This document shows, piece by piece, positions 1-64,000 of a stretch of DNA of 64,000 nt (the first letter of the stretch is position 1; each line of letters starts with the position of its first letter). The position numbers and the translations under genes are program-made. The notes under the pieces were generated by a model, which searched no databases, was not told where the DNA came from, and saw only the letters and a program-made list of their open reading frames with translations. This DNA is from Amnibacterium kyonggiense (GTDB lineage Bacteria; Actinomycetota; Actinomycetes; Actinomycetales; Microbacteriaceae): contig NZ_SOAM01000001.1 in the NCBI RefSeq assembly GCF_004364555.1, forward strand, positions 558,001-622,000, read 5' to 3'.

Positions 1-945
1 GGATGCGATTTGGTGCATAGTTCGGGTGCTCTGCGTTGGCTCGCTGCGCACGCGGGTGAGAGCGGCCGCAGTGAGCAGGCCCATGATGCGGTCGAGGCCG
101 GCATCGCTGCTCATCGAACTCCGACGCGCTGCGCTGATGTGCCGCTGCAGCGGAGTCCGGGTTCGGAGGATGCGGACGCCGGGCGGTACGGCAGCGATCG
201 TGAGGTCGGGCATGAGCGCGACCCCGATTCCAGCGGCGACCAGCTCGAGCTGTGCGGCGAAGTCCATCGACTCGGCCACGACCTGCGGCCGGAACCCGGC
301 GAGACCGCACGCTCGGTCTGTCATCTCGAAGCAGGTGAGGCCGCGGGTCGGGGTGATCCATCGGTGGTCGGCGAGGTCGGCGAGATCGACCTCGTCGGTG
401 GCAGCCGAGTCGTCGGCGCGAATGGCCAGCCAGATTGGCTCGCTGACGATGGCCTCGATGTCGGTGCCGGGCACTCGTGGCCTTGGCACGTTCGAGTACT
501 CGTGGATGATGGCGAGGTCGGTCCGTCCGGCGTGCAGTTCGAGGATCGCTTCCTCCGGCTCGGGTGTCCTGAGTGAGATCTCTGTGCCGACCTCATCCTC
601 GAGGGAGGCTGCCCAGGCATCGGCGACGAACGTCCGCGCCGCGGAAGGGAAGGCGGCGAGCCGGTAGTGCCCGGCCGCTCCGCGCCGGATCGAGTCGATC
701 TCCAGCTCGGCTACGGACAGCCGGTCGACGAGTTCTCGCCCGTGCGCGGCGAGCAAGCGACCAGCGGGCGTCAACGCGAGGCGACGACCCTGTCGTTCCG
801 TCAGCGCGACCCCGAGCTCCCGCTCGAGTGCGGCGAGCTGCATCGAGATCCCCGGAGCGGTCAGCTGCAGCTGGGCGGCGACAGCGGCGATCGTGCCGAG
901 CCGTTCCAACTCGGACAGCATGCGTAGCTTCCGCACATCGAGCAT
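1..945 (-). CDS. LysR-family transcriptional regulator (3' end off window)
   Basis: Reading leftward from an ATG at 945, the frame stays open for 315 codons to the window edge. LysR proteins are usually about 300 residues, so only a short tail and the stop should be missing. The N-terminus (MLDVRKLRMLSELERLGTIA) followed by an AAVAAQLQLTAPGISMQLAALE helix-turn-helix is typical of LysR. The rest fits the periplasmic-binding-like effector domain, including a late GIGVALMPDL segment. It is divergent from the EamA transporter at 1017, with 71 bp between them, the usual arrangement for a LysR regulator and its target. The DNA looks less GC-rich than the core genes to the right and lies on the island side of the putative attachment site. 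The effector is unknown. Confidence 0.88.
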   Translation of the reverse strand, partial: MLDVRKLRMLSELERLGTIAAVAAQLQLTAPGISMQLAALERELGVALTERQGRRLALTPAGRLLAAHGRELVDRLSVAELEIDSIRRGAAGHYRLAAFPSAARTFVADAWAASLEDEVGTEISLRTPEPEEAILELHAGRTDLAIIHEYSNVPRPRVPGTDIEAIVSEPIWLAIRADDSAATDEVDLADLADHRWITPTRGLTCFEMTDRACGLAGFRPQVVAESMDFAAQLELVAAGIGVALMPDLTIAAVPPGVRILRTRTPLQRHISAARRSSMSSDAGLDRIMGLLTAAALTRVRSEPTQSTRTMHQIAS

Positions 946-1016
946 CAGGCAAACTTAGTAGTGCAGTCATGAAGATTCAGTTGTCATGAGTAGTAGGTTG
1001 CGCCGATCGTGAACAG
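946..1016. promoter_or_regulatory. Divergent LysR/transporter promoter region
   Basis: This 71-bp gap lies between the divergent LysR and EamA starts. It is visibly AT-richer than its surroundings and contains TCATGA twice, 16 bp apart (967-972 and 983-988). That is compatible with a LysR-type operator region, but I cannot assign one specific T-N11-A box. Calling it regulatory is inference from gene order and composition. Confidence 0.4.
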
Positions 1017-1955
1017 GTGAAGATCGATCGCGGTGTGGGCGCGGGTCTCCTAGTGGTGCTGCTGTGGGCGAGCGCCTTCCCGGCAATCCAGGTCGCCGTG
1101 CCGCGACTCGGTGCGATAGGCCTCTCGTTCGTCCGGCTTGCCGTCGCGATGGTCGCGCTGCTGCTCATGGCATCGGTCAAGCGGGTCCGGATCCCGAGGG
1201 CGAGGGACCTCGGGTGGATCGTCGCTGCCGGTTTCTTCGGGATGACGGCGTACCAGCTGCTGCTCAACGGCAGTGAGCTGGCGGTGCCGGCCGGTACCGC
1301 CAGCATCATCGTCGCCGCCGCGCCGCTCGTGTCCGTGCTGGTCGCCAGGCTGCTGTTCCAGGAGCGCATCGCGCTCCGCACCGTGATCGGCAGCATGATC
1401 GCATTGGCCGGTGTGCTGATCGTCTGCCTCGCCCGAGCCGGCCTGTCGCTGTCCGCGTCGGTCTGGATCGCGGTGGCCGCCATGGCCGTGCAGGGCATCT
1501 ATCACCCGCTCCAGCGACCTCTGCTTCGGACCTACAGCGGATTCGAGGTCGCGACCTACGCCATGATCGCGGGCACGGTCATGACCCTGCCGCTCGTCCC
1601 GCTCGGGTGGCACGAACTCATTGGCGCCTCCTCCGGCGGTTGGATCGCCGCGATCTACCTGGGCCTGCTTCCCTCGGCCGTCGGGTTCGTGCTGTGGGGC
1701 TATGCCGTCGGCCGACTGCCGGTCGCCGCATCCACCTCGCTGCTCTACCTCGTGCCACCCGTCGCCGTGCTCATCGCCTGGCTCTGGCTCGGCGAGCTCC
1801 CGCTGGTCATCGAGCTGCTCGGGGGACTCGTCGTCGTCGTCGGAGTCGTCGTCATCTCGCAAGGAGGCCGCATCCTCGCTCGCATCCGCACCCAGACGCA
1901 ACGGAGGTCGAGACCACGACCGGGCGATCAGCGCACCGAAGCAAGCAGAGTTTGA
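1017..1955 (+). CDS. EamA/DMT-family transporter
   Basis: This 312-residue protein is almost entirely hydrophobic, with about ten predicted membrane segments in two five-helix EamA halves. Typical family signatures are WASAFPAIQ near residue 18, LLNGSELAVPAGTASII in the middle of repeat 1, and a second-half PVAVLIAWLWLGELP motif. Family members export amino acids, metabolites or drugs; the substrate cannot be told here. The GTG at 1017 is the only upstream start that keeps the first helix. It is divergent from a LysR gene, so it is probably that regulator's target. The charged C-terminal tail (about residues 290-312) is dispensable-looking. It lies on the island side of the tRNA-like remnant at 2106. 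Confidence 0.88.
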   Translation: MKIDRGVGAGLLVVLLWASAFPAIQVAVPRLGAIGLSFVRLAVAMVALLLMASVKRVRIPRARDLGWIVAAGFFGMTAYQLLLNGSELAVPAGTASIIVAAAPLVSVLVARLLFQERIALRTVIGSMIALAGVLIVCLARAGLSLSASVWIAVAAMAVQGIYHPLQRPLLRTYSGFEVATYAMIAGTVMTLPLVPLGWHELIGASSGGWIAAIYLGLLPSAVGFVLWGYAVGRLPVAASTSLLYLVPPVAVLIAWLWLGELPLVIELLGGLVVVVGVVVISQGGRILARIRTQTQRRSRPRPGDQRTEASRV

Positions 1956-1980
1956 CGATGAGCGCTGCGCCCCGCTGGCT

Positions 1981-2042
1981 TGCCCACATTTTGCCCACAC
2001 ATTCAAGCGGAGCGGTGAGATCCGGTGAGATCCGGTGCGATC
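1981..2042. repeat. Short direct repeats next to putative att site
   Basis: Two copies of TGCCCACA (1981-1988 and 1992-1999) are followed by three 10-bp units, CGGTGAGATC twice and CGGTGCGATC (2013-2042). Repeats with 10-11 bp periodicity next to an attachment core resemble integrase or excisionase arm sites. Tyrosine-integrase ends in actinobacteria often sit close to such TGCCCACA repeats. No integrase gene is visible in the window, so the role is inferred. Confidence 0.45.
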
Positions 2043-2105
2043 AGAACAACTGGTCAGAGGCTACTTCTGGGATGTCGCTCGACCTGGTGGGAACGACCTG
2101 ATCGA

Positions 2106-2126
2106 GTTCAAATCCCACCGCCACCG
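2106..2126 (+). mobile_element. Putative attachment site: tRNA-Ser 3'-end remnant
   Basis: The sequence GTTCAAATCCCACCGCCACCG has the T-loop TTCAAAT, a 3' T-stem CCCAC, and an acceptor strand CGCCACC with discriminator G. This is what the 3' end of a tRNA-Ser with a GGTGGCG acceptor would look like. The upstream bases do not complete the T-stem (TCGAG instead of GTGGG), so this is only the terminal piece and not a tRNA gene. Such 3'-end duplications form when a tyrosine integrase inserts an element into a tRNA gene. The intact tRNA should lie at the far end of the element, left of this window. Confidence 0.6.
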
Positions 2127-2131
2127 CGTCT

Positions 2132-2179
2132 GACGAACCCCCTCGACCCGCACACCGATGTGGATCGAGGGGGTTCGTC
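2132..2179 (+). terminator. Hairpin terminator downstream of the tRNA remnant
   Basis: A perfect 15-bp stem (2132-2146 with 2165-2179, GACGAACCCCCTCGA arm) closes an 18-nt loop. It sits 6 bp past the tRNA-Ser remnant, where the terminator of the original tRNA gene would be. It therefore marks the junction with core DNA. Confidence 0.6.
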
Positions 2180-2180
2180 G

Positions 2181-2420
2181 TCCGCTCGCGAAGACCGGCT
2201 GTGGTGACTCGCGCCGCACCGGACGGCGAGCTCGGCGGCTGCGGTCGGGTGCTCGCCGGCCGTCAGCGCAGCGCGTGGTGGGCGACGACCGGGCGGTGCC
2301 CGGCGCCGGTCGCCTGCACGAGCATCGATTGTCCGATGAGCGCAGGGGACGCCCAGGCTGCGCTCGCAGAGGTCGCGACAGGACCATTCGGGCGACGTCC
2401 GTGCCGAGGGATGACGCGCT
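2181..2420. other. Intergenic region, no gene recognised
   Basis: These 240 bp separate the island edge from the first core gene. Open frames on both strands here are arginine/proline-rich shadow frames without family signatures. I see no convincing promoter, RNA or repeat. Confidence 0.5.
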
Positions 2421-2711
2421 TCAGAAGTCCTGGTCGGGCAGCTCGAACGCCGAGATGCGCGTGCGCATGGAGGCGAGGGCCTCCGCGTTGTCGGGCTCGG
2501 GCAGCAGCGACTCCGTGCTCTCGGCGACCAGCGTGACGCCGGCGTTCAGCAGGAGGTGGAGGCGGACCTCCTCGCCGTCGACACCGAGCGCCCGAACCGC
2601 GACGTCGTCCGCGCCGCCCGTTCGCCCGAGGTGGGCGGCGTAGCGGACGAGGCAGTCGGCGACCTCGTCGCCGATCAGGAGCGACTCGCCGGCGACGCTG
2701 AGGTGCTGCAT
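2421..2711 (-). CDS. Hypothetical protein, 96 aa
   Basis: I do not recognise this small protein. It begins MQHLSVAGESLLIGDEVADC and ends in ISAFELPDQDF. It is acidic, soluble and has no membrane segment or metal motif. Amino-acid composition and third-position G/C are those of a real gene, unlike the frames overlapping it. An in-frame ATG at 2762 would add 17 residues (MRGQPAVPDPYGAYGPG); neither start has a clear ribosome binding site. It is divergent from the AraC regulators at 2898. The sequence suggests a small alpha/beta protein; no function is proposed. Confidence 0.65.
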   Translation of the reverse strand: MQHLSVAGESLLIGDEVADCLVRYAAHLGRTGGADDVAVRALGVDGEEVRLHLLLNAGVTLVAESTESLLPEPDNAEALASMRTRISAFELPDQDF

Positions 2712-2897
2712 TCCCGGACCGTACGCGCCGTACGGATCCGGAACAGCGGGTTGACCTCGCATGGTCGCGCCGGCGCCGCGATCCGTGCACGGTCGGGGTC
2801 GCCGGGTGGCCGAGCGGGCGAGGAGCGCCCTACCATCCCAGCAGCGACGGACCTCCAAGGAAGCGAGCGGGCGACGAGCGGCACGGCATACGTCTCG

Positions 2898-3836
2898 GTG
2901 GCGGCACGGACGACCGACCCCGATCAGGCGGAGACGTTGATCCGCGGGAACACCGGCGTGTACTCGGTGGCCCCGGCAGAGGCGGCGTCCTTCTCCTTCA
3001 GCGTCGTGCGGGGCGGCGACGCCCGCGGCATGACGAGCCGGTTCGCCTACGGCGCCTCGTTCGAGACCGAGAACGTCCACGACGTCTTCACGATCGCCTC
3101 GGTCGTCGAGGGGTCGATGCGCTGGGAGATGGGCGACGTCCGCGGTTCGGAGGTCGACGGCCCCTTCCTCCAGGCCCCCGGCGTCCGCATGCGCACCTCG
3201 GGCTCGGGGGTCGCCGCCGAGGGCGTCGCCCTGCCGAGCGGGTTCCTGCACGATACGGCCTGTCAGGTCTACGCCCTCGACGAGGTCGATCTCCGCTTCG
3301 CCGCCCCGCGCGCCATCGACGCGGGTCGGGGGCACCTGTGGCTGAAGCTCACCGCGCTCGCCGCGTCCCTCCGCGACTCCGGAGCGCTCGCGAACGAGCT
3401 GATCCGGGCAGCGGTGCTGCGGAACCTCGCCGTCGGCGTCCTCGAGTGGTTCCCGCTCGCCGTCGACCCGAGGGCGACCTCCCGGGTCTGGCGAGCCGAG
3501 TCGCAGCTGCGTGCCTACCAGCGCGCGCGGGACTTCCTCGACGATCACGCGTCGCTGCCGATCACCGTCGACGATGCGGCGCAGCACGTCGGCGTCCCGA
3601 CGGCGGTCCTGATGCGGGCGTTCGCGGCGCACGCGCCGCTCGGGCTGAGCCCGGCGCAGTACCTCCGGCGCAGCCGACTGGCCGCGGCGCACCGGGACCT
3701 GGTCCGCGGCGACCCCACGCGCGGCGACTCCGTGCGGGAGATCGCCCTCCGCTGGGGGTTCGCGCACCCGGGACGGTTCGCCGCGCAGTACCGCGCGGCC
3801 TACGGCCGGAACCCGAGCCGGGTGCTCGCCCGGTGA
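2898..3836 (+). CDS. AraC-family transcriptional regulator (first of a tandem pair)
   Basis: A 312-residue protein with a cupin-like sensing half (about residues 1-190) and a C-terminal AraC DNA-binding domain with two helix-turn-helix units. The second HTH reads EIALRWGFAHPGRFAAQYRAAYG, the classic IA-x-x-x-GF-x-x-x-x-x-F pattern with Pro-Ser near the end. A GTG at 2898 is the most reasonable start because the recognisable fold begins directly after it; earlier codons read across the divergent promoter. The stop at 3836 overlaps the GTG start of the next gene (GTGA), so the two are translationally coupled. The two AraC proteins are similar in layout and probably arose by duplication. The ligand is unknown. 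Confidence 0.8.
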   Translation: MAARTTDPDQAETLIRGNTGVYSVAPAEAASFSFSVVRGGDARGMTSRFAYGASFETENVHDVFTIASVVEGSMRWEMGDVRGSEVDGPFLQAPGVRMRTSGSGVAAEGVALPSGFLHDTACQVYALDEVDLRFAAPRAIDAGRGHLWLKLTALAASLRDSGALANELIRAAVLRNLAVGVLEWFPLAVDPRATSRVWRAESQLRAYQRARDFLDDHASLPITVDDAAQHVGVPTAVLMRAFAAHAPLGLSPAQYLRRSRLAAAHRDLVRGDPTRGDSVREIALRWGFAHPGRFAAQYRAAYGRNPSRVLAR

Positions 3837-4798
3837 GGGCGGAGCGCTCCGCGGACGAACCGCTGCGCGTCGTCACCGGCGACGCCGAGCTCGCGACGGA
3901 GGTGTTCCGTCGGGCCTTCCCCGGCATCGGGCTCCGCCGTGCTCCGGATCGGCCCGAGTTCCACTTCGACTACCGGCGGGTGGGCGACGGGCTGCTCGCC
4001 GTGAACCGCCTCCGGCTGCGCGGAGCCGCCGAGGGCCGCGGCGTCATGACGGAGGTCGTCGGCGCCGCCCGCATCCGCGGCGGTCGGTTCGGCCTGGAGT
4101 ACGGACGCACGACGATCGACACCGCAGCGCCGTACCTCCGCCCGCCGGGAGAGTCGGTCGCGATGATGGTGGATGTCGAGGTCGAGCTGATCGAGGTGGA
4201 TCCGGTCGCGTTCGCCCTCGCGGCGGAGCGACTGCTGGCGGGGAGCGGTCGTCACGTCGTGCTGCCGTCCGTGCGCGCGGCCGCCCCGGCGTCGCCCGAC
4301 CTCCTCCCCGCGTGGATGCGCATCTGCGACCACGTCGCGGCGATCGCCGCCGACCCGCACGCGTTCGCGTCGCCGCTCGTGCGCGCAGGGCTGCTCGAGC
4401 TCGTCGTATCGGGACTGCTGGCGACGTTCCCGCTCACCGACGAGCGCACCTCGGCCGCGGGGACGCACGTGCACTCCGCCGCGATCCGCCGGGCCCTCGC
4501 CCACATCGACGAGCACAGCGCCGAGCCCCTCACCGTCGGGGAGATCGCGGCTGCGGCGCGCGTCTCGATCAGGGGGCTCCAGAGCGCGTTCCGGCGCGAG
4601 CTCGGCGTCACCCCGCTCGAGCGGCTGCACACCGTCCGGCTCGCAGCGGCGCGGGAGGACCTGCTGCGCGCGGATGCGACCGCGGGCACCACGGTGGCCG
4701 AGGTGGCGCACCGGTGGGGCTTCGGGCACGCCGCGCGGTTCGCCGCCCGCTACCGAGCCGTCTACGGCGAGGCGCCGTCGCACACGCTGCGCCGCTGA
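3833..4798 (+). CDS. AraC-family transcriptional regulator (second of a tandem pair)
   Basis: A 321-residue regulator starting at the GTG that overlaps the previous stop. The N-terminal half carries a FHFDYRRVGDGLLAVNRLRL segment matching the position of the sensor domain in its upstream neighbour. The C-terminal ~100 residues hold two HTH motifs: LTVGEIAAAARVSIRGLQSAF, then VAEVAHRWGFGHAARFAARY. Coupling by a 4-bp overlap suggests equal expression and possibly hetero-oligomer formation, which is inference. The following gene encodes a small SnoaL-like protein on the same strand 61 bp downstream and may be co-transcribed. Confidence 0.82.
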   Translation: MRAERSADEPLRVVTGDAELATEVFRRAFPGIGLRRAPDRPEFHFDYRRVGDGLLAVNRLRLRGAAEGRGVMTEVVGAARIRGGRFGLEYGRTTIDTAAPYLRPPGESVAMMVDVEVELIEVDPVAFALAAERLLAGSGRHVVLPSVRAAAPASPDLLPAWMRICDHVAAIAADPHAFASPLVRAGLLELVVSGLLATFPLTDERTSAAGTHVHSAAIRRALAHIDEHSAEPLTVGEIAAAARVSIRGLQSAFRRELGVTPLERLHTVRLAAAREDLLRADATAGTTVAEVAHRWGFGHAARFAARYRAVYGEAPSHTLRR

Positions 4799-4859
4799 CG
4801 CGCGATCGGCCGACCTGTTCGCACTGGTTGCCGGACTCCGGCCTGTGGTACCCAGGACC

Positions 4860-5213
4860 ATGGCCGATGTCGGAGCGCTCCTGCGCGCGAACCTGCACGA
4901 CGTCTTCGGGAACCGGGACGCCGACGCGCGGCGTCGCGCGATCGAGGCGACCTTCGCCCCCGACGTGGTCTTCACCGATCCGGACGAGTCGGTCACCGGC
5001 TGGGACGCGCTCGAGCGGAAGGCGGCCGGCCTCATCGACGGCGCGCCGCCCGAGTTCGCCTTCGTCGACGCCGGGCCGGCCTACATCGCCGACGGGATCG
5101 GCGTGCAGGCGTGGGAGTTCGGTCCGGCCGGTGCGCCCGTCGCCCGCGGCGTCGACGTGATCACCGTGCGCGACGGGCGGGTGGCGGAGCTCAGGACGGT
5201 GCTGGCGGGCTGA
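4860..5213 (+). CDS. SnoaL-like / NTF2-fold protein
   Basis: This 117-residue protein has the compact cone-shaped NTF2/SnoaL signature: an N-terminal helix, then FAPDVVFTDPDESVTGWDAL around residues 35-55, and a C-terminal VDVITVRDGRVAELRTVLAG strand pair. Members are small isomerases, hydrolases or uncharacterised ligand-binding proteins; the catalytic residues vary and none can be assigned here. The ATG at 4860 begins at the first helix. It follows the AraC pair, so it may be a regulated target. It is convergent with the hydrolase gene that ends at 5191, and the last 23 bp overlap that gene's 3' end. Confidence 0.7.
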   Translation: MADVGALLRANLHDVFGNRDADARRRAIEATFAPDVVFTDPDESVTGWDALERKAAGLIDGAPPEFAFVDAGPAYIADGIGVQAWEFGPAGAPVARGVDVITVRDGRVAELRTVLAG

Positions 5214-5952
5214 CCGCCCGCTCCGGGGCGACCTCGGCCAGCCGGGCCCGGACCGCCGGGAGGAACGCGGCCGCCCAGACGCGGTGGCCCCGGTCGTTCG
5301 GGTGGAACAGATCGCCGGCGGCGTTGCGCACGGCGATGATCGGGCCGCCCTTCCGCGTCTCCGCGTGCAGCGGCGCCAGCGTCAGGCCGTGCTCGGCGAC
5401 CACCTCGCGCACGATGCGGTTCGCCGCCGCGACCCGGCGGCCGACCGGCAGCGGACTGAAGCTCGGCAGGTCGGCCACGATCGTGCCGGGCGGGAGCGCG
5501 GCGCAGATCCGGCCGAGCTCCTCCCGGAACCGTTCCGGCTCGAACGACCAGACGTCGTTCGCGCCCACGTCGAGCGTGCAGACGAGCGGGACCTGCCGCT
5601 TCGGGAGGCGGTGCAGCTCGTCGGCGATGACGACTGCACAGGTCGCGCCGTCGATGGCGAGGTTCCTTACGCGCACGCGCTTCCCGGTGATGCGCGCGAT
5701 CTCCTCCGCCACGATGCCGACGTAGCCCCGCTCCGGGGTCGACGCCCCGAGCCCGAGCGCGGCGGAGTCCCCGAGCGCGACGTAGAGCACCGCGTCCGGG
5801 TCCGCCTTCCCCCGCTCGCCCCAGTGGACGTGGTGGGCGGGGATGCGGTTGGTGAGCAGCACCGTCCACGCCGCGCGGTGCCGGGCGAGCCACAGCAGGT
5901 ACCCGGCCAGGCCGGCGCCGGCGACGAGCGCCGCGACGCCGAGCCGCCTCAC
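5191..5952 (-). CDS. SGNH/GDSL-family hydrolase, membrane-anchored
   Basis: A 253-residue protein with one N-terminal hydrophobic segment (about residues 5-24), then an SGNH hydrolase domain. Block I is ALGDSAALG with catalytic Ser63. Block III is DVGANDVWSF with the conserved Gly-x-Asn. Block V is FHPNDRGH with the Asp-x-x-His pair. The enzyme should be an extracytoplasmic esterase or lipase acting on acyl groups; the natural substrate is unknown. Its ATG overlaps the stop of the upstream YbaK gene by 4 bp (ATGA), so they form one leftward transcription unit with nei2. Confidence 0.87.
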   Translation of the reverse strand: MRRLGVAALVAGAGLAGYLLWLARHRAAWTVLLTNRIPAHHVHWGERGKADPDAVLYVALGDSAALGLGASTPERGYVGIVAEEIARITGKRVRVRNLAIDGATCAVVIADELHRLPKRQVPLVCTLDVGANDVWSFEPERFREELGRICAALPPGTIVADLPSFSPLPVGRRVAAANRIVREVVAEHGLTLAPLHAETRKGGPIIAVRNAAGDLFHPNDRGHRVWAAAFLPAVRARLAEVAPERAVSPPAPS

Positions 5953-6437
5953 TTCGGCACCCCGATCGCGGCGAGCCGGCCGCCCGTCGCCGTGAGCAGG
6001 TCGGCGCCCGTCAGCTCGATGTCGAAGCCCCGCCTGCCGCCGGAGACGTAGATCGTGTCGAAGTCCTGCGCGGTCGCGTCGAGCACGAGCGGCAGCCGAG
6101 TCCGCTGGCCGAGGGGGCTGATGCCGCCCACGACGTAGCCGGTCTTCCGCTCGGCGACGTCCGGCGGCGCCATCACCGCCCGCTTCGCGCCGACGACCGC
6201 GGCCAGGGACTTCAGGTCGAGCATCGCCGACACCGGCACGACCGCCACGGTCAGCCGTCCGTCGGCCTCGACCACCAGCGTCTTGAACACCCGCTCCGGC
6301 GGCGCGCCGAGCTCGCGGGCCGCCTCGAGCCCGTACCCCTCGACGAACGCGTCGTGCTCGTACGGGTGCGGCACGTACGGGACCCCGAGGCGGTCGAGCG
6401 CCTGGGTCGCGGCCGTGGTCGGCGCCTTCTTCGTCAC
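5949..6437 (-). CDS. ybaK: YbaK/EbsC-family aminoacyl-tRNA deacylase (Cys-tRNA(Pro) deacylase-like)
   Basis: A 162-residue single-domain protein. The family hydrolyses mischarged Cys-tRNA(Pro) or related aminoacyl-tRNAs in trans. Seen here are the VFKTLVVE strand with the conserved lysine, the AVVPVSAMLDLKSLA segment, GYVVGGISPLGQ and the C-terminal YVSGGRRGFDIEL turn, all matching YbaK rather than ProX. The GTG at 6437 is preceded by GGGAGG at a suitable distance. It lies between nei2 and the SGNH hydrolase and overlaps the latter. Which aminoacyl-tRNA it clears cannot be decided from sequence alone. Confidence 0.9.
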   Translation of the reverse strand: MTKKAPTTAATQALDRLGVPYVPHPYEHDAFVEGYGLEAARELGAPPERVFKTLVVEADGRLTVAVVPVSAMLDLKSLAAVVGAKRAVMAPPDVAERKTGYVVGGISPLGQRTRLPLVLDATAQDFDTIYVSGGRRGFDIELTGADLLTATGGRLAAIGVPK

Positions 6438-6471
6438 CCCGTGATCCTCCCGCGGGTTCCTGCCGTCGGCC

Positions 6472-7266
6472 TCAGGTCTGGCAGCGGGGGCACCAGTAGA
6501 TCTCGCGGTCCATCGCGCCGCGACCGGGCTGCACCGGGTCGCCGAGGGTGCCGCCGAGGATCCGGGTGCCGCAGCGCCGGCACGGCTGCCCCGTCCGGCC
6601 GTAGACCCAGTCCTGCTTCCCGCGCCGGACGTCACCCGTGAGCGTGCGCTCGACGCGGTTCTTGTTGGCCTCGAGCGTCCGCTTCGCGAGGCCCACCATC
6701 CGTGGGAGGTCGGGCACGGCCGACACCGGCCGCGTGGGCAGGACGCCGCGGAGGAAGCAGAGCTCGTTCCGGTACACGTTCCCGACGCCGGCGAGGTTCC
6801 GCTGGTCGAGGAGCGCAAGCCCGATCGCGCGCTCCGGGTCGGCCTCGATGCGCCGGATCGCCTCCGCCTCGTCCCAGTCGGGACCGAGCAGGTCCGGACC
6901 GAGGTGTCCGACGACGTCCTCCTCCGCGTCGCGCGGCAGGACCTCGAGGACGCCGAGCGCGAAGCCGACGGCCTGCCACGGCTCGGTGCCGAGCACGATC
7001 CGCGCCTCGAACGCCGGCCGCCGCCACCGGGTGCCCGGCCGGTAGAGGTGCCACGTCCCCTCCATCTTGAGGTGGGAGTGGATCAGCGCGGTCTCGGTGC
7101 GCAGCAGGAGGTGCTTGCCGCGGCTGCCGACCGACTCGACGCGCTCGCCGGTGAGGTCGACGGTGGCGTACTTCGGCACGCGGACGTCGCAGCGCGTCAG
7201 CACCTCGCCGGCCAACGCCGCTTGGAGGTTGTGCGCCGTCCGGTAGACGGTGTCGCCTTCAGGCAC
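6472..7266 (-). CDS. nei2: Fpg/Nei-family DNA glycosylase (Nei2 type, endonuclease VIII-like)
   Basis: A 264-residue base-excision repair enzyme that removes oxidised bases and cleaves the abasic site. It begins MPEGDTVYR: Pro2 is the family nucleophile, Glu3 the acid, and the MPEGDT start distinguishes Nei-type from Fpg (MPELPE). GKHLLL carries the conserved beta-strand lysine. DQRNLAGVGNVYRNE is the helix-two-turn-helix. The C-terminal zinc finger is complete, with CRRC and CPRC pairs. It lies next to the lhr helicase; Mycobacterium tuberculosis has the same lhr-nei2 neighbourhood (Rv3296-Rv3297), which suggests a linked repair role. Confidence 0.93.
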   Translation of the reverse strand: MPEGDTVYRTAHNLQAALAGEVLTRCDVRVPKYATVDLTGERVESVGSRGKHLLLRTETALIHSHLKMEGTWHLYRPGTRWRRPAFEARIVLGTEPWQAVGFALGVLEVLPRDAEEDVVGHLGPDLLGPDWDEAEAIRRIEADPERAIGLALLDQRNLAGVGNVYRNELCFLRGVLPTRPVSAVPDLPRMVGLAKRTLEANKNRVERTLTGDVRRGKQDWVYGRTGQPCRRCGTRILGGTLGDPVQPGRGAMDREIYWCPRCQT

Positions 7267-7317
7267 GAGCGCACCCCGTTCCGCGCCGAGCCTTCGGCGG
7301 TGTCCCGCTCCGCTCGC

Positions 7318-10300
7318 TCACGAGGCGCGCAGCCGGAGGCCCTTGGGGGTGGCTGCGAACCCCGCTGCCTCGAGAAGCTTGCCGAACGGGCTGCCGAGCG
7401 CGAACTCCCCGTCGACCTTCTCGACGACCAGCTGCGGGACGCCGCCGGCGCGGACGAGCGCCGCGAGTCCCTCCGCGGCGCGGCGGTGCGCGCCCTCGTC
7501 CGGGCGGAGCAGGAGGACCGTCCGGCCGCCGCGCTCGACGTAGGCGACGAGCTCCCCGTCGACGAGCACCACGAGCGCTCCGGCCTTGCGACCGGGCCGG
7601 TGCCCCTCGCCCTCCGGCCACGGCAGCGCCGCGCCGTAGGGGTTCGCCGGGTCGGCGGCCGCGAGGACGAGGACCGATGGATCCTCCACCTCCGTGCCCG
7701 CCTCGCGCGTGTGCGTGCGGAGCAGGTCCACCGTGCCGGCGGTCGAGAACTGCGCCGCGCCGAGGTGCTCGACGAAGTAGCCGCGGCGGGCCCGGCCGGC
7801 CTCCTCGAGCGCGGCGAGCGTCTTGTAGACGAGCGCGAACCCGCCGACCACGCCCTCCGACTGCACCGAGCCGCGCGTGACGACGCCGTACCGGTCGAGC
7901 AGCACCTCCGCCGTGGCGGCGGCCCGCACGGTGGCGTCGGTCTCGGGCAGCGGGAGGATCGCCCACCGGCCCGCGGCGGCGGGAGGACCGGAGCGGACCG
8001 GCATGGCGGGGCGCCCGCGGCCGCGGTACGTCCGCGCGCGCGGGGCCCGGCGCTGCGTCCGGTGCGCCGTGTGCCCGCTGCCGGTGAGCGCGCGGACCGG
8101 CGCGAAGGTGTCGTTCGTCACGAGCCCGTCCCAGACGAGGTTCCACAGCGCGGTCGTCAGCGCGCCGTCGTCGGTCGCCCCGACCGTGTCGGCGAGCTGG
8201 CGGAAGAAGAACGCACCCCCGCCGCCGAGGGTCGCGAGGACCTCCTGCTCGAGCGGGGTGCGGTCCCCCTCCTCGAGCGCCTGCAGGGTCACCGGGAGCG
8301 CGTCGGCGAGGTGCAGCGCCACCCAGCCGTCGTTGCCCGCGAGGCGGCCGGTGCCCGACCAGACGACCTCGCCGGTGGCCGTGAGCTCGTCGAGCATCGC
8401 GGGGGAGTAGTCGCGGACCCGCGACGGGAGGATCAGCGACTCCCACGCGGACGCGGGCACAGGGACGCCGGCGAGCTGCTCGATCACCGTCGCCACGCCG
8501 TCGACGCCGCGCAGCGCCTTCGCCCCGACGTGCTGCCAGCTCGGGAGGAAGCGGGCGAACGCGGCCTGCTCGACCGGCTCGACCTCCTTGCGCAGCGCCG
8601 CGAGCGAACGGCGGCGGAGGCGGCGGAGCACCTCGACGTCGCACCACTCCGTCCCGGTGCCGCCGGGTCGGAACTCGCCCTCCGAGACCCGGCGCTCGTC
8701 GGCGAGGCGCCGGAGCGTGTCCGCGACGACCGCGACGCCCACTCCGAGCCGCAGGGCGGCGGCCGCGGCCGTGAACGGTGCGTGCGTGCGCGCGTACCGG
8801 CCGACGAGGTCGCCGAGCGGATCGGCGACGGGCTCGACGAACGCGACCGGCACGCCGATCGGCAGCGGGACGCCGAGCGCATCGCGCAGGCGGCTCGCGT
8901 CCTCGATGCCCGCGATCCAGTCCTCACCGCCCCACGAGGCGCGGATGGCGCGATGCGCGGCCACGAGCTCGGCCGCCAAGGCGACCGCCTGCTCGCTCGT
9001 GGCGGGGACCTGCGCGACGTGCAGGCGGGCGGCCAGCTCGTCGACCGTGAGCGGGCCGAGGAGGCGGAGGAGATCAGCAGCGCCCTCGACGCCCGACAAC
9101 CGGCGGTCGGCCGCGAGCCGCTGCAGCTCGCGCTCGGTCGACTCGACCACGCCGGGGTCGAGCAGCTCGCGCAGCTCGACGCGGCCGAGCAGCTCGGACA
9201 GCAGCGTGGAGTCGAGGGCGAGCGCCTGCGCCTTGCGCTCGGCGAGCGGGCTGTCGCCCTCGTAGAGGAAGGCGCCGACGTAGCTGAAGAGGAGGCTGCG
9301 CGCGAACGGCGACGCCGTCGGCGTCTCGACCTCCACGACGCGGATCGCCCGCGCCTCCAGCCCCGCCGCGAGCTCCTTGAGCGACGGCAGGTCGTAGACG
9401 TCCTGCAGCACCTCGCGGATCGTCTCGAAGATGATCGGGAAGGTCGGGTACTTCTTCGCGACGTCGAGCAGCTGGCTCGCGCGCTGCCGCTGCTGCCACA
9501 GCGGCGACCGGCGCCCCGGGTTGTAGCGGGGCAGCAGCAGGGCCCGGGCCGCGCACTCGCGGAACCGCGACGCGAAGATCGCCGACGAGGTGACCTCGGT
9601 CGTCACGATCTGGTCGAGCTCGTCCGGCTCGAACAGGAAGAGGTCCGCCCCCGGGGGCTCCGCGTCCGTGTCCGGGACGCGCAGCACGATGCCGTCGTCG
9701 GCGGCCATCGCCCCGTTCTCGATCCCGAAGCGCTCGGCCAGTCGAGCGCTGACGGCCAGCGCCCACGGGGCGTGCACCTGCATGCCGAAGGGGGAATGCA
9801 GCACGATGCGCCAGTCGCCGAGCTCGTCGCGGAACCGCTCCAGCACCAGCGTGCGGTCCGACGGCACGGCGCCCGTCGCCTCGGCCTGGTCCTTCACGAA
9901 GCGCAGGAGGTTCGCCGTCGCCCGGCGGTCGAGCCCGATCCGGCCGGCGAGCGTCTCGGCCTCCTCGTCCTTCGACGCGGCGAGCGTGCGCTGGAACGCG
10001 CCGACCGCGCGGCCCAGCTCCGCGGGCCGCCCGAGGCCGTCGCCCTTCCAGAACGGGACGCGACCGGGCTCGCCGAACGCCGGCAGCACGAGGACCCGGT
10101 CGTGCGTGATCTCCTGGATGCGCCAGCTGGTCGCGCCGAGGCTGAAGACGTCGCCGACTCGGGACTCGTAGACCATCTCCTCGTCGAGCTCGCCGACGCG
10201 GTTGCCTCCGCCCTCCCCACCGGAGACCAAGAAGACCCCGAAGAGACCGCGGTCCGGGATGGTTCCGCCCGAGGTGACGGCGAGCCGCTGCGCGCCGGGT

Positions 10301-12009
10301 CGGCCCGTCAGGGTGCCCGCGTCGCGGTCCCAGACGATCCGCGGCCGCAGCTCCGCGAACTCGTCCGACGGGTACCGACCGGCGAGCAGGTCGAGCACGG
10401 CCTCGTACGCGGAGCGGGGGAGCGCCGCGAAGGGTGCGGATCGGCGGACGGTGTCGAACCAGGCCTCCACCTCGAGCTCGTCGATCGCGCAGGCGGCGAC
10501 CGTCTGCTGCGCGAGCACGTCGAGCGGGTTGGCGGGCACCCGCAGGGCCTCGATCTCGCCCGCGAGCATCCGCTCGGTGGCGACGGCGGCGTGGATGAGG
10601 TCGGCCTGGTGCACCGGGAACACCACGCCCGTGCTGATCTCGCCCACCTGGTGCCCGGCGCGGCCGATGCGCTGCAGGCCGCTCGCGACCGACGGCGGCG
10701 CCCCGACCTGCACGACCAGGTCGACGGCGCCCATGTCGATCCCCAGCTCGAGGCTCGAGGTGGCGACCACGCAGCGGAGGCGCCCGGACTTCAGGTCGTC
10801 CTCGATGAGGCCGCGCTGCTCCTTGGAGACGGAGCCGTGATGCGCACGCGCGAGCACCTCCGTCGCGCCCCGCGTCGAGCCCGAGGAGGCCATGACCGCG
10901 GCGGGCGCCGGTGCGCCGCGGGCGGCGAGCGCGGTCGCGAGCGCCGGCTGCGCGCCGGACGACGCCTCGGCCGGGGCGGCGGCCGCTTCCGCGGCCTCCT
11001 GCGCCTCGATCCGCTCCTGGTACTCCTCGTTGAGGCGCGCGGTGAGGCGCTCCGCCTGTCGCCGCGAGTTCGTGAAGACGATCGACGATCGGTGCTCGAG
11101 GACGAGGTCGGTGATCGCGGACTCGACGTAGGGCCACATCGAGCCGGTGCGCTGCGGCAGCGGATCGTCGGGGTCGAACACGTCCTGGGCCGCGGACCCC
11201 TCGTGGGGTCCTGAGGCACTCGAAGGGTGCGGGACGGCGGCGTCCGTGGGCCCGGGCCACCCGCTGCCGAGGTCCGGGTCGCTCATGTCCTCGACGGGCA
11301 CCGCCACGGTCAGGTCGAACGTCTTCTGCGCCTTCGGCGCCACGACCGTCACGGGGGAGCGGCCGCCGAGGAACCGGGCGACCTCCTCCACCGGCTTCAC
11401 GGTCGCGGACAGGCCGATGCGCTGCGCGCGCCGCTCGAGCATCGCGTCGAGCCGCTCGAGCGAGAGCGCGAGGTGCGAGCCGCGCTTCGTCGCCGCGACG
11501 GCGTGCACCTCGTCGACGATCACCGTGTCGACGTTCGCGAGCGTCTCCCGCGCCGCCGAGGTGAGCATGAGGAACAGCGACTCGGGCGTGGTGATCAGGA
11601 TCTCGGGCGGGTCGTTCGAGAGCTGCCGCCGCTCCGACTGACTCGTGTCCCCGGACCGGACGCCGACCCGGATCGGGGGCGGGGTGAGGCCGAGTCGCTT
11701 CGCGGTCTGGGTGACGCCGACGAGCGGGCTGCGGAGGTTGCGCTCCACGTCGACGCCGAGCGCCTTGAGCGGCGAGATGTAGAGGACGCGCGTGCCCGCG
11801 GGGGCGTCGGCGGGCCGGGCGGCGAGCCGGTCGATCGCCCACAGGAAGGACGCGAGGGTCTTGCCGGACCCGGTCGGGGCGACGACGAGTGCGTGCATGC
11901 CCTTCGCGATCGCGGTCCAGGCGCCCTCCTGCGCCGCAGTGGGCGCGCGGAAGGCGCCGACGAACCACTCGCGGGTCGCGGCGCCGAACTCGTCGAGGAC
12001 GGAGGACAT
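7318..12009 (-). CDS. lhr: Lhr-family ATP-dependent helicase
   Basis: A 1563-residue superfamily 2 helicase, the usual length for bacterial full-length Lhr. RecA domain 1 carries Walker A APTGSGKT (residues 44-51), the Walker B/DExH box VDEVHA (about 165-170) and motif III LSATV (about 200-204). RecA domain 2 includes SSLELGIDMGAVDLVVQVG and QRIGRAGHQVGE (motifs V-VI). The winged-helix Lhr-core module and a long C-terminal region follow. Mycobacterial Lhr is a 3'-5' translocase that unwinds RNA:DNA hybrids and is induced by DNA damage. A low-complexity Ala/Glu linker (about residues 330-360) interrupts the core. It sits 51 bp upstream of nei2 on the same strand. Confidence 0.95.
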   Translation of the reverse strand: MSSVLDEFGAATREWFVGAFRAPTAAQEGAWTAIAKGMHALVVAPTGSGKTLASFLWAIDRLAARPADAPAGTRVLYISPLKALGVDVERNLRSPLVGVTQTAKRLGLTPPPIRVGVRSGDTSQSERRQLSNDPPEILITTPESLFLMLTSAARETLANVDTVIVDEVHAVAATKRGSHLALSLERLDAMLERRAQRIGLSATVKPVEEVARFLGGRSPVTVVAPKAQKTFDLTVAVPVEDMSDPDLGSGWPGPTDAAVPHPSSASGPHEGSAAQDVFDPDDPLPQRTGSMWPYVESAITDLVLEHRSSIVFTNSRRQAERLTARLNEEYQERIEAQEAAEAAAAPAEASSGAQPALATALAARGAPAPAAVMASSGSTRGATEVLARAHHGSVSKEQRGLIEDDLKSGRLRCVVATSSLELGIDMGAVDLVVQVGAPPSVASGLQRIGRAGHQVGEISTGVVFPVHQADLIHAAVATERMLAGEIEALRVPANPLDVLAQQTVAACAIDELEVEAWFDTVRRSAPFAALPRSAYEAVLDLLAGRYPSDEFAELRPRIVWDRDAGTLTGRPGAQRLAVTSGGTIPDRGLFGVFLVSGGEGGGNRVGELDEEMVYESRVGDVFSLGATSWRIQEITHDRVLVLPAFGEPGRVPFWKGDGLGRPAELGRAVGAFQRTLAASKDEEAETLAGRIGLDRRATANLLRFVKDQAEATGAVPSDRTLVLERFRDELGDWRIVLHSPFGMQVHAPWALAVSARLAERFGIENGAMAADDGIVLRVPDTDAEPPGADLFLFEPDELDQIVTTEVTSSAIFASRFRECAARALLLPRYNPGRRSPLWQQRQRASQLLDVAKKYPTFPIIFETIREVLQDVYDLPSLKELAAGLEARAIRVVEVETPTASPFARSLLFSYVGAFLYEGDSPLAERKAQALALDSTLLSELLGRVELRELLDPGVVESTERELQRLAADRRLSGVEGAADLLRLLGPLTVDELAARLHVAQVPATSEQAVALAAELVAAHRAIRASWGGEDWIAGIEDASRLRDALGVPLPIGVPVAFVEPVADPLGDLVGRYARTHAPFTAAAAALRLGVGVAVVADTLRRLADERRVSEGEFRPGGTGTEWCDVEVLRRLRRRSLAALRKEVEPVEQAAFARFLPSWQHVGAKALRGVDGVATVIEQLAGVPVPASAWESLILPSRVRDYSPAMLDELTATGEVVWSGTGRLAGNDGWVALHLADALPVTLQALEEGDRTPLEQEVLATLGGGGAFFFRQLADTVGATDDGALTTALWNLVWDGLVTNDTFAPVRALTGSGHTAHRTQRRAPRARTYRGRGRPAMPVRSGPPAAAGRWAILPLPETDATVRAAATAEVLLDRYGVVTRGSVQSEGVVGGFALVYKTLAALEEAGRARRGYFVEHLGAAQFSTAGTVDLLRTHTREAGTEVEDPSVLVLAAADPANPYGAALPWPEGEGHRPGRKAGALVVLVDGELVAYVERGGRTVLLLRPDEGAHRRAAEGLAALVRAGGVPQLVVEKVDGEFALGSPFGKLLEAAGFAATPKGLRLRAS

Positions 12010-12137
12010 GGTCGAAGGATTGTGCCTCGCCCCTCCGACACTCCGGTGCGAGCGGGAGACGCCCTCGTCGACGGCGGATTCCCCCGGATCCGCGCTCGGA
12101 CGCGGCGCATCCGGGGGCCGCCGGGTAGAAAGGGGGC
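12010..12137. promoter_or_regulatory. Divergent lhr / DUF4916 promoter region with hairpin
   Basis: This 128-bp divergent region contains a stem made of CCCCCGGAT (12081-12089) and ATCCGGGGG (12109-12117) around a 19-nt loop. No LexA/SOS box of the actinobacterial GAAC-N4-GTTC type is visible. The hairpin could insulate the two transcripts or be a protein-binding site. Confidence 0.35.
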
Positions 12138-12680
12138 ATGAGCAGCGTGCGCACGCCGGATCCGAACCCGGGATGGCTCGGCGAGGAGGAGCTCGCCGCC
12201 ATCCGTCAGCGGCTCCCGCTGCTCTACGTCGAGGCCGTGCCGGTCCGCACCGACGGCATGGGCCGCGTCACCGAGGTCGGCCTCCTGCTGCGGGTCGGCG
12301 CGAGCGGCACGATCGCCCGCACGATCGTCTCCGGACGCGTGCTCTACGGCGAGACGCTGCGGGACGCGCTCTTCCGCCACCTCGAGAAGGACCTCGGGCC
12401 GATGGCCTTCCCGCAGCTGCCGGCGAGCCCGCTGCCGTTCCAGGTCGCCGAGTACTTCCCGACGCCGAGCCCGAGCCAGTTCACGGACGAGCGGCAGCAC
12501 GCCGTCGCGCTCGCGTACGTCGTGCCGGTGACCGGCACGTGCGACCCGCGGCAGGACGCGCTGGAGCTCACGTGGATGACGCCCGAGGAGGCGGCCTCCG
12601 AGTCGGTGGCGCAGGAGATGGAGGGCGGCCGCGGCGGCCTGGTGCGCGCGGCGCTCGCCTCCGTCGGCCGGCTGCACTGA
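12138..12680 (+). CDS. DUF4916 (Nudix-like) protein
   Basis: A 180-residue actinobacterial protein of the DUF4916 group, which adopts a Nudix-hydrolase fold. It opens with NPGWLGEEELAAIRQRLPLL and contains VPVRTDGMGRVTEVGLLLRV and a TLRDALFRHLEKDLGP helix at the place of a Nudix box. That helix lacks the full GX5EX7REUXEEXGU signature, so catalysis is doubtful. ATG 12138 follows an AAAGGGGG ribosome binding site. It is divergent from lhr; the following membrane-protein gene has its own promoter. No substrate is known. Confidence 0.8.
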   Translation: MSSVRTPDPNPGWLGEEELAAIRQRLPLLYVEAVPVRTDGMGRVTEVGLLLRVGASGTIARTIVSGRVLYGETLRDALFRHLEKDLGPMAFPQLPASPLPFQVAEYFPTPSPSQFTDERQHAVALAYVVPVTGTCDPRQDALELTWMTPEEAASESVAQEMEGGRGGLVRAALASVGRLH

Positions 12681-12730
12681 CCGCTCGCCGACTCCCCGCG
12701 GTTCGCGTCCGCGCCGGTCGCGCGTCCCAC

Positions 12731-12736
12731 TACGGT
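12731..12736 (+). promoter_or_regulatory. -10 box of a probably leaderless transcript
   Basis: TACGGT matches the actinobacterial TANNNT -10 and lies 7 bp before the GTG start at 12744. Transcription would therefore start at or next to the start codon. No Shine-Dalgarno sequence is present, which agrees with a leaderless mRNA. Confidence 0.5.
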
Positions 12737-12743
12737 CCTCGAC

Positions 12744-13112
12744 GTGCTGACGACCGCTGCTGCCGCCACGCCCGTGTTCACCGTGTCGCTCGCGTCGGCG
12801 GTGACGATCGCGGGCGGGGCGCTCGCCGTCGTCGACTCGGCGTTGCGCTTCCGGCGGCCGGGCGGCAACGCGCTCCTCGCGATCCTCGCCCTCGTGATCG
12901 GACTGCTGCTGCTCGTCCGCGTGTTCGGACCGGTGCAGACCTACGTCTCGACGTCGATCCCGGTGCTCTACCTCGCCGTCGCGCTCACGGTGGTGCTGCT
13001 CGTCGAGCTGCTCGTGAAGGCCGCGCGGAAGTCGGGCATCCTCTGGCTCACGATCGTCGCGACCCTCGTCTGCGGCGTCGCGGCGGTGATCGCCTTCCTC
13101 AAGGTCGGCTGA
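12744..13112 (+). CDS. Small integral membrane protein, unknown function
   Basis: A 122-residue protein with three or four hydrophobic helices: about residues 12-32, 42-62, 70-88 and 98-118. A short basic loop (RFRRPGG) follows the first helix. I do not recognise the family. The GTG at 12744 is supported by the TACGGT -10 directly upstream. It is convergent with the SRPBCC gene at 13222, with a long stem-loop between. Confidence 0.7.
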   Translation: MLTTAAAATPVFTVSLASAVTIAGGALAVVDSALRFRRPGGNALLAILALVIGLLLLVRVFGPVQTYVSTSIPVLYLAVALTVVLLVELLVKAARKSGILWLTIVATLVCGVAAVIAFLKVG

Positions 13113-13138
13113 CCTCCCGGATCCGCATTCCGTTCGCC

Positions 13139-13211
13139 GATCCGCAGAAGTCGGTCGACACGCCGGTCCAGGAGCGCCCGAGGACGGCGTGTCGCGCACG
13201 AACTGCGGATC
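13139..13211. terminator. Long stem-loop between convergent genes
   Basis: Outer arms GATCCGCAG (13139-13147) and CTGCGGATC (13203-13211) enclose an inner imperfect stem CGACACGCCGGTCC / GGACGGCGTGTCG. It lies between the ends of the membrane-protein gene and the leftward SRPBCC gene. A bidirectional terminator is the simplest reading. Confidence 0.5.
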
Positions 13212-13221
13212 CGGGAACGGG

Positions 13222-13728
13222 TCACGCGGCGTCGGGCACGCGCTCCTCGTCGAAGCCGGGGGCGAGCTGCTTCAGCCGCAGGCCGCGCCACTGCCACAGC
13301 GGCCACAGCCCGGCCCAGATCCCGGGCGTGAGCGGGCCAGCGTCGAACTCGAGCCGGTCCCGGTACAGGGTCGCGGTCGGGTCGTCCGGGTGGGGCGCGA
13401 CCGCCATGCGGTGGTACCAGGAGCGGAACAGGGCCGGGACGCCCTCGGTGCCGCGGCCCGCGTCGCGCACGATCCGCACGCCCTCGTGGGTCGTCGTGTC
13501 GAGCGAGATCGAGATCTCCTGCTCGCCGAAGGGCACGAAGCCGGCCGCGAGCAGGGACACGGGGTGGTCACCCGGCTCCCAGCGCGGCGGGAAGCCGCCG
13601 TCCTCCCGCGACGTGTAGGCGAGCCAGGGGCCCGCGACCTCGCGCATCACGGTGGGCGACTGCAACGCGCGCCAGGCGGCCTCCGGCGCGCAGTCGAGGC
13701 GCTCCTTCAGCATCACGACCATCCGCAT
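13222..13728 (-). CDS. SRPBCC-like (START/Bet v 1 fold) protein
   Basis: A 168-residue protein that begins with the RLDCAPEAAWRALQSPTVMREV pattern typical of SRPBCC proteins (first strand, then a helix preceding the hydrophobic cavity). Mid-protein beta strands (GEQEISISLDTT, TLYRDRLEFDAG) and a long C-terminal amphipathic helix around WPLWQWRGLRLKQLAP complete the helix-grip fold. Such proteins bind hydrophobic ligands; no specific role can be assigned. ATG 13728 gives MRMVVMLKE; a second ATG at 13713 is possible. It is oriented leftward, 42 bp downstream of the phosphotransferase. Confidence 0.65.
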   Translation of the reverse strand: MRMVVMLKERLDCAPEAAWRALQSPTVMREVAGPWLAYTSREDGGFPPRWEPGDHPVSLLAAGFVPFGEQEISISLDTTTHEGVRIVRDAGRGTEGVPALFRSWYHRMAVAPHPDDPTATLYRDRLEFDAGPLTPGIWAGLWPLWQWRGLRLKQLAPGFDEERVPDAA

Positions 13729-13770
13729 GGCGTCAGTATCCCGGTCGCGCCCGGACGGCAGCAGGAGGCG

Positions 13771-14712
13771 TCAGCCGTGGGAGCGCTCGGCGATCCAGTC
13801 GAGCGCGACGCCGCCCTGCAGCCGCTGGAACGCCCGGATGCCCGCCATGCCCTCCGGCTCGGGCGAGAGCGATCGGTGGAGGAAGTAGCCGGCGAGGGCC
13901 GCGAGGACGGCGTCGATCCCGTGCGGGTCGACCCCGGCGAGGACCGGGTGACGCAGCGCGCGGTCCGCGTCGCCGCCGAGCCGACGGACGTCGAGCGCGT
14001 AGGTCAGCGCGTCGAACCACGGCTTCCCCTCGAGCGCGTTCGGCCAGTCGATCAGCAGGGCGGTGCCGTCCTCGCGGATCAGGACGTTGTCGGGGCGCAG
14101 GTCCCCGTGGACGAGCCCGTCCGCCGCGACAGCGTCGCCCGCACGGGCGGCGAGGTCGGCGAGCGCCCGCACCGCCGTCGCGCCGCCCTCGACGACGTCG
14201 CTCCGCCCCTCGGCGAGGAGGCGGGTCCAGTCCGCGGCGCCGTCCTCGAGCGCGTCCCGGACGGTCTCGGTCGCCCTGGGCACCGCCGCGGGCATCGGCA
14301 CCGGCAGGCGGCCGACGGCGTCGAGCACCGCGTCCGTGTCGGCGTCGGAGCGGGGATCCGGGTGGCGCCCGTCGACGTGCTCCACGACGACCGCGATCCA
14401 GCCGTCCGACTCGACCGCGCCGCCGAGGCGCGGAGCGACCTCCGCGTCCCCGAGCGCGGCGAGCACGGCGGCCTCGCGGCGGTGCATCTCGACGGTCTGC
14501 GCGTTCACGGCGGCGCTCGCCGCCTTCGCGAAGGCGCGGCGGCCGTCCTCGAGCCGCAGGACGTCCGCGGAGCCGGGCGACCAGCCGCCGGCCCGGCTCT
14601 CGGCCGCGACCACCCGCGAGCCGAGGAGCGTCTCGACCGCCGACCGGATCGGCTCGGGCACGTCCGACCAGCGCGATCGGGGCGAGGAGCGCTGCATCCC
14701 TCCAGTCTCCAT
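13771..14712 (-). CDS. APH-type phosphotransferase family protein
   Basis: A 313-residue protein with the aminoglycoside-phosphotransferase/choline-kinase fold. The catalytic Brenner motif is intact as LVHGDLRPDNVLI, and the metal-binding DFG-equivalent is LLIDWPN. An upstream RAFAKAA segment supplies the nucleotide-binding lysine. Many such proteins phosphorylate small alcohols rather than antibiotics, and nothing here indicates antibiotic resistance. ATG 14712 was taken as the start; an alternative ATG at 14697 removes five residues. It is divergent from the DUF427 gene. Confidence 0.82.
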   Translation of the reverse strand: METGGMQRSSPRSRWSDVPEPIRSAVETLLGSRVVAAESRAGGWSPGSADVLRLEDGRRAFAKAASAAVNAQTVEMHRREAAVLAALGDAEVAPRLGGAVESDGWIAVVVEHVDGRHPDPRSDADTDAVLDAVGRLPVPMPAAVPRATETVRDALEDGAADWTRLLAEGRSDVVEGGATAVRALADLAARAGDAVAADGLVHGDLRPDNVLIREDGTALLIDWPNALEGKPWFDALTYALDVRRLGGDADRALRHPVLAGVDPHGIDAVLAALAGYFLHRSLSPEPEGMAGIRAFQRLQGGVALDWIAERSHG

Positions 14713-14792
14713 CCCGCGAGAACCGGCCCAGGAGGAATGCCGTCGGATGCGGCAGGGTTCCCCCGAGGACGAGACCCCAGGAGGAGGACGTC

Positions 14793-15095
14793 ATGAAGGC
14801 TGTGGTCGGAGACACCGTGATCGCGGAGGCCCCGAAGGAGGACCTGATCTCCATCGAGGGCAACTGGTACTTCCCGCCGTCGAGCGTGAAGGGCGAGCTG
14901 CTCGAGAAGAGCCCGACGCCGTACACGTGCCCGTGGAAGGGCGAGTGCCAGTACTTCACCGTCGACGTCGACGGGCAGCGCCTGCAGGACCGCGCGTGGA
15001 GCTACCCGACGCCGTACGCGAGCGGCATCGAGCGCGTCGGCAAGGACTTCAGCGACTACGTCGCGTTCTGGAAGGAGGTCCGGGTCACCGACTGA
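14793..15095 (+). CDS. DUF427 domain protein
   Basis: A complete 100-residue DUF427 protein, a small beta-barrel family common in actinobacteria. The signature TPYTCPWKGECQYFTV (about residues 41-56) and the late AWSYPTPY and VAFWKEV segments are intact. ATG 14793 follows a strong AGGAGGAGG ribosome binding site. The function is unknown. It ends 13 bp before a large bidirectional hairpin. Confidence 0.9.
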   Translation: MKAVVGDTVIAEAPKEDLISIEGNWYFPPSSVKGELLEKSPTPYTCPWKGECQYFTVDVDGQRLQDRAWSYPTPYASGIERVGKDFSDYVAFWKEVRVTD

Positions 15096-15107
15096 CCCGG
15101 ATCCGTC

Positions 15108-15179
15108 CGCTGCGGGGGCTCCCCGCTGCTGATCCGCCCGTGCGCACCGGCGGATCAGCAGCGGAGGGCCCCCGCAGCG
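15108..15179. terminator. Large bidirectional terminator hairpin
   Basis: Two 31-nt arms (15108-15138 and 15149-15179) pair at 29 of 31 positions around a 10-nt loop. It lies exactly between convergent DUF427 and SprT-like genes and should stop transcription from both sides. Confidence 0.75.
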
Positions 15180-15188
15180 CGTTCGGAG

Positions 15189-15650
15189 TCAGCCCCGGGA
15201 GGACTCCGCCGAGCGCCAGGTGATCAGCGACGCCCTGCTGAAGCGGCGCGAGCAGAGTCCGCACGAGACCTCGCGCGACGGCCGGCGGAACCGCCGGTGC
15301 TCGTGGCCGGCGGGGCACGAGCCGATCCACGTCGCCCGGTCCTCCGCGATCGGGTGGTCGTGCAGCCTCGAGCCCGTGTAGCCGATGGCCTCCGCGCGCG
15401 CCCGCCAGCGCGGCCCGTGGGCGGCGCGATGCCCGGCCAGCGCGTGGGCGACCTCGTGGAGGAGCACCTGGCGCACCTCGTCCTCGTCCGCCCGCGCGGC
15501 GAGGTGCCGGGACAGCGTGATGCGTCGCTCGGCGTGATGGCAGGCCCCGGCCCGGCGCACCGCGCGGTCGAAGCCGAACGACCAGCCCTTCCCGGCCAGG
15601 TGGGCGGCCAGCAGCCCTTCCGCCATCCGGGTCACGTCCGTCTCGAGCAC
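15189..15650 (-). CDS. SprT-like zinc metalloprotease domain protein
   Basis: A 153-residue SprT-like protein. The zinc-protease motif [17 protein letters not shown] (about residues 63-79) has both histidines and the catalytic glutamate. A C-terminal zinc ribbon is suggested by CPAGHEHRR and CGLC. Bacterial members are cytoplasmic and poorly characterised; the eukaryotic relative SPRTN degrades DNA-protein crosslinks. The ATG at 15650 is the first in frame. It is the last gene of a leftward pair with the spermidine-synthase-like gene, 36 bp away. Confidence 0.85.
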
Positions 15651-15686
15651 GCGGGGAGCGTAGGCGCGACCTCGGACGCGGCCCGC

Positions 15687-16535
15687 TCAGCGGCTGAAGA
15701 TGCCGCGACCCGGGTCGGGGGAGGGGGAGGCCGTCGCGTCGGTCACGACGGCGGCGCCGCGGACGAGCGTGGTCAGGTCCTCGCCCGACACCGCCCGCGC
15801 CGGATGCGGCCCGGCCGCGACGAGTCGGGGCAGCCACTCGAGCAGCGCGGCGTCGTGCGTGCCGACGATGACGAGGTTCCCGAACCGGCGTCCCTTCATC
15901 GTCTGCGCCTCGGCGAGCACCGCCACGTGGGGCAGCACGGCGGCGACCGTCGCCATCTGCCCGCGGGCGAACGGCAGTCCGGCGCCGTCGGCGACGTTCA
16001 CCGCCATCACCCCGCGGGGGCTGAGCAGGCGGGCGGCGAGTCGGTAGAACTCGACGGTCGTGACCGGCGCCGGGATGGTGGCCCCCGCGAAGACGTCGAC
16101 CACGACGAGGTCGGACGCCCCCTGCAGCCCGGCCGGCAGCTTCGCCGCCAGCTCGCGCGCGTCGCCGTACCGGACGCGGATGGAGGCGCCCCGGGGGAGC
16201 GGGAGGCGCTCCCGGACGAAGTCGACGAGCGCGGGCTCGAGCTCGACCACCTGCTGGCGGGATCCGGGGCGCGTCCACGCGACGTACCGCGGGATCGTGA
16301 GGGCGCCGGCCCCGAAGTGGACCGCGGTGATCGGTTCGCCGGGGTCCCCGATCCGGTCGATCACGTGCCCGATGCGCTCGACGTACTCGAACGCGAGGTC
16401 GGTCGGATCCGTCAGGTTCACGCTCGACTGGGGCGTGCCGTCGACGACCAGCTCGGTGCGGGCCGGGTTCCAGCGGTCCGCCTCGAGCGTCGCCACCTGG
16501 CCGCCGGAGAGCAGCACCGAATCGGATCTCGCCAC
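15687..16535 (-). CDS. Spermidine-synthase-like methyltransferase-fold protein
   Basis: A 282-residue Rossmann-fold protein of the spermine/spermidine synthase group. Residues around 92-125 ([18 protein letters not shown], then [18 protein letters not shown]) correspond to the nucleotide-binding loop and acidic ribose-binding strand. [16 protein letters not shown] provides the Asp-Val-Phe active-site strand. The canonical GGGDG loop of true polyamine synthases is altered to FGAGA, so aminopropyl transfer is uncertain. Actinobacteria often carry such non-canonical paralogues. A good promoter lies at 16588-16617, back to back with the rpoB promoter. Confidence 0.8.
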
Positions 16536-16587
16536 GCAGCGACCCTAGGACCCCGGCCCGGCCCGGGAGGTCGAGGAGCGCGCCGAG

Positions 16588-16617
16588 GTTATAGCGGACG
16601 GATCGGCGAGGGGTCAA
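16588..16617 (-). promoter_or_regulatory. Sigma-A-type promoter of the spermidine-synthase-like gene
   Basis: On the minus strand, TTGACC (16612-16617) and TATAAC (16588-16593) are separated by 18 bp. Both elements are close to consensus. Transcription would start near 16580, about 45 nt before the ATG at 16535. Confidence 0.65.
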
Positions 16618-16626
16618 GTAGCGCGC

Positions 16627-16655
16627 TGGACAAACGGCAGAAGAGGAGCTACCCT
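16627..16655 (+). promoter_or_regulatory. rpoB promoter
   Basis: TGGACA (16627-16632) and TACCCT (16650-16655) are spaced by 17 bp, matching the actinobacterial TTGACA-N17-TANNNT pattern. The start point would be near 16662, leaving a leader of about 205 nt before rpoB. The leader contains no structure I can identify with confidence. Confidence 0.6.
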
Positions 16656-16868
16656 GAATCTTCGCGCTCATCGGTCGGCCATGCCCGCAAGCACCGCTAC
16701 CGGAACCTCTCGCCCTCATATTGCGGTCGGCGGCTCGGCGTGCGGTCTGCCAGCAGACGGTACGCCATCGGGGGAGCGCTCGGCACGCGCCACACGTCCT
16801 CTTGCTCGACACGACAGGAATCGGGACCGCACCCGGAATGCGCGGTCTCGCCGAAAGGTCACATCTCC

Positions 16869-20384
<3,516 letters not shown>

Positions 20385-20434
20385 TCCGGCCCCCACAGAC
20401 GCACAGACACAAGAGTCAGTAGGAAAGAGAACTA

Positions 20435-24283
<3,849 letters not shown>

Positions 24284-24313
24284 GGTCGCTGCGCTGATCC
24301 GAGCGCGCTGACT

Positions 24314-24351
24314 GAAGCGGCCCGTCTCCCGAGAGGGAGACGGGCCGCTTC
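24314..24351 (+). terminator. rpoBC terminator hairpin
   Basis: A perfect 17-bp stem (24314-24330 with 24335-24351) closes a GAGA tetraloop. No long T-run follows, as is common in high-GC actinobacteria. It lies 31 bp after the rpoC stop. Confidence 0.8.
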
Positions 24352-24355
24352 CGTT

Positions 24356-24416
24356 CTGTTCACCGATACGGAGATCCGGGACGCTCCGCGCCGCGGATCT
24401 CCGTATCGGTGAACAG
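24356..24416. repeat. 23-bp perfect inverted repeat
   Basis: Arms 24356-24378 and 24394-24416 are perfectly complementary over 23 bp around a 15-nt loop. The arm sequence (CTGTTCACCGATACGGAGAT...) is AT-richer than its surroundings. It follows the rpoC terminator directly and precedes the C4N6G4 motif of the next gene. It may be a second terminator, or an insulator between the RNA polymerase operon and the motility locus. Confidence 0.6.
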
Positions 24417-24421
24417 AAAGA

Positions 24422-24435
24422 CCCCTGGACGGGGG
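24422..24435. promoter_or_regulatory. CCCC-N6-GGGG motif upstream of the orphan 24591 gene
   Basis: CCCCTGGACGGGGG fits the palindromic pattern found at the flagellar and pilus promoters in this window. A TAGCGT -10 candidate lies at 24460-24465, the same hexamer as at the sigma-factor gene. A regulatory role is inferred from the recurrence. Confidence 0.45.
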
Positions 24436-24590
24436 ATGGAGGGGGAGCCCCGGTTTCCGTAGCGTTGGAGGACGCCGGTCACCCAGCCGGCTACCGCGCA
24501 CCCTCGCGGTTCTGCCCCCTCTGCACCTGGACCCACGGTGACGACTCCTTCCCCCCTTCACGCGCGCCTGCTCGCGCTCGGAGCACGCTG

Positions 24591-24998
24591 ATGCTCCGCC
24601 CGTACCGCCTCGAGCGCGAGCTCGACCGCGCCGTCTCGCAGTGGCTCGACTGGCTGCCCCGCTGGGACCCGGCGACCGCTCGCCGGCGCCTCTCGCCCTG
24701 CGTGACCTGCCCCGGCTGGGCCGTCGAGCTCGGCTTCGACGAGGTGCCGCACGGCGCCCTCCACGCGCTCACGACGTCGCTCGACGCCGTCGTGACCGAG
24801 CACGTGCGCCGGTCCGTGTCGCTGCAGCCGTTCCTCAGCGACGAGGCCATCGACGGCCTCCGCGACCAGCTGCGCCGGGAGGCGACCGCCTGGGTCGCTC
24901 GGCAGCACGCGCAGATCTCCCGCGCGCTCGACGCGTTCGTCGAGCCGAAGGTGCAGCACATGGCGGCGCTCCTGCTCGCCGACCTCGGCGGCGTCTAG
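24591..24998 (+). CDS. Hypothetical protein, 135 aa, CxxC motif
   Basis: I do not recognise this family. The protein is mostly helical, with a CVTC motif (Cys37, Cys40) that could bind metal or form a disulfide, and long amphipathic helices in the second half. There is no signal peptide or membrane segment. ATG 24591 has GGAG seven nucleotides upstream. The promoter region carries a C4N6G4 motif and a TAGCGT -10, like the flagellar sigma gene. It is convergent with fliW at the left border of the flagellar locus. A role connected with motility is a guess from promoter and position only. Confidence 0.7.
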   Translation: MLRPYRLERELDRAVSQWLDWLPRWDPATARRRLSPCVTCPGWAVELGFDEVPHGALHALTTSLDAVVTEHVRRSVSLQPFLSDEAIDGLRDQLRREATAWVARQHAQISRALDAFVEPKVQHMAALLLADLGGV

Positions 24999-25066
24999 CC
25001 CCATCGACCCGCGGGTCGGGCCAGGGAGGAGTGGCCCGTCGACGTCCGACCCGCGTTCCTCAGGAA

Positions 25067-25107
25067 CGCAGAAGGCCCGATCCCTGGAACGGATCGGGCC
25101 TTCTGCG
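25067..25107. terminator. Bidirectional terminator between the orphan gene and fliW
   Basis: A perfect 17-bp stem, CGCAGAAGGCCCGATCC (25067-25083) with 25091-25107, has a 7-nt loop. It lies in the 116-bp gap between convergent genes and would end both the 24591 transcript and the leftward flgNKL-fliW operon. Confidence 0.8.
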
Positions 25108-25114
25108 GTTCCGG

Positions 25115-25519
25115 TCAGGCCGCGGCGGTGACGAGCTCGGCCTGCAGCGGCCAGTCGTCCTCGAGGATCAGCTGCGTCGCGGTGCGCGCGACCGGGTTGA
25201 CGACGATCGGCGCGAGCAGGTTCACGACGGGCGCCCCGTCGACGATGTTCGCGACCACGTAGACGTCGGCCTCGGCCGGCGTCGACAGCTGCAGTGCCGC
25301 CAGGTCCGCATCGTCGATGGACGGCAGGTACTCCGGCACGTAGAACGTCGGGTCGATGAGGAACAGCCGCAGGCCGGCGCCCGCGGTGTCGCGGAGCGTG
25401 TAGAGCCCGGGCGCGCCTTCGACAGCGGCGAGGTCGAAGTCGGTCAGCGGCGCGAAGCCGGGAGGCGGCGCCGTGAAGCTGAGGCGTCCGTCGCGAGCAG
25501 TGGGCAGTGCAGAGATCAT
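25115..25519 (-). CDS. fliW: Flagellar assembly factor FliW
   Basis: The 134-residue FliW protein. In Bacillus subtilis FliW binds flagellin in the cytoplasm and, when free, binds CsrA and relieves CsrA repression of flagellin translation. The family signature is clear: GFAPLTDFDL, then RLFLIDPTFYVPEY and the C-terminal LLAPIVVNPVARTATQLIL. It is the last gene of the leftward flgN-flgK-flgL-fliW operon; its ATG overlaps the flgL stop. A csrA gene is present at 57873, so the full FliW-CsrA pair is encoded in the locus. Confidence 0.93.
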   Translation of the reverse strand: MISALPTARDGRLSFTAPPPGFAPLTDFDLAAVEGAPGLYTLRDTAGAGLRLFLIDPTFYVPEYLPSIDDADLAALQLSTPAEADVYVVANIVDGAPVVNLLAPIVVNPVARTATQLILEDDWPLQAELVTAAA

Positions 25520-26511
25520 GAAAGGAAACTCATCAGGGTCGGTTGGATCACTTGGGCGGTCACCTGGAGTGCCGTCTGGTAGGCGAGCTCCTGCGTCTTG
25601 AGGTCGAGCAGGGTCTTCGTCGTGTCCGCATCCTGCAGTCCGGACCGCTGGGTCTCCAGGGCCGTCGCCGTCGTGGCGTTCTGCGTCTTCGCGCTGGTCA
25701 TCCGAGCGTAATTCGCTCCGAGGACCGCGTGCTGCGCAGAGAGGTTCGTGAGGGCGGTGTTCAGCAGGTCGATGCCCGCGGTGACCGCCTCCTTCGGGGT
25801 CCGACCCGTGACGGGGTCGGGGGTGTCCGTGTCGTAACCGGGGGAGCGCAGGGCGTCGATCACACCCTGGATCTGCTGGAACACCGAGGGCGACGCGGTG
25901 GTGCCCGCGCCGAAGGCCGCCGACCCGTCCGCGGAGACCGTGACGAGGTCGGTCGGTTCGCTGCCGATGCGGCGCTGCACCGATCCGGTGACCGTCGACG
26001 TGGTCGTCGTCCCGTTCGTCGTCGACGTGGTGGTCGTGCTGCCGGCGAACACGCCGGCGGCCGTGAACGCGGCCGCCGCGTCGGAGGTGCCCGCGAAGAT
26101 CGACCGCCCGTTCACCTTCGTGTTCGCCGCGCTGAGCAGGTCGTCGCGGATCCCCTCGAGCTGCGTGGCGATCGCGTTGCGGGACGCCGGCGTGGCGGTG
26201 CCGCTGTTGCCGGCCTGGATGGCCAGGTCCTTCGCCTGACGCACGAGGTTCTCGGACGAGGTCATCGTCGAGTCCGCCGTGCTGAGCCACGTGAGGCCGT
26301 CGGCGATGTTCGTCGTGTACTGCGCGTTCGCGGACTGCTGGTTCAGCACCTTCAGGATCGACGCGGCCGCGACCGGGTCGTCGGAGGGCTTGGCGACGAG
26401 CAGGCCGGAGGACGACTGCGCCGTGAGCTGGGACAGGCGCGCCTTCGACGCCTGGATGTTCGCGGTCGAGCTCGACCAGATCTGCGAGGTCGTCACGCGG
26501 CCGATCGTCAT
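25516..26511 (-). CDS. flgL: Flagellar hook-associated protein 3 (hook-filament junction)
   Basis: The 331-residue FlgL. The flagellin-like N-terminus (VTTSQIWSSSTANIQASKAR, SSGLLVAKPSDDPVAAASIL) and C-terminal coiled helix ending in YQTALQVTAQVIQPTLMSFL are both present. The middle is a variable Thr-rich region (STTTTSTTNGTTTTST, about residues 155-172). The protein is secreted through the flagellar export apparatus and joins hook to filament with FlgK. The ATG at 26511 overlaps the flgK stop. Confidence 0.92.
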   Translation of the reverse strand: MTIGRVTTSQIWSSSTANIQASKARLSQLTAQSSSGLLVAKPSDDPVAAASILKVLNQQSANAQYTTNIADGLTWLSTADSTMTSSENLVRQAKDLAIQAGNSGTATPASRNAIATQLEGIRDDLLSAANTKVNGRSIFAGTSDAAAAFTAAGVFAGSTTTTSTTNGTTTTSTVTGSVQRRIGSEPTDLVTVSADGSAAFGAGTTASPSVFQQIQGVIDALRSPGYDTDTPDPVTGRTPKEAVTAGIDLLNTALTNLSAQHAVLGANYARMTSAKTQNATTATALETQRSGLQDADTTKTLLDLKTQELAYQTALQVTAQVIQPTLMSFLS

Positions 26512-27935
26512 CGGGCTCCCATGTTGATGAGCGTGTCGAGGATGTCGTTGATCGTGTTGATCACGCGCGCGGACGCCTGGTACGCGTGCTGGTACATCAC
26601 GAGGTTCGACGTCTCCTCGTCGAGGTCGACGCCGCTGACGGAGGTCTGCGCGTCGGTGGCGGAGGTCGCGGCCGTGGTCGCAGTCGTCGCCCGCGCGGCC
26701 GCGGTGGCGGACTGCCCGCCGACCCGCGAGACGTAGGTGGCCCAGCCCGCGTTGGGGGAGTCGGCGGCGGCGCCGAGCTGCGCGATGCGGTCCGCGACGC
26801 TGTTGTCGAGGTTCCCCTTCGTCCCGTCGGCGGACGCGATGCCGGCGAGCGAGGTCGGCACGACCTTCAGGGTCAGCGCGGCCGGCGACGTGGCCGAGTA
26901 GGAGAAGAAGTCGAGACCGGTGGTGCCGGCGGAGGTCGTCCCCGTTTCGTGGACCGCGTTCACCTTGTCCGCGATGCTGCGCGCCGCGTCGTCGTACGCC
27001 TTCGCGGCCTCCGCGTACACGCCGCCCGTGCCGGAGCCGCCAGCGTCGGCGGGCTGCAGCGCGGCGATGCGACCGGCCAGCTCGCCGCCGTCGAGCGACA
27101 CCGCCGATCCGGTCGGGGAGTCCCAGGCGAGCTTCACCGGGGTGCTCGCGACGGCGGAGAAGTCGCCGGCGCCGCTGAGCGCGACCTGCCGGGTCGTGCT
27201 GCCCGACACGAGGGTGTTCCCGCCGATGATCACGTCGATGGACCCGTCGGCGTTGCCGCGGGTGGACGCCCCCGTCAGCTTCGCGAGCTGCGTGACGGCC
27301 GCATCGCGCTGGTCGAGGAGGCCGTTCACGTTCCCGCCCGCGGCGGTGAGCGACCGGATCGAGGTGTTCAGGTCGGCGATCTTCGCCGCGGTCGCGTTGA
27401 CCGTCGTGACGATCGAGGCGGCGGCCGCGCGCGCGTCCGTCCACGCCTCCGCAGCGGCGGTGTAGCCGGCCGAGATCGTGGATGCGACGAGGTTCCCCTG
27501 AGAGATCAGGTTAAGCGCCTGGGCTGGAGCGGTCGAGCCGCCGGTGTTGTTCGCCATCTGCTGCCAGCTCGACCAGAAGTCGCTCATCACCTGCGAGAGG
27601 CCGTTCTTGCCGGGCTCGTTCAGCGAGGTCTCGACGGCGCTCGCGGCGTTCGCGGACGCGTTCCAGTAGGCGGCGGAGGACGCGGTGCTATTGACGCGTG
27701 CGTCGACGACCGCGTCGTTCAGGCGGCTCACCCCGGTGACGACGACGCCGTCCCCGACGCTGCTCTGCGTGAAGTAGGTCGCGAGCACGCTCTGCGCCAT
27801 CGGGCTCTGGTCGACGCGCTGCCGGGTGTAGCCCTCGGTGTTGGCGTTCGCGACGTTCTGGCCCGTGACCTCCAGCGCCTTCCGCGCGGCGACGAGGCCG
27901 GTGTACGCGGTGCTGAGCCCGCCGAAGCTGCTCAT
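26508..27935 (-). CDS. flgK: Flagellar hook-associated protein 1
   Basis: The 475-residue FlgK. The N-terminal rod/hook signature GLVAARKALEVTGQNVANAN (residues 13-32) followed by TEGYTRQRV is diagnostic. The C-terminus VSGVDLDEETSNLVMYQHAY and ASARVINTINDILDTLINM is the matching family end. The central region is Ala/Thr-rich. FlgK is exported and forms the first hook-filament junction ring, with FlgN as its chaperone encoded directly upstream. ATG 27935 gives the MSSFGGLSTAYTGL start. Confidence 0.95.
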   Translation of the reverse strand: MSSFGGLSTAYTGLVAARKALEVTGQNVANANTEGYTRQRVDQSPMAQSVLATYFTQSSVGDGVVVTGVSRLNDAVVDARVNSTASSAAYWNASANAASAVETSLNEPGKNGLSQVMSDFWSSWQQMANNTGGSTAPAQALNLISQGNLVASTISAGYTAAAEAWTDARAAAASIVTTVNATAAKIADLNTSIRSLTAAGGNVNGLLDQRDAAVTQLAKLTGASTRGNADGSIDVIIGGNTLVSGSTTRQVALSGAGDFSAVASTPVKLAWDSPTGSAVSLDGGELAGRIAALQPADAGGSGTGGVYAEAAKAYDDAARSIADKVNAVHETGTTSAGTTGLDFFSYSATSPAALTLKVVPTSLAGIASADGTKGNLDNSVADRIAQLGAAADSPNAGWATYVSRVGGQSATAAARATTATTAATSATDAQTSVSGVDLDEETSNLVMYQHAYQASARVINTINDILDTLINMGAR

Positions 27936-27937
27936 GC

Positions 27938-28432
27938 TCAGCCCTGCCGGTCGAACAGTCGCGCGCCGGTCGCGGCGGGCACGCGCTGACCCCCGCGGGC
28001 GCCGTAGGCGAAGGGGTCGTCCTGCTGGGTACCGACGGTCGCGAGCGTCTCCTGCGTCGCGCGGGTCGCGGCGCGGAGATAGGTGAGGTTGGTGTCGCGC
28101 AGGTCCGCGATCTGGGAGGTGAGCGCGGTCAGCGCGGTGAGGTGGGAGAGCAGCACGTCGCGCCACGCCTCGTCCGCGCCCTCGGCGAGCTGGCGGAGCG
28201 TCGCGTCCTCCGGCAGGCCCCAGGAGACGGCGACCGACGACGCCTCGACCGTGCGCTCGATCCCGGCGGTGCGGAGGTGGCCGAGCACCTGCTCGACCTC
28301 GCGCGTCGCGTGGTGCAGCCACTTCGAGCGGCCGGCGGTGAGGAGCAGCTGCTCCTCCTCGAGCTTGAAGACGAGCATCTCGAGCAGCTCGCGCTCGCGC
28401 CACAGGAGGGACGAGAGGTCGTTCACGCTCAT
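27938..28432 (-). CDS. flgN: FlgN-family flagellar export chaperone
   Basis: A 164-residue helical protein at the head of the leftward operon, immediately before flgK. The LWRERELLEMLVFKLEEEQLLLTAG segment matches the FlgN coiled-coil start. FlgN binds FlgK and FlgL and delivers them to the export gate. ATG 28432 has an AGGAA ribosome binding site; an upstream ATG (28471) has none. The operon promoter is probably at 28528-28533, divergent from the sigma gene and next to a C4N6G4 motif. Confidence 0.85.
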   Translation of the reverse strand: MSVNDLSSLLWRERELLEMLVFKLEEEQLLLTAGRSKWLHHATREVEQVLGHLRTAGIERTVEASSVAVSWGLPEDATLRQLAEGADEAWRDVLLSHLTALTALTSQIADLRDTNLTYLRAATRATQETLATVGTQQDDPFAYGARGGQRVPAATGARLFDRQG

Positions 28433-28527
28433 CGGTTCCTCCGCTTGTGCTCGTTCGGTGACGGCTCGCATCGATCACCACCATCGGTCGATCGGCCGCG
28501 GGTGTAAGCAGTGCGCCTTCGCGGTGG

Positions 28528-28533
28528 AGCGTA
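28528..28533 (-). promoter_or_regulatory. Candidate -10 box of the flgN operon
   Basis: On the minus strand the sequence is TACGCT, a TANNNT -10. It lies about 43 bp from the centre of the C4N6G4 palindrome at 28570. The same spacing (about 42 bp) is seen on the other side between the 28608 palindrome and the sigma-gene -10. Confidence 0.4.
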
Positions 28534-28569
28534 GGTGCGACCCGTGTTCGGGGCGGGGAGGGCCACGCG

Positions 28570-28583
28570 CCCCCGAACGGGGG
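28570..28583. promoter_or_regulatory. CCCC-N6-GGGG motif, flgN-proximal copy
   Basis: CCCCCGAACGGGGG is an inverted repeat with five-base arms. It is the nearer of two such sites to the flgN operon in the divergent region between flgN and the sigma gene. Centre-to-centre distance to the second copy is 38 bp. Confidence 0.5.
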
Positions 28584-28607
28584 ACGCGCTGCACGCATCG
28601 CCCACGT

Positions 28608-28621
28608 CCCCCTACTGGGGG
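28608..28621. promoter_or_regulatory. CCCC-N6-GGGG motif, sigma-proximal copy
   Basis: CCCCCTACTGGGGG has five-base arms. Its centre is about 42 bp upstream of the TAGCGT -10 candidate (28656-28661) of the sigma gene. That position would suit an activator binding upstream of RNA polymerase. Confidence 0.5.
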
Positions 28622-28711
28622 CGCGGCGGAGGGGTGCGCGCGGCGCGCGGAGCCCTAGCGTCCCGATCAGAGACGAGCCGCCATGGATGGCCCGGTGCGA
28701 CAAGGAATCTG

Positions 28712-29536
28712 ATGGGTACACGAACCGAGCGCGACGCGCTGGTCCGCGACAACCTCGCGATCGTCGGCTACCTCGTGAACGAGGTGGCGCGGAAGGCGAC
28801 GCACGTGTCGCGCGACGAGCTCGCGTCCGCCGGCGCGCTGGGCCTCGTGCTCGCCGCCGAGAGCTTCGACCCGGCGCAGGGCGTGCCGTTCGGTGCGTTC
28901 GCCCGGCGCCGGATCCTCGGCGCGATCGCGGACGAGATGCGCTCGGCCGACTGGGCCTCGCGCACGGCGCGCCGCCGCATCCGCGAGTCGCTGACCGTGC
29001 AGGAGTCGCTGACGAACGCGCTCGGGCGCGCGCCGAGCGTCGACGAGGTCGCCGAGTCCCTCGGCGTCGACAGGAAGACGGCGATGACGGCGCTGTCCGG
29101 CGCGAACCACGCGGTGCAGTCGCTCGACCAGATGGACTCCGTCGCGGACACCCTCGCCGCCGAGGCCGCGAGCCCGGAGGACGTCGTGCTCGAGACGGAG
29201 CGCACGCGCTACGTGAAGGCGGCGGTGACGAGCCTGCCGGAGAAGATGCGGTACATCGTCGAGCAGATCTACTTCCACGACCGGTCGGTCGGCGACCTGG
29301 CGGCGGAGCTCGGTCTCACGCACTCCGCGGTGTCGCAGCAGCGCTCGGAGGGCATCCGGCTCATGCGGCACGGGCTGGAGACGCAGTACTCGACCGGGCC
29401 GGTCCCGCGCATCGAGGACCAGCAGCGTCTCGCCCCGGCGCGCCGCGCGGCCTATCTCGCACGGCTCGCTGAGACTTCCACCGCGCGGATGGCCCAGCCG
29501 GCCGCGCCCGCTTTCTTCACCGAACGAACCGCATAA
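28712..29536 (+). CDS. fliA: FliA/WhiG-type sigma-28 factor
   Basis: A 274-residue sigma factor of the flagellar FliA group. Region 2 reads DELASAGALGLVLAAESFDP, then FGAFARRRILGAIADEMRSADWASR, the typical promoter-melting segment. Region 3 contains RRRIRESLTVQESLTNALGR. Region 4 HTH is SVGDLAAELGLTHSAVSQQRSEGI. A 35-residue C-terminal extension follows. The ATG at 28712 has AAGGA upstream. It is divergent from flgN and immediately upstream of fliC, which has a sigma-28 promoter. No anti-sigma FlgM is visible in the window. Confidence 0.93.
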   Translation: MGTRTERDALVRDNLAIVGYLVNEVARKATHVSRDELASAGALGLVLAAESFDPAQGVPFGAFARRRILGAIADEMRSADWASRTARRRIRESLTVQESLTNALGRAPSVDEVAESLGVDRKTAMTALSGANHAVQSLDQMDSVADTLAAEAASPEDVVLETERTRYVKAAVTSLPEKMRYIVEQIYFHDRSVGDLAAELGLTHSAVSQQRSEGIRLMRHGLETQYSTGPVPRIEDQQRLAPARRAAYLARLAETSTARMAQPAAPAFFTERTA

Positions 29537-29557
29537 CCGCATTCCACGCTCGATCTG

Positions 29558-29571
29558 CCCCTACTTCGGGG
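29558..29571. promoter_or_regulatory. CCCC-N6-GGGG motif upstream of fliC
   Basis: CCCCTACTTCGGGG, with four-base arms, lies 9 bp upstream of the fliC sigma-28 -35 element. Its inner bases (TACT) resemble those of the 28608 copy. Here it is nearer to the promoter than at the other genes. Confidence 0.45.
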
Positions 29572-29579
29572 CGAACGGC

Positions 29580-29606
29580 TAACGGCCTCGCAATTCCGGC
29601 CGATAG
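29580..29606 (+). promoter_or_regulatory. Sigma-28 promoter of fliC
   Basis: TAAC (29580-29583), a 15-bp spacer and GCCGATAG (29599-29606) match the FliA consensus TAAA-N15-GCCGATAA with one mismatch in each element. Transcription should start near 29612, giving a leader of about 55 nt. Confidence 0.75.
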
Positions 29607-29621
29607 CCATTCGCGTCGGAC

Positions 29622-29661
29622 CACGGATGGACCGCAGATCAGATCCCGACTCACGGAGGAA
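29622..29661 (+). promoter_or_regulatory. Candidate CsrA-binding sites in the fliC leader
   Basis: Two ACGGA motifs lie 30 nt apart: CCACGGATGG (29621-29630), where GGA can sit in a small CCA/TGG hairpin loop, and ACGGAGGA (29653-29660), which is the fliC ribosome binding site itself. This two-site layout resembles the hag leader of Bacillus subtilis bound by a CsrA dimer. Both csrA and fliW are in this locus. Binding is inferred from sequence. Confidence 0.5.
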
Positions 29662-29666
29662 CTCGA

Positions 29667-30869
29667 ATGGGATTCGCAATCAACACCAACAACGATGCGC
29701 TCAACACGTATCGGAACCTGACCAGCGTGCAGAACTCCTTGAGCAAGTCGCTCGAGAAGCTCTCGAGCGGTCTGCGGATCAACCAGGCGGGTGACGACGC
29801 GGCCGGCCTGACGATCTCGACGCAGCTCGCGTCGCAGGTCTCCGGTCTGCAGCAGGCCTCCCGCAACGCCCAGGACGGCACCTCGCTCGTCCAGACGGCG
29901 GACGGCGCGCTCACGCAGGCGCAGTCGATCCTCGGCCGGCTCCGCGACCTCGCGGTGCAGGCGGGCAACGACTCGAACAGCACGGCCGCCCGCACGGCGA
30001 TCCAGTCCGAGGCCACGAGCCTCACGGCGGAGCTCTCCCGCATCGGCAGCTCGGTGAACTTCAACGGTCAGAACCTGCTCGACGGCAGCACGCCGACGTT
30101 CAAGTTCCAGGTCGGTGCGGACGGGAACTCGCAAAGCCAGATCTCGGTCGACCTGAGCAAGGCGAACCTCGTGTCCGTCGCCGCCGGCCTCAACGCGGGC
30201 AACGCGAACGCGAAGGTGTACGACATCGCGACGCTGGGTGCGGCGACCTCGGCGCTGCAGTTCACGGGCTCCGGCACGGGCTACAGCGACAAGGCGACGG
30301 TCGACCTGACCGGCACGAACGTCAAGGGCACCGGTGCCGGCGGCGCGAAGACCGCGCAGGACTACGTGACGACGCTGAATGCGGACGCGGACTTCGCGGC
30401 CAACTTCACCGCGTCGACGTACGTCGACGGGACCGGCGGGCAGCACGTCGCGGTCGCGGCGAAGAACGCCGCGTCGACCCTGGCAGTCACCGACTCGGCG
30501 ACGACGCCTGCCACCATCACGGCGAGCACCACGGTGCCCGGCAGCGGTGGCAACCCCGGCATCGGTCAGCTGAGCTTCGCCACGGCTGACGCGGCGCAGG
30601 CGTCCATCCAGGCGCTCGACGTGCAGATCGCCGCTGTGTCCAAGGCTCGTGCCGACATCGGCGCCATCGAGAACCGGTTCAACAACGTCGTCTCGACGAT
30701 CTCCACGTCGGTCACCAACCTGACCGCCGCGAAGAGCCGCATCACCGACGTCGACATGGCGCAGGAGATGGTGAACTACACCCGCGCGAACGTGCTGTCG
30801 CAGGCCGGTACCGCGATGCTCGCCCAGGCGAACTCGCTGCCGCAGCTGGCGCTGAAGCTGCTGGGCTGA
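29667..30869 (+). CDS. fliC: Flagellin
   Basis: A 400-residue flagellin. The conserved D0/D1 N-terminus (FAINTNNDALNTYRNL, then SSGLRINQAGDDAAGLTIS) and C-terminus (IGAIENRFNNVVSTI, ending LPQLALKLLG) are complete. A variable central domain (about residues 175-295) is Thr/Ala-rich and rich in beta structure. The ATG at 29667 follows GGAGG. It is transcribed alone between a sigma-28 promoter and a strong hairpin. Translation is probably controlled by CsrA. Assembly depends on FliW, FliS and FliD encoded nearby. Confidence 0.97.
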   Translation: MGFAINTNNDALNTYRNLTSVQNSLSKSLEKLSSGLRINQAGDDAAGLTISTQLASQVSGLQQASRNAQDGTSLVQTADGALTQAQSILGRLRDLAVQAGNDSNSTAARTAIQSEATSLTAELSRIGSSVNFNGQNLLDGSTPTFKFQVGADGNSQSQISVDLSKANLVSVAAGLNAGNANAKVYDIATLGAATSALQFTGSGTGYSDKATVDLTGTNVKGTGAGGAKTAQDYVTTLNADADFAANFTASTYVDGTGGQHVAVAAKNAASTLAVTDSATTPATITASTTVPGSGGNPGIGQLSFATADAAQASIQALDVQIAAVSKARADIGAIENRFNNVVSTISTSVTNLTAAKSRITDVDMAQEMVNYTRANVLSQAGTAMLAQANSLPQLALKLLG

Positions 30870-30879
30870 TCCACCTGAC

Positions 30880-30924
30880 GCCGCGGTGGTGCGAGGCCGA
30901 TCCAGGCCCTCGCACCGCCGCGGC
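30880..30924 (+). terminator. fliC terminator hairpin
   Basis: The 17-bp stem (30880-30896 with 30908-30924), with one G-U pair, starts 10 bp past the fliC stop. It separates fliC from fliD, allowing high flagellin expression on its own. Confidence 0.75.
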
Positions 30925-30964
30925 TTCTCCCGTTCCACCGCACCAATCGAGGAGGGATTGACGC

Positions 30965-32380
30965 ATGGCGACCACCGCTGCGCTCTCCACGACCTCGACC
31001 ACGGGGCTCGGACTCTCCGGGCTCTCGAGCGGCCTCGACACCTCCGGCATCATCACGAAGCTGATGTCGGTGGAGTCCGCGCCGCAGACCGCGCTGAAGA
31101 CCCAGCTCAGCTCGACGACCACGTACCGCACGGCGCTGCAGTCGCTGAACAGCTCCGTCGCCGCGATCGCGACGAGCGCGAAGTCCGCCGCCGCGGCGAA
31201 CGCGCTCAGCTCCTTCACCGCCACCTCGGACACGTCCGGCGTGACTGCGACGGCGTCGAGCACCGCCTCCGCCGGGTCCGTCTCCTTCACGGTCGACCGC
31301 CTCGCGCAGGCGCAGGTGTCGGTGACCGGCACGATGACCGCCTGGCCGGCTCCCGCGGACGGCACGACCACACCGTCCATCACGCTCCAGGTCGGCAGCG
31401 GCACCGCGAAGACGGTCAGCGCCGCCTCGACCAACCTCGACGACGTCGTCGCCGCGATCAACGGCTCCGGCACGGGCATCACCGCGACCAAGGTGGCCGT
31501 CGGCAGCAGCAACGGCGTGCCCCAGTACCGCCTGCAGCTGCGCGGCGCGACCGGCGACGGCAACGGTTTCAGCGTCTACCAGGGCGACACCACCTCGGCG
31601 CCGGCCCTGGCGACCACGCAGACGCAGGCCGCCCAGAGCGCGCAGATCACCCTGTACAAGGGCGTCGCCGGCGCGGAGCAGCAGGTCTCGTCCACCTCGA
31701 ACACCTTCGACGACCTGCTCACCGGCGTCGACGTGACGGTCTCCGCCGTGTCCACGAGCACGGCGACCATCAATGTCGCGGCGGATTCGACCGCCGCCAC
31801 CACCGCGGCGCAGGCGCTGACGTCCAGCCTCATCACGCTCTTCTCGGGGATCTCCGCCGCCAGCGCGATCTCGACGACGACCAGCTCGAGCGGAACGACG
31901 TCCGCCACGTCGGGCAGCGTCTTCACCGGCGACAGCATCGTGCGAGCGGTGAACGACTCCCTGCTCTCCGCGGTGTCCGACGCCGTGAACGGCACCTCGC
32001 CCTCCTCGATCGGGATCAACCTGACGAAGGACGGCACGATCACCTTCGACTCGTCCAAGTTCGCGGCCGCGATGGCGAGCGACCCCGCCGGCACGACGGC
32101 GATGTTCCAGACCATCGCCGGCCGGGTCGCGAGCGCTGCGACCGGCGCCAGCGACTCGTACACGGGCACGCTGACGCAGAAGATCACGTCGCAGCAGTCG
32201 ACCGAGTCGGATCTGACGAAGCAGATCAGCGACTGGGACACCCGACTCGCGACGATCCAGGCGCAGTACACCTCCCAGTTCAACGCGCTCGAGACGGCGC
32301 TGAACAGCCTCAGCTCGCAGGCGAGCTACCTCACCAGCCAGATCAGCGGTCTGACGACCAACTACCAGACGAGCGGTTGA
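30965..32380 (+). CDS. fliD: Flagellar filament capping protein
   Basis: A 471-residue FliD. The N-terminal segment GLSGLSSGLDTSGIITKLMS (about residues 15-34) is the conserved FliD start. The C-terminal domain has the QISDWDTRLATIQAQYTSQF coiled helix and LSSQASYLTSQISGLT end. FliD is exported and forms the cap that folds flagellin at the filament tip. ATG 30965 follows GAGGAGG. fliS begins 3 bp after its stop, so they are co-transcribed. Confidence 0.95.
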   Translation: MATTAALSTTSTTGLGLSGLSSGLDTSGIITKLMSVESAPQTALKTQLSSTTTYRTALQSLNSSVAAIATSAKSAAAANALSSFTATSDTSGVTATASSTASAGSVSFTVDRLAQAQVSVTGTMTAWPAPADGTTTPSITLQVGSGTAKTVSAASTNLDDVVAAINGSGTGITATKVAVGSSNGVPQYRLQLRGATGDGNGFSVYQGDTTSAPALATTQTQAAQSAQITLYKGVAGAEQQVSSTSNTFDDLLTGVDVTVSAVSTSTATINVAADSTAATTAAQALTSSLITLFSGISAASAISTTTSSSGTTSATSGSVFTGDSIVRAVNDSLLSAVSDAVNGTSPSSIGINLTKDGTITFDSSKFAAAMASDPAGTTAMFQTIAGRVASAATGASDSYTGTLTQKITSQQSTESDLTKQISDWDTRLATIQAQYTSQFNALETALNSLSSQASYLTSQISGLTTNYQTSG

Positions 32381-32382
32381 CG

Positions 32383-32802
32383 ATGCCCCCCTCGAACTTC
32401 GCCGCAGCGCGGAACCTCTACAACCGCGACTCGGTGCTCAGCGCCTCGCCCGCTCGGCTGCTGGTCATGCTCTACGACCGGCTGCTGCTCGACCTCGCCC
32501 GCGCGGAGACGGCGCAGCTCGGCGAGGACTGGACGCTCGCGTCCGCGCAGCTGCTGCACGCGCAGGAGATCGTGACGGAGCTCGTCAACTCGCTGCGACC
32601 GGACATCTGGGACGGCGGTCCCGGCCTGCTCGGCGTCTACAACTACGTGCTCGCCGGGATGGCGCAGGCGAACATCCACCGCGACGTGGAGAAGACGCGC
32701 GAGTGCATCACCCTGCTCGAGCCGCTGCGCCTCGCGTGGCACGAGGCCGCGCTGAAGGTGTCGATGCACGAGGCCGCGATGCGTCGGGACGCCGTTGGCT
32801 GA
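32383..32802 (+). CDS. fliS: Flagellin export chaperone
   Basis: A 139-residue FliS. The SPARLLVMLYDRLLLDLARAE helix (about residues 22-42) is the family signature, and the HRDVEKTRECITLLEPLRLAW end is also typical. FliS binds the flagellin C-terminus and prevents premature polymerisation. The stop overlaps the TTG start of the next small gene. Confidence 0.92.
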   Translation: MPPSNFAAARNLYNRDSVLSASPARLLVMLYDRLLLDLARAETAQLGEDWTLASAQLLHAQEIVTELVNSLRPDIWDGGPGLLGVYNYVLAGMAQANIHRDVEKTRECITLLEPLRLAWHEAALKVSMHEAAMRRDAVG

Positions 32803-33133
32803 GCAGCTGCCCGAGGCCGCGTCCATGTACACCTCGCCCGCCGAGCCCTGGGACCCGTGGGCCCCGGTGCTCGACGAGCTCGAGCACCGGGTGGAGGCCG
32901 CCGAGTCCGGTGACCTCGCCGCGCTCGAGGGCTGGGCGCCGCCGGCCGTGCAGCCGACGCCGATGACGGCCGCCGACCAGGACCGCGCGAACGGCATCCT
33001 CGTGCGGCAGCGGGCGCTCATGGCGCGGATGCGCGAGGAGCAGCGGACGGTCGCCGCCTCCATGCGCGGGATGCGCCGACCGCAGTACAGGCCGGCCGTC
33101 GCGCCGCCGATCTACGTCGACCGCGTGGGCTGA
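32795..33133 (+). CDS. Small protein in the fliT position, unknown family
   Basis: A 112-residue protein starting at a TTG that overlaps the fliS stop, so translational coupling is likely. The middle is helical and charged (VLDELEHRVEAAESGDLAALEG, then RQRALMARMREEQRTVAAS). FliT, the FliD chaperone, normally follows fliS and is of similar size and helical make-up. I see no sequence match to FliT strong enough to name it. The C-terminus is proline- and arginine-rich. Confidence 0.65.
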   Translation: MAEQLPEAASMYTSPAEPWDPWAPVLDELEHRVEAAESGDLAALEGWAPPAVQPTPMTAADQDRANGILVRQRALMARMREEQRTVAASMRGMRRPQYRPAVAPPIYVDRVG

Positions 33134-33150
33134 CGACCTCCTGCACAGCG

Positions 33151-33195
33151 GGGTCTCGAGGCTTGCTTCGCTCGCACCTCGACCAGCGGGTGGGG
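33151..33195. repeat. Intergenic palindromic repeat, copy A
   Basis: GGTCTCGAGG...GCTCGCACCTCGACC-AGCGGG shares its core GCTCGCACCTCGACCAGC with copies at 43892 and 59594. Such CTCGAGG/CCTCGAC repeats are frequent between genes in actinobacteria and resemble REP elements. It lies in the 286-bp gap before flgB. Confidence 0.6.
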
Positions 33196-33286
33196 GCGCG
33201 CGGCGGTGCGATGAGGGTGCAGTGCGCGCTCTGCCGGGTGCGTGCTGCGCCGAAGCGCGCCGTCGACCAGGACGGGGGACGACACA

Positions 33287-33300
33287 CCCCCCAACGGGGG
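33287..33300. promoter_or_regulatory. CCCC-N6-GGGG motif upstream of flgB
   Basis: The site is part of a longer palindrome CCCCCCAACGGGGGG (33287-33301) with six-base arms. A CATGAT -10 candidate lies about 42 bp downstream at 33336-33341. This would be the control point of the long flgB to flhB series of genes. Confidence 0.5.
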
Positions 33301-33419
33301 GTATGGCGCTTCCACCTCTGGTCGAAGGTTCGGCCCATGATCGACCCATCGAGCACGGATCGCTCGGTGGACCAGGCCACGGATCGGCCGCCCCTCCTTG
33401 ACGAAGGACGGACTTCTCC

Positions 33420-33764
33420 GTGTTCGATTCGGTCACCATCAACGCGCTCACGAGCGCGATGGACGGCCTCGCGCTGCGGCAGCGGACGATCGCCCAGAAC
33501 ATCGCGAACGTCAACACGCCGAACTACCACGCGAAGATCGTGTCGTTCGAGAACGCGCTCGCGCAGTCCGTCGCAGGCGGCGGCGACGGCACGGCCTCCG
33601 CCACGACGACGACGTCCGAGGCGCCCACCCAGCAGAACGGCAACAACGTCAGCCTCGACTCCGAGACGCTGAACAACATCGAGACGGTGCTGCGGTACCA
33701 GTTCGCCACCCGCGCGGTGAACATGGACTTCTCCGCCACCCAGGCCGCGATGAAGACCAGCTGA
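33420..33764 (+). CDS. flgB: Flagellar basal-body rod protein FlgB
   Basis: A 114-residue proximal rod protein. The rod signature LRQRTIAQNIANVNTPNYHAK (about residues 19-39) is intact. The C-terminal ETVLRYQFATRAVNMDFSAT helix is typical. A central Thr/Gly-rich linker is short. The GTG at 33420 gives MFDSVTINAL. First gene of the rod/MS-ring operon; its stop overlaps the flgC ATG. Confidence 0.93.
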   Translation: MFDSVTINALTSAMDGLALRQRTIAQNIANVNTPNYHAKIVSFENALAQSVAGGGDGTASATTTTSEAPTQQNGNNVSLDSETLNNIETVLRYQFATRAVNMDFSATQAAMKTS

Positions 33765-34150
33765 TGGACGCGATCAACATCGCCGCCACGGCGCTCAACA
33801 CCCACCAGGCGTGGCTCAACGCGATCTCGAACAACATCGCGAACGTCAACACCGCGAAGTCGGCCTCCGGCAACGCCTTCCAGGCCGAGTACCTCGAGGT
33901 GCAGGAGCAGGCCGGCAACAACGGCGTCGCCGTCGAGAAGGTCGTCCACGGGGACCCGAAGGGCCGGCTCGTCTACGACCCCACGAACGCGGTCGCCGAC
34001 AAGGACGGCTACGTCCGCATGCCGGACATCGACCTCGGTGAGCAGATGTCGAGCCTGATCATGGCGCAGCGCGGCTACCAGGCGAACGCCGCGGTCGTCG
34101 ACCGGGCGAAGACCACCTACGAGGCGGCTCTGCAGATCGGCAGGAGCTGA
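33764..34150 (+). CDS. flgC: Flagellar basal-body rod protein FlgC
   Basis: A 128-residue rod protein. It begins with the INIAATALNTHQAWLNAISN helix and the NNIANVNTAKS motif. It ends with YVRMPDIDLGEQMSSLIMAQRGYQANAAVVDRAK, close to the classic FlgC C-terminus. The start overlaps the flgB stop (TGATG), and the stop shares one base with the fliE start. Confidence 0.94.
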   Translation: MDAINIAATALNTHQAWLNAISNNIANVNTAKSASGNAFQAEYLEVQEQAGNNGVAVEKVVHGDPKGRLVYDPTNAVADKDGYVRMPDIDLGEQMSSLIMAQRGYQANAAVVDRAKTTYEAALQIGRS

Positions 34151-34464
34151 TGACCTCCATCTCCCCGCTGTCCGGGATCGACAGCCTCACCGGGCTCGGC
34201 GGCGCGGCCGCCCCCGGCGTCGCGACCACCGCCCCCACCTCCGGCCCGAGCTTCAGCTCGGTGCTCGGCGGTGCCGTCGACAACCTCTCCGGCCTGCAGA
34301 ACACCGCCGACGCGCTCGCTGTGAAGGCCGTCACGGGCGACCTCACCGACATCCACCAGGCGACCCTCGCTGCGACCCGGGCGCAGGTCACGATGGAGCT
34401 CGTCTCCGCGGTGCGCAACAAGGGCGTCGAGGCGTTCAACTCGATCATGAACATGCAGGCCTGA
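34150..34464 (+). CDS. fliE: Flagellar hook-basal body complex protein FliE
   Basis: A 104-residue FliE, which links the MS-ring to the rod. The C-terminal half (SGLQNTADALAVKAVTGDLT, then ATRAQVTMELVSAVRNKGVEAFNSIMNMQ) is the conserved helical region. The N-terminal half is a flexible Gly/Ala-rich stretch. It is tightly packed between flgC and fliF. Confidence 0.93.
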   Translation: MTSISPLSGIDSLTGLGGAAAPGVATTAPTSGPSFSSVLGGAVDNLSGLQNTADALAVKAVTGDLTDIHQATLAATRAQVTMELVSAVRNKGVEAFNSIMNMQA

Positions 34465-34465
34465 G

Positions 34466-36121
34466 ATGAAGCGGCTGAACGGCGCGGGCACCCGCGCGCT
34501 CGAGACGATCAAGCAGTTCACGGTCGCGCAGCGCACCATCGCGATCATCGGCGTCGCCGTGCTCGTGCTCGGGGGCGTCGCGCTCGTGAACTACCTCGGG
34601 CAGCCCTCGTACCAGGTCCTGTACTCGAACATCTCCGCGTCGGAGGCGTCCGCCGTCACCGCCCAGCTCGACAAGGACAAGGTCCAGTACCAGCTGCAGG
34701 ACGGCGGCCAGACGATCCTGGTGCCGAACGCCGCGGTGAACGCCGAGCGCCTCGCGACCGCGACGCTGCTCTCCTCCGGCGCCGGCGGCTACTCGCTGCT
34801 CGACAACATGGGCGTGACCGCGAGCGAGTTCCAGCAGAACGTCACCTACAAGCGCGCGATCGAGGGCGAGCTCGCCAACACGATCGAGGCCATCAACGGC
34901 GTCTCCTCCGCCTCCGTGCAGCTCGCGATCCCGCAGCAGTCCGTCTTCACGGACCAGAAGGAGGACCCCACCGCCTCCGTCTTCGTGAACGTCTCCTCCC
35001 CGCTGACCACCGACCAGGTGAACGCGATCGTGCACCTCGTCGCCGCGGCCTACCCCGGGCTCACCACCGACAACGTGTCGGTCGTCGACCAGCGGGGCGA
35101 CACGCTCTCCTCGGTCGGCAGCGGCACGGCCGGCAGCGGCTCGGACGCCGCGGCCGACTACGAGCAGGCGACGAAGAACGCCGTGCAGGCGATGCTCGAC
35201 AAGGTGCTCGGCCCGGGCAACGCGGTCGTCACCGTCGCCGCGGACGTCTCCTCCTCCTCCGGCCGGAAGACGAGCGAGACCTACTCCGGGGCGAACGGGC
35301 CCGCGTTCTCCGAGTCGTCGAGCAAGACCACGGGCGGCGCCGGCTCCGGCACGGCGGGCTCCGGGAACGGCGTGAGCGGCGTGCTCGGCACCGACACGAC
35401 CGACACCTCGACCGGCGGCAACAGCGCGACGGCCGGCGGCTCGGGCTCGGGCTCGGGCGGCGCCTCCTCCACGTCCGTGGTGAAGAACAACGCGGTGAAC
35501 AAGACGACGACCGACGAGACGATCGTGCCCGGGACGCTGAACCGGCAGACGATCGCCGTCGCGCTGAACGCCAGCACGGTGACCGGGGTGTCGACCGGGT
35601 CGATCACGCAGATGGTCACGAACGCGGCCGGCGTGAACCTGTCCCGCGGCGACACCGTCTCCGTCACCAGCGTCCCGTTCTCCACCGCCGCGGCGAAGAC
35701 GGCCGCGTCGGCGCTCGCCCAGTCGCAGAAGGCCGCCGGCGCGAACCAGATGACCGACATCATCACGACGGCGATCAAGGTCGTCGGCGGCCTCGTGCTC
35801 TTCATCCTCGTGACCGGCCTGCTCCGCAAGCTCTTCCGCAAGCCCGAGCCGACCACCGCGGACGCCGGCGTCCTGAACATCGTGCCCGGCGGCGACCCGG
35901 CGCTCGGCGGGTACGCCCCGACCCAGCAGCTCGGCGGCTTCGCGGCCCCGGGCCAGCTGCAGACCGGCGGCCCGGGCACCGCCCCGACCGTCGCCCTGAA
36001 CGCGCCGGCCGACGGCGCGTTCGCCCAGCTGCAGGCCGACGTCGACGCCCTCGCGGGATCCGACCCGAATCAGACCGCCGAGTACCTCCGCGCGCTGATG
36101 GGTGATCGGGCCGGCGTATGA
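34466..36121 (+). CDS. fliF: Flagellar MS-ring protein FliF
   Basis: A 551-residue FliF. Two membrane helices flank a large extracellular domain: TIAIIGVAVLVLGGVALVNYL (about residues 28-48) and ITTAIKVVGGLVLFILVTGLL (about 432-452). YKRAIEGELANTIEAINGVSSASVQLAIP is the conserved ring-building motif. A Gly/Ser-rich linker (about residues 290-335) lies in the beta-collar region. The C-terminal tail ends in NQTAEYLRALMGDRAGV and should bind FliG. The gene overlaps fliG by 4 bp. Confidence 0.95.
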   Translation: MKRLNGAGTRALETIKQFTVAQRTIAIIGVAVLVLGGVALVNYLGQPSYQVLYSNISASEASAVTAQLDKDKVQYQLQDGGQTILVPNAAVNAERLATATLLSSGAGGYSLLDNMGVTASEFQQNVTYKRAIEGELANTIEAINGVSSASVQLAIPQQSVFTDQKEDPTASVFVNVSSPLTTDQVNAIVHLVAAAYPGLTTDNVSVVDQRGDTLSSVGSGTAGSGSDAAADYEQATKNAVQAMLDKVLGPGNAVVTVAADVSSSSGRKTSETYSGANGPAFSESSSKTTGGAGSGTAGSGNGVSGVLGTDTTDTSTGGNSATAGGSGSGSGGASSTSVVKNNAVNKTTTDETIVPGTLNRQTIAVALNASTVTGVSTGSITQMVTNAAGVNLSRGDTVSVTSVPFSTAAAKTAASALAQSQKAAGANQMTDIITTAIKVVGGLVLFILVTGLLRKLFRKPEPTTADAGVLNIVPGGDPALGGYAPTQQLGGFAAPGQLQTGGPGTAPTVALNAPADGAFAQLQADVDALAGSDPNQTAEYLRALMGDRAGV

Positions 36122-37233
36122 CGACGGACACGCTCGACGCCCCGGAGCTGACGGGCATGCAGAAGGCCGCGCTGGTGCTCATGAACATGAGCACCGAGCG
36201 CGCTTCCGCCGTGCTGCGCACCTTCAGCCTCGAGGAGCAGGAGCAGATCACCGAGGAGATGGCGCGCATGCGCCAGGTCTCCGGCGAGGACGCCGAGCGC
36301 GCGATCGAGGCGTTCCGGGAGGTCGCGTCGCAGGCCGCGGAGCCCGAGGAGCGCACCGGCCACGCCGTCGCGACGCAGCTCATCGAGGCGTCCTTCGAGG
36401 GGGAGCGCGCGGCGGACCTGCTCGAGCGCATCTCCGCGCCCCAGGCGAGCGCCTCCTTCGCGTTCCTCGAGGAGCTCGCGCCGCCGCGGATCGTGACGCT
36501 GCTCGAGGCCGACACCGCCGAGACCGTCGCGTTCGTGCTCGTGCAGCTCGGCCCCGACCTCGCGGCGAAGATCCTCATGCTCCACGAGTCCGACCGCCGC
36601 GTGGACATCGCCCAGGCGATCGCCACCATGGGCTCCCCGGCCCCGGAGGCGGGCGGCATCGTCGCGGACGTGCTCCGCCGCCGGGCGCGGGCCGCCGCGG
36701 ACGAGACCGTGTTCGTCGAGGAGGACGGCGACGAGGACGCCGGTCCCGCGCCGCTGCGCGTGCAGCCGCTCGTCGACATCATGAACCACGCCGCGCCGGC
36801 CGACGAGGGCACGCTGCTCGAGGGCCTCCGCGAGCGCGACGGGCACCTCGCCGACGAGGTGCGCGCGAAGCTGCTGTCGTTCGAGGACATCCCGCGCCTG
36901 CAGGACCGCGACGTGCAGCAGCTGCTCCGCGGCATCGAGCTGGGCACGATCGCGCTCGCCCTGAAGGGCGCGGCGCCCGAGGCCGCGACCGCGATCACCT
37001 CGAACATGTCCGAGCGCAACCGCGAGGCGCTGGCCGAGGAGGCCGCCGAGCTCGGGCGCGTGAAGAAGAGCCAGGTGGAGGAGGCCCGGAACGTGCTGGT
37101 CCGCGCGATGCGCGAGCTGGCCGGCACCGCGGGCCTCGAGCTGAAGCCGACGGCACCCGAGCCGGGTGCGGCGGACGAGACCGAGCTCCCGGCCGAGGAG
37201 GCCGTGGAGGAGGAGGAAGAGTATGTCGACTAG
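36118..37233 (+). CDS. fliG: Flagellar motor switch protein FliG
   Basis: A 371-residue rotor protein. The N-terminal ALVLMNMSTERASAVLRTF segment binds the MS-ring. The middle domain includes AKILMLHESDRRVDIAQAIA. The C-terminal torque helix has the charged pattern LLSFEDIPRLQDRDVQQLLR. Two acidic stretches are unusual: EEDGDEDAG (about residues 201-209) inside the protein, and a Glu-rich tail (EEAVEEEEEYVD). The last bases overlap the fliH start. Confidence 0.94.
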   Translation: MTTDTLDAPELTGMQKAALVLMNMSTERASAVLRTFSLEEQEQITEEMARMRQVSGEDAERAIEAFREVASQAAEPEERTGHAVATQLIEASFEGERAADLLERISAPQASASFAFLEELAPPRIVTLLEADTAETVAFVLVQLGPDLAAKILMLHESDRRVDIAQAIATMGSPAPEAGGIVADVLRRRARAAADETVFVEEDGDEDAGPAPLRVQPLVDIMNHAAPADEGTLLEGLRERDGHLADEVRAKLLSFEDIPRLQDRDVQQLLRGIELGTIALALKGAAPEAATAITSNMSERNREALAEEAAELGRVKKSQVEEARNVLVRAMRELAGTAGLELKPTAPEPGAADETELPAEEAVEEEEEYVD

Positions 37234-37966
37234 CGCCTCGTTCGCCCCCATCGCCTTCCCGGAGATGGGCACCCGCCGCGCCGATGGGCCCACGCCCGTC
37301 GCCGCGATGCCGCGCGTGACCCCCGGCTACGCGCAGGAGGAGGACATGCGCACGCGCCCCGTCGCGGTGCGCATGACGCCGCTGGCCTACCCGGAGCTCG
37401 TGAAGGACGAGACGCCGGAGGTGCGCGAGCGCGCGCGGGTGCAGGGGCACGCCGCGGGCTACGCGGCCGGTCGCAAGGCCGCGACGGAGACCCTCGCCAC
37501 GGACCGCGCGCAGCTCCGCGCCGAGGCGGACCGCGCGCTCGGCGTGCAGATCGACGGGCTCCGGTCGGCCCTCGAGGCCGTGAACCGCGCCGCGGGCGAG
37601 CTCAACGCGCACACGGCGATGTCCCTCGAGGGCACCGAGGAGGCCGTGCTGTCCGCGGCGATCGAGATCGCGGGCATGATCCTCGGCCGCGCCATCTCGG
37701 AGGACCGGGAGGGCGCCGCCGTCGCCGGGCTGCGCCGCGCGCTCGAGGCCGCCGGCCCGATCCCGATCCGGATCGTCCGGATGAATCCCGAGGACCTCGA
37801 GCTCGTCTCGATGGTCGCCGCGGACGACCCGGGCCTGCAGCTGGTCGCCGACCGCCACGTGTCCCGCGGCGACGCGATGGTCGACCTGCCGGACGGCGTC
37901 GTCGACGCGAGCATCGCCTCCGCCGTCGAGCGCGTCCGCCGCGCCCTCGTGGGCGGCGACGAGTGA
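37223..37966 (+). CDS. fliH: Flagellar assembly protein FliH
   Basis: A 247-residue FliH, the regulator of the FliI ATPase. An ERARVQGHAAGYAAGRKAA segment matches the FliH GxxxG helix. The C-terminal domain has IEIAGMILGRAISEDREGAAVAGLRRAL and PIRIVRMNPEDLELV. ATG 37223 lies inside the fliG 3' end and has GGAGGAGGA upstream. It overlaps fliI by 4 bp (GTGA). Confidence 0.9.
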   Translation: MSTSASFAPIAFPEMGTRRADGPTPVAAMPRVTPGYAQEEDMRTRPVAVRMTPLAYPELVKDETPEVRERARVQGHAAGYAAGRKAATETLATDRAQLRAEADRALGVQIDGLRSALEAVNRAAGELNAHTAMSLEGTEEAVLSAAIEIAGMILGRAISEDREGAAVAGLRRALEAAGPIPIRIVRMNPEDLELVSMVAADDPGLQLVADRHVSRGDAMVDLPDGVVDASIASAVERVRRALVGGDE

Positions 37967-39336
37967 GGGGGCCCACGGCCGCCGGTACCGGCGCGTCGCG
38001 AAGCGACGTCACGGCCGAGCGGATGGGGAGGGTCTCGACCGCCGCCCTGGACCGCCTCCGGCAGGCGGCGCTCCCCGAGCGCACCGGCACCGTCGTGTCC
38101 GTCGTCGGGCTCGGCATCGCCGTCCGCGGCATCGAGGCCGCGATGGGCGAGATCGTCCTCGTCGGGGAGCAGCGCCTCCGCGCCGAGGTCGTCGCCGTCT
38201 CCGGCGACGCGCTCACGGTCATGCCGGTCGACCGGATCGACTCCCTCCGCGTCGGCGCGCCCGCGCGAGCGACCGGCCGCCGCATGACGGTCCCGACCGG
38301 CGCCGGCCTCCTCGGCCGCGTCCTCGACGCCACCGGCCGGCCGATCGACGGCAAGGGCCCGCTGCAGTTCGACGACCGCGTCGTCGTCGACGCGGAGGCG
38401 CCGTCCGCGATGGAGCGCGCCCGCATCGACACCCCGGTCGCGATGGGCGTGCGCGTGCTCGACACGCTCACGACGGTCGGCCGCGGCCAGCGCATCGGCC
38501 TCTTCGCCGGATCCGGCGTCGGCAAGTCGTCGCTGCTCTCGATGATCGCCCGCGGCACCGACGCGCAGGTGAACGTCATCGCCCTCATCGGCGAGCGCGG
38601 TCGCGAGGTCCGGGAGTTCCTCGAGGACGACCTGGGGGAGGAGGGCCTCGCCCGCTCCGTCGTCATCGTCTCCACCGCCGACCAGCCCGCGCTCACCCGC
38701 GCCCGCGCCGCCTTCACCGCGACGCGGATCGCGGAGTCGTTCCGCGACCAGGGCGCGCACGCGCTGCTGATGATGGACTCGCTCACCCGCGTCGCGATGG
38801 CCCAGCGCGAGATCGGTCTCGCCGCCGGCGAGCCGCCCGCCACCCGCGGCTATCCGCCGAGCGTCTTCGGGCTGCTCGCGCGGCTCCTCGAGCGCGCCGG
38901 CACGGGCCCCGTCGGCTCCGTCACGGGCGTGTACACGGTGCTCGTCGACGGCGACGACCACAACGAGCCGATCGCGGACACGGCCCGCTCGATCCTCGAC
39001 GGCCACGTCGTGCTCGACCGCAAGCTCGCGACCGCCGGCCACTTCCCGTCGATCGACGTGCTCGGCTCGGTCTCCCGCGTCGCGTCGCGCGTGACCTCCC
39101 GCGAGCAGCGCGCCGTCGCGACCGCGCTCCGCAGCGCGATGGCGGCGAAGCGGAACGTGCAGGACCTGCTCGACGTCGGCGCCTACGCGGCCGGCTCGAA
39201 CCCCAAGGTGGACGCCGCCGTCGCGCACCAGCGCGAGATCGACGCCTTCCTGCAGCAGGACATGGACGACGTGACCTCGGCCGACGAGGCCTGGGCGCGG
39301 CTCGCGCGGCTCGTGCAGGGGATGGGCATCGACTGA
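37963..39336 (+). CDS. fliI: Flagellum-specific ATPase FliI
   Basis: A 457-residue F1-like export ATPase. Walker A GSGVGKSS is at residues 183-190, Walker B ALLMMDSLTR and the VIALIGERGREVREF element follow. The C-terminal domain ends with AHQREIDAFLQQDMDDVTS. GTG 37963 overlaps the fliH stop. It powers substrate unloading at the export gate with FliH and FliJ. Full length and all catalytic residues are present. Confidence 0.96.
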   Translation: MRGPTAAGTGASRSDVTAERMGRVSTAALDRLRQAALPERTGTVVSVVGLGIAVRGIEAAMGEIVLVGEQRLRAEVVAVSGDALTVMPVDRIDSLRVGAPARATGRRMTVPTGAGLLGRVLDATGRPIDGKGPLQFDDRVVVDAEAPSAMERARIDTPVAMGVRVLDTLTTVGRGQRIGLFAGSGVGKSSLLSMIARGTDAQVNVIALIGERGREVREFLEDDLGEEGLARSVVIVSTADQPALTRARAAFTATRIAESFRDQGAHALLMMDSLTRVAMAQREIGLAAGEPPATRGYPPSVFGLLARLLERAGTGPVGSVTGVYTVLVDGDDHNEPIADTARSILDGHVVLDRKLATAGHFPSIDVLGSVSRVASRVTSREQRAVATALRSAMAAKRNVQDLLDVGAYAAGSNPKVDAAVAHQREIDAFLQQDMDDVTSADEAWARLARLVQGMGID

Positions 39337-39767
39337 TGGCGGTGTTCGGTCTCGCCGGTCTGCTGCGGATCCGGCGCCTCAAGGAGGAACGGGCGGCGCA
39401 CGAGATGGTGCGCGCCCGCTCCCGGGCGTCGGAGCTCGCGCACGAGCGGCACCAGCTGCTCGACCAGCTGGACGACCACGCGCACGAGGCGCGGGACGTG
39501 CGGGGCATCCACGCCCTGTCCGCCGCGCGCGCCTCCACGTCCGGCATGCTCGCCGACCTCGAGGCGCTGTCGCTCACGCAGCGGCGCCTCGTCGCCGAGG
39601 CGGAGGACGCGCACCGCGAGGCGCGTCGCGAGGTGCGGGCGGTCGAGAAGCTCGAGGAGAAGCACGGGGAGCAGGAGCGGGAGGCGGAGCTCCGCGGCGA
39701 GCAGACGATCCTCGACGAGCTCGCCGCCCGGGCCCGGCTGCGCCTCCAGCAGGGGGCGACCGAATGA
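39336..39767 (+). CDS. fliJ: FliJ-like flagellar export protein
   Basis: A 143-residue, nearly all-helical, highly charged protein in the fliJ position directly after fliI. It forms a long coiled coil (LLRIRRLKEERAAHEMVRAR to EKLEEKHGEQEREAELRGE), as FliJ does. Sequence identity is low within this family, so the name rests on position, size and coiled-coil pattern. Starts and stops overlap both neighbours. Confidence 0.82.
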   Translation: MAVFGLAGLLRIRRLKEERAAHEMVRARSRASELAHERHQLLDQLDDHAHEARDVRGIHALSAARASTSGMLADLEALSLTQRRLVAEAEDAHREARREVRAVEKLEEKHGEQEREAELRGEQTILDELAARARLRLQQGATE

Positions 39768-40684
39768 GCTACGCGGACGTCGTGCAGCAGATGCAGTCCA
39801 TCCAGTCGATGCTGGGGCTGCTCCAGTCGAGCCCGAGCGTCGCCGCGACGAAGACGTCGTCGGCGAACGCGACGACGTTCGCGACCGCGCTCGGCAGCGC
39901 GACCGCGGCGTCCGACTCGACCGCGCCGCCGTCCGCCGTCTCCTCCGTCGCCGTGCCCGGCGTCTCGACCTCGGCGATCGCCTCGACGGACGGCGCCCTG
40001 GTCTCCCCGAACGGCACGACCGGGAACGACGTCGTCGACGCCGCGCTCGACTACCAAGGCACCCCGTACGTGCTGGGCGGCGAGTCGAAGAGCGGCATCG
40101 ACTGCTCGGGGCTCGTGCAGGCGGCGTTCGCGAAGAACGGCGTCACCGTGCCCCGGCTCGTGCACGAGCAGCAGGTCCTCGGCCAGAAGGTCGACTCCCT
40201 GAAGGACGCGAAGCCGGGCGACCTCGTCGTGCTGAACGGCGGCGACCACATCGCCATCTGGATGGGGAACGACACCGTGATCCACGCGCCCTACCCCGGC
40301 CGGAACGTCTCCGTGCAGAAGGCGTGGTTCACGGACAAGGACGTCACGACGATCCGCCGGATCGTCCCGGCGACCGACGACGCGACGCCGACGACCGGGA
40401 TCGACGCGTCCAGCGCTTCCAGCGCGTCCGGGCTCCTCGGCTCGAGCGGGCTCTCCCGTTCCACGGTGCTGGACGCCACGTCGATGCTCACCACCTACGG
40501 CGCCGACGTCGGGCTCTACAGCGCCTCCGGCGGCTCGGGCTCCGACGCCTCCGGGGGCACGTCGCTCGGCAGCCTGCTCGCCTCGTTCGGGTTGAGCGGC
40601 ACCTCGGGCGGCACGACCGCCTCCTCGACCTCCGCGCAGCAGATCATCGCCGCGCGCACCGCACTCCCGGGAGCGACCTCCTGA
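39764..40684 (+). CDS. NlpC/P60 (C40) peptidase embedded in the flagellar operon
   Basis: A 306-residue protein with a central NlpC/P60 domain (about residues 88-195). The catalytic Cys114 is in SGIDCSGLVQAAF, His162 in GGDHIAIWM, and the third polar residue is His174. There is no signal peptide. The N-terminus (MSYADVVQQMQSIQSMLGLL) and the long Ser/Gly/Thr-rich flanks look like a flagellar type III substrate. It overlaps fliJ and fliK. It probably cuts peptidoglycan for rod passage, the job done by FlgJ in proteobacteria; no flgJ is visible here. Export route and role are inferred. Confidence 0.85.
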   Translation: MSYADVVQQMQSIQSMLGLLQSSPSVAATKTSSANATTFATALGSATAASDSTAPPSAVSSVAVPGVSTSAIASTDGALVSPNGTTGNDVVDAALDYQGTPYVLGGESKSGIDCSGLVQAAFAKNGVTVPRLVHEQQVLGQKVDSLKDAKPGDLVVLNGGDHIAIWMGNDTVIHAPYPGRNVSVQKAWFTDKDVTTIRRIVPATDDATPTTGIDASSASSASGLLGSSGLSRSTVLDATSMLTTYGADVGLYSASGGSGSDASGGTSLGSLLASFGLSGTSGGTTASSTSAQQIIAARTALPGATS

Positions 40685-42081
40685 TGCCCGCACTCACCCT
40701 CCTCGCGACCTCCGACGCGGCGCCCGCGCCCGGTCCGTCGACGGCGGCCAAGGACAACCCCGCCGCCGCGGGTCTGTTCGGCGACGCCCTCGGCGCGGCG
40801 CTCAAGGGCGACGGCCAGGACGCCTCGGCCACGACCACTGCGGCCGACACGACCGGTCCCGCCACGGCGGCACCGTCCCTGCTCGGCTCGGCGGCGGCCC
40901 TCGCCGCGATGCTCGGCCGCGGTGCAGCGACCGGCGTCGCCGCGGGGACGGCGCCGGCGCAGGAGGCCGCTGCGGCAGCCGGCGGCGCCGGCACGCCCGC
41001 GGCGACGGGTGCGCCCGGGGCTGGTGCCCCCGCACCGACGATCACGACCGTCCCCGCGGCGCTCGCCGCGGGCGACCCCGCGGCCACATCTGCGGGGGCG
41101 ACCGCCGAGGCCGGGTCCGTGAAGCCGGCGAAGGCGGGCAGGACCGGCACGGCCGAGGACGCCGACAGTGCTGCAGCGGTCGCCGGCGCGGCCGCCGCGG
41201 TCGTGTCGCTCGACGCGCAGACCCTCCAGGCGCAGGCCCAAGCGGCGCAGACCGTCCCGGTCGCGCAGGCCGCTGCAGCGGCGCAGTCCGCGCAGTCGGC
41301 GCAGTCCGCACCGGCAGCACCCGCGACCCCGTCTGCGCCCGTGTCGACCGCGGCGGTCGCGGCCCCGAGGCCGGCCGGCGGGCACGCCGCATCCCACACC
41401 GGTGAGGACCGCGCGACCGCGCAGCCCGTGACGGGCGCCGACGCCGCGACCACGGCGTCCCCCGTCGTCGCCCCGGCGCAGCCCGAGGCATCCACGCCGC
41501 TCACCGCGCAGTCCCAGCCGCAGGCGCCGTCCGCCGTGCAGCCCGCACCGGTCGCACCGCTGCAGCCGACCGCGGCATCGGCGCCGGTCGCTGCGGCGCC
41601 CGCGCTCGTGGCGACGACGGACCCGACCGTCGCGCAGCAGCTGCAGGGGCCGCTCGTCGCGCTCCGCTCGGCGCCCGACGGCGAGCACGTCATGGTCGTC
41701 CGGGTCAGCCCCGAGCACCTCGGCGCCGTCACGGTGCACGCGACCGTGTCGCACGGCGACCTGTCCGTGCAGCTCTTCGCCTCCACGAGCGACGGCCACG
41801 ACGCGCTCCGCACGATGCTCACCGACCTGCGCCGGGACCTCGGCGCGGGCGGCGCGGGCACCGCCACCACGCTCTCGCTCGGCACGGGTGACGCGCCCCA
41901 GCAGGACCCGCGCGGCCAGCAGCCGACCTGGGTCGGCTCGGGCGCCGGCGGCTCCGGCGGCGGCGCGGCCCCCCGCGAGGAGCACGTGCCGTGGACCGCC
42001 CCGGCGCGCACGGCCGACGAGCCCCGATCCGACCTCCGCACCCCGACGTCCGGCAGCGCGCTGCTCGACGTGCTCGCCTGA
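40684..42081 (+). CDS. fliK: Flagellar hook-length control protein FliK
   Basis: A 465-residue FliK-like protein. A long Ala/Pro/Gln-rich low-complexity region (about residues 60-320), expected for a molecular ruler, precedes the conserved hook-length domain: VVRVSPEHLGAVTVHATVSH and DLSVQLFASTSDGHDALRTMLTDLRRDL. The C-terminal tail is Gly-rich. The start overlaps the preceding peptidase stop; flgD follows after 11 bp. Confidence 0.88.
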   Translation: MPALTLLATSDAAPAPGPSTAAKDNPAAAGLFGDALGAALKGDGQDASATTTAADTTGPATAAPSLLGSAAALAAMLGRGAATGVAAGTAPAQEAAAAAGGAGTPAATGAPGAGAPAPTITTVPAALAAGDPAATSAGATAEAGSVKPAKAGRTGTAEDADSAAAVAGAAAAVVSLDAQTLQAQAQAAQTVPVAQAAAAAQSAQSAQSAPAAPATPSAPVSTAAVAAPRPAGGHAASHTGEDRATAQPVTGADAATTASPVVAPAQPEASTPLTAQSQPQAPSAVQPAPVAPLQPTAASAPVAAAPALVATTDPTVAQQLQGPLVALRSAPDGEHVMVVRVSPEHLGAVTVHATVSHGDLSVQLFASTSDGHDALRTMLTDLRRDLGAGGAGTATTLSLGTGDAPQQDPRGQQPTWVGSGAGGSGGGAAPREEHVPWTAPARTADEPRSDLRTPTSGSALLDVLA

Positions 42082-42092
42082 AAGGACCGCAG

Positions 42093-42539
42093 ATGACCGA
42101 CAGCACCGGCGCGACCGTCCCCGGCGCCTCCCTGCCGCCCGCCACCTCGATCTACTCGAACGGCTCGGCCACGACGCCGAAGGCCAACCAGGAGTACAAC
42201 AGCCAGCTCTTCCTGAAGCTGCTCGTCACCCAGCTCGCCAACCAGGACCCGAGCTCGCCGATGGACAGCGCGCAGATGGTCTCCCAGACCGCGCAGCTCG
42301 CGTCGATGGAGCAGATGACCTCGCTGAACGCGACGACGACGTCGAACTACCAGACGCAGATGCAGGCGACCGCGACCTCGATGCTCGGGAAGACGGTCAC
42401 CTGGACCGACAAGGACGGCGCGGCGCAGTCCGGCGTCGTCTCCGCCATCGCGTTCTCGAGCACCGGGAAGCCGCAGCTGACCGTCGGCTCCTCCGCCGTC
42501 GGCCTGGACGCCGTGACCGGCGTCAAGGTCGCCGCGTAA
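42093..42539 (+). CDS. flgD: Flagellar hook capping protein FlgD
   Basis: A 148-residue FlgD. The conserved N-terminal part FLKLLVTQLANQDPSSPMDS (about residues 40-59) followed by QLASMEQMTSLN is diagnostic. It is shorter than the 200-plus residue FlgD of enterobacteria, with a reduced C-terminal domain. FlgD is needed to assemble the hook. An AAAGGA ribosome binding site precedes ATG 42093. Confidence 0.92.
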   Translation: MTDSTGATVPGASLPPATSIYSNGSATTPKANQEYNSQLFLKLLVTQLANQDPSSPMDSAQMVSQTAQLASMEQMTSLNATTTSNYQTQMQATATSMLGKTVTWTDKDGAAQSGVVSAIAFSSTGKPQLTVGSSAVGLDAVTGVKVAA

Positions 42540-42660
42540 GCCCCCTCCACCCCCTGAAGCCGCCTCCGCGCGGCAGCCACGACGGCGACTCCTTCGGCCA
42601 GGACGGCCACAGCACCGGCGGACCCCACGGGACCCGACCGTTCACCGAACAGGACTCGAA

Positions 42661-43869
42661 TTGCTTCGCTCGCTCTACTCCGGCATCTCCGGCCTCCGCG
42701 CCGAGCAGACCATGCTCGACATCACCTCGAACAACATCGCGAACGTCAACACGACCGGTTTCAAGTCGTCGAGCGTGCAGTTCGAGGACGCCCTGTCCCA
42801 GATGATCTCCGCGGCCGGTCTCGCGACCACCGCCAAGGCGGGCACGAACCCGAACCAGGTCGGGCTCGGCGTGCGCGTCGCCGGCGTCAGGACGAACCTC
42901 ACCGAGGGCTCGCAGACGACCACCGGCAACAACCTCGACGCGATGATCTCGGGCGACGGCTACTTCGTCACGCAGACCGGCTCGCAGACGCTGTACACCC
43001 GCAACGGGTCGTTCCACTGGGACTCCCAGGGGCGCCTCTCGACCGCCGACGGCTCGCTCGTGCAGGGGTGGAACGCGGTGAACGGCACCGTCTCGACCGG
43101 TGGCAAGCCGACCACGCTGACGCTGCCCTCGGGCACGGTCGCGCCGGCGAAGGCGACCTCGCTCGCGAACATGACGGGCAACCTCCCCTCCGACGCCGCG
43201 GACGGCACGCAGTTCCAGCGGGACATCACCGTGTTCTCCGCCGACGGGACCGCCCGGCAGCTGACCGTCACCTTCACCGCGCAGACCGCGACGAAGGCGG
43301 GCCAGTGGGGCTACTCCGTCGCGGACGGGAAGCTCCCGGACGGCACCACGACGGCACCGGTCACCGGCACTCTGCAGACGGACGGCTCGGGCCAGATCAC
43401 GGGCTCGAACCTCGCCCCGACGATCGACGGCATCAAGGTCGATCTGTCGAAGATGTCCGGCTACGCCAACCTGACCACGGCCGGCTTCGACAAGCAGGAC
43501 GGCAACGCCGCGGGCACGCTGCTCGCGGTCTCGATGGGCGGCGACGGCACGCTCTCCGGCACGTTCAGCAACGGCGCCACGGTCGCGATCGCCCGCCTGG
43601 CCATCGGCACGTTCACGAACCCGGAGGGCCTCGCCAAGGCCGGCAACTCGTTCATGACCGAGACGCTGAACTCCGGCACCGTCCGGCTCGGCACGGCGGG
43701 AGCGGACGGCTACGGCGCGGTCGTGTCCGGCGCGCTCGAGGCCTCGAACGTCGACCTCAGCCAGGAGTTCACGAACCTGATCGTCGCTCAGCGCGGCTTC
43801 CAGGCGAACGCCCGCATCATCACGACCTCCGACGAGATCCTGCAGGAGCTCACGCAGCTCAAGCGCTAG
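42661..43869 (+). CDS. flgE: Flagellar hook protein FlgE
   Basis: A 402-residue hook protein. The N-terminal LRSLYSGISGLRAEQTMLDI and NNIANVNTTGFKSS motifs and the C-terminal SNVDLSQEFTNLIVAQRGFQ with ANARIITTSDEILQELTQLK are complete. The TTG at 42661 has AGGA six bases upstream. The 121-bp gap from flgD has no clear promoter. No separate flgF or flgG is visible, so FlgB, FlgC and FlgE are the only axial rod/hook-type genes in the window besides flgK and flgL. Confidence 0.94.
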   Translation: MLRSLYSGISGLRAEQTMLDITSNNIANVNTTGFKSSSVQFEDALSQMISAAGLATTAKAGTNPNQVGLGVRVAGVRTNLTEGSQTTTGNNLDAMISGDGYFVTQTGSQTLYTRNGSFHWDSQGRLSTADGSLVQGWNAVNGTVSTGGKPTTLTLPSGTVAPAKATSLANMTGNLPSDAADGTQFQRDITVFSADGTARQLTVTFTAQTATKAGQWGYSVADGKLPDGTTTAPVTGTLQTDGSGQITGSNLAPTIDGIKVDLSKMSGYANLTTAGFDKQDGNAAGTLLAVSMGGDGTLSGTFSNGATVAIARLAIGTFTNPEGLAKAGNSFMTETLNSGTVRLGTAGADGYGAVVSGALEASNVDLSQEFTNLIVAQRGFQANARIITTSDEILQELTQLKR

Positions 43870-43891
43870 TCGCCTGGTCGCCGCCCTCGCC

Positions 43892-43926
43892 GGTCGAGGT
43901 GCGAGCGCTCCGCTCGCACCTCGACC
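43892..43926. repeat. Intergenic palindromic repeat, copy B
   Basis: A perfect 16-bp stem (43892-43907 with 43911-43926) with a CTC loop. The right arm CGCTCGCACCTCGACC is shared with the copies at 33151 and 59594. It lies 23 bp after the flgE stop, so it may also act as a terminator. Confidence 0.7.
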
Positions 43927-44061
43927 AGCAGGATGGCGGCTCAGACCCGGAGTGGGGCCAGACAGCGCCTGACGAGGCGGCGCAGGATGCCGATGGTCTG
44001 CTGTGACGGCGGAGGACTCCACGGATGGAGTCGCGTGCCGGTCCCACGGATGGGGGAGACG

Positions 44062-44361
44062 ATGATCCTGCTGACGCGCCTGAACGGCACCACCTTCGCG
44101 GTGAACCCTGATCTGGTCGAACGGATCCAGGAGCAGCCCGACACCACGGTGGTGCTCGTCGACGGCACGACGTTCATCGTGACCGAGACGATCGACGAGG
44201 TCATCGACGAGATCGCGGAGTACCGCGCTCGGGTGATCGCGCTCGCGCACTCCATGCACTTCGAGGCGCCCGCCGCCGTCCCCGCGTCCGCGAAGGGACC
44301 GCGCCGGTTCGGCGTGGTCGACGGCGCGAAGGCGCCTGTGCGCCCGGTCGGGGGTCGCTGA
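44062..44361 (+). CDS. flbD: FlbD family flagellar protein
   Basis: A 99-residue protein. The first 60 residues (MILLTRLNGTTFAVNPDLVE, then TVVLVDGTTFIVTETIDEVI) are a typical FlbD/SwrD domain; SwrD in Bacillus increases motor torque. The C-terminal 35 residues are a basic, low-complexity extension. ATG 44062 follows GGGGGAG; an ATG 12 bp earlier is too close to that site. It is coupled to motA (TGATG), which fits a stator-linked role. Confidence 0.88.
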   Translation: MILLTRLNGTTFAVNPDLVERIQEQPDTTVVLVDGTTFIVTETIDEVIDEIAEYRARVIALAHSMHFEAPAAVPASAKGPRRFGVVDGAKAPVRPVGGR

Positions 44362-45182
44362 TGGATCCGGCGACCATCGCGGGCATCATCGTCGCGATCG
44401 GCGCGCTCGTCGTCATGGCGACGATGGAGGGCGCGCACCTGCAGTCGCTGCTCCTCGCGGCGCCCATGATCCTGGTCTTCGGCGGCACCATCGGTGCGGC
44501 GATGGCCTCCACCACGCTCAAGGACACGATCGCGTCCTTGAAGATGATCCCGAAGGCGTTCCTCTACAAGGCGCCGAAGATGGGCAAGGACGTCGAGACC
44601 CTCGTCGAGCTCGCCGAGGTCGCCCGCAAGGACGGCCTGCTCGCGCTCGAGGCGAAGGCCGCCGACATCAAGGACCCGTACCTCAAGAAGGCGCTGCAGA
44701 ACGTCGCCGACGGCATGGACGCGGACGAGCTCCGCATCCTCATGGAGGACGAGGCCGCCTCGCTCGAGAAGGAGGGCCGGTCCGCGGCGAAGTTCTTCGC
44801 CGCGATGGGCGGCTACGCGCCCACCATCGGCATCCTCGGCACCGTCGTGTCGCTGACCCACGTGCTCGAGAACCTCGACAAGCCGTCGACGCTCGGCGAG
44901 TCGATCGCCTCCGCGTTCGTCGCGACCCTCTGGGGCGTGCTCTCCGCCAACATCATCTGGCTGCCGATCGGCTCCCGGATCGGGAAGATGACCGACCTGC
45001 TCTCCGAGCGCCTCACCATGGTCACCGAGGGCGTGCTCGCGGTGCAGTCGGGGGCGCAGCCGCGCACGCTGTCCGAGAAGCTCTACGCCATGCTGCCGGC
45101 GTCCGAGCAGCCGAAGGCCGCGGCGAAGGGCGGCGCCGCCAAGGGTGCGAAGGCACCGAAGGCGGCAGAGGCGGCGGCGTAG
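44361..45182 (+). CDS. motA: Flagellar motor stator protein MotA
   Basis: A 273-residue stator subunit with four membrane helices: two near the start and two after residue 150 (GYAPTIGILGTVVSLTHVL, FVATLWGVLSANIIWLPIG). The cytoplasmic loop contains the charged residues that contact FliG. The proline- and glycine-bearing third helix is typical of proton channels. An Ala/Lys-rich tail (KAAAKGGAAKGAKAPKAAE) extends the C-terminus. motB starts directly after. Confidence 0.95.
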   Translation: MDPATIAGIIVAIGALVVMATMEGAHLQSLLLAAPMILVFGGTIGAAMASTTLKDTIASLKMIPKAFLYKAPKMGKDVETLVELAEVARKDGLLALEAKAADIKDPYLKKALQNVADGMDADELRILMEDEAASLEKEGRSAAKFFAAMGGYAPTIGILGTVVSLTHVLENLDKPSTLGESIASAFVATLWGVLSANIIWLPIGSRIGKMTDLLSERLTMVTEGVLAVQSGAQPRTLSEKLYAMLPASEQPKAAAKGGAAKGAKAPKAAEAAA

Positions 45183-45183
45183 C

Positions 45184-46053
45184 GTGTCCGGCCGCAGGCG
45201 GAAGGGCCACGCGGAGGAGCACCACGTCGACGAGCGGTGGCTCGTGTCCTACGCGGACATGATCACCGTGCTCATGGCGCTGTTCATCGTGCTGTACGCC
45301 CTGTCGACGGTGAACCAGAAGAAGTTCGACGAGCTGAAGAACTCGCTCGCGTCCGGCTTCGGCACGAAGAAGTCGACGAAGGTCGACCAGAACTCCGGGA
45401 TCGTCCGTCCGGAGGACGTCGCCAAGCACGGATCCGGCTTCTCGAACAGCACCATCGCCGTGATGATGGCGGCGAAGGAGATCACCGACGAGCTGAAGAG
45501 CGCCGGCCTCGCGAACAAGGTGACCGTGGACGCGGGATCGAACTCGATCACGCTCTCGCTCGTCGGCGCGAGCACCTACTTCGGCGGGAACGACGCGAAC
45601 CTGCAGCCGCAGGCCCTGACGGTCCTGAAGAAGCTGTCGCCGACGCTGGAGCGGCACGCGGGCGTCGTCACGGTCGAGGGCCACGCCGACCCGCGCGGTT
45701 CGGCGGGCGAGTGGGGGACGGACTGGCTGCTCGCCGCCGCGCGGGCCAACAGCGTCGGGCAGTACCTGATCGACGACAAGGCGATCGACCCGGCGAACAT
45801 CTCGTTCACCTCGTTCGGCTCCCAGAACGCGAAGAAGGGCACGAGTCAGGCCGCGATCGAGCACAACCGTCGGGTCGACATCGTCCTCCACTCGGTGCAG
45901 GTGCCGGCCGCCGCGAGCGACGCGACGGCCGGATCGAAGGAGGCCGCTTCGACGGAGTCCGCCTCGACGGAGGGCGCGTCGAAGGAGGCGTCGGCGGAGG
46001 AGCCGGCGAAGACGGCGGAGCACGCCGAGGAGAGCGCCTCCTCGCATCACTGA
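45184..46053 (+). CDS. motB: Flagellar motor stator protein MotB
   Basis: A 289-residue stator subunit. The single membrane helix SYADMITVLMALFIVLYALS has the ion-binding Asp at residue 25. An OmpA/MotB peptidoglycan-binding domain follows (VTVEGHADPRGSAGEWGTDW, with NRRVDIVLH at its end). The C-terminal ~50 residues are a Glu/Ala/Ser-rich tail. The residues around Asp25 resemble MotB-type rather than PomB-type proteins, suggesting a proton motor; this is inference. GTG 45184 lies just after the motA stop. Confidence 0.94.
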   Translation: MSGRRRKGHAEEHHVDERWLVSYADMITVLMALFIVLYALSTVNQKKFDELKNSLASGFGTKKSTKVDQNSGIVRPEDVAKHGSGFSNSTIAVMMAAKEITDELKSAGLANKVTVDAGSNSITLSLVGASTYFGGNDANLQPQALTVLKKLSPTLERHAGVVTVEGHADPRGSAGEWGTDWLLAAARANSVGQYLIDDKAIDPANISFTSFGSQNAKKGTSQAAIEHNRRVDIVLHSVQVPAAASDATAGSKEAASTESASTEGASKEASAEEPAKTAEHAEESASSHH

Positions 46054-46172
46054 TCCCACGGGAGGGCCGGTCCGCTACGGTGGAGCGGGCCTCCCGGATC
46101 CTCGACCTGGGGATGAAGGTTCGTCGGAGTGGCGCACCCCCGTTCGGGTGGCGCGCTGCGAAGATCCGTCGC

Positions 46173-47072
46173 GTGACCGCCCGGACGACGCCTGCTCGCG
46201 CGCTCGTCCACGCGCCGGGCGAGGCGCTCGACGTGCAGCCGTACGACTTCGAGAGCCCCGAGCTCATCACGGGCGAGGACCGCGACCGGCTCGACGCCGC
46301 CCTCGAGGGCTGGGGGCGCCAGCTCGGCATGCAGATCACGGCGAAGACGCGCGCCGTCGTCGACGTCGCGACCACGCCGTCGCGCGTGCAGACCTTCGGG
46401 GCGGTCATCGCCTCCGCGGAGGGCCCGACGCTCTGGGCGACCGCGCGGTTCGGGTCGGGTCGGGCGCTGTACCGGATCCCGCTCGCCGAGGCCAGCTACT
46501 GGGCCGCCCGCATGCTCGGCGCCGCCGGCGACCGCGCCGGCCAGGCGACCGGCATCACCGGCGTCGAGCGCGGGCTCGCCCGCGCCGCGGCCGCCGAGCA
46601 CCTCGCGGAGCTCCAGCCCGCGACGAGCGGGCTGCTCCCGCTGCCCTCGCTCGAGGCGTTCGGCGCGGAGCCGCCCGCCTCCGTCGACCGCGACGCACAG
46701 GCCGTCGTCGTCGTGATCGGCACGCTCCGGAAGGGCGAGCGGCGCCAGCTGGCGCTCGCGCTCGACGTCGACGTCGTGCTGGAGCGGCTCGGCGCGGTCG
46801 CCCCGAAGCAGGACGCGGCGGAGGTGACGCACCGCATCGGCGGCCACCTCGCGATGGCGCCGGTCGAGGTGGCGCTCCGCTTCGCCCCGACGCGCGTCGG
46901 CCCCGACACCGTGCTCGACCTCGCTCCCGGCGACCTCATCCCCCTCGCGCATCCCGCGGACCGCCCCCTCGTCATCACCCTCGACGGGCAGCCGGTGCTG
47001 AGCGCCGCGGCCGGCGGCAACGGCGACCGGCTCGCCTGCGTCGTCGTCGACTCGAACGGAGCCCTCCGATGA
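46173..47072 (+). CDS. fliM: Flagellar motor switch protein FliM
   Basis: A 299-residue C-ring protein. VQPYDFESPELITGEDRDRL near the N-terminus is the FliM middle-domain entry. The C-terminal SpoA domain spans about residues 215-290 (MAPVEVALRFAPTRVGPDTV). The usual N-terminal CheY-P-binding motif (LSQDEIDALL-like) is absent. The GTG at 46173 is used; an ATG at 46113 would add 20 basic residues without supplying that motif. No fliL lies between motB and fliM. fliN overlaps by 4 bp. Confidence 0.9.
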   Translation: MTARTTPARALVHAPGEALDVQPYDFESPELITGEDRDRLDAALEGWGRQLGMQITAKTRAVVDVATTPSRVQTFGAVIASAEGPTLWATARFGSGRALYRIPLAEASYWAARMLGAAGDRAGQATGITGVERGLARAAAAEHLAELQPATSGLLPLPSLEAFGAEPPASVDRDAQAVVVVIGTLRKGERRQLALALDVDVVLERLGAVAPKQDAAEVTHRIGGHLAMAPVEVALRFAPTRVGPDTVLDLAPGDLIPLAHPADRPLVITLDGQPVLSAAAGGNGDRLACVVVDSNGALR

Positions 47073-47779
47073 CCATGTCCCTCGACGACGCCACGCGCAC
47101 CTCGACGGGGGAGGACGAGTTCGCGATCGTGCAGGCCCTCGTCGCCGCGCTCCCCGGCCCCGCCCTGATGGCGCAGCCGCACGGCGCGGACCTCGTGCCC
47201 ATGCAGGCGCTCGAGACGGGCGTCTCCACGACCTACGTCGGGCCGCGCTCCGCGGACCTCGCGCTCATCCTGCTCGACCGCACCGAACTCATCGCGGCGG
47301 GCGGCGGGGACGCCCGCGTGCGCCTCGGCGACGTCCTGCGGCCCGCCCTCGAGACGGCGTCCGACCTCATCGGCGGCGGCCAGCTGGGCGAGGTCGGCGA
47401 CGGCGTGCCCGCGAGCCTGTTCCAGTCCGCCGACGCGGTCGTCTTCGACCTGATCGGCGAGGAGGGCGTCGCCGGCTGGTTCGCCGTCGCCCTGCGCACG
47501 CCCGCCCCGCCGCGCGCCTTCCGCGACGTGTCCTCCCGCCTCGGCCGGATCAGCACGGTGCAGATGACGCTCGCCGTCGAGATCGGCCGCGCGACCGTGT
47601 CGGTGCAGGAGCTCCTCGACGCGCAGCCCGGCACGGTCATCGAGCTGGACCGCGCCGTCGGCAGCGAGGCCGACGTGTTCCTGAACGGGCGCATGATCGC
47701 CCACGGGGAGATCGTCGTCGTCGACCGCCGCTTCGCGGTCCGCGTCACCGAGGTCCTCGAGCCCGTGGACGAGATCTGA
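47069..47779 (+). CDS. fliN: Flagellar motor switch protein FliN
   Basis: A 236-residue protein with a C-terminal SpoA domain (about residues 160-230: VQMTLAVEIGRATVSVQELL, then PGTVIELDRAVGSEADVFLN and ARGEIVVVD-like GEIVVVDRRFAVRVTEV). The first 150 residues form an extra domain, making it longer than the about 137-residue FliN of E. coli and closer in size to FliY-type proteins. I do not see the catalytic CheC motif. The start overlaps the fliM stop. Confidence 0.9.
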   Translation: MTMSLDDATRTSTGEDEFAIVQALVAALPGPALMAQPHGADLVPMQALETGVSTTYVGPRSADLALILLDRTELIAAGGGDARVRLGDVLRPALETASDLIGGGQLGEVGDGVPASLFQSADAVVFDLIGEEGVAGWFAVALRTPAPPRAFRDVSSRLGRISTVQMTLAVEIGRATVSVQELLDAQPGTVIELDRAVGSEADVFLNGRMIAHGEIVVVDRRFAVRVTEVLEPVDEI

Positions 47780-47785
47780 GGGCCG

Positions 47786-48490
47786 GTGGACACCGTCTTC
47801 CTCGCGCTGCGAGTCGTCGTCGCCCTCGGGGCGGTCTTCGGCGCGCTCCTCTTCGCGCACCGCTGGATCACCAAGGGGCGTCCGGGCTCGAAGCCGCGCA
47901 ACCGGCAGATCGAGGTCGTCGCGCGGCAGGGGCTCGGCGCGAAGGCGGGCATCGCCGTGGTCGACGCGGGCGGCCGCCGGTACCTGCTCGGCGTCACCGA
48001 GCACGCGGTGACCGTGCTCGACACGCTCGGCCCCGCCGAGGCGCCGACCGGTGAGCCCGAGCTGGTGACCGCGCAGCCGATCTCCGTCGCGCGCTTCGAG
48101 CAGGAGCTGCGGACGGTCACGATCGCGACCGCGGACGTGCCGATCGTCGTGCACGGCGTGGCGGACCCGACCGATCCCCACGGGCCGATGACGCAGACGG
48201 TGGCGATCATGCCCGCCGCCGGCCGCGTCCCCGGTCCGGCGACGGAGGCCATCCGGCTCCCCGGCCTCGTGTCGTACACGGCGGCGAACCCCGTCGTCCC
48301 GGCGGCGCGGCCGGAGGTCGACCCCGCGGTCTACACGAGCCGCCGCGCGCTGCGGCAGGCCGAGCAGCAGGCCGCAGCCGAGGTCCGGTCCGCCGTGCAG
48401 CGCCCCGCGGCGCAGGGCCCCCTCGCCGGCTCGGTGCTGTCCCCGACGACGTGGCGGCAGACCTTCGACGCCCTGAAGAAGCTGCGGTGA
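47786..48490 (+). CDS. fliO: Flagellar biosynthetic protein FliO
   Basis: A 234-residue protein with one N-terminal membrane helix (VFLALRVVVALGAVFGALLF) and a small beta domain (QIEVVARQGLGAKAGIAVVD, then RYLLGVTEHAVTVLDTL) that is typical of FliO. The C-terminal half is Ala/Pro-rich and variable. FliO helps assemble the FliP ring of the export gate. The GTG at 47786 is 6 bp after fliN. Confidence 0.85.
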   Translation: MDTVFLALRVVVALGAVFGALLFAHRWITKGRPGSKPRNRQIEVVARQGLGAKAGIAVVDAGGRRYLLGVTEHAVTVLDTLGPAEAPTGEPELVTAQPISVARFEQELRTVTIATADVPIVVHGVADPTDPHGPMTQTVAIMPAAGRVPGPATEAIRLPGLVSYTAANPVVPAARPEVDPAVYTSRRALRQAEQQAAAEVRSAVQRPAAQGPLAGSVLSPTTWRQTFDALKKLR

Positions 48491-49323
48491 CCGCCGTCGC
48501 CGCACCGGGTCGCGCCTCGCGCGTCGCCCGGTTCCTCACGGACCACTGGCCCCGCCTCGTCCTCGTCGCGTTCGCGGTGCTCGCCCTCGTGTGGCTCGTC
48601 GTCGCGGTGCCCGGCATCGCCCACGCGGACCCGATGGCGCCCGCGCCGAAGCCGAGCCCGTCGCCCTCCGGCGACGTGAACATCAGCATCGGCGCGCCCT
48701 CGACGTCGATCACGACGCTCATCGCGATCACCCTGCTGTCGGTCGCACCGGCACTGATGCTCATGATGACGTCGTTCACGAAGATCTTCGTCGTCCTCGC
48801 GATGACGCGGAACGCGCTCGGCCTGAACACGATCCCGCCGAATCAGGTGCTCGCCGGGCTCGCGGTCTTCCTCTCGCTCTTCATCATGTGGCCGGTGCTG
48901 AACACCGTGAACACGCAGGCGCTCACGCCGTTCCTCGACGGGAAGATCCAGTTCGACGCCGCGCTCGGCAACGCGGCCGTGCCGCTGCAGCACTTCATGC
49001 TCCAGCACACCCGCGAGAGCGACATCGCGCTCATGACGCGGGCGGCGAACCTGCCCAACCCGGCGTCCGCGGCGTCCACGCCGTTCTTCACGGTCGTCCC
49101 CGCGTTCATGCTCTCCGAGCTCCGCAGCGCGTTCATCATCGGGCTCGTCATCTTCGTGCCGTTCCTCGTCATCGACCTCGTCGTCTCCTCCGGGCTGATG
49201 GCGATGGGCATGATGATGCTGCCGCCGACGATGATCGCGCTGCCGTTCAAGATCCTGCTCTTCGTGCTGGTGGACGGCTGGAGCCTGATCATCACCTCGC
49301 TCGTGCAGAGCTACAACACCTAG
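48487..49323 (+). CDS. fliP: Flagellar export gate protein FliP
   Basis: A 278-residue FliP with a cleavable signal peptide (about residues 1-40, ending near GIAHADPM), which is a known FliP feature. Conserved segments are LLSVAPALMLMMTSFTKIFV, TPFFTVVPAFMLSELRSAF and GMMMLPPTMIALPFKILLFV. FliP forms the core export channel with FliQ and FliR. The GTG overlaps the fliO stop by 4 bp. Confidence 0.95.
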   Translation: MTAVAAPGRASRVARFLTDHWPRLVLVAFAVLALVWLVVAVPGIAHADPMAPAPKPSPSPSGDVNISIGAPSTSITTLIAITLLSVAPALMLMMTSFTKIFVVLAMTRNALGLNTIPPNQVLAGLAVFLSLFIMWPVLNTVNTQALTPFLDGKIQFDAALGNAAVPLQHFMLQHTRESDIALMTRAANLPNPASAASTPFFTVVPAFMLSELRSAFIIGLVIFVPFLVIDLVVSSGLMAMGMMMLPPTMIALPFKILLFVLVDGWSLIITSLVQSYNT

Positions 49324-49335
49324 GGGCTCTCGCAC

Positions 49336-49611
49336 ATGACGCAGAACCAGGTCGTCGACCTCGCCATCCGCGCCCTCATGCTCGCCGCGGAGCTGGCCGC
49401 GCCGCTGCTCATCACCGCGCTCGTCGTCGGCTTCGCGATCAGCGTGTTCCAGTCGATCACGCAGATCCAGGAGGCGACGCTCTCGTTCGTCCCGAAGGCC
49501 ATCGCCGTCGCGATCGCCCTCGTCGTCTGCGGGCACTGGATGATCTCGGAGGCGGTCACTTTCACGCAGCAGCTGTTCGCGATGATCCCGAGCTACCTCC
49601 GGCAGTCGTGA
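49336..49611 (+). CDS. fliQ: Flagellar export gate protein FliQ
   Basis: A 91-residue protein of two membrane helices (APLLITALVVGFAISVFQSI and a second around residues 55-72) joined by the conserved TQIQEATLSFVPK loop. Length and motif are exactly FliQ. It overlaps the fliR GTG by 4 bp. Confidence 0.95.
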   Translation: MTQNQVVDLAIRALMLAAELAAPLLITALVVGFAISVFQSITQIQEATLSFVPKAIAVAIALVVCGHWMISEAVTFTQQLFAMIPSYLRQS

Positions 49612-50378
49612 CGATCTTCGGGTCCGTCGCGCTCAACGAGACCTTCGTCGAGGCGGCGATGCTGGCGGCGATGCGGATCACCGCGTTCCTCGTCATCGCG
49701 CCGCCGTTCTCGTTCTCCGGCATCCCGCTGCGGATCAAGGGGATGCTCGCGATCGCCCTCTCGATCCTCGTCGCGCCGACCGCCGCGCAGGGCCTGCCCG
49801 CCGCGATGGACGGCGGCGCGTTCGTCGTGTCGCTGATCAGCCAGCTGGTCATCGGCGCGCTGCTCGGGTTCATGGTCTTCGTCGTCTTCTCCGCCATCCA
49901 GTCCGCGGGCAGCCTGATCGACCTGTTCGCGGGCTTCCAGATGAGCCAGGCGTTCGACCCGCTGATGAAGGTCAACGGGGCGCAGATGACGCGCCTCATG
50001 CAGATGGTGGCGCTCGGGCTGCTGTTCGTCTCCGGCGGCGCGGAGCTCGTGCTCGGCGGCCTCTTCCGCACGTTCCACGCCCTGCCGGTCACCGGCTTCC
50101 TCTCGCAGGACGCGGGGGAGCGGCTCCTGCCGGGCGTCGCGCAGATGTTCGTCGCGGCCGTGCAGATCGCCGGGCCGATCGTCGTGGTGCTCTTCCTCGC
50201 GGACGTCGGCCTCGGCGTCCTGACCCGCGTCGCGCCGGCTTTGAACGCGTTCTCCCTCGGGTTCGTCCTGAAGATCCTCATCACGCTGCTCGCCGGCGGC
50301 ACGATCTTCATCGCCCTCCCGCGCATCGTGGAGGCGCTGCTCGAGGACGCCCTCCGCGCGATGGCCTCCGTCTCGTGA
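49608..50378 (+). CDS. fliR: Flagellar export gate protein FliR
   Basis: A 256-residue integral membrane protein with about six helices. The conserved RITAFLVIAPPFSFSGIPLR start and AGSLIDLFAGFQMSQAFDP middle segment are diagnostic. GTG 49608 overlaps fliQ. It is followed by an unusual multi-palindrome intergenic element before flhB rather than the usual short junction. Confidence 0.94.
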   Translation: MTIFGSVALNETFVEAAMLAAMRITAFLVIAPPFSFSGIPLRIKGMLAIALSILVAPTAAQGLPAAMDGGAFVVSLISQLVIGALLGFMVFVVFSAIQSAGSLIDLFAGFQMSQAFDPLMKVNGAQMTRLMQMVALGLLFVSGGAELVLGGLFRTFHALPVTGFLSQDAGERLLPGVAQMFVAAVQIAGPIVVVLFLADVGLGVLTRVAPALNAFSLGFVLKILITLLAGGTIFIALPRIVEALLEDALRAMASVS

Positions 50379-50485
50379 GCACGACAGCAGGAATCCTCGA
50401 GCGCTGCAGCAGGAAGCAGGCGCTGCAGCAGGAATCCGCGGCCCTCTTCTTCCTGCTGAAGCGCCTCGTTCCTGCTGTCGTGCTC
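50377..50485. repeat. Nested inverted-repeat element with five CAGCAGGAA copies
   Basis: Perfect 17-bp outer arms (50377-50393 and 50469-50485) enclose a perfect 10-bp inner pair (50407-50416 and 50449-50458). CAGCAGGAA occurs three times direct (50385, 50407, 50426) and twice inverted (50450, 50469). The left arm begins inside the fliR stop codon. It could terminate, attenuate or protect the transcript between fliR and flhB. Confidence 0.7.
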
Positions 50486-50504
50486 CCGAGGACGGGGGTG
50501 ACCC

Positions 50505-51584
50505 GTGCCTGACCAGCCGTCCGGGGAACGCACCGAGAAGGCCACGCCGAAGCGCCTCGAGGAGGCGCGGCGCGAAGGCCGCATCCAGCGCTCCCGCGAC
50601 ATGCCGAGCTGGCTGTCCATGGGCGCGGCGGCGCTGACGCTGCCGCTCGTCATCGGCAACGGCGCCGCCGCCTCCCGCGACCTCGTGCTCGGGGTGAAGG
50701 AGATCATCGCCGACCCCACGGCGTCCCGCGCCCAGTCGACGTTCCTCGGGGCGTTCGGGGTGCTGCCGGGCGTCCTCGCGCCGGTGATGGCCGCGGCCGT
50801 CGTCGGCGCGATCGCCGGCTCGCTCGCCTCCGGCGGGTTCTCGATGAAGCGGTTCAAGCCCCATTTCGACCAGTTCGACGTCGTGAAGGGTGCCGGCCGC
50901 CTCGTCGGCAAGCAGGCGCTGTGGGAGGGAGCGAAGGCGCTCCTCAAGACCGGCGTCGTCGGCGTCGCCGTCTGGACCGCGATCCAGGGCGCGATCCCCC
51001 TGCTGTCCGCGTCCGGCGCGATGCCGGTGTCCGCGGTCGTGTCCACGGCGTCCGGCATCGCCGTCGCGATCCTCCAGGCCGCGATCGTGGCGGGCGTCGT
51101 GCTCGGCGCGATCGACGTGCTCGTCGTCAGCCGGCGGAACCGGCAGCACACGATGATGACGAAGCAGGAGATCAAGGACGAGTCGAAGTCCACCGAGGGC
51201 GACCCGCACATCCGGCAGCAGCGGCGCAGCCGGGCAATCCAGATCTCCCGCAACCGCATGATGGCCGCGATCGCCGGCGCGGACGTCGTGATGCTGAACC
51301 CGACGCACGTCGCCGTGGCACTGAAGTACGAGCCGGGGAAGTCGGCGCCGCGGGTCGTCGCGAAGGGCGCGGGGGAGGTCGCGGCCCGGATCCGCGAGCG
51401 CGCCGCCGAGCACCGCGTGCCGATGGTGCAGGACATCCCGCTCGCCCGCGCGCTCTACGCCGCGTGCCAGGTCGACCAGGAGATCCCGGAGGAGCTCTAC
51501 GGCGCCGTCGCCCGCGTGCTCGCGTTCGTCATGTCGCTGAAGCGCCGCGGCGCCGCGCTCGGCGTCCACCGCCTCGCCTCCTGA
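50505..51584 (+). CDS. flhB: Flagellar export switch protein FlhB
   Basis: A 359-residue FlhB. The N-terminus GERTEKATPKRLEEARREGR is standard. Four membrane helices follow. The autocleavage site NPTH is at residues 265-268 (DVVMLNPTHVAVALKYEPGK). The C-terminal cytoplasmic domain with the IPLARALYAACQVDQEIPEEL segment is complete. It switches export from hook to filament substrates together with FliK. A GTG start is used. flhA, normally next, is displaced by 3 kb. Confidence 0.95.
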   Translation: MPDQPSGERTEKATPKRLEEARREGRIQRSRDMPSWLSMGAAALTLPLVIGNGAAASRDLVLGVKEIIADPTASRAQSTFLGAFGVLPGVLAPVMAAAVVGAIAGSLASGGFSMKRFKPHFDQFDVVKGAGRLVGKQALWEGAKALLKTGVVGVAVWTAIQGAIPLLSASGAMPVSAVVSTASGIAVAILQAAIVAGVVLGAIDVLVVSRRNRQHTMMTKQEIKDESKSTEGDPHIRQQRRSRAIQISRNRMMAAIAGADVVMLNPTHVAVALKYEPGKSAPRVVAKGAGEVAARIRERAAEHRVPMVQDIPLARALYAACQVDQEIPEELYGAVARVLAFVMSLKRRGAALGVHRLAS

Positions 51585-51678
51585 GGCCGCCCTCCGTCGC
51601 TCACCGTCGTGCGGTCCGCAGGCGGATCGCGCGACGCCACCGCCACCGCTCGAGGGACGCCCGGAGGAGGATCGGGCC

Positions 51679-52194
51679 GTGGAGGTGACGTTGCGGCCGC
51701 TCACCCGCGCCGACCTCGCCCTGCTCGGGACCTGGCTCCGCGAGCCGCTCGTGGCCGAGTGGTGGCACGACGATCCGAATCCTGCGGCGCTCGAACGGCA
51801 GTACGGGCCCTCGATCGACGGCCGCGACCCGACCGTCCTGCGCATGGGCGAGGTCGACGGCGTCGCGGCCGGGTTCGTGCAGTGGTACCGCTGGGCCGAT
51901 GAGCCCGACTGGGCCGCCGAGCTCGCGCCGTTCCTCCGGATCCCGGACGACGCCTGGAGTCTCGACTACCTGGTCGGAGAGCCGACGCTCCGCCGGCGCG
52001 GCATCGGGACCGCGCTCGTCCGCGCGGCCCTCGAGCGGATCGGCCCGGCGCCGGTGGTCGTGCCGGTGCAGGCGGGGAACGCGGGGTCGATCGCCCTCCT
52101 GCGGCGCGCGGGGTTCGCCGTCGTCGCGCACGCGGACCTCGAGCCGGACAACCCCGCGCACGGCCGCGACCACGTCGTGCTCGCGCGGGCCTGA
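51679..52194 (+). CDS. GNAT-family N-acetyltransferase
   Basis: A 171-residue acetyltransferase resembling the AAC(6')/RimJ-like group. It starts VTLRPLTRADLALLGTWL with VAEWWHD, and has the acetyl-CoA-binding PTLRRRGIGTALVRAAL loop (about residues 103-119) and the QAGNAGSIALLRRAGF motif. The substrate, whether an aminoglycoside, amino acid or siderophore precursor, cannot be told. GTG 51679 follows GGAGGAGG. It is unrelated to flagella and sits between flhB and flhA. Confidence 0.85.
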   Translation: MEVTLRPLTRADLALLGTWLREPLVAEWWHDDPNPAALERQYGPSIDGRDPTVLRMGEVDGVAAGFVQWYRWADEPDWAAELAPFLRIPDDAWSLDYLVGEPTLRRRGIGTALVRAALERIGPAPVVVPVQAGNAGSIALLRRAGFAVVAHADLEPDNPAHGRDHVVLARA

Positions 52195-52197
52195 TCC

Positions 52198-53364
52198 TCA
52201 GGCGGGGACGCGGGCTCGGACGAGCGGCGGCTCGACCGCGAGCAGCAGCAGCGCCGCAGCCGCGAACACGGCGCCGACGAGGGGGAGGCCGGCGAGGCCC
52301 ACGACCGCGAGCAGCGCCCCGCCGGCGGACGAGCCCGCCATGATGCCGACGTTGAATGCCGTGGAGGTGCCGCCGGCGGCGACGTCCGTCGAACCCGGGG
52401 CGACCGTCAGCACGCGGGTGCTCAGGCCCGTCGTGAACGCCGACATCCCGCCGGCGATGAGCGCGAGCCCGACCGTCGCGACCAGCGGCTGCTCCCGCCC
52501 CGCCCACTGCACGAGGAGCCCGACGACGAGCAGCGCCGTGGCGGCCAGCATGACGCGCCGCGGATGCCGGTCGATGAACCGGCCCGACACGAGCACGGCG
52601 AGCAGTCCGGCGGCGCCGCGCACGAGCAGGACGGCGCTGACGGCGCCGGGCGACACACGGCTGACGTCGATGAGGAACGGCGTCACGTAGGTGAACGCGA
52701 GGAGCGACCCCGTCGCGACGAGGACGGTGGCCGCGACGAGCACCGCGTAGCGCGGGCCGCTCGGCTCGCTCCCGGTCGCGGCGAGGTCCTCCGCCCGCGC
52801 GACCCGGGGCAGCGCCGCCGCGGCGACGGCCAGCGCGACCGCCGCCAGGACGGCCGCTCCGCCGAACGCGGCGCGCCAGTCGACGGCCTCCCCGATCAGG
52901 GTGCCGAGCGGGACGCCGACGACCACGCCGATCGACTGCCCCGCGAAGACCGCGGCGAGCGCCCGGCCTCGGGCACCGGGCCGGGCGAGGGAGGCCGCCG
53001 TCGGTCCGACCACGGCCCAGAACAGCGCGTGGCTCAGCGCGGCGATCACCCGCGCGGCGACGAGCACGCCGAACGCCGGCGCGAGCGCGCTGCCGAGGTT
53101 CGCGACGACGAGCAGGCCCAGGAGGAGCAGCAGCTGCGCCCGGCGGGGCACCCGAGCGGTCAGGCGGGCGAGCGGCACCGTCGCGACGACCACGACCAGC
53201 GCGTACGCGCCGACGAGCAGCCCGACCGTCGCCGCGTCGACGGAGAACGCGCGCGCGATCCCCGGCAGCACGCCGATCGGCAGCGTCTCCGTGGTGACGT
53301 AGGTGAAGGTGGCGATCGCGAGCGCCCCGAGGGCGAGCGCGCGCCGCCGTGCCTCCGCCGTCAC
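52198..53364 (-). CDS. MFS transporter, DHA1-type exporter
   Basis: A 388-residue protein with 12 predicted helices. It begins with the TFTYVTTETLPIGVLPGIAR segment, typical of AraJ/YdhP-type sugar or drug exporters, followed by the motif-A equivalent PLARLTARVPRR between helices 2 and 3. The gene is opposite in strand to the flagellar operon, which rules out a polycistron through this region. It ends 4 bp from the acetyltransferase stop. The substrate is unknown. Confidence 0.87.
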   Translation of the reverse strand: MTAEARRRALALGALAIATFTYVTTETLPIGVLPGIARAFSVDAATVGLLVGAYALVVVVATVPLARLTARVPRRAQLLLLLGLLVVANLGSALAPAFGVLVAARVIAALSHALFWAVVGPTAASLARPGARGRALAAVFAGQSIGVVVGVPLGTLIGEAVDWRAAFGGAAVLAAVALAVAAAALPRVARAEDLAATGSEPSGPRYAVLVAATVLVATGSLLAFTYVTPFLIDVSRVSPGAVSAVLLVRGAAGLLAVLVSGRFIDRHPRRVMLAATALLVVGLLVQWAGREQPLVATVGLALIAGGMSAFTTGLSTRVLTVAPGSTDVAAGGTSTAFNVGIMAGSSAGGALLAVVGLAGLPLVGAVFAAAALLLLAVEPPLVRARVPA

Positions 53365-53477
53365 GCGCGACCCCCGGTCCTCGGCGACGCCCGCCGGTGC
53401 GGAGGGAGGCTACGCGCCGTCCCCGACAGGCCGCCGACGTCGGGGGATCGCCCAGCCGTCGATGGGAGAACTGCGGC

Positions 53478-54407
53478 ATGCGCTACCGCGAGGACGCCCG
53501 GCTCGACACCTCGGACGTGCAGGACCGCCGCGGCGGCGGCGGCCGCGCGATCGCGCTCGGCGGCGGCGGCCTCGGCGTCGTCGGCGTCGTCGTCGTGCTC
53601 CTGCTCCAGCTGCTCGGCGGGGGCGGTGGAGGAGGAGGCGGCACGGCCGGCGGCGACCCGAACGCGCTCGGCCCGATCCTCGACGGGCTCGGATCGGGGG
53701 AGACGGCCTCCGGCGACGAGCTGAAGCAGGCCTGCACGACGGGGAAGGACGCGAACTCGCGCACCGAGTGCGCGGTCGTCGCCGACATCGAGTCGATCCA
53801 GGACTACTGGGCGGGGCGGCTCGGCGACCGCTACCAGCGCTCGGACACCGTCTTCTTCAGCGGCGCCACCGACACCGGCTGCGGCTCGGCCACGAGCGGC
53901 GTCGGCCCGTTCTACTGCCCCGCGGACCGGCTCGTGTACATCGACCTGTCCTTCTACGACGAGCTGAGGACGAAGTTCGGCGCCGAGGGCGGGCTGTTCG
54001 TCGACGCGTACGTGCTCGCCCACGAGTACGGGCACCACGTCCAGGACCTCCTCGGCACGGACGGGCGCGTGCAGCAGGGCGACACCGGCCCCACGAGCGG
54101 CAGCGTCCGGCTCGAGCTGCAGGCCGACTGCTACGCGGGCACCTGGGCGAAGCACGCGACGACGGTGCCGTCGGACGGCGGCGCGCCGCTGATCGAGCAG
54201 ATCACGCAGGACGACGTCGACCGGGCGCTCGACACCGCGGGACGCATCGGTGACGACTTCATCCAGCGCGAGCTCGGGAACGGGACGGTCGACGAGCAGT
54301 CGTTCACGCACGGGACGTCCGCGCAGCGCCGCCAGTGGTTCACGACCGGCTACGAGGCGGGCGACCCGAACCGCTGCGACACCTTCGCCCGGGGCGCGCT
54401 CGGCTGA
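53478..54407 (+). CDS. Neutral zinc metallopeptidase (YpfJ family)
   Basis: A 309-residue membrane-anchored protein. One hydrophobic segment (about residues 26-45) follows the MRYREDARLDTSDVQDRRGG start common to this family, then a Gly-rich linker. The putative zinc site VLAHEYGHHVQDLLG is intact, and LQADCYAGTWA supplies a further acidic ligand. The domain faces outside. Function is unknown in most bacteria. It lies directly before flhA and is divergent from the MFS gene. Confidence 0.88.
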   Translation: MRYREDARLDTSDVQDRRGGGGRAIALGGGGLGVVGVVVVLLLQLLGGGGGGGGGTAGGDPNALGPILDGLGSGETASGDELKQACTTGKDANSRTECAVVADIESIQDYWAGRLGDRYQRSDTVFFSGATDTGCGSATSGVGPFYCPADRLVYIDLSFYDELRTKFGAEGGLFVDAYVLAHEYGHHVQDLLGTDGRVQQGDTGPTSGSVRLELQADCYAGTWAKHATTVPSDGGAPLIEQITQDDVDRALDTAGRIGDDFIQRELGNGTVDEQSFTHGTSAQRRQWFTTGYEAGDPNRCDTFARGALG

Positions 54408-54613
54408 TCCGACCGCGCCACCCCCGCCCAGGTGCCCCCCTTCCGGGGGGAGCGGGCGTGGCGCGCCGGGGCGGCGAGGCGCCGCGCCCGCATGATGGCC
54501 CTCACACGGGCGTCGCGCAGGACGCGCTCCCCGTGCACGCCCGGCGGAGCCGGGGTCACCGACGGTCGCGGCGGAGCCGCAGCAGATCGCGCCACCGAAG
54601 TGGACGGAGTCCC
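54408..54613 (+). promoter_or_regulatory. flhA upstream region
   Basis: This 206-bp gap holds the C4N6G4 palindrome at 54436, a CATGAT -10 candidate at 54491-54496 and a GGAG ribosome binding site close to the GTG at 54614. It indicates that flhA has its own promoter in the same regulon as the other flagellar genes. Confidence 0.45.
54436..54449. promoter_or_regulatory. CCCC-N6-GGGG motif upstream of flhA
   Basis: It is the core of CCCCCCTTCCGGGGGG (54435-54450), six-base arms around four bases. Its centre is about 48 bp upstream of the CATGAT -10 candidate. As a stable GC hairpin it could also end the metallopeptidase transcript. Confidence 0.5.
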
Positions 54614-56683
54614 GTGCGACGACTCGCGCTCGGCCGGACCGCGTCCGCCATCGCCGTGCCGCTCGGCCTGGTGGCGATCATCATGCTGCTCGTCGTGCCG
54701 ATCCCGGCATGGCTGCTCGACCTGCTGATCACCGTGAACATCCTGTTCGCGCTCGTGATCCTGCTGACGACGATGTTCGCGAAGAAGCCCCTCGACTTCT
54801 CCGTCTTCCCGTCGCTGCTGCTCATCGCGACGCTCTTCCGCCTCGGGCTCAACGTCGCCTCCACCCGCCTCGTGCTCGGCCAGGGCTACGCGGGGGAGGT
54901 CATCCACGCGTTCGGCTCGGTCGCGGTCGGCGGCTCCATGGTCATCGGCGCGGTCGTCTTCGTGATCCTCGTCGTCATCCAGTTCGTCGTCGTCACGAAG
55001 GGCGCGGAGCGCGTCGCCGAGGTCGGCGCGCGCTTCACCCTCGACGCGATGCCCGGCAAGCAGATGGCGATCGACGCCGACCTGAACTCCGGCCTCATCA
55101 CCGAGGACGAGGCGCGCCGCCGCCGCAAGGAGGTCAGCGCGGAGGCCGACTTCTACGGCGCGATGGACGGTGCGTCGAAGTTCGTCAAGGGCGACGCGAT
55201 CGCCGGCATCGTCATCGTCCTGGTGAACGTGCTCGGCGGCATCATCATGGGCGTCCTGATCCACGGCCAGCAGATCCTGGACGCGGTCAACACCTACACG
55301 CTGCTCACGATCGGCGACGGCCTCACCGCGCAGATCCCGGCCCTGCTCATGGCCGTCTCCACGGGCATGATCGTGACGCGGTCGAACTCGGAGAGCGAAC
55401 TCGGCCAGGACGCGGGCAAGCAGCTCACGCAGTCGCGGCTCGCGCTGATGATCGCGGGCGTCGCCGCCTGCCTCATGGCGCTCATCCCGGGCATGCCGAT
55501 GATCCCGTTCATCCTCGTCGGCGGCACCCTGATCTTCGTCTCCACCCGACTCCGCCGCGCCGAGCAGAACAAGGAGAAGGAGGCGGCGCTCGCCGAGGTC
55601 GCCGCGAAGCAGCAGGCGCCCGCCTCCGACACCCCGGAGGAGCTCATGGAGCAGATGCGCGTGCACGCGCTCGAGGTGCAGCTCTCCCCGGACCTCGTCG
55701 ACCTCGTCTCCGGCGTCAGCGACGACCTGCTCGCACGGGTCAAGGCGCTGCGCCGCCGCATCGCGATGGAGTACGGCGTCGTCGTGCCGCCGGTGCGGAC
55801 GCGCGACAGCGTCGACCTGCCGCCGTCGACCTATGTCATCCGCGTCGCCGGCGTCGAGATGGGCCGGGGCCTCGCTCCGGTCGGCAAGGTGCTCGCGCTC
55901 GGCGACCACCTCGACGCGCTGCCCGGCACGCCGACGGTCGAGCCGGTCTTCCAGCTGGCGGGCAAGTGGATCCCGGCGGAGCTGCGGCACGCCGCGGAGA
56001 CCACGGGCGCGACGGTGATCGACCGCGGCTCCGTGCTCGTCACCCACCTCTCGAGCGTCATCACCGACAACGCGGGCCGCCTCCTGTCCCGGGAGGACGT
56101 CCGCGTCCTCACCGAGGGCGTCAAGCGCTTCAGCCCCGCGCTCGTCGAGGAGCTCGTGCCCGGCCTGCTCACGCTCGCCGAGATCCACCGCGTCCTGCAG
56201 GGCCTGCTCGCGGAGAAGGTGCCGATCAACGACCTCGCCCGCATCTACGAGGCGCTCTCCCTGCGGGCGAAGGTGTCGACCGACCCCGAGGGGCTCATCG
56301 AGGCCGCCCGCGGCGCGCTCGGGCCGGTGCTCGTGTCGCCGCACCTCGACGAGCGCACCCTGCGCGTCGTGATGATCGACCCGCAGCTCGAGCAGGGGAT
56401 GCTCGAGAACCTCCGGCCCTCCGAGCTCGGGACCCAGATCCTCATCTCGCCGGACATGATCACGCGCATCGTGGAGTCGCTGCGCACCGCCGTGCAAGCC
56501 GCGGAGATGCGCGGCTGGTCGCCCGTGCTCGTGTGCGCGCCCGCCCTGCGCCCGGCGATACGCCGTCTCGTCGCACCGCAGACGAACGGCCTGCCCGTGC
56601 TGTCGTACCAGGAGGTGACGTCGGCCGACGTCACCATCGAGACCGTTGGAGTGGTTCGTGCCCTCGATTCGATTCCGGCTTGA
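54614..56683 (+). CDS. flhA: Flagellar export gate protein FlhA
   Basis: A 689-residue FlhA. Eight N-terminal membrane helices include the conserved DFSVFPSLLLIATLFRLGLN and the FHIPEP-type segments VTKGAERVAEVGARFTLDAM PGKQMAID and ADLNSGLITEDEARRRR. The C-terminal cytoplasmic domain holds the chaperone-docking region. GTG 54614 has GGAG upstream. The 3' end overlaps the FlhF-like gene by 26 bp. Confidence 0.96.
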   Translation: MRRLALGRTASAIAVPLGLVAIIMLLVVPIPAWLLDLLITVNILFALVILLTTMFAKKPLDFSVFPSLLLIATLFRLGLNVASTRLVLGQGYAGEVIHAFGSVAVGGSMVIGAVVFVILVVIQFVVVTKGAERVAEVGARFTLDAMPGKQMAIDADLNSGLITEDEARRRRKEVSAEADFYGAMDGASKFVKGDAIAGIVIVLVNVLGGIIMGVLIHGQQILDAVNTYTLLTIGDGLTAQIPALLMAVSTGMIVTRSNSESELGQDAGKQLTQSRLALMIAGVAACLMALIPGMPMIPFILVGGTLIFVSTRLRRAEQNKEKEAALAEVAAKQQAPASDTPEELMEQMRVHALEVQLSPDLVDLVSGVSDDLLARVKALRRRIAMEYGVVVPPVRTRDSVDLPPSTYVIRVAGVEMGRGLAPVGKVLALGDHLDALPGTPTVEPVFQLAGKWIPAELRHAAETTGATVIDRGSVLVTHLSSVITDNAGRLLSREDVRVLTEGVKRFSPALVEELVPGLLTLAEIHRVLQGLLAEKVPINDLARIYEALSLRAKVSTDPEGLIEAARGALGPVLVSPHLDERTLRVVMIDPQLEQGMLENLRPSELGTQILISPDMITRIVESLRTAVQAAEMRGWSPVLVCAPALRPAIRRLVAPQTNGLPVLSYQEVTSADVTIETVGVVRALDSIPA

Positions 56684-57803
56684 GAAGCCGACCCTGACTG
56701 GTCTCGCCGCCCGCGTCGCGGCGGAGTTCGGTCCGGAGGCGCGGATCCTCGACACCGAGGAGTCCATCGTCGGCGGCATCGCCGGCCTCTTCGGCAAGCG
56801 GGTGATCGACGTGACGGTCGAGCTGCCCGACCGGGCCGCCCCGGAGGGCGCGCACGAGTTCTCCATGCGGTCCCGCGTCGGGCTCGCCGCGCTGCTCGAC
56901 GACGCCGACGCCGCGGACCTCGGGCCGGCGTCCGCCTACGGCGACGACCCGTGGATGGTGCCCGCGCCCCCGGCGCAGGTCTCGACGCAGGGCGGCGACT
57001 TCGCCTCGGTGCTCGATGCGCTGCGCATCGACGTCGAGCCGGGCGAGACCGGGGGAGGCACACCCGCGCGTCCCCTCCGCCGCACGACGGCCGCCGCGCA
57101 GCCCCAGCACTTCACGCAGCTGCGGCCGCAGCGCCCTGCCGCCCCGCCCGCCCCGATGCGCGCGGTCACCGCCTCCGTGCCGGTCCGGGCGCTCGAGGCG
57201 CCGTCCGCCCGGCACGTCCCGGTCGCCCCCGCGGCTCCGGCCGAGCCGACGCCCGCGGAGGTCGCCGCCGTGCAGCAGTACGTGTGGGCGACGAGCACCC
57301 CGCGGTCGCGCATGGGCCGCACGACCCCGGGGGCGCCGCCGCCGCAGCGCACCCGCGCCGGCGACCTCCTGCTGCTCGTCGGCATCGGCGACGACGCGAT
57401 GCACGTCGCGAAGTCGCTGCGCGACCGCATGCAGCGGGGCTACGTCTGCGACGGCGGGACGCTCGAGGGCAACACCCGGCGTCGGGTCGACGACCGCCGC
57501 GGCGCCGTCGCCGCTCGCGCGTACGGGGTGCGGAGCGACCAGCCGGTGATCGTCGCCTACGGCGTCGGCCGCGGCCCGATGGCCGAGGAGGAGCTCGAGC
57601 AGCTGCTCTCCATCGACAGCGACCAGTCCTGGCTCGTCGTCGACGCCGCGAAGGACGCGGAGGAGACGCTCGAGTGGACCGGGCGCCTGCGGGGCCGGCT
57701 CCAGGTCGACGCGGTCGCGAGCCTCCGCGCGCAGCGGGGCGTGCAGCACGAGGCGCTCGCCGCCATCGGCCTCCCCGAGGCCTACCGCGAGCTCGCCGGC
57801 TGA
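56658..57803 (+). CDS. FlhF-like protein lacking the GTPase P-loop
   Basis: A 381-residue protein in the flhF position after flhA. The N-terminus (PSIRFRLEKPTLTGLAARVA, FGPEARILDTEESI, GLFGKRVIDVTVELPD) matches the FlhF B domain. A long Ala/Pro-rich linker follows (about residues 125-215). The C-terminal region has LLLLVGIGDDAMHVAKSLRD where FlhF has a GxxGxGKT P-loop: the lysine and threonine are missing, so GTP binding in the SRP manner is unlikely. The GTG at 56658 has GGAG six bases upstream; ATG 56646 is an alternative. It may keep a polar-placement or scaffold role. Confidence 0.72.
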   Translation: MPSIRFRLEKPTLTGLAARVAAEFGPEARILDTEESIVGGIAGLFGKRVIDVTVELPDRAAPEGAHEFSMRSRVGLAALLDDADAADLGPASAYGDDPWMVPAPPAQVSTQGGDFASVLDALRIDVEPGETGGGTPARPLRRTTAAAQPQHFTQLRPQRPAAPPAPMRAVTASVPVRALEAPSARHVPVAPAAPAEPTPAEVAAVQQYVWATSTPRSRMGRTTPGAPPPQRTRAGDLLLLVGIGDDAMHVAKSLRDRMQRGYVCDGGTLEGNTRRRVDDRRGAVAARAYGVRSDQPVIVAYGVGRGPMAEEELEQLLSIDSDQSWLVVDAAKDAEETLEWTGRLRGRLQVDAVASLRAQRGVQHEALAAIGLPEAYRELAG

Positions 57804-57811
57804 TCCCGATC

Positions 57812-57848
57812 CTTTGTTTCGGAGGACGCCGCGTCCTACGAAACGAAG
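57812..57848 (+). terminator. Terminator after the FlhF-like gene
   Basis: An 18-bp stem (57812-57829 with 57831-57848) with one G-U pair and one mismatch, starting 9 bp after the stop. It is AT-richer at its base than the surroundings. It separates csrA from the flhA transcript. Confidence 0.65.
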
Positions 57849-57860
57849 AATGCTGCGGAC

Positions 57861-57866
57861 TAGGCT
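57861..57866 (+). promoter_or_regulatory. -10 box of a probably leaderless csrA transcript
   Basis: TAGGCT ends 6 bp before the csrA GTG at 57873, so transcription would start at the codon itself. No Shine-Dalgarno sequence is visible. There is no convincing -35. Confidence 0.5.
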
Positions 57867-57872
57867 CGCGGC

Positions 57873-58223
57873 GTGCTGGTGCTCACGCGGAAGAAGGGTG
57901 AGCGCGTGATGATCGGCGACGACATCGTCGTCACCGTCATCGACGTCCGGGGCGACGGCGTCCGCATCGGGTTCGACGCCCCGCGCGGCGTCAGCATCCA
58001 GCGCGCGGAGGTCGTCTCCGCGGTGCAGGAGGCGAACACCGGCGCTGCGGCCTCCGCCGCGCAGTCCGCCGACCTGCTCGTCGGCCTGCTCAACCGGGCG
58101 CGCAAGGCCGAGGCGGAGCGGTCCGAGCCCGCGGCCGAGGCCCCCGCGCCGCCGACGCCGCCCGCCCCGCGCACGCCTCCTGGGCCCGCACCGAAGCCGA
58201 CCCCGCCCAAGCCCCGCGGCTGA
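57873..58223 (+). CDS. csrA: Carbon storage regulator CsrA with an extended C-terminus
   Basis: A 116-residue CsrA. The first 55 residues (MLVLTRKKGERVMIGDDIVV, then GVRIGFDAPRGVSIQRAEV) are standard, with the RNA-binding Leu4, Arg6 and the late VSIQRAEV strand. CsrA is usually 60-75 residues; here about 50 more follow, ending in a proline-rich tail (APPTPPAPRTPPGPAPKPTP). It represses translation by covering GGA-containing ribosome binding sites. Flagellin is the likely target, with FliW as antagonist (25115-25519). Confidence 0.94.
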   Translation: MLVLTRKKGERVMIGDDIVVTVIDVRGDGVRIGFDAPRGVSIQRAEVVSAVQEANTGAAASAAQSADLLVGLLNRARKAEAERSEPAAEAPAPPTPPAPRTPPGPAPKPTPPKPRG

Positions 58224-58273
58224 CGCGGCGCGGCCGGCCGGCCTCGATCGACGCGCCGTCGATCCGAGCTGCG

Positions 58274-59575
58274 TCAGGCCGGCAGCGGGCCGCCCTGCTC
58301 GTCGATCAGGCGCAGGAGGTGCCGCACGACGCCGTCGCCGCTCGCCCGGATGCCGTCGTGCTGCCACTCGTTCGTGACCCACGTTCGCACGTTCCCGACC
58401 TCCTGCGCGGTCGCGAGCGACAGCCCGGCGTCGACGTAGAGGTCGTCGAAGTAGACGACCGCCGCCAGCGGCACCTCGTTCGCGGCGAGCCGCGCGCGGT
58501 CGAACAGCGGCGTCCAGTCCGTCTTCGCCGCGAGCACGTCGACGGCCGGCGCGAACGGCCGCAGCAGTCGGATGTCGTCGAACATCCACCGGAACATCGC
58601 CTCGCCCGTGAGCCGGAGCGGCCGCGCGTCCGCCGCGAACTCCGGGTGCCGCGCATGCTCGGCGTCCGCCGCCCACGCGGTCGCGCCGGTCTCGGGCGCG
58701 CCGTAGAGGGGCTCCTGCAGCGCGGCCCAGAGGGGGCCGTCCGCGAAGTCGGTCGCCGACTGCACCTGCGCGAGGAAGGTGTCCGACAGCCCCCCGTCGG
58801 ACGCGGTGAACGCCTCGTCGACCGTCCAGTGCACCTCCTCGAACCCGTGCTGCATGCCGAACGCGTTCCCGAGGAACTGGAGCCGCGGCACCGTGAGCCG
58901 GTCGCCGTCCGGGAGGCGCACCTCCTCCGCCGTGACGAGGTCGGCGATCCGTCCGAGCACGACCGCGTCGTCCGGGAACCGCTGCTCGTAGACCCGGTTC
59001 TTCGCGAGCATCCGCGGGTACGTCCGCCGGTACACCTCCGCCGCGTCGGGGACGAGGGCGCCGAGTCCGCCGGTGACGAGGCAGGCCGTGAGCGCCTCGG
59101 GCGCGAGCGACAGGTAGGTGAGCGTGAGCCAGCCGCCGTAGCTCTGCCCGATCGTCGCCCAGCGGCGCCCGCCGAAGTCGGTGGCCCGGAGGTGCTCCGC
59201 GTCGCGCACGATCGAGTCCGCGCGGAAGCGCTCGAGGAAGCGCGCGCCCTCCTCCCCGGTGGCGAACGCGCGCATCCGCGCGGCGTCCACCCGCGAGCTG
59301 CGGCCCGTGCCGCGCTGGTCCAGCAGCACGAGCCGGTACCGCTCGAGCAGCGCGCCGAGCCAGCCGCTCGCGTCGTTCGGGCGGGGGCCCTTCCCGCCCG
59401 GCCCGCCCTGCAGGTAGAGCATCAGCGGGAGGTCCTCGTCGCGACGGTGCGCCGCGACGATCTCGCGGGCGAAGACGGAGAGCCGCTCGGGGCCGGGGGA
59501 GTCCCAGTCGAGCGGCACCCCGACCTCGTGCTCGCGCACGTGCAGGCCCTGCATCGTGTACTCGGCGGTGATCAC
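58274..59575 (-). CDS. Alpha/beta hydrolase, prolyl aminopeptidase-like
   Basis: A 433-residue alpha/beta hydrolase similar to proline iminopeptidases (peptidase family S33). The oxyanion motif LQGGPGGKGPRP, the LLDQRGTGRSSR strand and the nucleophile elbow TIGQSYGGWLTL are intact. The late Asp and His are in VVYFDDLYVDAG and NEWQHDGIRA. It would release N-terminal proline or hydrolyse related amides. The start is a GTG; ATG 59554 is an alternative. It is convergent with csrA. Confidence 0.87.
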   Translation of the reverse strand: MITAEYTMQGLHVREHEVGVPLDWDSPGPERLSVFAREIVAAHRRDEDLPLMLYLQGGPGGKGPRPNDASGWLGALLERYRLVLLDQRGTGRSSRVDAARMRAFATGEEGARFLERFRADSIVRDAEHLRATDFGGRRWATIGQSYGGWLTLTYLSLAPEALTACLVTGGLGALVPDAAEVYRRTYPRMLAKNRVYEQRFPDDAVVLGRIADLVTAEEVRLPDGDRLTVPRLQFLGNAFGMQHGFEEVHWTVDEAFTASDGGLSDTFLAQVQSATDFADGPLWAALQEPLYGAPETGATAWAADAEHARHPEFAADARPLRLTGEAMFRWMFDDIRLLRPFAPAVDVLAAKTDWTPLFDRARLAANEVPLAAVVYFDDLYVDAGLSLATAQEVGNVRTWVTNEWQHDGIRASGDGVVRHLLRLIDEQGGPLPA

Positions 59576-59593
59576 GGGATCGATCCTCGTCCT

Positions 59594-59664
59594 GGTGGTC
59601 TCGAGGCTCGCTGCGCTCGCACCTCGACCAGCGGGGGAGGGCTCGCTGCGCTCGCACCTCGACC
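59594..59664. repeat. Intergenic palindromic repeat, copy C (double)
   Basis: The sequence has one full unit (GGTGGTCTCGAGG...CGCTCGCACCTCGACCAGCGGG) and a second partial unit (GGCTCGCTGCGCTCGCACCTCGACCC). The core is the same as in copies A and B. It lies in the divergent region between the hydrolase and MFS genes. Confidence 0.6.
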
Positions 59665-59696
59665 CGCACGGTGGTTGAGCCGGGCGCCCGGCGCCC

Positions 59697-61214
59697 GTGC
59701 CGGAACCACGCCCCGTGCACCCCTCGCACGACCGGGACCCCGCCCGCCAGGATGTGCTGGTGAGCGGAGTCGGCGGCGTCGGGGCCCGCGGCGCGCTCGG
59801 CGGCGTCGGGGCCCGCGGCGCGCTCGGCGTCGTCGGCGTGCTGGTGGTCGTCGAGTTCGCCTCCGGCGTCCTTCAGGGCTACTACGTCCCGCAGCTCACG
59901 GACATCGCCCGAGCGCTGGACATCGCGGACGCGGACGTCAACTGGCTCGAGGGCGGGCAGCTCGCGCTCTCCGTCGTCGCCCTGCCGATCCTCGCGAAGC
60001 TCGGCGACCTCGTCGGCCATCGCCGGATGCTGCTCGTCGCGCTCGCGGTCACCGCCGTCGCGAGCCTCGGCCTCGCCTTCGCGACGACCTTCCCGGTCTT
60101 CCTGACGCTGTGGGCGGTCCAGGGCGTCTACGGCGCGTGGCTGCCGCTCGAGATCGCGCTGATCGCCCACCGGGCGAGGACGAGGGAGGACCCGCAGGCG
60201 ACGACGCGCGCCGGAGCGGGGGTCGTCGTCGCGGCGCTCGAGGCGGGCGCCATCGCCGGTGCGCTGGCCGGCGGCTCCGCGCAGGCGCTGCTCGGCTCGC
60301 TCCGCGCGGCCCTGCTCGTCCCGGGCGTGCTCGTCGTCGTCGCGTTACTCGCGGTGCTGATCGGCGTCCGCAGCACGGGGGAGCGGGCGCCCGGGCGGCT
60401 CGACGGGCGCGGCGCCGTGCTGCTCGGTTCGGCGCTGGCGGTGCTGACCGGGGCGCTCAGCCTCCTCCGGCTCCAGCCGGGGTCCGGGCTCGGCTGGGGC
60501 GTCCTCCTCCTCGGGCTGGTGCTCCTCGCGGTGTTCGTGCTCGTCGAGCGGCGCGTCGACGACCCGCTCATCGACATGCGGGTGCTCGCCCGGCCCGCGG
60601 TGTGGCCGATCCAGCTCGCGGCCCTGCTCTTCGGCGTGAGCGTGCTCGGCGCGCAGGGGCCGCTGTCGACGTTCGTCCGCACCGATCCGGCCGCCGTCGG
60701 CTACGGGCTCGGCCTGAGCTCCGGGATGCTGTCGGTCGTCATCGGCGCCTACGTGCTCGCACTCCTGGTCGGTGCCCTCCTCCTCGGTCCCGTCTCGCGC
60801 CTCGCGGGCACGCTCCCGACGCTCATCGCGGGCTCCACGATCGTCGCGGTCGGCTACCTCGCGCTCGTGCCGTTCCACGCCTCGCTCGCGGAGGTGCTCG
60901 TCGCGATGGTGATCGCGGGCCTCGGCTCCGGGACGCTCGTCGCCGCGCTGCCCGCGGCGGCCGCCGCCGTCGCGCCGGCGGGCCGCACGGCGGTCGCCAC
61001 CGGGCTCACGAACACCGGCAAATCGCTGGGCGGCGCGTTCGCCTCGTGCGGCTTCGCGATCGCCCTCGCGACCGGCGCACCCGCCGGCGGCACCGCGGGC
61101 AGCTACGCCGGCTACCTCACCGTCTGGGCCGTGTGCGGCGGCACGGCGCTCGTCGGCGCGGTCGCGCTCCTCGTCGTCCCGGCCGCGGCCTTCCCGAAGC
61201 GGGCGGCCGCATGA
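59697..61214 (+). CDS. MFS transporter
   Basis: A protein of up to 505 residues with about 14 helices, of the EmrB/QacA drug-exporter kind. ILAKLGDLVGHRRMLLVALA is the motif-A loop between helices 2 and 3. The GTG at 59697 is the most upstream start; a GTG at 59760 is more likely because the earlier 21 residues are polar and AGG lies just upstream of it. The N-terminus contains a perfect 27-bp in-frame tandem duplication (59772-59825, peptide GGVGARGAL twice). It overlaps the M20 peptidase gene by 4 bp. The substrate is unknown. Confidence 0.85.
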   Translation: MPEPRPVHPSHDRDPARQDVLVSGVGGVGARGALGGVGARGALGVVGVLVVVEFASGVLQGYYVPQLTDIARALDIADADVNWLEGGQLALSVVALPILAKLGDLVGHRRMLLVALAVTAVASLGLAFATTFPVFLTLWAVQGVYGAWLPLEIALIAHRARTREDPQATTRAGAGVVVAALEAGAIAGALAGGSAQALLGSLRAALLVPGVLVVVALLAVLIGVRSTGERAPGRLDGRGAVLLGSALAVLTGALSLLRLQPGSGLGWGVLLLGLVLLAVFVLVERRVDDPLIDMRVLARPAVWPIQLAALLFGVSVLGAQGPLSTFVRTDPAAVGYGLGLSSGMLSVVIGAYVLALLVGALLLGPVSRLAGTLPTLIAGSTIVAVGYLALVPFHASLAEVLVAMVIAGLGSGTLVAALPAAAAAVAPAGRTAVATGLTNTGKSLGGAFASCGFAIALATGAPAGGTAGSYAGYLTVWAVCGGTALVGAVALLVVPAAAFPKRAAA

Positions 61215-62509
61215 CCCCAGCCGACCGCCTCGCCGCCCTCATCCGCATCCCGACCGTCTCGGACGCCGCGACCCGGGACGAGGCCGCATTCGTCGCCTTC
61301 CGCGCGACGCTCGCCGAGCTCTACCCGCTCCTCCACGAGCGCCTGGAGCGCGCGGAGGTCGCAGGCGGCGCGCTCCACCTCGTCTGGCGGGGCGGGACCG
61401 CCGCGCCGGTCGTGCTCATGGCGCACCACGACGTCGTCCCCGTCGCGGACCAGCCCTGGCACCGCGACCCGTTCGGCGGCGAGGTCGTCGACGGCGTCCT
61501 CCACGGCCGGGGAGCGCTCGACGACAAGGGACCGCTCGTCGCGGTGCTGGAGGCGGTCGAGGGCCTCCTCGCCGAGGGGTTCGTCCCCGCGGGCGACGTC
61601 CACGTCGTGTCCGGGCACGACGAGGAGGTCCGCGGCTCTGGTGCGCAGGCGATCGCGCAGACGCTGCGGGCGCAGGGGGTGCGGCCGGCGCTCGTCCTGG
61701 ACGAGGGCGGCGCGGTCGTCGAGGGCATCGTCCCCGGCGTCGCGGGCCGCCTCGCGATGATCGGGCTCACCGAGCGCGGCACCGCGGAGGTGCGGCTCAC
61801 CGTGCGGTCGTCGGGCGGCCACGCCGCGGTCCCGCCGCGCCGGCAGGCCGCCGTGCGACTCGCGACGGCGCTGACGCGGATCGAGCGGCACCCCTTCCCC
61901 GCCCGCAGCAACGCCGCGATCGTCGCGATGGCCGCTGCGCTCGCGCCCCGGCTGCCGGCGCCCGTCGGTGCGGTCCTCCGCTCGCGCACGTCCGCGCCGC
62001 TCGTCGCCCGGCTGCTCGGCGCCCTCGGCGGCGTCACCGGCGCACTCGTGCGCACCACGGTCGCCGTCACCCGCATCCGCGCGGGGGAGGCCGCGAACGT
62101 CCTGGCCGCGGAGGGCACCGCCGAGCTGAACGTCCGCATCGCGCCCGGCGACGACGTGCAGGGCGTGCTCGCCCGGCTGCGGCGCATCGTGCGCGACCCG
62201 GCCGTCGAGGTCGAGCTGATCGCCGGCGACGAGCCCGCGCCGCTGTCGCGCGCGCACGGGCCGGCGTGGGACCGCGTCGCCGCCGCGGTCGCTGCGGCCT
62301 ACCCGGACGCCCTCCCGGTGCCGTACGTCATGGTGCAGGCGAGCGACGCCCGCCACTTCTCGGGACTGGGCGCGGACGTCTACCGCTTCATGCCGTTCGC
62401 GATCACCGCGGAGGAGCTCGCGGCCATCCACGGCGCCGACGAGCGGGTCTCCGTGGCGGCGCTGGACGCGGCGATCGCCTTCCACCGCGCCCTCCTCACC
62501 GCCGGCTGA
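61211..62509 (+). CDS. M20-family metallopeptidase
   Basis: A 432-residue zinc peptidase. VLMAHHDVVPVADQPWHRDP holds the first zinc ligand and catalytic Asp, GRGALDDKGPLVAVLEAVE the bridging Asp, and SGHDEEVRGSGA the catalytic Glu pair. A dimerisation domain is inserted (about residues 195-310). It is longer than ArgE/DapE and closer to carboxypeptidase PM20D1-like proteins. The substrate is unknown. The ATG overlaps the MFS stop, suggesting joint uptake or export and hydrolysis of a peptide or N-acyl amino acid. Confidence 0.9.
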   Translation: MTPADRLAALIRIPTVSDAATRDEAAFVAFRATLAELYPLLHERLERAEVAGGALHLVWRGGTAAPVVLMAHHDVVPVADQPWHRDPFGGEVVDGVLHGRGALDDKGPLVAVLEAVEGLLAEGFVPAGDVHVVSGHDEEVRGSGAQAIAQTLRAQGVRPALVLDEGGAVVEGIVPGVAGRLAMIGLTERGTAEVRLTVRSSGGHAAVPPRRQAAVRLATALTRIERHPFPARSNAAIVAMAAALAPRLPAPVGAVLRSRTSAPLVARLLGALGGVTGALVRTTVAVTRIRAGEAANVLAAEGTAELNVRIAPGDDVQGVLARLRRIVRDPAVEVELIAGDEPAPLSRAHGPAWDRVAAAVAAAYPDALPVPYVMVQASDARHFSGLGADVYRFMPFAITAEELAAIHGADERVSVAALDAAIAFHRALLTAG

Positions 62510-62585
62510 CGGCCCCTTCGCCCGGCCACCGAATCGGACCCGCCGATCCCGAATCGGCTGCGCGAGGGCATGGCCCGACACCTGC

Positions 62586-62599
62586 CCCCTGCACTGGGG
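62586..62599. promoter_or_regulatory. CCCC-N6-GGGG motif upstream of pilB
   Basis: CCCCTGCACTGGGG follows the same pattern as at the flagellar promoters. A TAGCCT -10 candidate lies about 48 bp downstream at 62640-62645. It links the pilus operon to the motility genes if the motif is real. Confidence 0.45.
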
Positions 62600-62705
62600 C
62601 GCCTCCCTTTGGGTATTCCTGGCCGTGCAGGCCGTTTCCTAGCCTGAGGTCCCCGGGAGGACTCCGGGACCCGACGCCGCACGGCGTCGTGCGGAAGGAG
62701 CGAGC

Positions 62706-64000
62706 ATGTCGATCATCACGCCGAACGGCGCGAACGTCTTCGGCGCGCCCTTCGTGGAGATCCTCGAGTACCCGATCGACCGCGAAGCGGCGGTCAGCGT
62801 CTCGGCCAATCTCTGCCGGCGCCACAAGCTGCTTCCCATCGGGCGCGAGGGCGGGACGCTCATCGTCGCGATGGCGGACCCGAACGACATCCTTGCCCTC
62901 GACGACGTCTCCGCCGCCACCCGGCTCCGCATCCGTCCCGTGCTCGTGGACGCGAAGGACCTCGCGACCGCGATCGACCGCTACCACCGCGCGGACGACG
63001 AGCTCACGGACCTCTCGAACGCGCTGCAGGACCAGAGCGAGCTCACCTCCGTCGACCAGGTCGCCGAGGACGAGGACGACGCGCCGATCGTCCGGTTCGT
63101 GAACCTGCTCATCTCGCAGGCGATCCAGGACCGCGCCTCCGACATCCACATCGAGCCCGGCGAGGGCTCGCTCCGCGTCCGGTACCGCATCGACGGCGTG
63201 CTGAAGGAGGTGCAGTCGGTCTCGAGCTCCATCCAGAGCGGCGTGCTCTCCCGCCTGAAGATCATGGCCGAGCTCGACATCTCGGAGCGTCGCAAGCCGC
63301 AGGACGGCCGCATCTCGGTCATGCACCAGGGGCGGAAGATCGACCTCCGCGTCGCGACCCTGCCGACCGTCTACGGCGAGAAGATCGTCATGCGGATCCT
63401 GGACTCGTCCGGGTCCGCCAAGAACATCGCGGACCTGAACATGATGGGCCGCAACTTCGAGGCCTTCAAGAACGCGTACTCGCGCCCGAACGGCATGATC
63501 CTCGTCACCGGTCCCACGGGGTCCGGCAAGTCGACGACGCTCTACACGGCGATCCAGGAGGTCGCGAAGCCGACCGTCAACGTGATCACGGTCGAGGACC
63601 CGGTGGAGTACCGGATGGCCGGCATCAACCAGGTGCAGATCAACGCGAAGGCCGGGCTCACGTTCGCGTCCGCGCTGCGCTCCATCCTGCGGTCCGACCC
63701 CGACGTCGTGCTGATCGGTGAGATCCGCGACCACGAGACCGCGCAGATCGCCGTCGAGGCCGCCCTCACCGGCCACCTCGTCATGTCGACCCTGCACACG
63801 AACGACGCGCCGTCCGCGGTGACGCGCCTCGTCGAGATGGGCATCGAGCCCTACCTCGTCGGCTCCGCGCTCGTCGGCGTCGTCGCCCAGCGCCTCGCGC
63901 GCCGGCTCTGCGACAAGTGCAAGCAGCCCACCACCTACGACGAGGACTACCTCGCGCGCATCGGCCTGCTGATCGAGGAGGACGAGGAGGTCTTCGTGCC
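62706..64000 (+). CDS. pilB: GspE/PilB-type type IV pilus assembly ATPase (3' end off window)
   Basis: The first 431 residues of a GspE/PulE/PilB ATPase. An N-terminal MshEN-like domain (about residues 15-95) precedes the ATPase core: ASDIHIEPGEGSLRVRYRID, Walker A GPTGSGKST (269-277), Walker B DPDVVLIGEIRDHETAQIA and the ALTGHLVMSTLHTND His box. A zinc motif begins at RRLCDKCKQP and is cut by the window end. ATG 62706 has GGAAGGAG upstream. It probably starts a pilus operon to the right. Confidence 0.94.
   Translation, partial: MSIITPNGANVFGAPFVEILEYPIDREAAVSVSANLCRRHKLLPIGREGGTLIVAMADPNDILALDDVSAATRLRIRPVLVDAKDLATAIDRYHRADDELTDLSNALQDQSELTSVDQVAEDEDDAPIVRFVNLLISQAIQDRASDIHIEPGEGSLRVRYRIDGVLKEVQSVSSSIQSGVLSRLKIMAELDISERRKPQDGRISVMHQGRKIDLRVATLPTVYGEKIVMRILDSSGSAKNIADLNMMGRNFEAFKNAYSRPNGMILVTGPTGSGKSTTLYTAIQEVAKPTVNVITVEDPVEYRMAGINQVQINAKAGLTFASALRSILRSDPDVVLIGEIRDHETAQIAVEAALTGHLVMSTLHTNDAPSAVTRLVEMGIEPYLVGSALVGVVAQRLARRLCDKCKQPTTYDEDYLARIGLLIEEDEEVFV

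Follow-up and report, generated by a model that had tools for sequence, protein, structure and literature searches.

What role might a short GC-rich palindrome play that recurs in front of motility genes in Amnibacterium kyonggiense? Within the window (the whole stretch of DNA analysed, 64 kb), CCCC-N6-GGGG (C4N6G4) is found at seven sites and nowhere else. These sites yield 10 overlapping matches, compared with a mean of 2.78 in dinucleotide shuffles (sd 1.82, largest 9), and the form with longer arms, C5N4G5, occurs 5 times against 0.32 in shuffles. The seven sites listed in a sequence-only reading of this DNA are thus confirmed in position and exceed chance, although its own estimate of about 18 chance 14-mers per 64 kb was too high. 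The distance from site centre to start codon is 97–172 bp, within the limit of about 220 bp proposed in the same reading. The sites and the promoter elements next to them are:

24422..24435, no strand: predicted operator of orf24591, CCCCTGGACGGGGG; −10 look-alike TAGCGT at 24460
28570..28583, no strand: predicted operator in the divergent flgN–fliA gap, flgN side, CCCCCGAACGGGGG; TACGCT at 28533, minus strand
28608..28621, no strand: predicted operator on the fliA side, CCCCCTACTGGGGG; TAGCGT at 28656, 34 bp downstream
29558..29571, no strand: site abutting the fliC sigma-28 promoter, CCCCTACTTCGGGG
29580..29605, plus strand: sigma-28 type promoter of fliC, TAAC-N15-GCCGATA
33287..33301, no strand: predicted operator of flgB, CCCCCCAACGGGGGG; CATGAT at 33336
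54435..54450, no strand: predicted operator of flhA, CCCCCCTTCCGGGGGG; CATGAT at 54491
62586..62599, no strand: predicted operator of pilB, CCCCTGCACTGGGG; TAGCCT at 62640

The genes behind them are:

24591..24998, plus strand: orf24591, 135 aa, without a Pfam or NCBIfam family
27938..28432, minus strand: flgN (Pfam), heading flgN-flgK-flgL-fliW
28712..29536, plus strand: fliA (sigma-28), with sigma-70 regions 2, 3 and 4; the FliA name comes from the cluster position
29667..30869, plus strand: fliC (flagellin)
33420..33764, plus strand: flgB, heading a long flagellar run; assigned by eye on sequence and gene order; it is conserved across the loci compared
54614..56683, plus strand: flhA (Pfam FHIPEP)
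62706..63998, plus strand: pilB, type IV pilus ATPase (Pfam T2SSE and MshEN), truncated by the window end

Among window genes with an upstream gap of at least 80 bp, a site precedes 7 of 14 in the motility class and 0 of 16 others (Fisher P = 0.0017), the class being our own and including orf24591; this bears out the expected enrichment at motility promoters. Moving orf24591 to the non-motility class gives 6/13 versus 1/17 (P = 0.015). Genes were called with our own script on the basis of codon-position GC. No site precedes fliD, fliK, flgE, fliM, flhB, csrA, or the gene at 44050, which are motility genes with equally long upstream gaps of at least 80 bp (flgE, fliM, and flhB assigned by eye). 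An Rfam scan of the window returned no match.

We consider it likely, judging from comparative sequence evidence, that C4N6G4 serves a single regulator as its operator and that this regulator, probably an activator, operates across the Microbacteriaceae. The predicted operator would take the form C4N6G4 or a longer C5-N4/5-G5, often CCCCCGNAC(T/G)GGGG, and its centre would lie some 31, 42, or 48 bp ahead of the −10 at promoters without a good −35. In the window, the distance from site centre to −10 look-alike is 31.5 bp at orf24591, 43.5 at flgN, 41.5 at fliA, 42 at flgB, 48.5 at flhA, and 47.5 at pilB, and −35 boxes at the site-bearing promoters are poor, with the best match at most three of six bases. 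The −10 distances noted earlier therefore stand for these six sites but not for fliC, where the sigma-28 promoter at 29580 is found instead.

The fliC arrangement raises the alternative that the palindrome is part of a sigma-28 or other sigma-factor promoter rather than a separate operator, since it lies just upstream of TAAC...CCGATA at fliC in this genome and, in several genera, at flgB. However, the sigma-28 element TAAN-N-CCGATA has a single match in the window, at fliC, and is missing at the other six sites, the sites lie at several distances from the −10, and 31 of 38 fliC leaders carry no site even when a spacer of 5 or 6 is allowed. We regard this explanation as very improbable, and identity with a sigma-28 element, present at one of seven sites, was rejected.

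A C4 or C5 palindrome is also able to fold, and the sites might instead terminate transcription of the upstream gene or form hairpins in its RNA: fliA ends 22 bp before the fliC site begins, a peptidase gene ends 28 bp before the flhA site, and longer stems occur at a small number of sites in the genome (at least three extra pairs in 4 of 59, and also at L128). Yet the arms of the window palindromes lengthen by just 0–1 pairs, and the sites at 28570 and 28608 lie between divergent genes. Of 59 other intergenic sites examined in the genome, 53 have a start codon no more than 350 bp downstream and three lie between convergent genes. The preferred −10 spacing likewise speaks against a terminator. 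Arm length and position led us to reject an intrinsic terminator, and the hairpin reading as a whole appears highly unlikely.

Conservation within the genus agrees with the predicted operator. Five other Amnibacterium-like contigs have 12 distinct sites between them, every one of which precedes orf24591, flgN–fliA, fliC, or flgB. The orf24591 site, with its 24-bp spacing (by eye), is kept in three of the five (L003, L001, and L007), and the orf24591 promoters of L002 and L004 have no site. The flgN-side site is identical in A. setariae (L003) and reads CCCCGAACTGGGGG in L002, L004, and L007; the flgN–fliA gap of L001 lacks an exact site. On the fliA side, sequence and spacing are identical in A. 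setariae, and a second site near fliA is also present in L002 and absent from L001, L004, and L007. The flgB promoter carries an exact site in one of three cases and a site with one mismatch in the other two. The flhA site is identical in A. setariae (L110), and the pilB site there, CCCCTGGTCTGGGG, lies in the same place with its arms kept and its spacer changed, a pattern of constant arms and changing spacers that is seen at other promoters as well. The A. setariae comparison covered fetched regions with the refined form of the pattern (CCCCNGNANNGGGG), and that of G016 part of such regions. With a spacer of 5 or 6, the fliC site is found in four of five other Amnibacterium loci, in 3/3 g68 loci, and in 0/30 others (reversed control 0/38). 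Rfam matches in the relatives' loci comprised just a tRNA, in L003, L007, and L056.

Outside the genus we compared 35 loci, of which 31 were usable for flgN–fliA, 30 for flgB, and 33 for fliC. The flgN–fliA gap contains a site in 17 of 31 loci, representing 11 of 20 genera, versus 1/31 for the reversed pattern, so that the expected conservation in related Microbacteriaceae holds at this promoter; mononucleotide shuffles of these gaps gave a mean of 1.08 and at most 3 in 200 runs, and the remainder of the loci (490 kb) has 11 sites versus 10 reversed. At the flgB promoter, 9 of 30 loci have a site (reversed control 1). The exact site is missing in 14/31 flgN–fliA gaps and 21/30 flgB promoters, and the flagellar loci of Actinotalea (L006), Arthrobacter (L008), and a Glaciihabitans MAG (L005, Microbacteriaceae) contain no C4N6G4 site. 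Among 22 −10 look-alikes that follow flgN–fliA-gap sites, the commonest spacing is 34–36 bp, with nine cases (five in g5 and one each in g71, g54, g35, and A. setariae), a result weakened by the origin of five of the nine in a single genus. As expected of an operator, the sites are conserved at orthologous promoters amid diverging neighbouring bases; a preferred spacing to the promoter is seen at fliA (34–36 bp), a constant one at orf24591 (24 bp in the three contigs that carry the site), and others elsewhere. Sites also precede type IV pilin genes in genera g40 and g9, as well as fliM in g40. Conserved flgN–fliA gaps, pilB arms, pilin sites, the preferred fliA spacing, and poor −35 boxes together make the operator proposed in the sequence-only reading well supported as a prediction.

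Counted over the Amnibacterium genome, C4N6G4 has 116 matches versus 85 for the reversed pattern, and C5N4G5 has 18 versus 3. The refined form is two-fold enriched over 299 Microbacteriaceae genomes (3738 versus 1856) and not enriched in the 139 genomes from other families of the order (2163 versus 2387). Enrichment persists without flagella, both in G159 (32 versus 8 control) and over 117 FliA-negative genomes (1768 versus 862). Of the 116 overlapping matches we examined 79 sites (66 intergenic and 13 intragenic by our own calls), chosen for a central A or T, with a few added. The refined form also precedes polysaccharide, surface-protein, and housekeeping genes; the last, as read from Pfam, include ProRS, FtsK, GlmS, DivIVA, and ParA, and some genomic sites may therefore be something else. 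In four genomes out of eight listed, each from another genus, 20 stretches were read, and among them five promoters have a clear motility, pilus, or polysaccharide target. The gene downstream of the L174 site matches Pfam SpoIIE.

Such targets bear on the possibility that two or more regulators use similar GC palindromes, part of the genome-wide excess belonging to other regulators or DNA functions. Spacers vary (CGNACT, TACTTC, and CTACTG), as do −10 spacings (11, 24, 34, and 40, by eye); the housekeeping targets favour several binders, and more than one could also account for the three spacing classes and two register forms. Against this, CGNAC or TGNAC spacer forms occur alike at fliA, pilin, polysaccharide, and regulator genes, and we think plural regulators rather unlikely.

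Under the preferred reading of one regulator, a dimer bound at the palindrome could recruit RNA polymerase; protein binding, a single binder, and activation are what we infer, and the sites, their conservation, their spacing, and the family limit of their enrichment are what we observe. A shared divergent control region would drive both fliA and the flgN run, and the same regulator would drive flgB, flhA, pilB, and orf24591. At fliC the palindrome sits just upstream of the sigma-28 promoter, and via fliA control would extend to sigma-28 genes. Since exopolysaccharide, surface-protein, and other genes are also preceded by the site, the regulon would cover both motility and the cell surface rather than just flagella. 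The initial view that the regulator serves flagella and type IV pili exclusively is not supported, given the enrichment in flagella-less relatives and the many other targets. The description of the regulator as new fits the searched literature, its binder being putative: searches with forms of the motif returned no paper, and nothing on this site appeared among the papers listed for flagellar or pilus regulators in Microbacteriaceae, Leifsonia, or actinomycetes.

To our knowledge, Actinoplanes is the sole actinobacterium with flagellar regulation worked out in any detail. Its regulator TcrA also controls flagellar genes. In the accessible parts of the published account, TcrA is a response regulator of Actinoplanes missouriensis with roles in sporangium formation, dormancy, and dehiscence, and its box is a 21-bp direct repeat, nnGCA(A/C)CCG-n4-GCA(A/C)CCGn (PMC12691653). 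TcrA resembles the predicted system in that it regulates globally in an actinobacterium and activates from a site ahead of the start point, and differs in that its box is a direct repeat, whereas the present site is a GC palindrome. The window has no GCAMCCG-n4-GCAMCCG match with fewer than two mismatches and six with two (7.5 in shuffles), none of which overlaps a palindrome site; membership in the TcrA regulon was rejected for want of an excess. In the accessible text of a survey of actinobacterial flagella, known regulators appear only as search queries and unknown regulatory genes are set aside (PMC10746217).

Other known systems share single features with the site. CsoR-type copper operators have C-tract and G-tract arms, resembling CCCC...GGGG, but the window genes beside the sites are not copper genes. 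The flagellar master regulators FlhDC, FleQ, SwrA, and VisNR are activators that act upstream of early flagellar genes or fliA; they are other proteins with other sites, and the palindrome is also found ahead of pilus and polysaccharide genes. Operators of the NarL/FixJ family (NarL, DevR, and VraR) are short inverted repeats upstream of promoters, as is the present site. Their sequences are unlike it, NarL sites being inverted TACYYMT heptamers and DevR sites having GGGAC arms, and we know of no NarL/FixJ site of the present form.

The family is relevant to a possible, though doubtful, identification of the binder as a NarL/LuxR-type response regulator of this genome (C4:231672-232358) that acts with neighbouring sensor kinases and controls itself in Amnibacterium. 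This would refine the operator reading, not oppose it. The candidate has REC and GerE domains, a HATPase (kinase-like) neighbour, and DevR and NarL as nearest solved relatives, and it would bind CCCCCGTACTGGGGG when phosphorylated. A second copy lies at 234720. In G000 a site precedes the candidate by 106 bp, and in A. setariae CCCCCGTACTGGGG precedes it by 91 bp; in none of 20 other genera, however, do the roughly 330 bp ahead of it contain an exact site. Of 90 FliA-positive genomes, 86 have a copy with E 1e-70 or better, but the candidate is also present in 117 FliA-negative genomes. The best match outside the family, among 149 genomes of the order, is 1.8e-43. Site enrichment by similarity bin is 3.87, 2.37, 1.90, 1.59, 1.67, and 0.98, and 1.15 without a match; the bin from E 1e-25 to 1e-39 departs from the trend (2.04, 8 genomes). 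With one genome per genus, and leaving aside g85 and six genera with intermediate matches, counts are 866/401 in the 54 genera that have the candidate versus 159/126 in the 24 where it is missing or matched only more weakly than 1e-40 (P = 2e-5); at a control count of at least 6 (34 and 10 genera), P = 0.0017. Yet the candidate's distribution tracks the family tree and genome size, which confounds its association with the sites, the refined pattern was derived near Amnibacterium, and other regulators' distributions may fit equally.

Less probable still is the wider proposition that one conserved NarL-type two-component system is the master switch of the Microbacteriaceae between swimming, pilus movement, and polysaccharide-coated surface life. 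If so, it would act through one GC palindrome to activate fliA and early flagellar, type IV pilus, and surface-polysaccharide genes, and would be retained where flagella are lost. Whatever the binder, a site conserved family-wide offers a direct handle: a 15-bp bait should recover the regulator from a cultured Microbacteriaceae strain and so reveal the joint switching of flagella, pili, and surface sugars.

Among the targets, orf24591 was found in 6/6 sampled FliA-positive g1 genomes, and a search of the FliA-negative genome G159 gave no match. Its N-terminal ~70 residues match open frames of at least 213 codons in other genera.

Seven CCCC-N6-GGGG (C4N6G4) palindromes, and no others, are present in the window, each at the position listed by the sequence-only reading. 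Counted with overlaps, the pattern has 10 matches compared with a mean of 2.78 in dinucleotide shuffles, and the longer-armed form C5N4G5 has five against 0.32 expected. All seven sites are intergenic, with the start codon of the named gene 97-172 bp away. By our own gene calls, 14 motility genes and 16 others have an upstream gap of 80 bp or more; a site precedes seven of the former and none of the latter (P = 0.0017). Recounting orf24591, for which no family match was found, as non-motility gives 6 of 13 motility genes against 1 of 17 others (P = 0.015). flgN, fliA, fliC, flhA and pilB were named from Pfam and flgB by eye. Judged from such sequence patterns, a role of the palindrome as an operator is well supported.

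Sites in the window and their distance (site centre to -10 look-alike)
24422, orf24591 promoter, 31.5 bp
28570, flgN promoter, 43.5 bp
28608, fliA promoter, 41.5 bp
29558, fliC promoter, sigma-28 promoter immediately 3' of the site
33287, flgB promoter, 42 bp
54436, flhA promoter, 48.5 bp
62586, pilB promoter, 47.5 bp

The six promoters with a -10 look-alike match TTGACA at no more than three of six bases at the best properly spaced -35, a layout suggestive of activator-dependent promoters with the site near -43, -53 or -60 relative to predicted start points. Other identities for the palindrome were rejected: a TcrA box (by a test in the window), a sigma-28 element (for six of the seven sites) and a long-stem terminator. 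Rfam returned no family match for the window at gathering scores.

The sites recur within the genus; FliA of this 3.71-Mb genome and A. setariae FliA share 89% identity. Five other Amnibacterium-like contigs carry 12 distinct C4N6G4 sites, every one of them preceding orf24591, flgN-fliA, fliC or flgB; loci from a Glaciihabitans MAG, Actinotalea and Arthrobacter, which are more distant, have none. Some promoters lack the site, which orf24591 keeps on three of the five contigs and the flgN-fliA gap on four. In the fetched regions of this genome, A. setariae and a third genome (G016), sites precede orthologues of orf24591, flgN-fliA, fliC, flgB (G016), flhA and pilB, as well as 13 further loci by our count, a few at different distances. 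At pilB and several other loci both arms are kept while the spacer has changed, as selection for a palindromic operator would predict.

A search of 299 Microbacteriaceae genomes detected FliA in 90; 40 of its loci were fetched, five of them from Amnibacterium. Outside this genus, the flgN-fliA gap carries a site in 17 of 31 loci (11 of 20 genera), compared with one for the reversed control and a mean of 1.08 (maximum 3 over 200 runs) for mononucleotide shuffles. At flgB the site is present in 9 of 30 loci (6 of 19 genera; control, 1), while the remainder of the same loci holds 11 sites and 10 controls in 490 kb. The exact fliC site occurs in only 1 of 33 of these loci; with a spacer of 5 or 6 allowed, it is found in 4/5 Amnibacterium, 3/3 loci of genus g68 and 0/30 others. 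Nine of 22 -10 look-alikes in the flgN-fliA gap lie 34-36 bp after the site (five from genus g5, one each from g71, g54, g35 and A. setariae); this spacing is 34 bp at the fliA promoter of the window.

The sequence-only reading had assigned the operator to an undescribed master regulator of flagella and type IV pili, and that restriction is too narrow. A refined pattern, CCCCNGNANNGGGG, is commoner than its reversed control in Amnibacterium, including 32 versus 8 in a genome without a FliA match (G159). It outnumbers the control 3738 to 1856 across the 299 Microbacteriaceae genomes, compared with 2163 to 2387 in 139 genomes from other families of the order. Another 59 intergenic sites were examined in this genome, and 53 of them have a start no more than 350 bp downstream; the genes that sites precede here include some read as ProRS, FtsK, GlmS, DivIVA and ParA. 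A survey of 20 stretches from four other genera yielded further targets, with a motility link not evident in most of the remaining stretches.

Genes downstream of sites outside the window
L018, this genome, Ig-domain protein
L061, this genome, glycosyltransferase
L058, this genome, exopolysaccharide sugar transferase
L176 and L183, other genera, proteins with a type IV pilin N-methylation motif
L178, another genus, fliM
L165 and L179, two genera, large family-2 glycosyltransferases (L165 NCBIfam matches below cut-off)

A spacer-altered site also lies just upstream of a gene for an excisionase-family HTH protein of 66 aa that weakly matches BldC (L062, 3783-3983), both here and in A. setariae; this is possibly a second regulator gene under the operator.

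Regulators recognized among 30 window proteins by Pfam are FliA, CsrA and two AraC-type genes far to the left (2898-4798); none was seen in 33420-51584, much of which was named by eye. A NarL-type response regulator (REC and GerE domains) encoded outside the window is a tentative, rather doubtful candidate for the protein that binds the palindrome. A site lies upstream of its gene in this genome and A. setariae, and in none of 20 other genera. Copies at E 1e-25 or better occur in 229 of 299 Microbacteriaceae. With the cut-off set at 1e-70, 86 of 90 FliA-positive and 117 of 209 FliA-negative genomes have a copy, and none of the 139 other-family genomes does (best, 1.8e-43). Site enrichment is higher in genomes with the regulator, apart from one weak-match bin that departs from this trend, and the association tracks the family tree. 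Where the regulator is present, enrichment does not differ between genera with and without flagella (27 versus 27, P = 0.29). Nothing on the motif or on such a regulator was found in the literature within our reach, most subscription journals lying beyond it. The gene occurs twice, 99% identical, in L039 (3209-6952) of this genome, each copy adjoined by two kinase-like genes; A. setariae and G159 also carry two copies.

The window also encodes the following.
25115-25519, fliW
57873-58223, csrA

In the 1.2-kb gap between flhA and csrA (56684-57872), three plus-strand open frames that were scanned gave no Pfam match. In 21 of 38 fliC leaders scanned (L064-L103), a hairpin with a 5-8 bp stem and GGA in the loop lies about 40-50 bp upstream of the start, as would be expected of a CsrA site; the stem bases vary, GCCCACGGATGGGC being one example. 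Amnibacterium fliC leaders, including that of the window (29600-29667), have a stem of only 3-4 bp.

Upstream of orf24591, a 31-nt inverted repeat (94%, 3-nt loop; 24354-24418) precedes the operator and is itself preceded by a terminator-like repeat of 20 nt (24311-24354). The element CGGTCACCCAGCCGG (24476-24490) lies 3' of the -10, and its core CACCCAGCCGG recurs in three of the Amnibacterium-like contigs (L001, L003 and L004). A 55-aa ORF on contig C3 has two copies of CGGTCACCCAGCCG in its leader (L056, 3920-3960) and the operator at a similar spacing. The leader element has no Rfam match; it may be an RNA or translational element that the two leaders share. orf24591 itself (24591-24998) had no match in FliA-negative G159 and is present in all six FliA-positive Amnibacterium sampled; over ~70 residues at the N-terminus, it matches longer open frames from many other genera.
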